Origin: Buxus sempervirens
Taxonomy: Eukaryota > Streptophyta > Magnoliopsida > Buxales > Buxaceae
Length of the DNA: 64,000 bases
Assembly (NCBI GenBank): GCA_947561395.2
Contig: OX387184.1
Location: 11,202,205-11,266,204, forward strand
Direction of reading: 5' to 3'
Part shown: positions 1 through 64,000 of the stretch, in pieces
Layout: each line of letters begins with the position of its first letter
Position numbering within the stretch: the stretch's first letter is position 1
Notes under the pieces: generated by a model
Seen by the model: the letters and a program-made list of their open reading frames with translations, nothing else
What the model was told of the DNA's origin: nothing
Databases searched by the model: none
Translations under genes and position numbers: made by a program

Positions 1-1453
1 CTCTCCAGTACCTAGTGCCAAATGTATCTTCCCACTGCTTTGTGGTTCCAGAAAACCCAACATCAAGCTTCTTCCCTTTGGTTCTGTCAGAGTCCATGTC
101 ATCATGCTCCAATACTTTGCCAAGTACTTGAACCAGGTCTTTACAGTAAGAAACTGGATGCAATTGGTGAGAGTGCCAGATCAGGTCAATGTCATAAGTT
201 GGAACACAGAAGAATTTGATGGATCTTTCCCTATTTCTCTTGATCAAATGCAGGAATCCTTTATATCTGGTGACCGCTTGTTCGAGAAAGAGCCTATTGC
301 TCATATTGGGTCTGGAAACCTGTCACAAGTACGCAAACGCATAAATTAAATAACATATATCTAAAAATGAATAGAGAACAGATTGCTTCTCCACATACAC
401 GCACACAAAGAAGAGGGGTTAAAACGCGCCATGAAACTTTCAAAGGTGAAGTTATGATCTGGATGTTTATTCAAATATGTGAATACAAGGAAACGATCAT
501 AAAACAACATGTTCTGGTTTGTAGGGGTATTGGTTAACTCATATGATAATGAAGTTGAACAACATAGCACATTTTTAAGATTTCATAACTGCATATTCCA
601 TGAATTTTGGGCATGTGGTTCTTAGGTTTGTTCAAATAAAATAAGCATAAGATCATAGAATGCACAAATATCAAAGATCTACGAGTGCCAAAACGAGTTC
701 TAGTTCATATGGAAATCGCAACAGCAAAGGAGATAATGAAGACAAACAATATATACTTCAGGACTGAAAGTTTTTATACTTCAGAACACTATGGTCCACA
801 ACATAAATCCAATAATATAGGCTAACATTGAAAATGAGCATGGAACAGAACCACTAGAAAGAAGCCCCGGGAGTTATATGAGTAAGCTTTGAGCTTAAAT
901 TGACAATAGGTTGAGAATGGGAATTGAAATCTGCGAGATATAATACCTCATTGTTCCTCAGTAGCTCATTGGTAAATCAGATGGCTCTTAACTGACTGGT
1001 CATTGCATGCCAATCAACATGATTTGGAGCTTTTAACTTCCACAAGAAAATAAATACGATTTGGAGATTTGCATAAAAAAATTAATTGAATTGAAAAGTT
1101 AATGATTGTCAATGGTTTAGTAGTAAAATTAATCTCATAGAAAAGAGATAGATGGAAATAAATCTCAAAATATTTATTTTTGCAATGCTTTTATCAATTT
1201 ATTACATTTTCCAACTTCATAAAATGCTGGCTGAAGATCCTTTGCTGACCATCATGATCTATACATGATGTAGAACAAGCAAGCCCCATTACATCTCATA
1301 AACAGTGATGTAGTCGAAGTTATTTTTTTAAATTACTTATTTGAATTGTATTAGGTCTTTTAAGTGCTCGAAGAATTAAATTTGACTTGTATTGATTTAA
1401 TAAATGATAAAGCCTAATTTGAGAAAGTCTGTACATTGTTTTATGGTTTTATG

Positions 1454-1495
<42 letters not shown>

Positions 1496-3997
1496 GGTTT
1501 AAGAAACAAAAACGAGAAAAAAAATTCGAATACCAAGAGTTGATTAATATTATAGCTTCTTTCTTCTTTCCTTGTTGATTCAAGGATTCTTATGAGCTAG
1601 AAAAAGGTGATTTTTTCCCGTTTTCCTTTTTCCGGGTTGGAGACAATGTTCCTCTTGCTTTCTATATCCTTCCTTCTTACACATTTCCACTATGTTCAGC
1701 TCTATTTCAATTTCTCAGTGAGATTGTTTTAAAAATTTCCTAGGAGAGTATCAAGAAAATGGAATTATAAAAAGAAGTCAATACAACCAGCATCAAGATA
1801 TTCACATACAATAGCCAAATCTCCTCCACTCCCATGTGGAAATGAACAAGGAAAATGGTTTAAAATAAGATTTATTCAAAATAAATCCTAGGTCATCTTT
1901 TATATATTGGATGAGATAGAGATGATTATAATAGACCTATAGAAGAATGTATTCTTTCGATCAATTCACAAGGTCAAGGTTTCTTACACAATAAAAATCT
2001 CTCTGTAAGGTGTTCGTGGAAGTGTAAGTTTGTCCACAATTTCATCAATGGAAGACAAATATGATGGCAAGAAAGAAAACAAAGCAGGGATACAGATAGA
2101 CATAGAGACAGACAGACAGAGACTAGTTTCAAATCATATGACCAATTTTAGATATCAATTACTGTAGGTAGGAGCAATGGTACATATATTAAGTCAAGAA
2201 AAAATTACATGTTAATCCTCTTTGTTTACCTGGTAGAAGAATGGAATTTGCCTTTTAACAGCTGAAATTAGATCATATTTTGTGCTGTCTGAAGATCCCA
2301 AAATATTTTCATTAACATTCTGTGAGAAAGGGTTGGCCAAGTCAAGCTCATATGGCTCCTCTGGATACAACATGTTCCAAATTTCCTCAGTTTGCTCTTT
2401 GGGAATTCCTTGAACTGATGATACAACATTCTGGTTGTCAAGGATCCTCCCATAAAATTCCTCACAGTCAGATTTGTACCTTAACTGTATAATGGTCCAG
2501 AAGCAAAATTCACGTAATTAATTTGTGACCAAAAGGAAATGCAATGTGTGTGTATGCATCATGTGTTTTAGTGTCTACTTGGTCTGATCAAGAAGCCTAC
2601 CGGATTGAGCCGGTGACAGTGCCAAATCCATTCACAATCAAGAGGCACAACTAACGGGCCATCTGAAATCTGAGACTCAGTATGTTTAGAAAGTAAGGGC
2701 AGCCAACAACTTTTGTACCTGAAAATCATCATATCACAGAATATGGATCACTCTTCCAAATGCAGGATTTATGGACGCACAACACAATCTATTAGCTTCT
2801 AATCACATTTCGTGGTATAAACATCCCACAATGCGTTGGTAATGCAACTTCATATCCCTTGGTTCTGTAAAACTGACATACCACAATCACAGAGGCATGA
2901 ACTACTGGAATTAGCACTTAATGAGGTTATGAGAATATGAGTATCCAAACCTTTAGTAAAAATCTAGGCCATGAAGTCAAAATATGCAACAACAAAAGTA
3001 ACAAATGCCTTATCCCTACTACTTGGGATTAGCAATATGAATTATGTGCCTACATCAAAACCTATAAAAAAATCATATCATTGGACAGATTATGAGTATC
3101 CAAACCATTTTTTACCAACTCTGTATGGTTATTTTTTATCTTTCTTTTTCCACTAATAATGTTTTATAAATGTAATTTTCCCTAACCATTTGGACATTCT
3201 GGAAAATGACATAAAACATCACTAATACAAGGCATTGTATGTCACAATTAGTGATGCAGTTCAGTGCATGTGTAATTTACATTTAATATCAAAGAACTAT
3301 ATAGGGACTACCGCAACCTCAGGCAGCTAACATAAAAAGGAGGGTTTGAGTTTAAGTATAGCCATGTTTCAGAAAAATGCTGAAGGTTGGGCCTATTGCC
3401 CATCCTCCCCTTCCTGATTCAGCAGGACATATACCGGTTTAAAGTTCTTCATAGCACATCATTATGAGCATTTGTGCATTAATAATATATGGAAATGTTA
3501 AAGTGAAAACGATAGCAGATTAATAGCTGCTGAGGTTATCTCAAAGGGACTTCAGAACTGTGACTCCAACCACTAGATGGACATATGCTTATATACATAT
3601 ACATATATATTTTATTAACTGCCAGGTAGAATGGATATAAATATGAAAGACTATGCATATGTCCATATAAATTGGATATTATACGACCAGTATAGCACAA
3701 AAAAGTCCTTTCTACTTCATACCCAAAATATTGTTAAACATCAGGACTTGGGTCCTGGGAAAATAAGATATCCTCAATGAGTTAAATATTCAGTAATGTA
3801 GATGAATCAACAAAATACACAAACAATAAGGATGCATACCTATGAATAGCCCTAACTAAAGCAGGGCCATCATAGAGGCAGCTTCTTCTGTCAACAGCTG
3901 CAAGAAATTGTAGCTGCCTTTTAGCTTCAGTAACAAGGTCTTCACTTACAACAATCTTTTGTGCTTCAAGCCACTCTAACTCTTGTTCTCTTTCCAT
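1..3997 (-). CDS. GRDP: Glycine-rich domain protein (GRDP/DUF1399 family), 5' part, runs off left edge
   Basis: Four exons are visible on the minus strand: 3997-3840, 2718-2601, 2484-2230 and 319-1, the last continuing off the window. All junctions are GT-AG and keep frame. The product starts MEREQELEWLEAQKIVVSED, then carries the DUF1399 landmarks LYDGPALVRAIHRYKSCWLP, DCEWIWHCHRLNP, SDCEEFYGRIL, VPTYDIDLIWHSHQLHP and GTTKQWEDTFGTRYW. This matches Arabidopsis GRDP1/GRDP2, proteins with an N-terminal DUF1399, a glycine-rich tail and an RNA-binding-like segment that are linked to stress and auxin-related growth. The tail is outside the window. The ATG at 3997 is chosen because it gives the family's usual N terminus; the sequence just upstream is in frame but lacks an ATG. 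Intron 1 contains a decayed RTE LINE tail. A 5' leader exon near 4690-4800 is possible but unproven. Confidence 0.9.
1459..1491. repeat. (TA)n microsatellite
   Basis: An uninterrupted run of TA dinucleotides in intron 3 of the GRDP gene. Similar shorter TA runs occur near 8872-8889 and 11938-11952. Confidence 0.9.
2985..3050 (+). mobile_element. Decayed RTE-type LINE 3' tail
   Basis: A stretch with CAACAACAAAAG followed by GCCTTATCCCTAC and a GGGATTAGCAATATGAATT-like end resembles the conserved 3' end of plant RTE LINEs (a CAACAA repeat, then a 'GCCTTATCCCACTA...GGGGTCGGCTATATG' consensus). It is strongly diverged and lies in intron 1 of the GRDP gene. Only the tail is recognised. Confidence 0.5.
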
Positions 3998-4961
3998 TTC
4001 CGCGTGGAGCAACCCAGTAGTGAAAACAGTGTTTCTTAATCCGATTTAGGGACTTTGGGTTAACTTGAAATTCTATTCTGCAATCCAGTGAAATTAAAAT
4101 AGCTCTTAAGTCACTCGTGAATTAAACCGCTAGTCCATGATATTCTTATAGTAGAATATAATGGAGAATTTGTGAAAGATGCATACTATTCTGACCCATC
4201 ATTTATGCTCGCGTGTGAGGAAAGCATATCCATTTAACTATAAATAAAGAGGTAAAGAGTCAAACAAAATTATATGCATTACTTAAAAAAAATGGGTTTC
4301 ACAGCTAGGAAATGGAATTTAAACATTTTTCCTTTTCAGTTTTTGCAACGAACAATAACGAAGTGAAAAAAATTTTTGCTCGTGAAATCCAATTTAGACA
4401 TAAATTACATGTTGCAGATAAATTCCAATTTCCAATGGAGCTGATAAATCTCTGAAAAGCAACTGTTAATGAACAAGAAAACTATTAGCACAGAATCACA
4501 CAGCGAATTCTCGGACTTCCTCCGCGTCGGATTTAAGTATTATCGAACTACGGCCACAGATTCTGTAAGAGACCGAATTATTTCATATGAAAATAGGAGA
4601 TGATCGACGTAATTGGACTACAAGATGGTTTGACAATTGACTTGTGTGATCCTCGGATGCTATGAGGTCGGCGGGAGATGATGAAAAAAACTCACCCGAT
4701 GATTTATGCCGCTTCAAATAAAACTCCAGCGCCAGCCCTAGCCTTCTTCCCACCCTCCCTCTCCGCGTTTCTCCATCGGATGCTTTTGGTCGTAATTATA
4801 ATCTGGAAACTTGCAGTTGCAAACCGTGTCCCGATGTTCTGTGCTCGGGTGCTTTACACTAACAAGGGGCAAAATCTAGCTCGTCACCTCATTGGCTACT
4901 ATCGTAGGCCCACAATTTCCTATGTGGTGGGGCTATGGCAAACAACGCAGCGAGTCCAGCG
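3998..4961. other. Upstream region of the GRDP gene
   Basis: No open frame with family resemblance. The stretch at about 4500-4960 is richer in GC than its surroundings and probably holds the GRDP promoter and 5' leader. On the minus strand a possible leader-exon donor (GGTGAGT) lies near 4690 and a possible acceptor (TTAAG) near 4046, which would make a 5'-UTR intron. I see no firm TATA box. Confidence 0.4.
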
Positions 4962-5482
4962 TAGGGCTGTCAATGGGTCGGATAAATATCCGAATTCGAC
5001 CCGATTATCCGAATATGGATCTTAGCTTTAGATCCGATTACCCGAATAAGATCCGATTATCCGAATCCGATTATATTCGGATTCGAATATGGTATTGCAC
5101 ATATTCGACCCGATAAAGATCCGACCGTTTATTTTGTATATATGTTATGTTTTTTTAGGTCTTTTTATATATAAGTATAGAAATAATGAAGGTTTCATAT
5201 AATATTTATTGATTTAAAATCATAATATAAGACAAATTTAAATTAATACATCCTTATTTAATCCACTAACTTAAGGTTTATAATATCTTAATCTTTTTCC
5301 ATATATAATGTAATCGGATTCGGATATCGGATAATCAGTCGGATTCAAATTCGGATCGAATTTGGTATTAGATACAAAAGATCCGTCGGATAATCGGGTC
5401 GAATTCGGATATCGGATTTTCTTATCGGATCGAATTCGGATCTTAGCAGATCCGTATCGTATTCGACTCGTTTACAACCCTA
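4962..5482. mobile_element. Non-autonomous hAT MITE, 521 bp
   Basis: Terminal inverted repeats TAGGGCTGTCAA (left) and TTTACAACCCTA (right) are flanked by a perfect 8-bp target duplication GTCCAGCG at 4954-4961 and 5483-5490, the hAT signature. The interior is built from many short, partly palindromic motifs of the kind TCGGATAATC and GAATTCGGAT in both orientations, which look like subterminal transposase-binding repeats. No transposase is encoded. Confidence 0.92.
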
Positions 5483-5490
5483 GTCCAGCG

Positions 5491-6580
5491 TTTGTCTTGT
5501 ACAAGCAGTCGTTTATTAGCCCTTCTTTATTTTGGTAACTCGTTCATTCCCGCTTGAAACGAGTTGTTAAAACAAGTTTAAGAAGTTAAACGAGTGTTTG
5601 GTTCCATATAAAGAATGAGTTTTCTTCAAATAAATCTTATCTTAAAAAATATACTACAATCCAGAATCATGAAACACCCATTTTGGATTTTTAAAATGAG
5701 TTTTATAAAAGTGGTGTTACATATTTGTAATATCTGTAAATTCTGAAACATATACTTGAAGTTTGATTTAAAAACTCCTTTATATGACAAGTGACAACAA
5801 TAGACTTGTCATCATTCATGAAAATTTTTTTAAATTAAAACAATGGCAAACTTTTAACTTTTTTAAGCTCTACAAGAATCAATTGTCATTCGCTAAACAT
5901 TAAATCTAACAATTCTTCAACTTATGCAAACTCTTTTGGCCCCAATTTAGAATGAACCCAAGATGAGTCCAAGTAATCTATCAACCAAATTTCAATAAGC
6001 CTTCCTAGTGTTGAAAGAAATAAATAGTTCGGTATTTTGCTTTTAGTGTTTTATGTTCAATCAAATAATAAAAGTTGGAATTTTAGGTACAACATAGAGA
6101 AAATGCATAATTGTTTTCTTTCTTTTTGAAATATTTTGTTGACATTGACGCCCATTCCCGACTTGGGAATGGTATTCATTACATACCAATACTCCTTGTC
6201 AGCCAATTTATCAATGTCTTAATTTTGAAACAAAGAACCTTTTTTCTTCTCAATGTTCCTCCTTTTCGCGCCAACAACAGGAGACCATTTCAAAAGGCAA
6301 ATGGATGGAGTCCTCTTTGTTTGATTTCTTTCTTGTTGTCCCATACTTTTCTTCATCAGACACCTTAGTGTTTCAATCTTTGGTTCATTTTCAATCCAAA
6401 TCCTTTGACATGTTTTGTTTCATATCTAGGCTATTATTATGGTGGGTTCTTTCAAAGTTTTGTTTCCTGCCTTTTCTTCGTCTTTTCCTTTCCTTGAATC
6501 ATTTATTTCTCACAACCCTTATCCTGACTCATTAATCGTTTGACCAATTATTGAATATGAAGTTATGGGGAGCCATTCCT
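5491..6580. other. Intergenic, no gene recognised
   Basis: AT-rich sequence with short open frames only, none resembling a known protein. A short inverted CATTCCCG / CGGGAATG-like motif at about 6150-6175 may be a MITE scrap. Confidence 0.4.
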
Positions 6581-6581
6581 C

Positions 6582-6733
6582 ACAAATCTTCTGTCCTTCT
6601 TTTGTATCAGTCTCTAATGAGATTGAGGCACTTACCCTTGAATTAGTTTAGGAATTTTACATACGACGAAAAACTTGACAATTCAAGGGGTATGCATATT
6701 AGAGACTGATACGAAGAGAGGACACAAGATCTT
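6582..6733. repeat. Imperfect long hairpin (foldback)
   Basis: The left arm (about 6587-6650) contains TTGTATCAGTCTCTAAT and CCCTTGAATT; the right arm (about 6675-6733) contains their complements ATTAGAGACTGATAC and AATTCAAGGG in reverse order. The arms pair over roughly 60 bases with mismatches around a short loop. It could be a small foldback MITE or a young hairpin RNA locus; no target duplication was found. Confidence 0.55.
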
Positions 6734-6752
6734 AAAAGAATTAACCTGCTAG

Positions 6753-6953
6753 GGTTCCTCAGTTCGTAAGGGGAGAACCATGAGTTGAGCTGTAAACCCA
6801 GACATTTTAGGTTCAAACCTTTTTCCGCTGCTCTCTTAACTTAAACAATAAATGGTCTTTGCTATTGGGTTCATGTGTTCGTAGGTTTACTCCCCTAGGA
6901 TGGATCCAATTGAGGCACTGCCTAGGGTAGGTTCTCACGTTAGAAAAAAAAAA
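6753..6953 (+). mobile_element. SINE-like retroposon
   Basis: A plus-strand unit has a B-box-like GGTTCAAACC at 6810-6819, an upstream A-box-like stretch in GAGTTGAGCTGTAAACCC, and ends in a run of A at about 6942-6952. This is the layout of a tRNA-derived SINE. Clean target duplications were not found, so the ends are approximate. Confidence 0.5.
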
Positions 6954-7597
6954 ATCATACTAGAGGAATTATTTCTGATCTAAATTGTTCGGATGAAATG
7001 GGAGGCCTGTCAATATATCGTACTACTAGGTTATAATGAAAGGAGGAAATTAAGACAGACTGTGACAAGCAGATGGTGGAAGCTTCTAGGAAATATCGCA
7101 CTGCATATTTGTAACCTATAGTTTATACTTAGGATGTATTGAACATAAATGAGTTACTAGTACTAGGAAATATCAGACTGCGTATTTGTACCGACGAATT
7201 TTTAAGATGAAGCTTCTAGGAAATATCATACCACATATTTGTGCTGCTCTGAGCATAACAGAAGTTAATTATTCGTACTTTGTACTTCTGATTCTTGATT
7301 ATAATAAATGTTTCTGTGAACTAGGAAACAGCAGTATGAGAATTATTTTCTATCAATCGTTTCCTTATCCGTATAAGAATCTTCTTTCAATATATAATTA
7401 CTCTTAATCGACCTTAAAATTATTCTTTCGATACATAACGTTGTTTCGTAAGAGCGAAAGAGTATCCAAGTGATCTCAACGGGTCACTTGTTGGCAAACC
7501 CCATCTTGTTTTAAAAGTTATCATATATGTAATATTTATAGATATCGCTGATTCCTGTTGATAGTTTTTTTAGATCAATAAACTCTGGAATAAGCGA
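6954..7597. other. Intergenic, no gene recognised
   Basis: AT-rich sequence with a short phrase (CTAGGAAATATC) repeated three times between about 7087 and 7222, suggesting local duplication. No coding signal. Confidence 0.4.
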
Positions 7598-8858
7598 TCT
7601 CTATCTCTATTATATATAAAGCGAGGCGTTCCCTTCGTTGGGAATTGTGCCAAGCTAAATATGCACATTTTCTAAAAAGATCTTTACAAATCATTCTTAA
7701 GATTGTTTGATAAAGGGGTATAATAGTCATAACTGCCTAATTCTTGTAAAACAGAACTTAGAGTTTCTACATCTGTTCCCTCCCTTATTTTTTTTTAGAT
7801 ACGTGCAGTATTGCACGTACAATTTGCAAGTAAATATTATTCCAATACATATTTTCCAACTATCATACACACAATAGATGTCAATGACATAGGGGTGTGA
7901 AACGGGAGAAAGCGTTTCCTCTGATGCTTAAAAGTCGGGGGTACGATGGTTCATTTTTGTTTGGGGTGTGGGTCCCCCTGTTAAAATTGACATGCAACCA
8001 TATGTTTTATGGATGGTATTATGGAATGCACTAGATGGGTCCTTCTCATAACGGGAGGAACAATAAAAAAAAAATTTTGTTAATAAATATATAATATATC
8101 CTAAGGACAAATTGTCAATCAAACTTCGTTTCATTAGGGTGCATTCCGACCACACAAGACACCCCAACCCTCATTATTAGTGTTTTTGCCTATAAATAAC
8201 CCATTTTTAACCTTATCAGTGCGAATTGTGTTGGCTTGATTGTCATAAAAATATTAAAATATTTTTATTAAGAGGCTCTTCGTAGAACGTAAAAAAAATA
8301 TAGCTTTTTTCCATAACAATCTTAGAATGTTATGTTACTTTATATTTTTGGGATAATTACAGTTTACCCTTTGAGATTTAAGACAATCCCGCTTTCTCTC
8401 CTTTAAAATTTTTAAAATACTAATTACCACCTTGAGGTTTGTTATGTATATCAATTTCCCTCTTTTAAAGGTTTGACCAACAAAATATCAAGAGAAAAAA
8501 AAATACATTGACAACTTTATCTCTTTTAAATACCAAGTCTACCCTTCAATGAGTCAGAAGGAAATGGGTAAAGTTATCAATATATGTTTTTTTTTCTCTT
8601 ACAATCTCATCGGTCAAATCTCTAGAAGATGGAAACTGTCATACATAACGAACCTCAAGGTGGTGAACTTATATTTTAAAAACCTTAAGGGGGAAGTGGG
8701 ATTATTTGAAAAGTGAATAGGATGAACTATAATTATCCCTATATTTTTGTTTTACTTAAAAAAATAAAATAAAATAAAAATTAACAGTTTCTAAGCTATT
8801 AAATGTCCTAAACAATTAATGGGATAGCCTTTTTCATTGCATACGTGCAACTTGCTAG
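7598..8858 (+). mobile_element. Helitron-like element with two candidate 3' ends
   Basis: The left end begins TCTCTATCTCTATTATATA and continues AAAGCGAGGCGTTCCC, typical of plant Helitron 5' ends, and is preceded by A. The right end is CTTGCTAG followed by T, as expected for insertion between A and T with a terminal CTAG; a small stem TTGCA/TGCAA lies just before it. An internal second terminator-like hairpin, TACGTGCA-GTAT-TGCACGTA at about 7801-7820, is followed by TTTGCAAGT, close to a CTAG end. No Rep/helicase is encoded, so the element is non-autonomous. A Mutator-type MITE is nested inside. Confidence 0.6.
8350..8739. mobile_element. Mutator-type foldback MITE, 390 bp
   Basis: The ends GGGATAATTACAGTTTACCC and its near complement (GAACTATAATTATCCC) form long inverted repeats. 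A perfect 9-bp target duplication TATATTTTT flanks it at 8341-8349 and 8740-8748. Paired inner phrases such as CACCTTGAGGTTTGTTATGTAT and its complement extend the arms, here shortened. A 9-bp duplication with long arms indicates the Mutator superfamily. It is nested in the Helitron-like element. Confidence 0.88.
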
Positions 8859-9523
8859 TGTGTGTGTGTCTATATATATATATATATATGTAGATTAATG
8901 AATTAACATTAGGTTTGGGGCAGGTTAGGATCAATTTGACTAAAGCATTAAATCCATTAATGAAATATCAAACCCTAACCATTAGTTGCAACTTGCAAGG
9001 TTTACTCCTAATAACGTAACCCATTGCCGTCCCCAATTCGCATCCTTCTAGAAAAAAAGGATTCAATCCACGCGAGCTCCATCATCCACGCCAAGCAAAA
9101 AGGTGTTCGCTTAAAATAAGACAGTGCTATTTCCGGGGCCCACCTCCCCAGTTGCAAGTTGCAACTCGTACCATTTATGCCCTTTTTTTTTTTGACTAAT
9201 CCAGATGGGACGTAATTATGCTCTTTTAGGAACCTATCACTACAGTGGCACTACACGGTCTATTCACACACAACAAGTACAAAAAACTTCCTGAAGCTAC
9301 AAAAAGCGAGGCATAGTCGACGTGTCATTTATGTCCCACAAACTCAACCAATCGGTTGTTGCCACGTTTCCAAATCGATCGGAACGCTTCCGGACATTTG
9401 AGAATGGAGGGAAAAGAAAAATGAAGCACTAAACAGGCTTAATGGCCGAAGGTCTTATCTATTTTCAACTAACTGCCAAACCAAAACCCTTCTTCGTCTC
9501 CAAATCCCGTTCCCGACTGAGAA
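8859..9523. other. Spacer and probable CIPK8 promoter region
   Basis: It starts with short GT and TA runs (8859-8889) and then becomes less AT-rich toward CIPK8. No protein-like frame was seen. Confidence 0.4.
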
Positions 9524-9533
9524 ATATAAAAAG
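9524..9533 (+). promoter_or_regulatory. Candidate TATA box of CIPK8
   Basis: ATATAAAAAG lies about 320 bp before the CIPK8 start codon in a GC-richer setting, which would give a 5' leader of roughly 290 bases. Motif match only. Confidence 0.5.
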
Positions 9534-9852
9534 TCTCCGAATTCATTCCTTACAAGTTGGCCGAAAGCAATGGGAATAAATTCATTTCTTTAATACTGGC
9601 TTTTTGCCTAACCTGTAAAGCTAAGCCACCCCCATTTTTAGGTCAATTTCGAGGATTTCAAATTCAATGGAGAGTGGGGAAATCATCTGAGAATGGAAGG
9701 AAAGCTTTTTGCGAAGTAGGAATTTTGTTGGTGGGATCACTTTTTCGAGGTGTCCGATCGATCGTCTAAAGCTGGAAAGACAATTCTGGGAAATGCTATT
9801 GCGGTGTTGGGTTGAGCTGAGAAGAGAGAATTAAGTGCAGCGGAGGAGAGAG

Positions 9853-16303
<6,451 letters not shown>

Positions 16304-17583
16304 GCTGCATTTCCTGTATCCTGTTGTGTTCTCATATTAATGTAACAATGGGTTCAACCCACAGCTAGATTAGATTTTCACTCCGGTTTTGTAGCGGTAG
16401 CACGTTCCTTATGGATTTTTTCTTTGTAAATGTACATTATGTCACTTGTCCATTTTCTGACACCACAAATTGCTTTTGTTTAAGTCAAAGGTGTCTGGAC
16501 TGTGTGATGTTCAGTTTAGGTTAAATGAAGTTTTTCTAAATTTCCGTTTCGGATGCTGAAAATTTTGGAAAATGGGTTGAGGAATTTGGATGTTGCAAGA
16601 ATATTTTGATAAGTTCAATAAAACGGAGTTGCATTAGGTCAAAAGGAGGGTTTGGTTTCTTGTTTGGAAGAGGAGGCCCTCAAGTGGGTTTTCTGTTTTT
16701 TGGGTATGCAAGAACATGTGTTATGCCCAAACAACCGAGCAATGCGAAAAGGAAATCAAAGGGAGACATCTAGTTGCTCAGAGGAAGACGGTGCACTATG
16801 GAAAATTCAAATGCATTGACGTGACGACGAATGTACAACTATAAAGAACAAAGAAGGTTCATACAATCAGCTAGACCTACAATTTGGGAGAAGAGAACTT
16901 GTAAATATTCGATGAGAAATAACCAATCCATTTCATTGTCTCATAACGCGGGACGGTACGGCAAGCCCATGTTGGAGAAGTGGAGTCTGGGAAGACTAAG
17001 CCCAGGCTAGAATTGAACCCAACTTACTCAGGTAAACATAAATCGAACCTAACCTCTCCTAATCGGGCCTCTTTTTGCCATGATCAGTATGCCAAAAAGG
17101 ATCGATACAGAGGAACGCAGCGTCATGTACTGCCTTCTTTTAATGCATGACCGTCTACCATATGAGTCAATTGACATATGAACAGGGCATTCTGGATTTC
17201 GCAGAAAAGAGGAACGCTTCAACGGCGGCCTTCACGAGGAAATCATATCTTTAACGAATCATATACTTATTTCCGATCATATCCTGACAAACCAGATCAC
17301 AAAGTGACGAGTCTAAATGCCCAGTTAACACGACAAAGAGCCTCCCCACCTAAAGACGTCAACCTTCTTATAATACAATGTAACGACCACAATTTGACTC
17401 CCCTATGCAATCTTCATCTAATATAATAACAGTTTGAAACCCGCAAGATTCCAACAGAACAGCATTTCTCCTCAACTCAGCTTATAAGATAGATACAAAA
17501 ACCGCCAGACGTTTACCTCGTGAACAAATACGAAGTCGAAAGCTATTGGAAAATAGGAGGATTATTTTCCATCGCATTCAAAC
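16304..17583. other. Spacer between the convergent CIPK8 and mtHSP70 genes
   Basis: It holds the two 3' untranslated regions facing each other. No protein-like frame was recognised on either strand, and no repeat or tRNA was noticed. Confidence 0.5.
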
Positions 17584-20500
17584 CTATTTCTTCACCTCCT
17601 CATACTCCGCTTCTGGCGGTTGGTCGCCACCCTGCGAACCCCCGGAAGCAGATCCTCCTGCCATGTGCTGTCCAATCTTAGACACAGCCTTGTTTGCTGT
17701 GTCAATCTTTGACTTGATCTCCTCGGCATTATCCCCAGTCGCTGCCTTTCTCAAGTCCGCAACCGCAGATTCAATCTCTGTGGCTACCTCTGCAGGGATC
17801 TTGTCCTTGTATTCATTCAAACTCTTTTCCACGCTGTAGATGGTTGTGTCCGCACTATTCTTAATATCAATCAGAGCTTTCCTCTCCTGGTCCCTTTGAG
17901 CATGCAACTCAGCCTCCTTGACCATTTTTTGGATCTCATCCTCTGAAAGTCCTCCAGACGATTTGATTGTTATTTGTTGCTCCTTACCAGTGGCCTTGTC
18001 CTTGGCAGAAACAGTAACAATCCCATTGGCATCTATGTCAAAGGTTACTTCGATCTGTGGCATACCTCTTGGAGCTGGTGGAATACCCACAAGCTCGAAC
18101 TCACCAAGAAGCTTGTTGTCTGAGGCCATTTCACGCTCACCTTGCAGTACCCGGACACCCACCTGAGTCTGGTTGTCAGCTGCTGTGGAGAACACCTGTG
18201 ATCATAGGTCCACAAGTTAATGGAGGAGAAAAAAAAATATAGAATAAGGTAAAACATACATAATTTGTAATAGCAGGTGCACCTAGTAGACTGTATGTAC
18301 CTAGCATCAGGCATACATTATAAACGTAAGGCAGATATTTGGACAAATATTGACTAGAATGCTGTGTTAATATGTGGCACAAGTAAACCTATTAATTAGA
18401 CCATCCTTGGTACAACAGTCAATGTCCTACATGAAGAGCTCAGCACCCATGAATCAGATTTATCTAATTCTCCTACAAGAACGTACATTTATGAATGATC
18501 TAATCTCTGATAAACATTTATACTGTTTCTGCATGATATTAACATGATAAAATCACCCAATGAAAATTAGACCATCAGCAGCCAATATGCTAAAAACCAA
18601 ATGGAACGCCATAGATATTACTTAGCAACATATGACTAGATGAGCATAAACTTGTCATATGACAACTGCGTAACTAGTTCTTCAATAACTCAGTCCAAAG
18701 CTGAAATTAATTCAATTTACTGACCTGACTCTTCTTTGTCGGAATGGTTGTATTTCTATTGATCAACCTTGTGAAGACACCACCAAGAGTCTCAATTCCC
18801 AGGGATAAAGGAGTGACATCCAAAAGCAGTAGCTCCTTAACATCTCCACGTAGTATACCTCCCTGAATGGCAGCTCCCATTGCAACAGCCTCATCTGGAT
18901 TAACCCCTTTGCTTGGATCCTTCCCAAATATCTCTGTAACTACTTGCTGTATTTTGGGCACACGTGTCATCCCTCCAACAAGAAGAACCTCATCCACATC
19001 CTTGGTAGTAATTCCAGCATCCTTCAAACAGCTCTTACATGGTTCCCTGGTCCTCTCAATCAAATGGTTCACCAAAGTCTCAAACTTTGATCTCGTCAAT
19101 GTGATATTCAAATGCTTCGCACCCGATGCATCAGCTGTGATGAAAGGCAAGTTGATATCAGTCTGGGTTGTAGATGAGAGTTCTATTTTCGCCTTCTCAG
19201 CTGCTTCGCGAAGCCTCTGCAAGGCGAGCCTGTCCTTTGTGAGGTCAATTGCCTCAGTCCTCTTGAACTCACTGACTAAGAAATCCAACAGGGCATTGTC
19301 AAAATCCTCCCCACCCAAGAATGTATCACCATTTGTAGCTTTGACCTAAATAAGATACAGGTAATTATAGTTACCATATAAATAGAGATCTTACTTGTAG
19401 CAGAACAACATGCACAACTTAAAACCCTCAATGAGACATAATCAAAGATATGTTGCACATGGATATAAAGCATCTTAGGTTGTAAAGTAAAATATGTACC
19501 TCGAAAACACCACTGGAGATTTCTAGAATTGAAATATCAAATGTCCCACCACCAAGATCATAGACTGCAATGAGACCCTCCTTGTTATTTAATCCATACG
19601 AAAGAGCAGCAGCAGTTGGCTCATTGATAATTCTTTGTACATCAAGAGCAGCTATTCTCCCTGCATCTTTTGTTGCTTGTCTTTGAGCATCATTGAAATA
19701 CGCAGGAACTGTGATCACAGCTTTTGTAACACCTTTCCCAAGGTAGGACTCAGCAGTTTCTTTCATCTTGGTTAAAATAAAGGCTCCAATCTGGCTTGGG
19801 GAATATTGCTGTCCATTAGCTTCAACCCATGCATCTCCATTAGGAGCCTTAACTATCTTGTATGGAACCATCTTCATCTCTTTCTGCGTCTGGGGATCAT
19901 CAAATTTCCTTCCTATAAGACGCTTAGTCCCAAAAATTGTGTTTGTCGGGTTGGTCACAGCCTGGCGTTTAGCTGGAGTTCCCACAAGAAGCTCTCCTTT
20001 TTGGTTGAAGGCAACCACCGATGGTGTGGTTCGTGCTCCTTCAGAGTTCTCAATAACTTTCGCATTCTGCACATATTTACAGCAGTGGTAAGCAATTGGC
20101 AACAGCTCCAGCAGGACACATCAATCATTATACCACAGAGAGCAAGTTATCAAATGAAAATTTCATGATGCCAGAAATCTAACCTTTCCTTCCATAATTG
20201 CAACACAGGAGTTGGTAGTACCCAAGTCAATGCCAATGACATCATTTCCAGCAGGCTTTGAGCTGTATCAGACACCGAGTTACTTAAGATATGGAACTAA
20301 TAAAAGACGATAAGATACACATGAACAATCAAATTAAGTACCTGAATGGTCTTGCTAAACTCGCCCACTTCGGAATCAGGGGAGAGGTAACATATGATGT
20401 TTTTGCATTGCCAGAAAACTACACAGCATAAAAAGACACAGGATATAAGGGATGGGCAGTCTCTAATAAATTATCCACTCATATCAAAGAATAAACAGGC

Positions 20501-22866
20501 GTCTGCATCAGCTGTACAGAAACTTTGGTTTAGCAAGATAAATAGTAAGATAAAGTGAAGATCATTACCTACAAATGTTATGTTTATGTTTATGAAATAA
20601 TTAGACTACTTTCATATACAAACACAAGGTCATGCTTCATTAAATCTTGTCAAACTGATTATTATGTAACATTTTATGACGCTATAAATGTACTTGGATT
20701 CTTCACTATCATATCAGTGTACCCAACAATCATCAACCATTGCAGTAAGATCCAAAATTGATACTTGGAACCATGGACCTCAGATGCACTATTCTCTAAA
20801 CAAGTCTCATCATGCAGATGTGTTCCCGACGCAACATTACAATATACGATTTTCCCAACAGTAGTAGATTACCATAGGCATTGGCTATAGAAGCAAACCA
20901 CTCTAGTAACAGTTGTTACCCTACCCCCAAAATGTGCCAACTTGTTACTTTTATACTCAAACACACATGTGCATGAGCATGCTGGATGGAAGGGTGAACA
21001 GGCATACAGATCCGCACAAATATCTATAAATGAAAATAATTAAAAATATTACCCATGGGATTAAAGAGGCCATTGACTTGACTTCTCAATATATATTATA
21101 GGACCCATCTGGATAAGCCAATCAAACCAGAAAATAATGCTTTCATTTTTTGGGATCTTAAAACCCCAAACTATTAGGAGTTCACAACTAGTGTTTATAA
21201 AGAAAACTGTCCGTACAGGCTATTTCAACCATAAATTTTTAACGAACTAGTCGCAGATTGGTCTAACATGTGGGAAATATGGAATGACTGCAATCCCTTA
21301 TTCGTTTAAAATTCTTTTACAGAATTACAGTATACTATATTTGATGGATATTCACTAGGATTTTCCATTAACAGATCTCAATTCAATTCCACTTTTGTCA
21401 TTATGGCTTAGAATTCAATATCCCATAACTTTAATTAACATAACAGTTAGTTAAAAAGTAAACAAACAAACCATTTTAAACAAGATGACAGCACAACATT
21501 ACTTATACAAAGGCTACCCACCAATAAGACACTGTTATTATCAGACTTAAAGCCTTGGATTTAGTAAAGAATGCCTTCATTAAGTTCCATGGGACGCAAT
21601 CTTTCTTTTAATGTTCCATGATTACAATATTTTAATAGATACTGCATTACTGGTAAAAAAAACGAATTTATTAAAGTGAATTAAAATTTAAAATATAATC
21701 ATATTTTCAAAGATGCCACAAGCATGTGGATCTTTACCACCTATAAACTTCATTCTTCTTTTGTTTAGTAGGTATCTGGGCTGTAACTATGTTGTCTAGG
21801 CCACAGCCATAAGAGAATGTTCTGTACCATATTTCAAGGCTAGGTTTTTTAAGATATAGAAAAGGAAATTCATTTTCTCCATCCATGACACATACTCAGT
21901 GAACCTGAGGATAACATTAAAAAGGATAACACTCAAAAGATTAAAAGTATCAGACTGACAGCAAAACAAAATCAGCGTCATTATCACATTGATAATTCTA
22001 AAATCCTCAAAAGTCCAGCATACCCGTTAGAGCTTATTATTGGTCACTTAATATGCAAATTAAGCTTACTATTGGTCACTTTTTTCATAACCAATGTAAT
22101 TTGCTTCATTCACTAATATTTCCCTCATACTCTTCCCCAACTTTTCCTCACTTCCTCCCATTAAATAACCACAATAGCTACTTATTTGGGTATAATATAG
22201 CAACCAATTAAATGGAAGCCGAGACTTCTAAATTACAAAGCAATCTCATCACAAAAAATGCCTTCCTACAACAATAAGAACAGAAGAAAAAATGACATAG
22301 GATAATTGAGTTCATAGATAATTATCGCCAGACAAAACCCTATAATATAAGAGCTTCAACTGAATAATTTAAGGTAATAATACGTATCAGAACTTCGATG
22401 AACGAAAAAGGCCAGAACCTATATCTCATCAAACGCCACACACACACACACACACACCAGAACACACAAGGATTGTTGCTCTCCTCAACCTGAAAAACTG
22501 AAGAACCAAGGTCACGAAAGCAATTGAATATACCGAAAAGACAAATCCAAACACACACAAAAAAAAAAAATGAAACGAAAGGAAATTCATCAAAGGCATC
22601 AAAATCACAAAATGAAGGAACATAATCATTTAGTTACGGCCGAAATTTTTTCTACCATCATCCGACGAATCACATAGAAAACGTATGAAATAAGAAGTAC
22701 AGTCGGTAAATACTTTAAATTATAGAAATTCGAGCAAAGAATAAATTCTGAGATAGGAGCATGTCACGAACTATAAGATGAAATTACATACGGATCTGTA
22801 AGAAGATACGGAAGAGGAATAGATATCCCGACGTCTTAGAGATCTCAGAAGAACTGACGTAGCCAT
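17584..22866 (-). CDS. mtHSC70: Mitochondrial heat shock protein 70 (mtHSC70)
   Basis: Six minus-strand exons give 676 codons plus stop: 22866-22792, 20418-20342, 20262-20184, 20066-19500, 19345-18725 and 18195-17584. All junctions are GT-AG and keep frame; the length fits Arabidopsis mtHSC70-1 (about 682 aa). Residues 1 to about 50 ([14 protein letters not shown]...) are Arg/Ser-rich and acid-poor, a mitochondrial presequence. The DnaK fold follows: IDLGTTNS at 62-69, the ATPase phosphate loop [16 protein letters not shown]-type motif ([16 protein letters not shown]), the substrate-binding domain and the C-terminal tail ending EAEYEEVKK, characteristic of the mitochondrial clade. It is the chaperone and import motor of the matrix, working with a J protein and a GrpE factor. 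Intron 1 is about 2.4 kb, far longer than the others. It converges on CIPK8. Confidence 0.97.
22435..22458. repeat. (CA)n microsatellite
   Basis: A run of CA dinucleotides in intron 1 of the mtHSP70 gene. Confidence 0.9.
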
Positions 22867-22970
22867 GATCGATGCTTGCCTTGGCGAACCAGAAGAGTGG
22901 TTTAGGGTTTAAGCGGTTTAGGGCTTCGAAAAGCTTCGCAAAGAACGTAGAAGAAAAGGCTTCCCCGTTC

Positions 22971-22977
22971 TATATAA
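22971..22977 (-). promoter_or_regulatory. Candidate TATA box of mtHSP70
   Basis: TTATATA on the minus strand lies about 105 bp before the mtHSP70 start codon, followed by a GC-rich leader. Position and sequence fit a plant TATA box. Confidence 0.65.
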
Positions 22978-23171
22978 TTAACGCGTGAAGTCGCTCAAGC
23001 TTAATCGGACATTCTAGACACTAGCTGAACTGAACCAGTTCTAGTTAAGTAGGTCAAATGACGGGTTTACCCTTCAAATCGAAGAAGTTCTACTGTTACT
23101 TTTGTTATTAGCCTTTTTGAGAATTCCCTTTTTTTTCCATTTGGGGAAAATAGTCTAGCATGTGAGGCTTA

Positions 23172-24173
23172 GGTAGCGTTTGGGATTGCTAGTGCTTAGG
23201 GATCAGTACTTAAATAATAAGTTGGCTTATTTAAGTACTGATCCATAGTTATAAAAAAGTGCTTATATGACAAGTTGGGTGTTTGGTAAATACATTTATT
23301 TAAGCACTTAATAATATAATAAATGTTTTTTAGTTAAGGAAATTATTTGGTAAAAATATGTATTAGACCGGTTACTTTTTTATTTTATCCAAACCGAACA
23401 AGTCTGTTTCACGTTTCTCTGGCTTTTCTTCCCAAATCACCACGTCTCTCCCACCAATAACCGGCAGCATTAGCGGCGGCGGCAGCACCTGAAATCTGGA
23501 ATTCACGGTCATCCTCCGGCAGGCAAGAGGCGAAGAAGCCATAGAACTGGAAGCACCCTCGGCATCGTATCTTCGACAAGAAAAACTACTCGAACTCTCC
23601 GACTCGCTCACGTCGGTGCTGAGGCCGTAGCTCTCAAAGCGCTCACTCTGTTGATTGTAATCGTCTTCCGACGAAACACTCCCCATTGATCAAAACAAAA
23701 CGCTCTAAACCCTTTGAAGTTCACTCGTAATCCAAGATCTCAGCCGCAAATTTGCTCCAGCGAGGAATCGTCACTTACTGGGTTCGATAGAAGAAGATAC
23801 TTCACATGATTTGAGAGAATCACAGAAGATTAGTGATGGTGAGAAGGAAAAAGGGAAAAGCATAGATAAAGCACGCCTCTACCTCTGTCGATTTCCTCTT
23901 CGTCCATCGGTCGAAACCGTCAACTCATTTCGTGTTAGACAATTCAACATCTCTCCCTCTCGGACTTTTATCGGAACAGAGAAAGATGGCTTATCGAAAC
24001 AGAGGAAGGAGAAGCCACTCTCAGGTGCTTCTCCTTATGGGTCATATTCCTCTTTTTCTTATGGGTAAGTACTTACCCATCTAAGATAACCAAACAGATT
24101 TTAAGCTTAAATAAGTGCTTTAATAAGCCATAAGCTCAAATAAACACTTATTTAAGCAATCCCAAATGCAGCC
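23172..24173. mobile_element. Harbinger-like element (1,002 bp) with captured RopGEF exon (Pack-type)
   Basis: The ends GGTAGCGTTTGGGATTGCT and the complement of GGCTGCATTTGGGATTGCT form terminal inverted repeats. They are flanked by a TTA trinucleotide on both sides (23169-23171 and 24174-24176), the target duplication of PIF/Harbinger elements. Inner subterminal repeats of AAATAAGTGC type occur at both ends. Instead of a transposase the middle carries a host gene piece (see the RopGEF fragment), so this is a gene-capturing non-autonomous element. Confidence 0.82.
23372..23686 (-). pseudogene. Captured first exon of a RopGEF gene (PRONE-family N terminus)
   Basis: A 104-codon minus-strand frame starts MGSVSSEDDYNQQSERFESY and continues through SESESSSSFSCRR, EGASSS and LPVIGGRDVVIWEEKPEKR, ending its resemblance at ETDL. 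This is the variable N-terminal region of RopGEF1-type Rop guanine nucleotide exchange factors, up to the point just before the conserved PRONE catalytic domain. The PRONE domain is absent: after ETDL the frame runs about ten codons into element sequence and stops. The frame has no premature stop before that. It sits inside a Harbinger-like element, so it is a captured copy, not the parental gene. The flank at 23690-24050 is probably the parental 5' leader. Confidence 0.85.
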
Positions 24174-24176
24174 TTA

Positions 24177-24857
24177 AGCACGCAAAATAAGGTCCGTCAA
24201 CTTAAAATCTGAAACGCTGCAGATAAAGAAAGATTGGGTGGCCCCACTTGAAAGAGTTAACTGTCTAATTTTTAGTTTTTGTATTCAATAAAATTTGGAT
24301 ATTTCAATTTATGTATTTTTTTTATGTATTTAGAGAATTACCCAGCATTCAAAAGAATAAAAATTAAATCCTAACATGAACTCCTCTTCCAACTTTAGCC
24401 ATCGAATATTATAATTTATGTTTTTATATTCATATCTTAAACTAGTTTTGTTATATTACTAATTCATCTCATAAATTTGTAGTAATTTTCTTGCTTAGTT
24501 CATTGATATATAAGAAACCTTTATACATAAGCATGAATATTTTAAGTGTTTTTCTAATAAATTGCAAAAAAAAGAAAAAAGGCAAAAAACAGGCTTAATT
24601 GAGCCAGGCTCAGGCTTCTTTCTTTTTTTTAGGGCCGCGCTTAGGTTTGAGTATGAAGCCTAAAAACCGGGCCGGGCTGGATGGTATAACACGTACATGA
24701 TGGAGGGTCACTACATCCAAGATGGCTAACCTGGTGGTCCTAAAGTATGGGCCTGACCCATGCATTTAAAACGCTTGAAGGGCTTTATGTCCGCCTGTTT
24801 GGCCTGAGGCAGTCCATAGCTGAACCACTTCTTTTGTTGGTAAGATAGCTGAACCGC
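24177..24857. other. Spacer with decayed GC-rich repeat scraps
   Basis: No gene. Between about 24585 and 24830 there are GGGCCGGGC and AGCCAGGCTCAGGC motifs that recall the subterminal regions of GC-rich hAT elements such as the one at 10913-11675, but no ends or target duplication are preserved. Confidence 0.4.
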
Positions 24858-24885
24858 TTCACACTTCACACTTTTTTTTTTTTTT

Positions 24886-25074
24886 GGAACTCAGGGTATC
24901 CAGGTCCGCTTACGCTCAACCGATTAATCCCTGAGGGCCCATGCAAGACCCTACAACCTACATGAGCCGGTTAAGTCTAAGGCTCCCTTATGCAGGTAGC
25001 CCCAAAGAATTGATAACACCCAAGAAGTTTTGAACCTGAGACCTTGGAGGGAGCACACCCCCAGAGTCCAAGCC
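24886..25074 (-). mobile_element. SINE, family A (tRNA-like body, poly-A tail)
   Basis: On the minus strand the unit starts GGCTTGGACTCTGGGGGTG, has a B-box-like AGGTTCAAAACTTC, and ends with 14 A (plus-strand T at 24872-24885). The same body (CCAAGGTCT, then TTGGGTG.TATCAATTC) recurs in the unit at 61571-61760. Direct repeats TTCACACTTCACAC flank it at 24858-24871 and 25075-25088. The A box is not obvious, so the 5' end may be truncated. Confidence 0.75.
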
Positions 25075-25098
25075 TTCACACTTCACACTTTTTTTTTT

Positions 25099-25254
25099 AG
25101 AGTTAGGGCCCTTCGTGTTGAAGGGGCCCTCCAAAAATAGGCTTATGCCGCTGATTGCGGCGTGCACACAGTATTCTTTAGTAAAAGGCGAAAGAATATT
25201 TCGCTCTGTGCCCGCCGCATGGCTGCGTTAATAGTTATTTGTAGAAAATGCTCT
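25099..25254 (-). mobile_element. Hairpin-rich retroposed sequence of unknown family
   Basis: On the minus strand this 156-bp unit ends in about 10 A (plus-strand T at 25089-25098) and is flanked by the same direct repeat TTCACACTTCACAC at 25075-25088 and 25255-25268, as expected of LINE-driven retroposition. It lacks clear A and B boxes. It contains a chain of perfect or near-perfect stems: GGGCCCTTC/GAAGGGGCCC, GCCGC/GCGGC and ATTCTTT/AAAGAAT. It may be a SINE of unusual type or a retroposed structured RNA. Confidence 0.55.
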
Positions 25255-25270
25255 TTCACACTTCACACTT

Positions 25271-26380
25271 GGTAATTACTGTTGTAACTGAAAATAATGA
25301 ATCATGGACGAAAGTCACGAAATCTTTCATATCTATTTTGTTCTAATGTTCGTCCATTAAACAATTAGTACTCCAGGGTATACGTGGACAACCTTCTAAC
25401 GGTCCACGAAGAATCAAACGATAAAGATTTAACACTACTGACTGGCTTTTCAAAGCCCAGATCATTGGTGCCACTATGCCTTTTGTTGGTTCCAAAAGTT
25501 TCCTCTTTCATCAATCGGATCAATGTAAGGAATTTTTTGTTTCTTCTGGAGTGATCCCAAGCTTTAATTCCCATGAATGCAAAAGGGAAGATAGATGCTC
25601 CAAATTTCACATTGTACGCCATAATCATTCCAAGTATGCCAATCCAAGAGAGACGGCAACTCTCAACCTTAATGGCCCATTGATGGTGAAATCCCACAAT
25701 ATTCTATTATCATGTAACCTGGATTTTTCTGCAGACTTCTGCACATTGGTAAACACATAAAAGTCCCTAACGTCTCATACAAAGCTACTCAGAATGAGGA
25801 CATTTTGTTTGTCCGTCCTTTCGCTAAAGACAGAACAGAGGAACCATCATCTTGTTCCGTCGAAGAACGTCACATCCATAGATGGCCAGGTTGATACACG
25901 TAATGGCCGTCGCGCAATCCGTGGAAACGTTAACAGAAGAAGAATATAATCCCGGATTTTTCAAGCTCAAATTGGAAGCAATAATCAGACGTCGTAATCA
26001 TTCCATAAAGTTCAAAGCCAACGAGGAACAAGTTGTAGCTTTTCGATCAGGACGAACCGGAAGCTGAAGTTTCAATGAAGAGGCCTCATTACAAGCTTTG
26101 GAAGCAACTCCTAACAGTGCCCCACCAGCTGTTTGTACGGCTTCTGACTCATCCTTTCGATCCCTTTAACTCTCCTTCTACCCCCCCAAACCCAATTGGG
26201 CCGGAGATCGATCGATCGAGCAAAAGAGCAATAGAAATCGTTTCTCAAACAGTGTAGTAGTTCTCTCCTCTCTCCTTTTTCACAATCATTCAATCAATCA
26301 AATCTCCTTTCTGTTCCATGTATTAATAAATCCTCTCCCAGAATACTCTGTTTTGATTTGTTCTTGAAAGGTGATAATAT
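25271..26380. other. Spacer and probable STR2 promoter region
   Basis: Short open frames occur on both strands but none resembles a known protein. The last 400 bp are probably the STR2 promoter and 5' leader. There is no strong TATA box; a CTTC/MYCS-like motif is annotated separately. Confidence 0.4.
25850..25857 (+). promoter_or_regulatory. Possible CTTC/MYCS-like element upstream of STR2
   Basis: TCTTGTTC at about 525 bp before the STR2 start codon matches the core (TCTTGTT) of the motif enriched in promoters of arbuscular-mycorrhiza-induced transporter genes. A 7-base match is weak evidence on its own. Confidence 0.3.
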
Positions 26381-28805
26381 ATGGCCAAGCGTAATGATCA
26401 TCAGCCTGAAGCAGTGATCGATATAGTGAAGCCTTCCAGTTTCACTACTGGTGGGTTAGAATTCTCCAGCCTGACTTACTCGGTGACCAAGAAGACCAAG
26501 GTCGACGGGAAATGGAAAAAGCAAGACGTGGACTTGCTGAACAAGATAACTGGGTATGCACCAAAAGGTTGCGTCACGGCTGTAATGGGGCCTAGTGGTG
26601 CAGGGAAGTCCACCTTCTTGGATGGGTTAGCCGGACGAATCGCCAGTGGAAGCCTCAAGGGTAAGGTGTCCTTGGATGGGATGGAGATGAGCCCAAGCTT
26701 GATCAAGAGAACATCTGCCTATGTCATGCAGGAGGATCGGCTCTTCCCCATGCTTACAGTGTACGAGACCTTGATGTTTGCAGCTGATTTTCGTTTGGGA
26801 TCGATCTCCCGGGAAGATAAGAAACAGCGCGTCGAGAAGTTGATTGAGCAGCTTGGATTAATGGTAGGTGCATTCTGCATGAATGATTCCAATTCTTCTT
26901 CAATTCTCTGTCTGGCTAATTACTCATAAAGTTTTTATTTTTGGCTACTTTGAGTTACAGTCATCTAGGAATACTTACATAGGTGATGAAGGGAATCGGG
27001 GAGTGTCAGGAGGTGAGCGTCGCCGCGTCTCGATTGGAGTCGACATAATCCATGGCCCATCTTTGCTGTTCCTGGATGAACCAACTTCTGGTCTAGACTC
27101 CACCAGTGCACATAGTGTGATTGAAAAGGTGCACCATATTGCAAGATCAGGCAGCACTGTAATTCTCACCATTCATCAGCCCTCATACAGGATCCTACAG
27201 CTTCTGGATCACCTAATTGTACTTGCTCGTGGCCAACTCATGTTCCAAGGATCGCCACAGAATGTAGGCTTGTACTTGTCACGCATGGGTCGAAAGCTCC
27301 CCAAAGGTGAAAACCCTATAGAGTACCTCATGGATGTGATACAAGAGTATGATCTGTCTGAGTTTGGTGTAAGGGCGCTGGCCGAATTTGCTCTTAATGG
27401 GATGAAACCCCCGCCAATCTCTGCCGATGAGTACATCTCAGAGTCAATAGTTACGCCAACACCGCCACGACCACCACCTCCACAGGCAAGTGACAAGGAA
27501 ACAAGGACTGGAAAGCGTCTTCACCTATCAACTGGGTCTGGTTTACGTGGTGTGCCTAGTAAGTTTGATCATAGCGTGAGAAGCCCTTGGGCATCATCGA
27601 AGTCGTCAATGTGGGGTGGGAGCCAAAGCGGGATTATGGAGACACTGAGGTTTACGCCGTCTCGGCCACAGGCAGCTGATCCAAAGATGCACAATCCAAT
27701 GAGGTAACTCTCAGCTTCTTTCAATGAATTAACCATGGAATATATTAGTTTCTTTGTTAGTCATCAAATTATGCGATCTTCATTCCTGGTTTCATCCATC
27801 CATGGCTGCGTGTACTGCAGTTCATCTCCAGGCTACTACGCCTACTCAAACGAGATATTAGCCGCCACCTCAACACCTCGCAGCAGCGACTACACCGTCG
27901 ACGAGAACGACTACTTGACTCCCGATAATACTGCAACCCCCCCGCCACCACACCTGCTAGGACCAAAGTTCTCCAACTCTTTCTTCTCTGAAATTTGGGT
28001 TCTCATGCGTCGAAATTTCACCAACATTCGACGTACCCCGGAGCTTTTCCTGTCAAGGCAGATGGTCCTCACGTTCATGGGTGTCATGATGGCTACTATG
28101 TTCAAGAACCCTGAAGATAACACGCAAGGGATTACCAACCGGTTCAGCTTCTTCATCTTCACCGTTTGCCTATTCTTCTTCTCTTCCAATGATGCTGTCC
28201 CTGCATTCATCCAAGAGCGCTTCATCTTTGTTCGCGAGACCTCCCATAATGCCTATCGAGCCTCTTCTTATGCCATCTCCGGTCTCATCACTTACCTTCC
28301 CTTCCTTGCTGTACAGGCAGGAACATACGCCTTGATTGTTTGGTTCGCCTTACGCCTTCGTGGTCCATTTTTATACTTCTTCCTTGTGCTCTACGTGTCT
28401 CTTCTGTCAACCAATTCCTTCGTCGTCTTTGTGAGCTCCGTTGTACCCAATTACATACTGGGTTACGCCGCGGTTATTGCCTTCACTGCACTTTTCTTCT
28501 TGTTCTGTGGCTACTTCTTGAACAGCCACAATATTCCTCCATATTGGCGATGGATGAACAAGATCTCCACAATGACCTATCCTTACGAAGGGCTGTTGAT
28601 GAACCAGTATCAAACAGATCACATTTTTGGGGAGGACCAAGCTGGACATAAATTCACTGGAAATGCCATCTTAGAAAGCTTAAACATCGACACAGATCCT
28701 GCCAGGAAATGGGACAAAATTCTTATAATGTTAGGATGGGCTGTTCTTTATAGGGTTTTGTTTTACTTGATCCTGCGATTTGCGTCCAAGAACAAGAGGA
28801 CGTAA
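26381..28805 (+). CDS. STR2: Half-size ABCG transporter, STR2 orthologue
   Basis: Three exons, 26381-26863, 26961-27703 and 27821-28805, give 736 codons plus stop (Medicago STR2 is close to this length). The nucleotide-binding domain comes first: Walker A GPSGAGKS at 70-77, Q-loop region (YVMQEDRLFPMLTV), signature VSGGERRR from 176, Walker B LLFLDEPTSGLD at 196-207 and switch His233 in TIHQPS. A Pro-rich linker follows, then a membrane domain with about six segments and the phrases FFSSNDAVPAFIQERFIFVR and RETSHNAYRASSYAISGL. The N terminus (VIDIVKP, GGLEFSSLTYSVTKK) and the whole NBD match STR2 better than STR. STR and STR2 form a heterodimer in the periarbuscular membrane and are thought to export lipid to the fungus; STR is not in this window. 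No frame breaks were seen. Confidence 0.95.
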
Positions 28806-28842
28806 GGGCGTTGGGGGCACAGATCTCCTGCATTTGTCATTA

Positions 28843-28952
28843 GACAAGAAATTCTTATAGTGTTGGAATATGCTATTCTTTATGGGGTTTTGTTTTACTT
28901 AATCCTGCGCTTTTTTGTGTCCAAGAACAAGAACGTCAGGACATTGGGAAAG
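28843..28952 (+). pseudogene. Decayed tandem repeat of the STR2 last-exon end
   Basis: The end of STR2 at about 28713-28818 (KILIMLGWAVLYRVLFYL, ILRFASKNKRT) recurs directly downstream as a diverged copy reading ILIVLEYAILYGVLFYL, then ILRFFVSKNKN. The repeat unit is about 130 bp. It lies after the STR2 stop codon, has no splice acceptor of its own and is probably only 3'-UTR sequence. Confidence 0.85.
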
Positions 28953-28965
28953 CGATTTGCATCTT

Positions 28966-29320
28966 TCCTACAAACACAAACATTGCTTTGTGAAATTGTG
29001 TCCTTTGATTATCTTCTCTCTATTTTTTTCCCCTTACTCTGTTCTTGTTATTTGGGTTACTGTTGATACATGAATGTGTAGAGTGGGATCAAGTGACTCT
29101 AGTAAGTGCCATTCTACAGAAAAAAAAAAAGGACTGTAGTAAGTGCCATGATATTTGCTTAAATCAACTGAATTTGTTATTCAAGGAAGATCATAAGAAA
29201 AACTTTGAAGTTTTGTTCCAACCTTCGGAAATATTTTACGAATCTGCTTGTCAAATTGTCAGGACTAAGTAACTTCTAATCCTCTACAAGGTTTGTTTGT
29301 TCTAATCTTTTCTATTTGTT
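28966..29320. other. STR2 3' flank up to the duplication border
   Basis: No coding signal was recognised. The sequence shared with 55351 onward starts at 29321. Confidence 0.5.
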
Positions 29321-30542
29321 ATTACAAAGGGGACACCTAATCTCTCTCTTTCTCCTTCAGCTATTCTCGTCCTAGCTTGTTGAAGAGCATGTTTCCAGTT
29401 TTTGGATCAAACAATATATTTCCTTCCAACCAAGTAAATACAGCCGCAGGCAAGTTCTCCGGATAAAAATCAAGCACCCAACATAGGAATCATGGGGCAG
29501 ATTCGGTGGGAGATCCTAAGCCCCATCACAAACAGGAGCTCTGATTTATGTAAAAATGAATGGTGCGTTTCAATTCCATGTGAACCCTTATTAGCTCCTT
29601 GTGATTCATTCAATAACCATTGAACCCAATTTGCAAGTTTTTTTTTTAATTATCTTCCACATCAATTCATAGGGGCTGGCTGCATATTATCAACTTACTA
29701 AGCTTTATATTAAGAAATAACTGGAAAAAGAAAACTGTTCTTCCATCATGTCTAAGTTTTAATAGACACCCTCTGCATGTAAAGAAGTGGCAAGGAAGTG
29801 GGATGGGGTGGATTTGGGATTGATGTGTCCTCACCTATTGGGAATAGTTGTACAATGCATGAAGTCTAACCCGAAAAAACTACATAAAATGAATTTGGCC
29901 TCTTTGAGAATTGGGAAACAGTGTCTAGAAGGAAGCTATAATCGCCGGTCACCACAAAGCAAACTGTGTTTTCACTGTGAAAGACACAATGGAGTAACGA
30001 AGTGCGAGGATTACCTGCTCACATCAATGAATATTAAGGTTATGGTTCTAAAAGTTCCTAAAAAGGATATTAGAATAGCTGAGATCATAGACACAGGCTG
30101 ATGACTCATGATAGATCAATCCTGAATTTCTAAAATTAAGACACATCTTAGGCATTGTAATTTTCCAAAACTCTGAAATCCAGTTTTTTTCCTCCTAATT
30201 AAATCTCATGAGGTTTTATGTGTCAATAACATGCCTTTGTTGTTGTTCCTGTCCACAGCAATCAATTTTTTCATGTCCATATTAGAGGCTAGTTGGTGTG
30301 GTGTTAATGATCCTAAAGATCTATGCATTAGCCGACAGTCTGCTGCTCCTAGTATGCATCTACATAAAAAACCTGGATTATTTTGGTACTTTTGTGGGAA
30401 TCACTGTTAGACATGAGCCTTGAATCTAAAGAAAAAGAAAAAAAGAAATTGATTACATTTATATGTAAGTTAATAAAGCAAAAGACTTGTTCATAATCCA
30501 AATCAAAAGGTGCTTACGAGAGTGCTTGATCTCTATAACAAT

Positions 30543-31632
30543 CTAGCTTGTAAAAAGAGAGGGGTTGGCTGATGCAGTACCAACTTGGACTTCAAGCAGC
30601 TCCAGGCGACGCTCCAATGTATCAAGTTTCTCATTCAGAGATGCCAATTTGCTCTTTGTTGTGGCCTCTGAAAATGGAATAGATAATAAGAACAAACTAA
30701 ACATATGAAATAAACACACAAAATCCTAGTCTTGGCATGTTAAAAAGATATAATGCCAGATGATTAAAAACGTTTTGATCGTGCAATTCAAAAGCAATTT
30801 TTTTAATCTACAAATAACAGACTACAACTACTTGGAAATTCAAAAAAATCCCAACATTATAGTTAGGGGAACTTCGGGAATGGCTCACCAAAAAGCGCAT
30901 TGCAAAAGAAATCCTCAACAATGCAAACATATATAATATTGTCAGTATCAACAAAGGTGTGTGAATCCATGAATTACAAAAAGGTCACATAATACTTGGG
31001 ATAAAGAAAATTTTCGGGGGAGATCTTGAGGGAAAATTTCTTGTCCGCGATGTTTGCTGGAAAAAATTTATAAGCGAAGCCTTTCTTCATAAAGAAAATA
31101 TCAATATACTTTTGTCTTAAAAGTTCTAAAACAAGGGAAATTTGAATTCATTCAAAATAAGAAATGTCTTAAAATTTAAGGAACTTTTGGATGATGATTT
31201 TGAAGAATCTGAAAAAAAAAATGAAATGCAGATCTGTTTAACAATCTTGTTAAAGATCATATTTTCCATTTCCTGAAATGCAAGAAATTCTTTTCAAAAC
31301 CATATAATACAACAGAAGCATAGAAAGGAATTAAATTAATTAAAAGCTTCATCCTAGATGAGTATGCCAAATTTTCTCAAATTACAAGCACATAATCAAC
31401 ATAAGAGAAATAACCACAATTAACAAAGAACCGAAACACGAAGTACGCAAAAAGGGAAAGAGATCCAAAGATAATGGGAGTTCAGGAAGATTTTCACACC
31501 AAACTGGATGAGAAATTCGAAGAGGCGACGAACATTGAGGGAGATGTGAGAGATGAACTCTCGATTCTCCCAATCTGCCTGAACTGCGATTCCCACGTTA
31601 ACCGCGTTTGTGATTCCTCCCGCTCTTGCCAT
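30543..31632 (-). CDS. BRK1: BRICK1 (HSPC300), SCAR/WAVE complex subunit, copy 1
   Basis: Two exons, 31632-31500 and 30667-30543, encode 85 residues, exactly the usual size. The start MARAGGITNAVNVGIAVQAD continues WENREFISHISLNVRRLFEF, then the coiled-coil half with SKLASLNEKLDTLERRLELL and the end GTASANPSLFTS. This is nearly identical to Arabidopsis BRICK1. The protein is the smallest member of the SCAR/WAVE complex and stabilises SCAR, which activates ARP2/3 to nucleate actin in growing cells. The intron splits the codon of Glu45. The gene is followed by a foldback MITE in its upstream region (31988-32300). A second copy with the same protein lies at 56555-57656. Confidence 0.96.
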
Positions 31633-31987
31633 TTCCTTATTCTCCTAGTTCTACCCGACAAAAATACAAACATCAACAGATGGAAACCTATAGAATGGAC
31701 TTTCTTTTTGGGTAGAAATTCGATATGGAAAAGGTAAACAAGAAACCCTAGAAACCAGTAGCAGAAAGAAATTGAAACAGATGGAGAATTCGAAGGGGAC
31801 ACCTACCTCGTTGCAGAGATCAGTTAATGTGAACTAACTGTTTCGGACATTTGGAGAGAGAGCTCAATCCGGTCCTGTCTTGGATCAACTGTGGATGACT
31901 GATCCGTTGACTCTTAACGGAAAAATACCCACAAAAATGAAGCTGAATAATATCTCTGTCCGAAAGTTTGTTTGTGCCCGTTAAATT

Positions 31988-32300
31988 GGGGGAAATTATT
32001 TTTAAGTAATACATTTTAAAATAATTTAGATTCAGTCGTATAATTCTTAATTATCGTAAACCATTGATACTTTTAAATAACTAAGAATCATGGTCATTTC
32101 CTTGATCAAGAGTTTCTTCCAAAATGGCCTCAAAAACTTTGAAAACCTTTCCACTTATTTTGTTACAAGTGACGGTATTTTGGAAAGAAATTATTTATGA
32201 AAGTAAAATGATATTAATTTTCAATTATTTTAAGAAAGTATTATTAATTCTTAATTATTAAGAATTGAGCATCTGAATCTGAATTATGTTATTTTTATTT
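31988..32300. mobile_element. Foldback MITE upstream of BRICK1 copy 1
   Basis: Left-arm phrases AAAATAATTTAGATTCAG and AATTCTTAATTAT return as near complements at the right end (TAAGAATTGAGCATCTGAAT, CTGAATTATGTT). The same family occurs at 45104-45463 and, through the duplication, at 60351-60665. The ends are approximate. Confidence 0.65.
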
Positions 32301-32396
32301 TTGTGCTTGTATGGTATTAATTTTTGTTTTTGTTTTTTCTATCCTTATCTAGTTAGGCGTGTTTGTTAATTAACCCACCAACCCCACCCAAAATAA

Positions 32397-32416
32397 ATAA
32401 ATAAATAAATAAACTT
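32397..32416. repeat. (AAAT)n microsatellite
   Basis: A short AAAT repeat that is longer here than at the matching place in unit 2 (about 60757-60770), so it changed after the duplication. Confidence 0.8.
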
Positions 32417-33676
32417 AAAGAAAAGAGGCTGAGAGTAAGACACCTAAATAGTACTTGATGCAAAATAATCTATTATATGTTTATAGCCGGAAAGGGGTCC
32501 TTGAAATGCACTTCAAAGCTTTAATAATTTTCAAAAAATTAATCTTATTATTTTATATTACAATTATTATTGTCAAATTTATTTTTGTCCTTTTAAATGT
32601 GTTGAATAAAAAGTAAATTTTATTCGAATTAATAAAAAAAAAAATCGTTGCTCAAATATGTTAAAATTGATGTCATAAGAAGTAGTTGACGGTCCATCTT
32701 CAATGCAAGAGGATGCATGAACTAAAAGCTATTAATTTTTTTCCGAAAATTTTGATCCCTAGAAAGAAGCATCCCCTTTTTTGTAACGTTTTTTTGTAAC
32801 GCTTTTTCTATCAAAAAATTTAGTCAACTTAAAGTATTGCTCATTAAGCTAGCAACCTTCTCGAAAACTTACAACACGTATCTAAGAACGAAGAAAACTT
32901 ACAACACGTACCAAGAACTGCCAAACTCATCCATGCGATGAAGTTCGATGCAAGTCCAATGTTCGGAAGCATTTTAACCAAGACTACGAACATTTTCCCT
33001 CTCCCCTTCTAATTTTTGCACCAATTCCCACACAGGGCCCCATATGGGGCAACGGGTTTCAACCCTGGTCGGTATAGGGGCTATAGGCTACAAACTCGTA
33101 GCTTCTCAACACGTGAATTCACCATTATACCTGTCAATTAAAAATATAATACCAGAAAGTCGTGTGAGATCCATTCTAAAAATATTAGAATGAATTCATT
33201 CTAAAAATAAAAAAAATTCATTCTAAAAATATTAGAGTAATATCAGCACTCACTTTACCTTTACTCACCCAAAGTCCAAAATTCGATATTTCAGACCCTG
33301 CTAAGATAAAAAGGGAATATGCCCGCCTTCCATCTTGCAATGCGTTTCAAGTGCTTTAAATGGATAGGCTAAGAGATTTTGATCTGCTAGTAATATGTGT
33401 AGTCATATCAGGAGAAAAGATTTAACTTAAAGGAGGGTATCTATCGCTTCTGGTTTAGTATTCTGATCTGATAAATGTGACAGACGTCGTCCAGTTGAAA
33501 GCCGACTATGCATTCGAGATAACTTATTCTAAATGTAAACTCCTCTTGTAAAAGGGCAAAGCATGTTGGGTCCTCAACATCCCCCAACTTGCGTGCACAT
33601 TAAACTAGTATGGGGCTGAAGAATCAAGCCATTTCTATCCACGATTCTGCTATGCAAATTTAAGGATAAATATACC

Positions 33677-36600
33677 TCACGCAGAGGCTGTGACTGGCAA
33701 TAGGCCATTGTGCCTGAGCAGTGCCTCGGGGGATGGTTCACGACCTCGGAATTCCACAAAAACCTGAAACAGAGAATACCAATACATTCCCAAAATTAAT
33801 CCATCAAATCCAGAAAGTAGGGTAATCCAAATGGGTACGGGCACTAGATTATATTAGAAACTGGTGAGCATATCCAGATTTGTATCATGGCTAACCTCAA
33901 GCGGTGGTTTGCCACCTCCAAGAGCAAGTACTGTTTCCCGGAACCTATGACCAGTTTCTTTGATGGCCTGTTGCAAAGATTTTATGAGTTGTCAATCATG
34001 CAAGGAGAAACATAAACACTGATTTATGAGTTGCCAGAGGTTGACAAGGAGTTTAACTAGCTGAAGTATAAACTGATGGATAACAACATCCAAGACTATC
34101 ATTTGAATCCAGCTACATTTTATCTCAATATGGAGTTTAATAAACAGCTAGCCCAGTGCATGAGCCCTCCTCCCCTCTCCCCCCCCCCCCCCCCGGCGTC
34201 AGGCTGAAATGTAGCAACCTAAGGCTCAACGAGTCGTTCAATCAATTAACTAAATTAAATAGTTGTGGAAGGCCACCTGTGGTATGATGCCCTTTGCAGA
34301 AACCCTAGGTAGGTCTTGCAGTTAAGGATTTTCAACCCACATAACTAGGGCTTTTACAGAAATATGAAATACACAATGAATAAAAAAGAATAGAGAGAAC
34401 AGCTGTACTCACGAAAGGAATTTTCTCCAAGTGGGAAACAATCTGATATATCACACTTACGTTGTATGTACAGATGTCATTTTATACATATCTAAATTGA
34501 CTAAGCAATGTGTATATCATCCTATATATAAAATACTGTCTAATCGGAACCAACTTTGTTAACTTGATTATTAATTATATACTGCGTTTTAACATATTCC
34601 TAATAAATTATTCAATAACATAAACTAAAGGCAAAATATACACAAATACATAAACACAGGAGACAAATCTTGCGAAAATTTTAAATTTGTTGTTCATTCA
34701 TTAGCTCTCGTGATTTTGATTCAACCATATGAACAGATTTTTGAGTTCAATTCAATTGACTCAAAATATGTAAAGAGTTCCTCTTCTGGTATTTTGAACA
34801 AGTTTTGGAACAGCAAGCTTGGAGTTGCTATAACAAAGGGGTGTTGTGTCTGTTTTTTTATTTTACCATAAGTTCAAAAGAAATTTGTGCTAATGTGAGG
34901 CCGCTCCTCCTAGAATATAATTGCAATCTCTTCATCACCATATATACACTATCTACTCTTTTAGACATGCCTGGAAATACCTGCGTACAAATTTTCAAAG
35001 CAAACCGATCAGTAGACATCAATCATAACATCCATAAAAGGGATTAATCCAGCACCATGATACCAGCTCCCTTCATTTTTCCAACATCCAGAATTGGTTA
35101 CGACACAACACAACATGGGTATGGGTCTGGGATAAGTTTCCAATAAGTTGAATCCTTGCTGCACTCATTTCAGATTTGACAGAATGAGTATTCTCTTCCA
35201 CAATTTTATTACATTATCATATTTAGACATTTTTATTATGACATTTTGAATATATAATTGATTCCTTTTTTACTTGAAATTAGATATGAATTATGAATTT
35301 TTATATATAGTTAGCTTTTGGCCCTTCTACAGGAGGTCCACCATAGCATATGATCACTTTTTAGAACTCATTAAAATTAACATAATGCTCGACCTTTTTA
35401 TTTTTTGGTGAGGAGAATCAGGTGGAACTCACAGATCTCAACTCAGTTAATGGCAAACTTGTAAACAACTGAAGTTTGTTAGGAATTGGCAACCTAGTAA
35501 ATAATTCAACTTTCACCTTGCTGTGGCGAACTTATTAGTTCAAAGTTAATTCTGCAGTGGTAAACCTGAAAATAATTTAGGTCTATTTTCTGAGGAGGCA
35601 AACCCATAATAATTTAAAAACTTCAAATAGAATTCATTTTAGTACCTACAAACCAAATTCCATTTTTGTGTATTTTAACCAAATAAAACAAAACAAAAAC
35701 CTAGTAATAATATTGTGGAATGAATTTAAGTAACTAATTCTTGGGTTGAGTTTATAATCTAGAATGAATGCCAAATAAACCCTGCATATATAAACAAGCG
35801 GCTTTACATCAAACTATTAACTTTATTCCAAAGCTCTCAAGTCATGATTTCAAGTATTCAAATTAAGCATATCATATGGGGGTAAAATGGACTCAACACC
35901 TATAGACAAACCACCTCAACACCTTTAGACAAACCCACACCCAAAACCAGTAACAATGCCATGCAACATAAATCTAATGTTAATAATTGGAGAAAAAGGC
36001 TATCATGTTGATAATTGGAGCAAAAAGCTATCTGAAATATTTAATGGTCAATGGAGACTGGCTAATTGAATCTATGAAATTGTCAATCCTGGATCACAAG
36101 CTAATATTTTATTTTTTTAGAAAAGTGATGAAGGCTAATATTGTATTCTCTTGGACCCTAGCTCATCCAATACTGAAGCTCATGAACTAACATGGATACT
36201 GCAGCCTAGGTTTGGGCTTCTATGTTTCTTTTTTTCTTTGCTCTTAATAGAGTTCCGTTTCTGGCCAAAGGAAAGGAAGGAAAAAACAAAATAAAATGAA
36301 AAATGCAAAGACAATGAATTATTACACACCCATGGTCAACTCAAAAGAAAAAGCAAATAATAGTGTACTTAAAATGGCTATGTGATTAATTTGACATTCA
36401 GGTTTCCAATGATACCTTTTCATTGTCCAACCCAGCATCCTCAAATGCAGAGAAAGCATCAGCAGACAACACTTCCGCCCACTGCAAAATATTAGAATAT
36501 TTAGCTCAGAGCAAATACAAAGAGGTAAGGAAAAGCAATTCAGGCAATAGTCACACTAAATGATGCATAAGATGATCTTCAGCCAGGCCCCAAAATCTAT

Positions 36601-39600
36601 TTATATGATGCTCACACCAAATGGCCTAGAGAAGAATCAAGCTTTTGACCCAGTTTGATAATCAACAGACCTGCACGTATGCATTGATAGCTCTTGCATG
36701 TAGTTTCCACCATCTATGAAACTCACATGGCATGGATAATGAAAGTCAGAATCAAGGAAGGTTCATGTAATACCACTCTTATTCCAGATGGCTCCCTATC
36801 AATATGATGGCTTTACCCAAATGAGACTCAAAATAAAAATCAAGGCAATATTCAGATGTTCCATGTAAGTTTAAACAACTATTAAGGAACTTAATTATTT
36901 GTCATAAACATCACAATGGTGCAATACAATGTCACAAATACAATGGGAATTATAATGATGACAATGGGCAGCCCAAAGAGAAAACAAAACAATCAGAGAG
37001 ACAAAAAAAAAAGCCACATAAAAAGATTCACAGAACTACCTTGTAACTGTAGTAACCAGCAGCATATCCACCTGACATTCAGTAATAAAAATACAAGTCA
37101 GAGCTAAAATTAATCAGATCAAGCAGTACACTACTTATGCTAACAAAAAACAAAAAAGAAGTTGATTTTCTGAGCATACCTGCAAATATATGGCTGAAGC
37201 TACAGAGGAACCTGTCCTCAGGCAGCGGGGGAATCAGTTGAGTTTTTTCACTTACTCTTCGATCAACATCATAGATGGATTCTGAACCGCCTGGAACATA
37301 CTTTGTATGCATCTCCAAATCCAGACTTGCGCATCGTATCTACAAATTTATATATGATGGAAAACAATAAAAGAAAGAATCATAAATCCAGAGTGAAGAA
37401 TTATCTGTGGTCCTGCAATGGTGTACTTTTTTTTTTGATAAGTAATGATATTTGATTAAGAAAGAAGTGATACATGATAAGTACAAATATATAAGAGTAT
37501 CCTCCTCTCCATCCCAAACGGGGAAGAGGGAGAACCAAAAACTATAATCTGTATCCCATACCATCATGATATGCACACTACCCAAAAAAACAAAAACTTA
37601 TATGGTAATCACATGGAATTTCCCCCAAAAAATAAAAAAATAGCTATACCAAAATTTGCCAGGAATTGCCAGGAAAGCCGGATTCTGGTAATTCAATATG
37701 ATGGTGCATAACAGAAACATCTCAGCTAGAACAAAATTTGAAAAATACTACCTGCATTTAAGAAAATATCAACAGCTCTTGAAAGGTTACAAAAATTGCC
37801 TAAAGTTCTCAGCATTAGTTAGAAGAAGGTTTCTGATGCTTGCCAAAGTCAAAAGAGAGTTCAAATTATATCTTAAAAATGCCGGCCACTGATAAAAGCT
37901 TAGGTTGATAGAAAAAAATTGTTACAACCCCTAGTGTAGGAGTGCAAAAGACCTAGCAGTGTTTTCTTTAAGGCATCCACTGGCACCAGTGATGAAACAG
38001 CTACAGCTTTGTGAGTATATTATAATTCTATTGCATTAAAAATATGAAGTCATATATCCCTTTTTTTTGTTATAAATATCAGATATGAGTTCATATTGCA
38101 TGAAGACCATAAACTGGCGATCCTGCTAAAGCAAGGACCTGATAGGGATGGACGGGCAACAAGCTTAACCTTCACAAATAGCCCTACTTATATAAGAAAC
38201 ATGACCTTGGCAAGATCGCGAAGTCATCCCAGTACAAACCATTCACAGACCCCCAAACAAAAGAGAAAACAGAAATAAAGAAAGAAAAGAAGAGAAGATG
38301 AAGAGCCAATAAAGAATAGGAACTATCGTTGTGTCAAACAGTCTAATCCTCGAAACAACTTGATAAAAAAAACGAAACAAGAAGTTAGAATCTGCATCTG
38401 CCTCACAGGAAATCATACCAAATCAGAAAACCTAAACTCATCATTGAATCTAACAGCCCCCTTTGCGAGCCATGACGAACTGCCTAAAACCAACCCAAAT
38501 ATTTTATGTTCTCCCAAAAGAATCACTTCTCTTTCTTGTATCTTCCATTTCCAAGCACTTTTTACATTCCAATAACAATTATTCCCATTCTATAACAACC
38601 CTTTAGAAATAATTCATGGCTCCCAAAGGGGGCAGTTAGATTCAATGACATTAAATGTGTAAAGGATCCAATGTAGGATCCAAGCCCTTCAATATTAGAA
38701 AAGATCGACTGTATGCAAAAAAAATTATGAAATAATCACAACTTATATAGTCAAGCAATGGATAAAATAATCTTTTCAATTTATTGTTCTTTCTCTCTGC
38801 GTTTTTTTTTTTTTTTTTTTTTTGGGTATTAAAGAGTACGTTAAAAAATTTTTTTTGAAGCTGTACACTAGCTGTACATGTACAGATAATAAGGTAAACA
38901 TACAAACAATGAAACAAACAAACAAACAAAAAAGCCACAGAATTATTGTACAAATATAGACAATTACAGTTATTTGCCTCATTCTAAAGAAAGAGACAAA
39001 CATTGAAATGCATGGTCTCTGAAACCAGTCACGATCCCTTAGCTTAAAAATTCCTCATACATCTTTAATTCCAGACTGACCAACAGAGCAAAAGGTTACA
39101 AACTTGCATTCCAGATTAAATTTAATACATAAGCCACACCAAAGTTGCTTTGCATTGCCATGTCATGCTACCCATTGCTGGCCAAAAGGCCAGGTAAGCA
39201 AGGTAGCTTCAGGTTAGCAGTGACTTAAAACCCTCAGGAATCCCTTAGATCCTGGACCTGAACTTTTGTCAATAAATTCTAAGTTGAGTTGGCATGATGG
39301 TATTTCAAGTCATAACAGTTTATTCTTGTCATTCTTACAATGCTGGTGTACTTTTTAGAATTTTGCTATTAGTTTTTAAATAACTAATGAGAAAATTGTA
39401 TTAAAAAGAAAACAATCTATACAAGAGATGTGGGCCACAATAAATACATTACTTAATTAGCCACATTTATACAAGATGCACAGATTACCCATAATCATGA
39501 CAGTTTATTCTAGTCATTCTTACAATGCTGGTGTACTTTTTAGAATTTTGCTATTAGTTTTTAAATAACTAATGAGAAAATTGTATTAAAAAGAAAACAA

Positions 39601-42600
39601 TCTACACAAGAGATGTGGGCCACAATAAAGACATTACTTAATTAGCCACATTTATACAAGATGCACACATTACCCATAATCATGACATCTAAGAATAAAT
39701 GCACGTTGCTATATGAGCTTTATCAAAATTTCAGAATTTTCTACTTTTTCATGTTCCATAAAGACTTGTATATATTACTTGATTCTTTTCAACAAGAATC
39801 CATGCTTCTGTTGCATCAATGAATTCCAACACTGAATTAGAGATTCTGATGGCTTATTAAAAAATGGAATACCAACCTATATTATACCCCAAAAGAAAAG
39901 ATAAACAGCATCTTTCATACAATCAAAGCCCAAGGTTGATGCCATAACAATTGTGTAGGGAGGCATAGCTGATGGACAATTAAAAGCAAAAACATAGGAA
40001 AAGGGTCCATTCCATTTACACATGAAACCATCCTGAAAACTTTTCAGCAATGAAACTAACCTGACGAAGGCTCAAGGAACCAGCACGGAAAGTCCTTGCT
40101 GCAAGGAGCTTCAAATATACTTCTTCAGGAAGACTTTCTCCTGTCTCATAGTGTTTTGCAATGCTCATCAAAGTGTCCCTACAGAATTTTTCAAGCACAC
40201 AGAATGGTAAGGTGGAATTTGACTATAAGATGCCACTGATGTGTAGATGGTAAAGAAACATAAAACTGAATCAATTGAATGAGACAGGAGGAAATAATAA
40301 TATGTTAATAAAAATTAATGATTAAGCTAAATTGTTTCTATTTACAATGACAGTTTGTCGGTGCCAAAAGATAGGGTTACCCGCTCTAAAGTTGCATCCT
40401 ATACAAACATTGAGGAATTTCACAATAGAAACGAGTAGGAGGTTCTAAAAACTAAGATATCATGCAAAATTTCTAGAAATGAATCTAGATTTAACTCCAT
40501 GCTACTTCAAAATAATAATTAAACTTCCTTAGATTTTACTTAATGGTGTACATACATATGCATGTATACACGTGCAGACTGTGAGTGCATGCAAACACTT
40601 ACATTAGTCAAATGCATGTGATGTATGAAATGTTTATGACCAAATTACTTTTAATAGTACCTTGATGCATTTTAAAGAAAATTCTTCAAGTCATACTTGA
40701 TTTCAGTTAACAAGGTAACTTCATAACCAGAAGGGTGGTCAACTCCCGTGGCAAATTGTTCAGCTATACTTGTATCCATGAGTTGCAAGTTCCGAAATAT
40801 CAGTTTAGATAAAACTAACGAAATGGAAAACTGAATTCTTGGAAAAAAAATCCAGCTAGAAATTTCAAAAGTTAGAAGAAATTTATAAAAGGGTAAATTC
40901 ACAAAGGCAAATGCTCTACTGACCCAGCAATAAATTAACTCCCCTCCAGAGTGGTAAATTGAACTAGCCTATATTGGCACCCAAAGTTGAAAGTGATGGA
41001 ACTTCTTGATTTATATACTTTTTATACTATATAATCCTTAGATAAATTATAACTTTTGTTTCTCTTTAAGTATATTTAGGTGAGTGGTTATCTTTTTCTC
41101 TTTCCATTGATAATTTTAAGAGGAACGCTAATCATCACCTCTCTGACTCACGAACCTGTATTCTACCTGAAACAGAACTGTCATCCCTTATTTATGCATG
41201 TGCCACTGCCATCTTGTCTACAGAACTATTGGCACAGGTTTAATGATTATTCTCAATCATGAGCATTGATTATCTAGACATCCATAGAGCTTATTAAGGA
41301 ATCATCCAGCCATATCTATGAATGTGTTTGGGTTGCACTTATCTAGTTAAGTGTTTGATTTCTCTAAAATAACATTAGCGGTCAAAATGGAACGAAATCA
41401 TGATGAAGGATTGGATATAGGAATAAACAATAAATCTTTAAAATTGTACTTCCATAGCATTAACTCAAAGTATCAAACTTTAAAAGACATTTCAAACATC
41501 AGTGAAAAAATATTATTGCAGTATTTAATGAAAACCAACTCACAGGATTTTAAAATATTCCTTAGTTACAAGGTGGTAGAAGTTGTATTTCCACAATTAA
41601 TAATATATCTTGTTCAAGAGTTAGAGAATCATGAAAGCTGAAATCCTTCGATGTAAAAGAGAAGAGAATGTACAAATACAAAGCTGAGGGGAAGTAGCCT
41701 ATTAGACCCAGAAGAAAGTAAAAAACCACTAAAGAAAAATCACAAATCTCCTCTATAGGGATCTATAGGGATACTAAGCAGGAGGACGAAAACTTGCTTG
41801 GCTGTACCTTTGGCAAGACTACTGGCTAGGTAATTCACAGACCATGAGATACAAGAGAACGAGATAATCAACCCACATATCAAAATGTGAGCCAATCAAA
41901 AAAGATGAACGAGCCTCTAAGAACACGCCTTAGGGTTTGCTATGCCTAAGATAACAAGCAAAGGATCACCCTCGAATTTCTACAGCATCAAAATGCAAGG
42001 CCTCCCTGAAGTCCATAATAAGAGCCAAGATTTACACTTGATAACAAGGCATTCCCCAATACCTCCCAAAAAGAAACAAAGATAGTTCACAAATGATCTC
42101 TAATCCTCCAATCATTCAGCAACTCAGAGCCCCAAGTGAACAACCATAAAAGTCCAACATTGTCACCCTCTCAATAGGAGCATTCCAAAACTCCAGCTGC
42201 CGGTCCAAAGTTGATGAAGACAAGCAATTGTAAATTTGTAAGTCACCCCCTCAAAATATCGCAACAAATATAACCTACAACACTGAAGAGGAAAACACCC
42301 AATATCTTCCAAATACATCACTACCTCTATAATGACCTAACTCTTGACCCTAACTTTAACAAGGATCCTTAACATTCCTAGGATTTCACAAGGACCACGG
42401 GATGGCTTGGATAGGCAGTGATAGCAGTATAGAATCTTTCCCATATTCCCTCCCTAGTACTGCGAACATCAAACTGAGGAAACAACAAACTATGAACTCT
42501 GGAAATAATGTATCTATCCCAACTAATTCTATGAAAGAGCACCAGACCAATCTAACAATCTCACAATGCAGAAAAACAAGGGGCCCACCAACTCATTCTA

Positions 42601-45600
42601 TTGTAAACAAAAATCAACATACTTGAGGGGCAAAGACAAATTTTTCCTCATTTCTTGAAGGTTATTGTGAGTAATGAGTAGAAGGAACAACCAATACCAA
42701 ATGGGATGAAAAGGAAACAGCTAAATAAGGTCAACATCCCCATACCAAAGATGATCAAAGAAGGAACTAGTGTGAAAGTCCCCCAAATGTCTAAATCCAT
42801 ACCGTAGAATCAAGAACAGATTTATCAATGAGGACATCTTTAAGAAGCTTAAAAAGAGAGGATAACTCTGCCAAGTCTACTAGTCTGAGGTCATGCATAA
42901 GGGATAAACTTCAAGAAGTATTTGTAGAAGACCAAGAAAGTATGTTAACTCTACCAAGTCTACGAGTCTGAGGTCATGCATAAGGGATAAACTTCAAGAA
43001 GTATTTGTAGAAGACCAAGAAAGTATGTTAACGATCAAGAAAATTCTCTTTTTCCACATAATCTGGCGCATCATCTCAATATACTCATCCTTGTAACAGT
43101 CATCTTCTGAATATGTCTCTTCTTAATATTGAACTTTATGCATCACAACATCAGATATCTATTAGTGGTTTTAGTAAACTATCATTCAAGATTGAGCGGA
43201 ATGAACCAATAACATAACACTCTAGAGGTGCCATTTCACTTGAGTGTTCAGCTCTCACATGGGACATACTCCTTAAAATCTCTCTATTGATAATAGATCC
43301 AACTCCAAGATAGATCATAAATGGTTACTTTCTGAGATCTCCTAGCTTTCAATTGTGACCATTACATCACCCCTAATCCAATCTGCCCAAAAGTTATTCT
43401 CCATATATTCAATCCTAGTTTATCTTAGGTTTTAGATTACAGGATATCCTTTCATAATTTTAGTTTTCAATTATTCCCCTTGTGGTTGATCCATCAATAT
43501 CATATCAGTAAATAACCCTGTGGACATGCAGCTCTTATCCATGGATCGACAATTCATGCATAATCAATGATAAAGATCCAAAAAATAAGATATGGGTCAC
43601 TGAACAAGATCTATGTCTTTGACCAAAACTACTTGATAGGCTTTTGTTGACTACTGATGAAAAGCTGAATAATGATCAATTTTACTAGAAGAAAAAGGCC
43701 TAAAATCCTTAACTGAGTAATAAATCAAACTAAAAGAAGAAAAAAGGTTTAAAAATCTTTTATAATTTTATACAATAGCATCATAAGAAGCAGATGTATT
43801 TGATTTAAGTTAGGATGGGCAGATTTTTTTATGGAAATTATAGAGAATGGTCAGGAAGGTTAAGTTTCCCTCCTGTCACTTATGCAGTAATTTGAGTTCT
43901 ATTTGATATCCTTTTAAACCATATGTCAGAACATTTTATTTAATGAGATTTTTTTTTTTATTGTTGGGGAATATTAACATATTAAGCTGAGAAACAATCG
44001 GAAAGTATGAGAAAAATAATGGAGGAGACTGTCGGTTATACAACATTACCTTTGGTAACACCAATTCTCCATGAATTGAGAAGGCAACTCCACAGCATCC
44101 CACTCAATACCCCGAATACCAGAAACAAGACCCTCATCTTGCTTAGTCAACATATGCTGAAGTGCATGACCAAACTCATGGAAGACAGTCTCAATCTGCA
44201 GAAAGTTCATATATCAATATAAAAAATACAAATCTGAAAGAGTAGCAAAATATGGACAATTTGCAATTTGCCCCATCAAGTAATGGTTTCTCCTACAAAA
44301 ATTGACCTTTTTGGATAATTATTGAAAACAACCTCTTTTCCAGAAAATCAAGATTAAATCTGTGGAACAACTTTGGCAAACATTTCAGTGAGGATTATTC
44401 ACTAGGAGATTACTGAAAACATGGTATGTATATATAATTCCTTCAAAATATTCCAAACTGAGCTTGTAATTATGTTTTACGTGAAAGCATAGCTCATCTT
44501 CAAATTCGTATACCAGTATTACACTCCTTTGGAGAATCACTGCCTGAAAATAATAACCATGGCCTACCTCTCGAAAGGTCATAAGGCTAGGTTTGTCCCC
44601 CACTGGGGGTGTTTGATTGCACACCATGTGGGCAATAGGCAACCGCACGGAGCTGCCACCACGTTTAAGTGCATGACTCCGACCCACAACCGCAACCATC
44701 CATGCCCCACCACGTTTTTCAGAAGGGCGAGAATATGGATCAAAGTAGAAGTAAGCAATTGGATTGCCTAAAGAATCTTTTACACGGTAGAATCTAACAT
44801 CATTGTTCCAAACCTAGAGAGTAGTAACGCATATAATGTCAGAACTAAAAAAGCATTGTTGATGTAACAAGCACCAAAAAGGCAAGTAAATGAAGCAACT
44901 GAATATTTATTACCGGTGCAAGGCCATCAGCTGGTTCAATATCAATTTCAAAAAGCATTTTTGCAAGGCTGAAAAGGCCATCCATAACTTTTGGCAATGA
45001 AAAATATGGGCGCAACTCCTCCTGTAGAATACAAAGGGCAGATTCGAAACAAATAAGCTTCTTTCCACAACGTCCAGGAAAACTTTCACATCCAAAAAAA
45101 CCTGGGGAAATTGCTATTTAGTGATACTTTTCAAAATAATTCAGATTCAGTAGGTCAATTCTTGAAAATTAGGAATTAGTGATACTTTCTTAAAATAATT
45201 GGGAATAAGTGTCATTTCACTATTCATAAGGACTTTCTTCCGACAATGTCTTCAAAAGACTTTGAAAACCTTTTCACTCATTTAGGTACAAATGAGGTTT
45301 GCAAGTCTTTTTGAGGGTATTTTTGGAAGAAATTCATCATGAATAGTAAAATGACACTGAATCCCAATTATTTAAAAAAAGTATCACTAATTCCTAATTT
45401 TCAAGAATTAGCCGACTGAATCTAAATTATTTTGAAAATGTATCACTAAAAACCAATTTTCCCAAACAACTTATGCAAATTAAGCTATAACTTGAATCTC
45501 AATTATTTAAGGATAGACAGTCTAATATTCCTCATTGCATTGACATGGTGGAGAGTTACTAGTCTTTGGTATCACAATCTGAATGAAAAAGATTGAAAAA

Positions 45601-48600
45601 ATTTTATCGATATATCGCCACATCATCTTGCATAAAATAGCAAATTTGTACCTTCCTAATATGAATGTTAGGCAAATAAAAAAATGGGATGTAATCACCT
45701 CAAACTCACTATCAACGAGAATATTTACCATTTAGAATTGCATGCTAAAAACAACCATCACTATCATATCAATATCTAGTGTGGAATTCTGTGAACTCGA
45801 ACAACAAAGCAAAGAGATGTCACTATGACAGCACATTGACACATGGAACATTGAGACCATCCCTTAGACCTAAAAATCACAAGAGTCTGTTTGCAGCAAG
45901 TTCCAGCAAACACTGACCTGCTAAATAGGAGTTCAATTCATATCAAATCAACTTCTCGCACAGGTTGGATTTAAGCTGAAGCAGAAAAGATTCATATTTG
46001 GCATAAATTAATATAAAATGCACTCGTTAAAGTAAAATATATTTTCTAACATATTTACTTATAAATATAAATTTAGATGTGCATGTATACGTGAATGGCA
46101 ATGAGACCAGTCAGGATCATGCTGTGCAGATTTCAAACCTGTCATGAGCATGATCATTGGCCTACCAAACTGGACTCAATAAGAGCGGGCTGGGTAACTA
46201 TTAAACATGCCCCATTGCCATCCCTATTTAAATTTGACCTCTTTTGTTGAAAAATAAAAAAGAGCACTTTGGTGCTTAGATAAAAAAAATATCAGTGGCT
46301 TGGAGTTGGATCAAACAAGACTTTTGAAACTAACAAGATGATAACATCAAAAGACTGCAAATGAATGACTTGGTTCCATGGATAAAATTATCCAGGATAT
46401 TTTGGAGTGTAAATTTGATGGGCCAGGCTAACAACACATTTAAGCACTTCAGGGCTTGCCGTAGGCTTGACCGGCCTTGTTTTGAGGCTTGGAAACCATG
46501 CCCAAGCCTGGCCCTCTTGGGCCTGAACTTTTACAGATAATCTTGAAGATTGTTTCTACCCAGAGAAAGTTATCTCATTGCCATCTTGTCCCTTTTCCCC
46601 AACATCATTATCTCTACACCCATCTGCCTCCTCACTAGCTCTCAAAGAGGATGATTATAATCTTTGTCTTCAAGTGCAATAAAACTAGAAGCTGACCAAA
46701 CTGCTACCACCCTTCTTTGATTTCGATTTCCTTTTTCCTGAGAATGAAATAGCTGGAATATCATCTCCCTCTTCCTCAACGTGAAAAACTCAATCAAACG
46801 TCCAATACTAGGGTGCAGTATTTAGAGTCCTCTTTCATTAAAACAAACAAGAAAGGTATAAAAAAAATTTCAGTTCACTTGAAGGGAATGATTTCAGAAT
46901 GCTAAAAAATAGAGCATGGAAAATAGCAATTTTAGTGTCAACATCATGAAATTCTTGCAAGTGTTATTCTAGCTATTTTGGGTAGGCTTACAGTTTCACA
47001 TGCTAGGAGGATTATATTTGTCTACCAACACGTATCTTGCAACTTATCAGTAAATAAAATTTCTATATTACACCTGGAAAGCAATTTCTGACCACAAAAA
47101 GCAGAAGGTAAAGACTTCCAAGATCAAGCACCTGTATCATTCAGTTGCACAATGAAGTCTGAAAAAACATCAAAGAGCAAATGACACGACAAACCTATCC
47201 ACAGATTGATGAACCAACTAATGTAATTACTCAACAAAGTCCAGCATCCAAAAGGGATGAAACTTTGCTGTTTATAAATCATATCTGCATCTCCAAATTC
47301 TAATAGCTAATGAAAAAACCAAAGATATGACACTCAATTTGAGGAACATACATCACAAATTGTAATTGTGCTCTAAGAGAAACATAAATACACATAATTT
47401 GGAGGATTGGTATCGTTTCCAAATTGTAAGAAAGAGAGTATGAGAGAGAGAGAGAGATGCGCACCTCATTTATGTCATACTTGGATTCACGAAGTCTCTC
47501 ACTCCAAAAGTTGATGTCCCAGTGGCTCAAATCATCAGCTTCTTTAGCACCCTGAGCTTTAGAAAATATTTTAAGGTCCTCCATATCTGCAAAAATAAAA
47601 AAAGAAACTATTAGAACACTATTCCAATGAAAATGATTTCTAATAACATTTGCATTTCCGCCAATAACAGACTGACTCTGATCCCATTAACAATAATTTT
47701 GATGTATTTATCTTAGAACAAATAAACTCCTATGGCATGAAGACTTGCAAGGTACTGTAAGCTCAGCCACCATTTCAATTTCCATGAGGGCTCTTACATG
47801 AGAAGCAATAAAGTATATGAAACACTTGGTCCAAAAATTTCCATTGATGACACAGTTATTCCCATGCCTCTGACCAAAACTTTTTTTATCAGTAATCAAG
47901 GAGATATGTATATATTCATGATAAAAGATAGAAATAGTGTATTGATGGTACATAGAATATGTACCTAAGACTACAAAGAAAGGAAAAACAGATATTCCTC
48001 AAAAGGACCTAATAGATAGACCATCCAACCCTCTAGTCTTGAAATGCCTCCCCTATATAGAACTCATGGAAAGGAACATTCATCAAATAATTTTCTGAAA
48101 CAGCCCAATTGTACATCAATCTAATAATTTTTTTCTCTAGGCTTGCTGAGACTTTTTCTAAATCTCTGAAAATTCTGTGATTCCTCTCTCTCCAAATTAT
48201 GGCTCCTGGAGTTATATTCCAAACCATTGACTTGCTGGATTTCCTTTTCGACGTCCCCCACGACTGCAGAACCTTGGAAAAACTCTCGGCTTGAGCCCAC
48301 GAAATTCTGAACCTTCCAAGAATCTTGTTCCATAGATTCCTTGCTTCCCTACAGTGAACCAATAAGTGCTCCACTGATTCTTCTTCTTCTTTGCACATTA
48401 TACAACGATTAGGGAGCTGCAAACCTCTGTTCTTTAAGTGATTAATCGTTAAAATCTTGTCCAATGCAGCATCCCAAATGAAGAAGGATACATTGCTTGG
48501 CACTGACTTTGTCCAGATCAGATGGCTTTCTTGAAACATCGAACCAAAAGAATTTAGAGACTCAAATGTTGCTTTGACCGAGAACAGACCAGACTTGCTT

Positions 48601-51600
48601 TTTGACCACAACCTAGAGTCTTCCTTTTGTTCCAACTGAACACTATACACTTCCTGAAGAAGTTCTTCATAGCTATTTAGTTCCCAATCAAACAGATTTC
48701 ATCTTAATTCTATATTCGACACAATACCAGCATCAAAAAACATTATATAATCACTAAACAAAGCAACCTTATCTCTACATACACTGTAAAGGCCCGAGTT
48801 TGAGTCCTTCAACCTCCCATTTCTGTACCAAATATCATCCCAGAACTTTATCCTCCTCCCATTGCCTATTGAAAACCTGCAGTCCTTTTCAACAGAAGCC
48901 ACCAACTTAGCTATTGGTTTCCAAAAGCTAACCCCATATGACGATTTTGGTTTGTTCGGAAACCAATCCCCAAACGGAGCTCCATACTTCACCTGCACCA
49001 CCCTCCTCCATGGCTTATCTCTTTCAATCCCATACCTCCAGATCCATTTTTGAAGAAGTGCTTTGTTAAATAACCTTAGAGGTCTGATGACTCTGATCCC
49101 AAGTCCCCCTTCTCTCTTCATCATACAAATAGACTTCCAATCAACCAAATGAAACTTGTGCTCTCCACTTGGTCCTTCCCATAGAAATCTTCTCTGAATT
49201 TGTTCCAGTCTCCTAGGAATAGAGATAGGAATACTCATTATGGACATGAAGAAAGTTGGCAAACTTGCTAGCACACTAGAGATCAAAGTCAGCTTTCCCC
49301 CTTTAGATAGAGTGCAGCTCTTCCACGCCGAGCGTTTTTTCTCCATTCTCTCAATGATTGGATTCCAGAATGATGTTTTCTTGAAACCTACTCCAAGTGG
49401 GATTCCAAGATATAAAGATGGAAAAATGCTCACTTTGCATCTCAAAATAGACTTAGGTTAGAGATATTCTCTACTTTGCCAATTCCTATCATCTCACTCT
49501 TTCCCAAGTTGACCTTCAAGCCCGAACACGCCTGAAAACATATAAGTATACCCTTTAACCACCTAACTGGCTGGATATTTGGCTTGTAGAAAGTCAAAAT
49601 ATCATCAGCAAACAATAAGTGATTTAAAAATATATTTCCCCCAAAGGCTACTCCCTCTAGGCTTCCAATTTGTGAGGCTCTCATCATCATTTTATTAAAA
49701 GTTTCCATGACCAACGTGAAAAGAAGGGTAGAGAGTGGATCCCCTTGCCGAAGGCCCTTCTGGGTGCTAAAAAAACCAGCAGTAGATCCATTCACCATCA
49801 CTGGTATTCGGGCTGTTGAAATACAAAATTTGGTCCATCTCCTCCACCTTATTGTGAACCACTGAACAATAACTTTTAATTGATTAATGTATTAACCTAA
49901 GAACAAATGAAACTTATTGCTCAATACTTTGACTCCTATCAAATGCAAACTTACAAGGAACAGTAAATGTAGCCACCATTGCATCAAAGTTCCTAGATAC
50001 TTTTACATAAGAAGCATATAGCAATGTCTACAATAAATTATCAAAATTCAAAGTCCTCTTGAAAATACTCTATATTAGAAATTTATGGTCCAAGGACATT
50101 GTCAAAATGGCAACTGAGAAAGAAAAGGTACAAGAAAATTTGGTGGACGCGTCAATAACAATTTTTAATAGGTAGTTTCCCTTTCATGTAAGTGGACAGA
50201 TTTTGAACCTACTTAAACATGTATAATAATTGTTTTGCACTATATGATACATAGTGAAGCAATCACCTTGAACTGCAGGGTTCCAAGAAGCACTGCGAAG
50301 CCTTTCAACGAGCTCTTCTGCTCTAACAACACTAGCCATTTTCAATGCCATGCTCACCTTAGAAAATTAACGTCCATAAGTCATTGAAACATAAGATCAG
50401 AAGATACATCAACAGAATATTTCAAATTTCGTTTCAACTGTTCCAGCAGACCTCAGCATAGTTTTTGTAACCAAGAAGCTTAGCCTTCTCCAATCTAAGC
50501 TTCAGAATTTGGTTAATATTTGGCGTATTATCGAGATCTCCACTGGAGGCACGGGTGACGTAAGCACGATAAACTTCCTCACGTAAGGATCGGTTCCGAC
50601 AATGTTGCATGACGGGAAGAAAGCTTGGAGTATCCAAAGTAATAATCCAAGGTCCATTTTCAGCAGTAGCATTTTCATGCCCCTAATATGATTAAGAAAT
50701 TCAGAATCCAAGAAGAGATGGAATGAAGGCAATAATTTAGACTTGATAACAATAACACCAGTTGCACTAAACAATGGCAAAACTGGATACTCTGATTTCA
50801 AGCACAGGATACCTTAGACGCTGCCGTTTGTGCAGCCAAACCAAGTGCAGTAGCAGGCAATCCCTCAATGTCCTTCTTATCTGTTATTAGTTTTTCAAAC
50901 TTCTTTGTAGAATCCAAAACATTTTCTTTAAATTTTTGAGAAAGTTTTTCCAACTCCTGTAAGTCAACTCAGCATGAAACAAAAGCATTACATTGGCTTC
51001 ACCCCACTGATAGTTTGATATACTAAAAAGAAAAAAGGAAAATAAAAGCTTATATGTATCTGTTACAACTTTCCCAGCTTATGAACAAAATTAATGAACC
51101 TGTTGAATTTTGTTAAACTCGTCCTTCTTATCATCTTCAAGAGAAACACCATTGAGAACTGCCTCCTTTATTTGACCTGAAAAGAGATCATTTTCCATTA
51201 CAAGATGAACTCAAACAGTAATGCTTGGGTTCCACTAAAGTACACATAATTAAACAGACTTGTATATACTGATATAAATTAATCAGATATGATACTGAGA
51301 AAAAGGAATCAAAATGCACTTGAAGAAGAATAAGATAACATGAGTGGAAGTTCTGGCAGGGCAGGCAGGAAGTCCAAAATTATGAAATTCCAACAGAAAT
51401 CAGGACAAAGTACGAATATTTGTGTAAGCAAGCATCTTTTAATGCAGACATGTCAACAATGTTGCCCATGTACCCTAACAAAGTGATGATAGCTGTTTCA
51501 ACTTCAATACCTAACAGAAGCCAATAAACCAACTAAAGCCAATGCAAGCATAATCAGAAGCAATCTAGAATCCCAACTGGTTATCAACTTAGCACCATCG

Positions 51601-52783
51601 AAAAATGAATAAAAGCATTCAAGAGGGCAACATTATATGACAAAATTCCATTATATGAACCGTAAAAATCAATAAGTTGCCGGAAGTCAAAAGGTAAAAC
51701 ATAAATTTTCATTATACCATGTCGTGACCAGAACAGAACAAGGTCCAATAATCATACAGGTTAATATCTTTTCGTTACAAAAAACACATGAGTCGGGAAA
51801 CGCAGGCTATTACCTTCCACTATACGTTTACAGGCATCGCTCAACATATGCCAACCGGAAGAATCTTGAATAGCTTTAAATGCGTTATAAATTGATTTAC
51901 TTTGTCCCAGTCTAAGCTGAAACTTGACCTTCTCGGGCTGTGAAAAAAAACTAAGGATGTTAACACCAAACAGGAACGGAAAAAGAATGGCACCACGCAA
52001 CCACAACATAGTCAAAAGCAGTATTTCTTCAACCAATGCGGCGGAACGAGAAAAAAAATCTTCAAGCATGCTGAGTACAGCAAAACAAAAGAAAAAAAAG
52101 GAGGAGGAAAGAACACCTGAACTTCTTCAATGGCGGAACGGAGCTCAGGAGAATCTTTCACAGATTTCAGATGATTCACCATGCCCCAAACCACGGTCAG
52201 TCGATCTACGATCTTCTCAAACGGCACAACCAGTTTCGGCCAGGTCGGTTCCACCGTCTTCTCTAATTCAACCAAATCACTCTCCTGAAACTCGACCAAT
52301 CAGATACTATCAAATCCGAACCCAATAAAGAGATCAACCACCAAAACAAAGAGCCAAACGATCAAATCTTACGAGTTTCTTCAACAAAGCTCGGATCCCC
52401 GGCCGAACATGTTTCGCTTCGATGACGTCGAAAGGAGGAAAATCGAAATCCTTCAACAGAGGATTCTCTTCGATCCTTTCGTCAACGGCCGTTGACAGAG
52501 CTTCTGACGCCATAGTATGAGCAGATGAGGAGCAGAAAGCTGTGGTGATAGACGTCGACTTGCGCAGATTGTCAAGACAGAAGGAGAAGGAAGGAGACCA
52601 GAGGGGACAATTAAAGCATTTGGGAATATTTTTCGGATTTTTCGATGATAGAAGGGTATAAGAGGAGCGTGAGAGAGGTTGGATAGAGCGGGAGACCGAA
52701 ATGAACGTTGCCATGAGCATGTTTGCCATAAGAAGAGCTCCGACTCGGCCTCTCTGAGGCAAGTGAGCCCTCACTTTCTCCAT
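33677..52783 (-). CDS. OOP: Organellar oligopeptidase (M3 family thimet-type metallopeptidase), complete
   Basis: Seventeen minus-strand exons: 52783-52373, 52284-52117, 51937-51814, 51176-51100, 50956-50813, 50682-50452, 50357-50267, 47586-47465, 45021-44914, 44813-44568, 44195-44050, 40178-40061, 37339-37180, 37071-37040, 36481-36416, 33967-33896, 33763-33677. From the ATG at 52720 (MLMATF, as in Arabidopsis OOP/TOP1) the product has 779 residues; from the upstream ATG at 52783, 800. The Ser/Arg-rich first 80 residues look like a dual mitochondrion/chloroplast presequence. The zinc site HEFGH lies at 559-563 (779-residue numbering), followed by [17 protein letters not shown] with the third ligand Glu. 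The C terminus ends [20 protein letters not shown]. The enzyme degrades 8-23-residue peptides, including cleaved presequences. The gene spans 19 kb because its introns are filled with LINEs and duplications. Confidence 0.96.
34160..34235. repeat. Deletion scar of an Au SINE with a C16 run
   Basis: At the place where unit 2 has an Au SINE, unit 1 has only GGCGTCAGGCTG plus ATGTAGCAACCTAA and a run of 16 C at 34179-34194. Matching edges on both sides show that the SINE was present before the duplication and its middle was lost here. Confidence 0.7.
37432..37580 (-). mobile_element. 3' end of an L1-type LINE
   Basis: On the minus strand the sequence ends ATCATTACTTATC and a poly-A run (plus-strand T at 37427-37437), preceded by TTGTACTTATCATGTATCAC, the style of plant L1 3' untranslated regions. 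No coding part remains. It lies in the oligopeptidase intron after exon 12. Confidence 0.6.
38802..38823. repeat. Long T run
   Basis: About 22 consecutive T in an oligopeptidase intron, possibly the tail of a minus-strand retroposon whose body is not recognisable. Confidence 0.7.
39316..39685. repeat. 185-bp tandem duplication in an oligopeptidase intron
   Basis: The block starting CAGTTTATTCTTGTCATTC at 39316 returns at 39501 with only a few differences (for example CTATACAAG against CTACACAAG). Two near-identical copies, recent by appearance. Confidence 0.93.
41635..42650 (-). mobile_element. LINE fragment with RNase H-like region
   Basis: Broken minus-strand frames read [28 protein letters not shown] and [16 protein letters not shown] in the order of the C-terminal RNase H domain of plant L1 LINEs (AE..AL..GL, EGD...V, H..R..N..AD.LAK). 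A 3'-UTR-like stretch follows toward 41635. It lies in the long oligopeptidase intron. Boundaries are approximate. Confidence 0.55.
42864..43029. repeat. 83-bp tandem duplication
   Basis: AACTCTGCCAAGTCTACTAG at 42864 returns as AACTCTACCAAGTCTACGAG at 42947, and the following 60 bases are the same. Two copies, period 83, in an oligopeptidase intron. Confidence 0.93.
45104..45463. mobile_element. Foldback MITE, ~360 bp
   Basis: Both arms are about 150 bp: the left arm starts GGGGAAATTGCTATTTAGTG and the right arm is its near complement, ending AACCAATTTTCCC. Paired phrases such as AGGAATTAGTGATACTTT and GAAAATTAG occur in both. The flanks AAAAACCTG and AAACAACTT could be a diverged 9-bp target duplication, which would suggest a Mutator relative. 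Same family as 31988-32300. Confidence 0.8.
46091..46226. mobile_element. Possible short hAT MITE
   Basis: The right end CCCCATTGCCATCCCTA is a common plant hAT-MITE end, and ATGGCAATGAGACC at the left is its diverged complement. No clean target duplication. Confidence 0.4.
47881..49862 (-). mobile_element. 5'-truncated L1-type LINE in the oligopeptidase intron
   Basis: Minus-strand frames run from the reverse transcriptase ([20 protein letters not shown] at about 49750, [10 protein letters not shown] with the FADD box at about 49600) through [12 protein letters not shown] and [16 protein letters not shown] to the zinc-binding end domain ([18 protein letters not shown] at about 48390). The 3' end is a GATAAAAAAA tail at 47881. 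The first half, with the endonuclease, is missing. Two breaks divide the reading frame, so it cannot move. Flanks CTGACCAAAAC and CTGAACAATAAC may be a diverged target duplication. It lies between oligopeptidase exons 7 and 8 in the gene's own orientation. Confidence 0.9.
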
Positions 52784-53814
52784 TTCCCTTTATTCAGCCC
52801 AAAAGTGGATCATGACAACGGATCAGTGAGGCCTTTGATTTGATTTGCCTTTCTAGCCTCGAATTCAAAATGACGATAGTACAGCTCAAATTACTCTTCC
52901 TCTGAAGGAAACCAGAAGATTTTTGAATGGCTTCATCATATATATGTGGTAAAAACTAAATTCCCCATTACGAAGAAAAATTACTTTCCTATGGATAAGA
53001 AGTTACGTTTAATGTTCCGTTAAGCACTGAATATTTTTTGTGATACATGCATAATGCATACACACATATATTCATACATACATACATTAATACATACATA
53101 TATGACATTTAAAAAAAGCGCAATTTACATAAGAATACAAACCAGATTGAGTTTTCTTTTTCCTTTTTATTTTTATTTTTGTTATACTGGTAAAGTTGGT
53201 TAAATTGATATTTTTCATGGAACCGATTCGCTAATCATGTTCATTTCCCTTTTATGGGAGATCAATTTGCAAATAGTAAAACCAAAGGCCACTTAGAAAC
53301 TGTAGGCAACACCAGTTGAATGGTGTGAGTGAGCAGACTGCAGGTTATGACTATTTTCAGCACTTGAAGGCAAAACATAAACATGATACACAAACAAAAC
53401 AGTTATGGTTGAAGCATCTGCAAAAGCTTTTTCCAAACAGAAAGTATCCCTCCTTTTAGCATGAACAGCCTTTTCTTTATACAGAATCTCTAGGAATAAG
53501 CTTTTACCAGGGAGTAAAATTTTGACCCTTGTACTAGATTCATTTGTACAGCTAAAAGTACAATTGGGGAAAGAAATGTGTTTACCTTTCTAAGGTTCAT
53601 GGAAGGGTCAAACCCCTACAGGTGACTCCCAATCCATAATATTAATAAATTCTCACAAGAGAAATAAGATTGAGATGCGAGTTCCATGGAAAAATTATCA
53701 GAGTCGAAGATTCAGAAGATAAATAATCAGAACAAAGTTTCACGAATCAAATCCCCAGTCAGGGAGAGAGATAAGCAAAGATGCATAGCCTTTTCAAAGG
53801 CGAAGGTAACTGCC
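52784..53814. other. Spacer upstream of the oligopeptidase gene
   Basis: No gene recognised. The first part should hold the oligopeptidase promoter, and the part near 53600-53814 the 3' flank of the CorA fragment. A short CATA/ACAT-rich run lies at about 53045-53105. Confidence 0.4.
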
Positions 53815-55350
53815 TCATTCCTGAAGTCCACCTCCAAGAGTTCTTCTTAGGAATGACTTCCGGTTTAGAGACCAACTTCTCCTCATTGCCCTCTGTTCCT
53901 TCCATGCAGCTATTTTTTGCATACAGAGCTGGAAAAGTAAAGCAAAGCAGTACCAGCAGTAGCATTGCAACACATAGCAACATGACATTGCGGAATCCGC
54001 TTTTAAAGTGGGATCATCCAGCCCTGTCCATGGAACTCCTCCAACATTCATTCCAAATACTGTTAAGAACATTCCCACGAAGATTCTGAGGTTATTTGCT
54101 TTTTAATGCGCAAGTATAGTATAATGCAATCAGGTTAAACTAATTTCAGGGAAAATTACTTGACAAGTATATTTACCTCCAGTGATGATGGATAAAGGAA
54201 GGAATATGATTGATAAGAATGATAGATAGTAAAGTTTCCTGTTTATTTGCTCAGCCTGCCAGCTATCAAGGCCAGCCTGGATCGCTGTAACACGATTGGC
54301 TATAAATCCAACATTTTCTTTTAGCCTCCTAAGTCGTCCAATTAACTCTTCAAGAGAGATGATATCTTCACTGGCGAACCAGCTTTTTGTGGTGCATTTT
54401 TCTTTAACACGTGGAAACACTTGCTCACCGTGGGCAATCACCTGGTTTAAAGCAGAACTATGTTATTTTGATTATGCTCAAACAAATCTCATCAAAGCAT
54501 CTTCGAAGATCTCTTTGACAAAAAATGAACTAAATTGAATATATTAAGCATCTGCTCTATCCCATCCCTTTTGAGTGCATGAGGAAGAGCTAACATGGAT
54601 ACTCCAAGAAGAGACACCCAGACATCAGAAATTATGATCATATAATTGGTCAATCATTGGTGGATCTAACGACCCCATGGCTCTTGGCAAGCCATCGCAC
54701 TGAATTCATCTCCATAAGCTTGGTATGATTGGTTTTCCCAAGTGAGATTAAAGAAGGTGAAGTGATGAATAAGTGAAAAAATATCGTGCAAATGAGAAGG
54801 GACACATAAATGCAAATTTTAGGAGGATTTGGAATGGTGAGGGAAAAACCCAAGAAGCATCATGCTACAAAAATTAAGATGCATTTTAGGGAATCTTCTA
54901 TCATTAAAATTAAGAGGGAAAAAAAGGCTAACTTTGAGAAACTACCTGCAGAAGGCGCTGCAAATTAAGATGCATTTTAGGGAATCTTCTGTCATCCAGC
55001 ATTTGTTTCTTCAAAACAAAGCCCCCTGCAGTAATATGAAAAGAGATTAGACTACAAAAAGTTCAACAAAGTAAAGTATGCAACTTCATATGGGTAACAA
55101 GATTAAGTTCCAAAACATATAGTAGCGCAAAATTAAAATTTTATTAGAAAAAGAAGCAAACGTTTTTACGAAAAGAAATTTATAATATTGGTATGTAGCC
55201 AATTTTGGAGATAATCAGTTAAGAAAGCTACCACCAGATTCTTCATGTTTTCTTTCTTTATTTCCTCTGTAAATCAGTTGGACAAACCTAAATTTTATTT
55301 TTTGTTGGGCACATACCATAAGACCAGCATGCCTGATCTTCAAGAAAGTG
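53815..55350 (-). pseudogene. CorA-like Mg transporter, 3' fragment cut by the tandem duplication
   Basis: Four minus-strand exons remain: a partial 55350-55317 (HFLEDQACWSYG), 55025-54946 (GFVLKKQMLDDRRFPKMHLN), 54441-54177 (VIAHGEQVFP ... SWQAEQINRKLYYLSFLS) and 54059-53815. The product resembles the plant CorA-like family of Arabidopsis At1g29820/At1g29830, with the GMN selectivity motif (VFGMNVGGVPWTG) between two membrane segments. The exon at 55350 is broken at the joint with unit 2, so the N-terminal half and promoter are missing. In the last exon two single-base changes in A runs shift the frame within the second membrane segment (about 54010) and back (about 53925); read as is, the segment is scrambled. 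I infer a dead remnant. Confidence 0.85.
54871..54904. repeat. Partial copy of the CorA exon
   Basis: AAATTAAGATGCATTTTAGG plus the next 14 bases repeat the exon sequence at 54961-54994 with one or two differences. A local duplication of 34 bp placed it in the neighbouring intron. Confidence 0.85.
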
Positions 55351-56554
55351 ATTACAAAGGGGACACCTAATCTCTCTCTTTCTCCTTCAGCTATTCTTGT
55401 CCTAGCTTGTTGAAGAGCATGTTTCCAGTTTTTGGATCAAACAATATATTTCCTTCCAACCAAGTAAATACAGCCGCAGGCAAGTTCTCCGGATAAAAAT
55501 CAAGCACCCAACATAGGAATCATGGGGCAGATTCGGTGGGAGATCCTAAGCCCCATCACAAACAGGGGCTCTGATTTATGTGAACATGAATGGTGGGTTT
55601 CAATTCCATGTGAACCCTTATTAGCTCCTTATGATTCATTCAATAACCATTGAACCCAATTTGCAGGTTTTTTTTAATTATCTTCCACATCAATTCATAG
55701 GGGTTGGCTCCATATTATCAACTTACTAAGCTTTATATTAAGAAATAACTGGAAAAAAAAACTGTTCTTCCATCATGTCTAAGTTTTAATAGACATCCTC
55801 TGCATGTAAAGAAGTGGCAAGGAAGTGGGATGGGGTGGATTTGGGATCCATGTGTCCTCACCTATTGGGAATAGTTGTACAATGCATGTAGTCTAACCCA
55901 AAAAAACTACATAAAATGAATTTGGCCTCTTTTGAGAATTGGGAAACAGTGTCTAGAAGGAAGCTATAATCACCGGTCACCACAAAGCAAACTGTGTTTT
56001 CACTGTGAAAGACACAATGGAGTAACGAAGTGTGAGGATTACCTGCTCACATCAATGAATATTAAGGTTATGGTTCTAAAAGTTCCTAAAAAAGATATTA
56101 GAATAGCTGAGATCATAGACACAGGCTGATGACTCATGGTAGATCAATCCTGAATTTCTAAAATTAATTCACATCTTAGGCATTGTAATTCTCCAAAACT
56201 CTGAAATCCAGTTTTTTCCTCCTAATTAAATCTCATGAGGTTTTATGTGTCAATAACATGCCTTTGTTGTTGTTCCTGTCCACAGCAATCCATTTTTCAT
56301 GTCCATATTAGAGGCCAGTTGGTGTGGTGTTAATGATCCTAAAGATCTATGCATTAGCCGACAGTCTGCTGCTCCTAGTATGCATCTACATAAAAAACCT
56401 GGATTATTTTGGTACTTTTGTGGGAATCACTGTTAGACATGAGCCTTGAATCTAAAGAAATTGATTACATTTATATGTAAGTTAATAAAGCAAAAGACTT
56501 GTTCATAATCCAAATCAAAAGGTGCTTACGAGGGTGCTTTATCTCTACAACAAT

Positions 56555-57656
56555 CTAGCTTGTAAAAAGAGAGGGGTTGGCTGATGCAGTACCCACTTGG
56601 ACTTCAAGCAACTCCAGGCGACGCTCCAATGTATCAAGTTTCTCATTCAGAGATGCCAATTTGCTCTTTGTTGTGGCCTCTGAAAATGGAATAGATAATA
56701 AGAACAAACTAAACATATGAAATAAACACACAAAATCCTAGTCCTGGCATGTTAAAAATATATAATGCCAGTGGATTAAAAACATTTTGATCGTGCAATT
56801 CAAAAGCGATTTTTTTAATCTACAAATAACAGACTACAACTACTAGGAAATTCAAAAAAATTCCAACCACAATTCCAACATTATAGTTAGGGGAACTTCG
56901 GGAATGGCTCACGTAAAAGCGCATTGCAAAAGAAATCCTCAACAACGCAAACATATATAATATTGTCGGTATCAACAAAGGTGTGTGAATCCATGAATTA
57001 CAAAAAAGTCACATAATACTTGGGATAAAGAAAATTTTCGGGGGAGATCTTGAGGGAAAATTTCTTGTCTGCGATGTTTGCTGGAAAAAATTTATAAGCG
57101 AAGCCTTTCTTCATAAAGAAAATATCAATATACTTTTGTCTTAAAAGTTCTAAAACAAGGGAAATTTGAATTCATTCAAAATAAGAAATGTCTTAAAATT
57201 TAAGGAACTTTTGGATGATGATTTTGAAGAATCTGAAAAAAAAAATGAAATGCAGATCTGTTTAACAATCTTGTTAAAGATCATATTTTCCATTTCCTGA
57301 AATGCAAGAAATTCTTTTCAAAACCATATAATACAACAGAAGCATAGAAAGGAATTAAATTAATTAAAAGCTTCATCCTAGATGAGTATGCCAAATTTTC
57401 TCAAATTACAAGCACATAATCAACATAAGAGAAATAACCACAATTAACAAAGAACCGAAACACGAAGTACGCAAAAAGGGAAAGAGATCCAAAGATAATG
57501 GGAGTTCAGGAAGATTTTCACACCAAACTGGATGAGAAATTCGAAGAGGCGACGAACATTGAGGGAGATGTGAGAGATGAACTCTCGATTCTCCCAATCT
57601 GCCTGAACTGCGATTCCCACGTTAACCGCGTTTGTGATTCCTCCCGCTCTTGCCAT
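56555..57656 (-). CDS. BRK1: BRICK1 (HSPC300), SCAR/WAVE complex subunit, copy 2
   Basis: Two exons, 57656-57524 and 56679-56555, with the same splice sites and the same 85-residue protein as copy 1. By eye the coding sequences differ only at silent positions in exon 2 (for example in the codons of the LEVQVGT stretch), while the intron has base changes and small indels. This suggests the second copy is still under purifying selection or is very young. The upstream region differs from copy 1 by the Harbinger-like element that starts 287 bp before the ATG. Confidence 0.95.
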
Positions 57657-57942
57657 TTCCTTATTCTCCTAGTTCTACCCGACAAAAATACAAACATCAA
57701 CAGATGGAAACCTATAGAATGGACTTTTTTTTTGGGTAGAAATTCGATATGGAAAAGGTAAACAAGAAACCCTAGTAACCAGTAGCAGAAAGAAATTGAA
57801 ACAGATGGAGAATTCGAAGGGGACACCTACCTCGTTGCAGAGATCAGTTAATGTGAACTAACTGTTTCGGACATTTGGAGAGAGAGAGCTCACTCCGGTC
57901 CTGTCTTGGATCAACTGTGGATGACTGATCCGTTGACTCTTA

Positions 57943-60276
57943 GGCTCTGTTTGTTTCACCGGAAAACTAGGAAAAGAAAATATTTTTCGGAATTTTAAAA
58001 TTTTCTAAGATGTTTGTTTAAGGGGAAAATGAAAATTAAGGGAAAATATTTTCTGCAGGAAAATCAGCGGAAAATAACTTCCGCTATGCTGAATTTGAGC
58101 GGAATTTATTTTCCGCCGGGGCATTTCGAACTCTCGTGTTTCTAAATTTTTTTCTCTCCTCGACTTGGACTCTCTTCTTCCTCCTCCGAGGGCACGACGA
58201 ACGACTGCGACAAAGATGGGAGCCCCGTGTTGGTAGCTCAGGAGCCTCGTGTTTTCTTCCTCCTCCGAGAGCACGACGAAATCAGAGCCTCCCTTTTCTC
58301 CCTCCTTCTTATAGCTCTTCCTGCACATCGCTCGCTCAATCACATGAAATCGGATTCTTTGTTCATCAATCAAGAGGACATACCTTTTGTTTATCAGGTT
58401 GGCATGACTTCCATCTTGTCTCCACTGCAGTCTTATTCTCTTCAAATTATGCCCTATCGTGATATCTTTTTAGAGAAGGCGAGATTGAAGGCCGCTTTGG
58501 ATGACGTGATTCGCCAAAGATCAGATTCTACGTTTATCTGAGCTCTGCAAGTTGAATGGTTTTTAAATAGCCTATCTAATTTACTTATTATATACGAGCC
58601 AATGGTGGTCTCAAGTGCAGTCGTGTTCATCTCACGCGGAGTGTGAAGTAGGGATTGGTAACTTTGTCTTTGAAATTGAGTTTTTAAACCAGTAAGATTT
58701 CTTAAGCTCTATTCTTCCGAAGACAGAAATGAATATAGGAGGGAAAGTTTATTTCCCAGAAACGAAACATTGCAGCAATTTAATTGGATTGAATCTTGGT
58801 TAGGGACCCCTTCATGTGCTCCACTGTGGTTTCATGGTTTGGTTTGGAATTGAGATATTATAGTCTTTGTCCTTTGTTCATAGAAAATGCAGGGCAATTG
58901 ATGCCACAAATTAAAGAAATGGAGTGGATTCCCAAGTCGAAAAAGGTTGGACGTGTTGAACTAGGGAAGGTCTGTTTTTCAAAATTAATAGAGTTTGGTA
59001 ATTGAAGTGTTTGATAATTAATTGGGATGATTGATTAGTGGTCTTTCTTACCATTCCAATATTGAATTTGGTTAAGGGCGATTGGTGCCAAATCAGTAGA
59101 AATCTGCTGGCCTGATACACATCTCATTACCCTGCACAGAAAAGTCAGTCATACATGAAATTAGGAATCTGTGTTCAAAAACTTGAAATTTAATTGTTAC
59201 CATTCCATTTATGCAAGGTATTGCCCCAAGGGAATTCAAGCTAGTATGTTGCTAGACCCATTACAATTTTAATTTTTGGTGTACTCTTGTTAGTGATCAT
59301 TTCTAACCGTTCTTGGCGTTATGCAGACGTCTGGCAATTCGGCCAGTTGAAGGGATTCAGCTTGAGGTAACAAGTGTGCCCGACAAAGCATGCACACCAA
59401 CTGCTTGTAGAAATGCCTGAACCAATTTTATTTTACAGTTTTTGATTTTACTGAACATTCCCTTTTTGCTTTTTAGTGGCAAAGTGTGAACCAAGCAATT
59501 TCGCTTTACCTAAGCAAAATCAATTAGATTGCTTTTCTTACTTTTTGAGTAATTTTTGAGAAGCAATACCAAACCAACCTTAGTTTTGCTTTTGAGTCTC
59601 TCCTGCGTCCTCAATCTGGAGTTTTCACTGATTTGTTGTTGATTGCGCTGCAGGTTATAAATCAAAAAGACTCTCATTAGAGTGAAAAACTAGTAATATG
59701 GTGAGGAGGACTAATATGTCGAGGAGTACTAGCATGTCGAGGTGCACCCAATCTGTCGTTACTGTCGAGGAGCTCCCAATCTGTCGTTGGAGTTGCTAAT
59801 ATGCCGAGGAGTACTAATAGAACAAGGATATTTTGTCTGTGACTATGCGATTAGGTGTTCTCTGTCCAATGAATGATGTAGATTATTTGCAGTTTATTAG
59901 TGTTTATTTCGATAAAGACTATCTCTTTTGTTGAGAAGAATCAACATGTAATTATCTAGCAATTTCTTTTACTTGTATTGGTTCACTTTGAAGGTTCTTA
60001 TGCTACCACCACCTTTTAAACAAGAGGGTAAAAATGCAATGAAAGTAAATTATTTAAAATTTGCATGGAAAGTAATTGCTCAAGCTACTTTAATTCCTAG
60101 GGTAAGTATTTTTAGTTGCATTTGTATAAGAAAAGAAAAAGAATAAAATTCTATAACATTTTTCATGTTACATCCAAACACTTGGAAAAAATAAAGAAGG
60201 AAAATTTTTTCCTGTAAAATTTTCTTCCGGAAAATATTTCCACCAGAAAATATTTTCCGGTGAAACAAACAGAGCC
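57943..60276. mobile_element. Harbinger-like non-autonomous element, 2,334 bp, absent from unit 1
   Basis: Perfect terminal inverted repeats begin GGCTCTGTTTGTTTCACC and run about 24 bp. A TTA target duplication flanks it (57940-57942 and 60277-60279); unit 1 has a single TTA at 31914-31916, the empty site. Inner ends are rich in GGAAAATATTTTCC motifs. The middle (58130-59900) is not obviously transposon: it has a CT-rich leader-like stretch, exon-like pieces with splice-like borders such as CAG/ACGTCTGG at 59327 and a short repeated phrase GTCGAGGAGTACTA at 59715-59815. No transposase was recognised. Confidence 0.92.
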
Positions 60277-60350
60277 TTAACGGAAAAATACCCACAAAAA
60301 TGAAGCTGAATAATATCTCTGTCCGAAAGTTTGTTTGTGCCCGTTAAATT

Positions 60351-60665
60351 GGGGGAAATTATTTTTAAGTAATACATTTTAAAATAATTTAGATTCAGTC
60401 ATATAATTCTTAATTATCGTAAACCATTGATACTTTTAAATAACTAAGAATCATGGTCATTTCCTTGATCAAGAGTTTCTTCCAAAATGGCCTCAAAAAC
60501 TTTGAAAACCTTTCCACTTATTTTGTTACAAGTGAGGGTATTTTGGAAATAAATTATTTATGAAAGTAAAATGATATTAATTTTCAATTATTTTAAGAAA
60601 GTATTATTAATTCTTAATTACTAAGAATTGAGCATCTGAATCTGAATTATGTTATTTTTATTTTT
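60351..60665. mobile_element. Foldback MITE upstream of BRICK1 copy 2
   Basis: The unit 2 counterpart of the element at 31988-32300, present before the duplication. Now separated from BRICK1 by the Harbinger-like insertion. Confidence 0.65.
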
Positions 60666-61570
60666 GTGCTTGTATGGTATTAATTTTTGTTTTTGTTTTT
60701 CCTATCCTTATCTAGTTAGGCGTCTTTGTTAATTAACCCACCAACCCCACCCAAAATAAATAAATAAACTTAAAGAAAAGAGGCTGAGAGTAAGACACCT
60801 AAATAGTACTTGATGCAAAATAATCTATTATATGTTTATAGCCGAAAAGGGATCCTTGAAATGCACTTCAAGTTTTAATAATTTTCAAAAAATTAATCTG
60901 ATTATTTTATATTACAATTATTATTGTCAAAGTTATTTTTGTCCTTTTAAATGTGTTGAATAAAAAGTAAATTTATTCGAATTAATAATAAAAAATCGTG
61001 GCTCAAATATGAGAAAATTGATATCATAGGAAGGAGCTCACGGTCCATATTCATTGCAAGTGGACGCATGAACTAAAAGCTATTAATTTTTTTCTGAAAA
61101 TTTTGATCCCTAGAAAGAAGCATCCCCTTTTTTGTAACGATTTTTTAATCACAAAAACTTTTAGTTTACTTTTTTCGAAAAGGTTTTTTAAACTGTCAAA
61201 AAGGGGAATTTCACTTGATCCTTAATTGTTTACACAAACCACTCTATCGTATTATTACCGGATGCACATACATACCATATGTATATAAAAAATTAGTTAT
61301 TCGTAATTATTGAGGGGATATAATAGAAATAGACATAGCGAGAGCTGTCTTCTAAAATTTCTTTTATTAATATTCTAAAGAACTACACATAAAAGGTTAA
61401 GAGACATTGAAATTAACCTTTTGAATTTTCCTTTTTTTTTATAGGACAATGAGAAATCAAATTTTAGTAAGAATCTCGCAACTTATGTTTATATAATAAG
61501 TCAGTTTACCTGCACTCACTATCAGCACTCAGTTTACCTGCACTCACCCAAAGTACAAAATTCGATATTT

Positions 61571-61760
61571 GCGCGCACCACGACAAATCCCCAAAGGCTT
61601 GTGCAATCCCCCTGTCCCACACAAATCAAATAATTGCCAGACCAAAGGCCCTAGGGGTAGCCCCAAAGAATTGATAGCACCTAAGAGGTTTAAACCGGAG
61701 ACCTTGGAGAGAGCACACCCCCTGGCCCCAAGCCTTGACCACTAGCAACCAGGGGTTCCA
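61571..61760 (-). mobile_element. SINE, family A, present only in unit 2
   Basis: On the minus strand it has an A-box-like CTAGTGGTCAAGGC, a B-box-like CGGTTTAAACCTC and the same body as the SINE at 24886-25074 (CTCCAAGGTCT, TATCAATTCTTTGGGGCTAC). The matching place in unit 1 (about 33290-33325) lacks it. The 3' part differs from the 24886 copy, so they are separate subfamilies. Confidence 0.7.
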
Positions 61761-62119
61761 GCCTTCCATCTTGCAATGCGTTACAAGTGCTTTAAATGGA
61801 TAGGCCAAGAGATTTTGATCTGCCAGTAATATGTCAAATGTGCAGTCATATCAGGAGAAAAGATTTAACTTAAAGGAGGGTACCTATCGCTTCTGGTTTA
61901 GTATTCTGCTCTGATAAATGTGACAGACGTCATCCAGTTGAAAGCCGACTATGCATTCGAGATAACTTATTCTAAATGTAAACTGCTCTTGTAAAAGGGC
62001 AAAGCATGTTGGGTCCTCAACATCCCCCAACTTGCGTGCACATTAAACTAGTATGGGGCTGAAGAATCAAGCCATTTCTATCCACGATTCTGCTATGCAA
62101 ATTTAAGGATAAATATACC

Positions 62120-62368
62120 TCACGCAGAGGCTGTGACTGGCAATAGGCCATTGTGCCTGAGCAGTGCCTCGGGGGATGGTTCACGACCTCGGAATTCCAC
62201 AAAAACCTGAAACAGAGAATACCAACACATTCCCAAAATTAATACTAGATTATATTAGAAACTGGTGAGCATTTCCAGATTTGTATCATGGCTAACCTCA
62301 AGCGGTGGTTTGCCACCTCCAAGAGCAAGTACTGTTTCCCGGAACCTATGACCAGTTTCTTTGATGGC
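62120..62368 (-). CDS. OOP: Organellar oligopeptidase copy 2, last two exons; rest beyond the window
   Basis: Exons 62368-62297 and 62206-62120 match the last two exons of the complete gene (24 and 28 residues plus stop), with the same splice sites and the same end [14 protein letters not shown]. They encode [20 protein letters not shown] near the C terminus. Upstream exons should lie to the right of 64000 if the duplication is complete. Whether this copy is functional cannot be told from the part seen. Confidence 0.85.
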
Positions 62369-62578
62369 CTGTTGCAAAGATTTTATGAGTTCTCAATCAT
62401 GCAAGGAGAAACATCAACACTGATTTATGAGTTGCCAGAGGTTGACAAGGAGTTTAACTAGCTGAAGTATAAACTGATGGATAACAACATCCAAGACTAT
62501 CATTTGAAGAAGGTATTTCGGTCCAGCTACATTTTATCTCAATATGGAGTTTAATAAACAGCTAACCCAGTGCATGAG

Positions 62579-62714
62579 GCTTCCCCCCGGCGAAATGCAT
62601 GGGGTCTGATGTACGCAGCCTTATCCGCAAGCGGAGAGGCTGTTTCCTATGACTCAAACCCATGACCTTCACGCTGCAATGTAGCAACCTAACCATTGCG
62701 CCAACGGTCAACGA
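62579..62714 (-). mobile_element. Au SINE
   Basis: On the minus strand it reads CGTTGGCGCAATGGTTAGGT (A box), CATGGGTTTGAGTCATAGG (B box), then AACAGCCTCTCCGCTTGCGG and GGCTGCGTACAT, the diagnostic sequence of the plant Au SINE family. It lies in the intron of oligopeptidase copy 2. Unit 1 keeps only its two edges. Confidence 0.9.
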
Positions 62715-64000
62715 GTCGTTCAATCAATTAACTGAATTAAATAGTAGTGGAAGGCCACGTGTGGTATGATGCCATTTGCAGAAACCCTGGGTAGGTCTTG
62801 CAGTTAAGGATTTTCAATCCACATAACTAGGGCTTTTACAGAAATATGAAATACACAATGAATAAAAAAGAATATAGAGAACAGCTGTACTCACAAAGGA
62901 ATTTTCTTCAAGTGGGAAACAATCTGATACATCACACTTAAGTTGTATGTACAGATGTCATTTTATACATATCTAAATTAACCAAGCAATGTGTATATCA
63001 TCCTATATATAAAATACAGTCTAATCGGAACCAACTTTGTTAATTTGATTATTAATTATATACTACGTTTTAACATATTACTAATAAATTATTCAATAAC
63101 ATAAACTAAAGGTAAAATATACACAAATACATAAACACAGGAGACAAATCTTACGAAAATTTTAAATTTGTTGTTCATTCATTAGCTCTCAATATTTCGA
63201 TTCAACCATATGAACAGATTTTTGAGTTCAATTCAATTGACTAAAAATATGTAGAGAGTTCCTCTTCTGGTATTTTGAACAAGTTTTGGAACAGCAAGCT
63301 TGGAGTTGCTATAACAAAGGGTTGTTGTGTCTGTTTTTCGATTTTACCATAAGTTCAAAAGAAATTTGTGCTAATGTTAGGCCGCTCCTCCTAGAAAATA
63401 AATTCAATCTCTTCATCACCGTATATACACTATCTACTCTTTTAGACATGCCTGGAAATACCTGAGTACAAATTTTCCAAGCAAACCGATCATTAGACAT
63501 CAATCATAACATCCATAAAAGGGATTAATCCAGCACCATGATACCAGCTCCCTTCAATTTTCCCAGCATCCAGAATTGGATACGACACAACACAACATGG
63601 GTATGGGTCTGGGATAAGTTTCCAATAAGTTGAATCTTTGCTGCACTCATTTCAGACTTGACAAAATGAGTATTCTCTTCCACAATTTGATTACATTATC
63701 ATATTTAGACATTTTTATTATGACATTTTGAATATATAATTGCTTCCTTTTTTACTTGAAATTAGATATGAATTATGAATTTGTATATATAGTTAGCTTT
63801 TGGCTCTTCTACAGGAGGTCCACCATAGCATATGATCACTTTTTAGAACTCATTAAAATTAACATAATGCTCGACCTTTTTATTTTTTGGTGAGGAGAAT
63901 CAGGTGGAACTCACAGATCTCAACTCAGTTAATGGCAAACTTGTAAACTGCTGAAGTTTGTTAGGAATTGGCAACCTAGTAAATAATTCAACTATCACTT

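Follow-up and report, generated by a model that had tools for sequence, protein, structure and literature searches.

The question raised by this locus on chromosome 3 of Buxus sempervirens (OX387184.1) is whether a block of sequence that begins twice in the same orientation reflects a genuine tandem duplication, by which mechanism it may have arisen, and what became of the genes that it carried. The window, i.e. the whole stretch of 64,000 bp that was analysed, had been described in a first-pass annotation as containing a block that starts at 29321 and restarts at 55351, the unit 29321-55350 having been duplicated once in direct tandem together with BRICK1, an oligopeptidase gene and part of a CorA gene. 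Self-comparison of the window returned a same-strand repeat with starts at 29318 and 55348, which at base level become 29321 and 55351, so that the proposed coordinates were exact and the proposed gene content was borne out. The chromosome thus very probably carries a direct tandem duplication of a 26,030-bp segment, the features of which are listed in Table 1.

Table 1. Features of the duplicated locus. Positions beyond 64000 are counted on rightward in the numbering of the window (OX387184.1 position minus 11202204).
Feature	Coordinates	Strand	Remarks
Copy 1 (left) of duplicated unit	29321-55350		26,030 bp; self-comparison, base-level ends
Copy 2 (right)	55351-85889		30,539 bp, of which the first 8,650 bp (55351-64000) lie within the window; self-comparison with right flank, base-level ends
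Joint	55351-55352		2-bp microhomology AT common to left break (29321-29322) and right break (85888-85889); no filler; sequences inspected by eye
BRICK1 copy 1	30546-31632	-	Two coding exons (31632-31500, 30667-30546); 85 aa
BRICK1 copy 2	56558-57656	-	Encodes the copy 1 protein; coding sequence of 255 nt differs at 2 silent sites
Oligopeptidase (OOP type, M3 family) copy 1	33686-52720	-	17 coding exons; no stop, no frameshift
Oligopeptidase copy 2	80913-62129	-	17 coding exons; no stop, no frameshift
Oligopeptidase copy 2, last two coding exons (inside window)	62129-62368	-	62368-62297, 62206-62129
CorA-like gene, full (right)	88841-84326	-	Four coding exons; intron 1 at 85563-88090
CorA fragment (left)	53797-55025	-	Exons 2-4; without exon 1 and promoter
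Near-identical tract	43096-44194		1 of 1098 aligned sites differs, against an expectation of about 34
Identical tract	31047-31703		None of 657 aligned sites differs, against an expectation of about 20; covers BRICK1 exon 1
Insertion, copy 2 only	57943-60276		Inverted ends match perfectly for 24 bp; target duplication TTA; copy 1 has the empty site
Insertion, copy 2 only	81052-83346		Starts about 140 bp upstream of oligopeptidase start
LINE relative	47881-49850	-	Oligopeptidase intron 7, both copies

When 50 kb of right flank were appended to the self-comparison, copy 2 proved collinear with copy 1 up to its end, its greater length being mainly due to insertions. Between the copies 882 of 25,405 aligned sites differ, which excludes a chance resemblance. 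The two copies are adjacent, on the same strand and in the same order, as is characteristic of a direct tandem segmental duplication; the end of the unit is newly joined to its start, and each outer flank occurs once. A search of the whole genome (676,531,615 bases, 247 contigs) with 1.5 kb around the joint matched three places, all of them at this locus, namely the joint itself and the two outer ends of the duplication (copy 1 start, copy 2 end), and it revealed neither a third copy nor a copy on another contig. Likewise, in a search that gave 44 matches, the gene parts of the unit matched only two places.

On its left, the unit breaks off between BRICK1 and an ABC transporter gene, and on its right within intron 1 of the CorA-like gene. 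The dinucleotide AT is found at all three break sites and no repeat pair flanks the unit, suggesting a microhomology-type origin; two shared bases can arise by chance, so they weigh little in favour of this mechanism. Several dispersed repeats do occur in the region, as unequal recombination between flanking repeats (NAHR) would need, but the surroundings of the left and right breaks share only the 2 bp at the break itself and the self-comparison with the right flank contained no repeat pair spanning both breaks, which makes such an origin exceedingly improbable.

Gene models were built by spliced protein-to-DNA alignment, and every intron in them is GT-AG. They place the right break inside intron 1 of the CorA-like gene and not in a CorA exon, as had been supposed earlier; the open frame at 55215-55436 is intronic by the same model, and the exon break was rejected. 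To the right of position 64000, where a second oligopeptidase gene and a full CorA gene had been predicted, both were found complete. As a result, the locus has complete pairs of the BRICK1 and the organellar-type oligopeptidase genes, while CorA is full on the right and reduced to a headless piece on the left, exon 1 of CorA being located outside the duplicated unit. The full CorA gene matches PF01544 (E 1.1e-27) and contains FGMN in exon 4; the GMN motif is the hallmark of CorA-like transporters. The left piece has neither the complete N-terminal domain nor the intact frame of such a transporter. Compared with copy 2, its exon 4 shows two frameshifts, one nucleotide being lost and another gained at a distance of about 84 nt, as well as a TGA 7 residues ahead of the normal end. 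As the alternate frame is open between the two shifts, the fragment lacks its head and is altered, but is not truncated at an early point. A six-frame search of the assembly, with the best candidates scored, gave 13 CorA matches, eight at the duplicated locus and five weak, short ones on another contig (C12).

The headless CorA exons are immediately preceded, on their own strand, by the right BRICK1 gene. Since the intron of BRICK1 and intron 1 of CorA share phase 1, a transcript skipping BRICK1 exon 2 could fuse in frame; such a fusion would link the BRICK1 N-terminus to CorA exons 2 and 3 and to the initial portion of exon 4. That the duplication created a chimeric BRICK1-CorA gene in this way is nevertheless highly doubtful.

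The BRICK1 assignment rests on matches to the solved BRICK1 chains of the WAVE complex (3pp5_A, E 5e-15; 3p8c_E, E 1.1e-12); in Pfam, four weak matches but no family above the cut-off were obtained. In a six-frame protein search of the whole assembly, in which the best candidates were scored, all four BRICK1 matches fell at the duplicated locus. The pair is too short, and lies partly inside the identical tract, to discriminate between possible fates.

The oligopeptidase pair is more informative. Both models have 16 GT-AG introns and the HEFGH zinc motif (HEXXH), and Peptidase_M3 (PF01432) was found in two of the exon frames. The model aligns with Arabidopsis 4ka8 over residues 75-776 and with 4put over residues 78-776, so that about 75 residues of N-terminal extension precede the match to 4ka8; the start codon is our choice, the frame being open further upstream. 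An OOP is expected to enter both mitochondria and chloroplasts. The copy 1 coordinates given in Table 1 end at model residue 777, two codons ahead of the stop, and the remaining 15 coding exons of copy 2 are located at 64895-80913, to the right of the window. No further close copy was found by a six-frame protein search of the whole assembly, all 32 matches lying at the duplicated locus; such searches score the best candidates, and distant relatives may escape them.

In the coding sequence, 35 of 2331 nucleotides and 16 of 777 residues differ between the oligopeptidase copies (dN 0.0089, dS 0.0377). Because no paralogue in the same genome was close enough, the Arabidopsis PDB chains were chosen as outgroup, and a site was regarded as polarised if both chains agree with one of the copies, Arabidopsis being the sole outgroup. 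This was the case for 11 of the 16 differing residues; residues 249, 375, 415 and 523 match neither copy in the outgroup, and residue 60 lies beyond the PDB alignment. The left copy has changed at ten of the polarisable sites (100, 136, 305, 381, 511, 512, 554, 644, 647 and 676), the right copy at one (404), a split with a two-sided binomial P of 0.012. The left-copy replacements include DE to VA in GAWMDEV, which is kept in both Arabidopsis chains. Judged from these sequence comparisons, the left oligopeptidase probably evolved under relaxed constraint.

It could be argued that the duplication, being real, has been maintained by selection, be it on dosage or on a novel function of the left oligopeptidase, instead of drifting towards decay. 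After 3% divergence neither oligopeptidase frame is broken, HEFGH and 16 GT-AG introns being retained in each, the overall ratio of dN to dS is 0.0089/0.0377, and the BRICK1 protein is unchanged. On the other hand, the replacements cluster in the left oligopeptidase at residues conserved in both Arabidopsis chains, which relaxed constraint fits, and BRICK1 has little to say for the reasons given above. We consider maintenance by selection rather unlikely, if deserving of some weight. The earlier reading of the duplication as a dosage event is accordingly divided by gene: for the oligopeptidase it is unsupported, as the left copy holds ten of the eleven polarisable replacements, while a dosage gain for BRICK1 may still have taken place.

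At non-coding sites the copies differ at 655 of 21,324 positions (3.1%, K 0.031), the stretch 32780-33330, which aligns poorly, and gap margins of 3 columns having been left out. Plant substitution rates are 2-7 x 10^-9 per site and year, and at these rates the duplication would be very roughly 2-8 million years old. It had been called young, a term that holds in a relative sense only, the non-coding divergence being about twice the heterozygosity of 1.52% given in the description of the assembly (PMC12976612).

The divergence is distributed unevenly. Across 42 windows, each of 500 non-coding sites, the ratio of variance to mean was 4.4; it was 2.9 across 39 windows once two low tracts were dropped, some of the high-divergence windows containing local misalignment. 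This counts against a simple history, since a single event without later exchange predicts a ratio of about 1, and misjoined alleles could give such a pattern as well. Uniform divergence had been considered as proof of a single event and was dropped when the test showed this unevenness. For the near-identical tract at 43096-44194, gene conversion between the copies fits best and is the probable explanation; the identical tract covering BRICK1 exon 1 may be due to gene conversion or to constraint.

The unevenness bears directly on whether the two copies might be alleles of one locus placed end to end by the assembly. The Buxus sempervirens assembly drBuxSemp1 is described as built from HiFi reads of about 33x with hifiasm and purge_dups, Hi-C scaffolding and manual curation (PMC12976612). 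According to the same description, the plant is heterozygous, at 1.52% on average, and the curators took out five haplotypic duplications (PMC12976612); in addition, the divergence along the unit is patchy, as it would be between alleles. Yet the mean divergence is twice the heterozygosity, the frameshifts and the early stop sit in exactly that CorA piece which a real duplication is expected to leave headless, and nearly all replacements fall on one oligopeptidase, which would be surprising if the two were alleles of a functional gene. Moreover, the joint is gapless with only 2 bp shared. Scaffold joins would leave N, and none was present in 154 kb, comprising 124 kb from window base 1 rightward and 30 kb to the left. 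The duplication is therefore most probably real, and an assembly artefact very unlikely.

Further differences between the copies stem from insertions. The insertion at 57943-60276 is located about 285 bp upstream of the BRICK1 copy 2 start codon and has two near-full relatives elsewhere in the genome (94% and 93% alike); from its 3-bp target duplication it is presumably PIF/Harbinger-like. The insertion at 81052-83346 is composed of a short repeat with many relatives and an adjoining element (81320-83346) with two inverted arms of about 950 bp that are 98% alike. The sequence ATTCAAAAT flanks this element on both sides and occurs once in copy 1, and on the basis of this 9-bp target duplication the element is presumably Mutator-like. 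These insertions need not have silenced the oligopeptidase, as the better-conserved copy is the one with the upstream insertions. The LINE relative in oligopeptidase intron 7 is present in both copies and hence predates the duplication; relatives or pieces of it made up 40 of the 44 matches in one search. Two small tandem duplications, of 185 and 83 bp, lie inside copy 1 and are absent from copy 2.

Taken together, this locus very probably underwent one tandem duplication of the microhomology type, after which its copies decayed unequally. A single repair or replication event needing almost no homology would have copied the 26,030-bp segment in direct tandem. The copies then diverged to about 3% at non-coding sites. 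The left oligopeptidase, to go by its polarised replacements, appears to have evolved under weaker constraint, the left CorA piece acquired its frameshifts and early stop, and transposons entered the right copy a short distance ahead of each of its full BRICK1 and oligopeptidase genes. Gene conversion probably homogenised at least one tract.

A literature search for Buxus and tandem duplication, which was not aimed at an earlier report of this duplication, gave nothing on this locus among the titles listed. While the mechanism is of an ordinary kind, the locus is of interest because it contains two duplicated genes for which no other close copy was found in the assembly, one of them, BRICK1, having been reported to occur only once in almost all land plants (PMC4227049). 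With the oligopeptidase pair, one can ask in a natural setting how quickly a redundant housekeeping protease escapes constraint.

Direct tandem segmental duplications with microhomology have been described in yeast as products of MMIR (PMC2518615). As far as described there, the boxwood duplication resembles these in being a direct tandem copy of tens of kb with few shared bases at the joint and no long flanking repeat; it differs in that the yeast events were selected, whereas the boxwood mechanism is read solely from an old plant joint, about 3% diverged. The oligopeptidases resemble the plant OOP and the cytosolic oligopeptidase (PDB 4ka7/4ka8 and 4put; PMC9291397) in the M3 alignment and in the HEFGH motif of both copies, but unlike the system described in that source, boxwood has two tandem copies of one gene. 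Finally, nearly every land plant genome that had been sequenced by 2014 is said to contain a single copy of BRK1, and Physcomitrium, like boxwood, has two BRICK1 genes in one plant; the Physcomitrium genes are described as homeologues that arose by polyploidy (PMC4227049), whereas the boxwood pair goes back to a tandem duplication and encodes identical proteins.

The two copies of the duplicated unit each carry changes of their own. Comparison of copy to copy showed that the right copy is single at both places where the left one has short tandem duplications with units of 185 bp and 83 bp, respectively; the latter adjoins the tract in which both copies are near-identical (43096-44194).

Features in and to the right of the window (window numbering)
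Feature	Position	Strand	Remarks
HSP70 gene	17587-20120	-	PF00012 match of one frame
U5 spliceosomal RNA gene	25106-25224	-	full-length Rfam match
ABC transporter frames	26378-29066	+	domains ABC_tran, ABC2_membrane
Small tandem duplication	39310-39687		copy 1; 185-bp unit, 97% alike
Small tandem duplication	42863-43032		copy 1; 83-bp unit, 97% alike
Element with two inverted arms	81320-83346 (L006:7320-9346)		copy 2; arms ~950 bp each, 98% alike

The ABC transporter frames lie a short way outside the left edge of the unit and, near the end of their region, self-comparison of the window revealed a tandem repeat of ~100 bp each (28717-28815 and 28849-28948, 82% alike). The U5 gene, with a score of 78.8 bits (cut-off 40), was the only Rfam match at gathering threshold in the whole window. 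PF00012 was matched by frame 18710-19345 of the HSP70 gene (E 3.3e-98) in a domain search confined to that frame among its neighbours.

The inverted-arm element, an insertion of the right copy, is accompanied by a 9-bp target duplication and both of its arms are also found at three other genomic places (contigs C6, C8 and C15) with 97–98% identity. This element could give rise to a long hairpin RNA.
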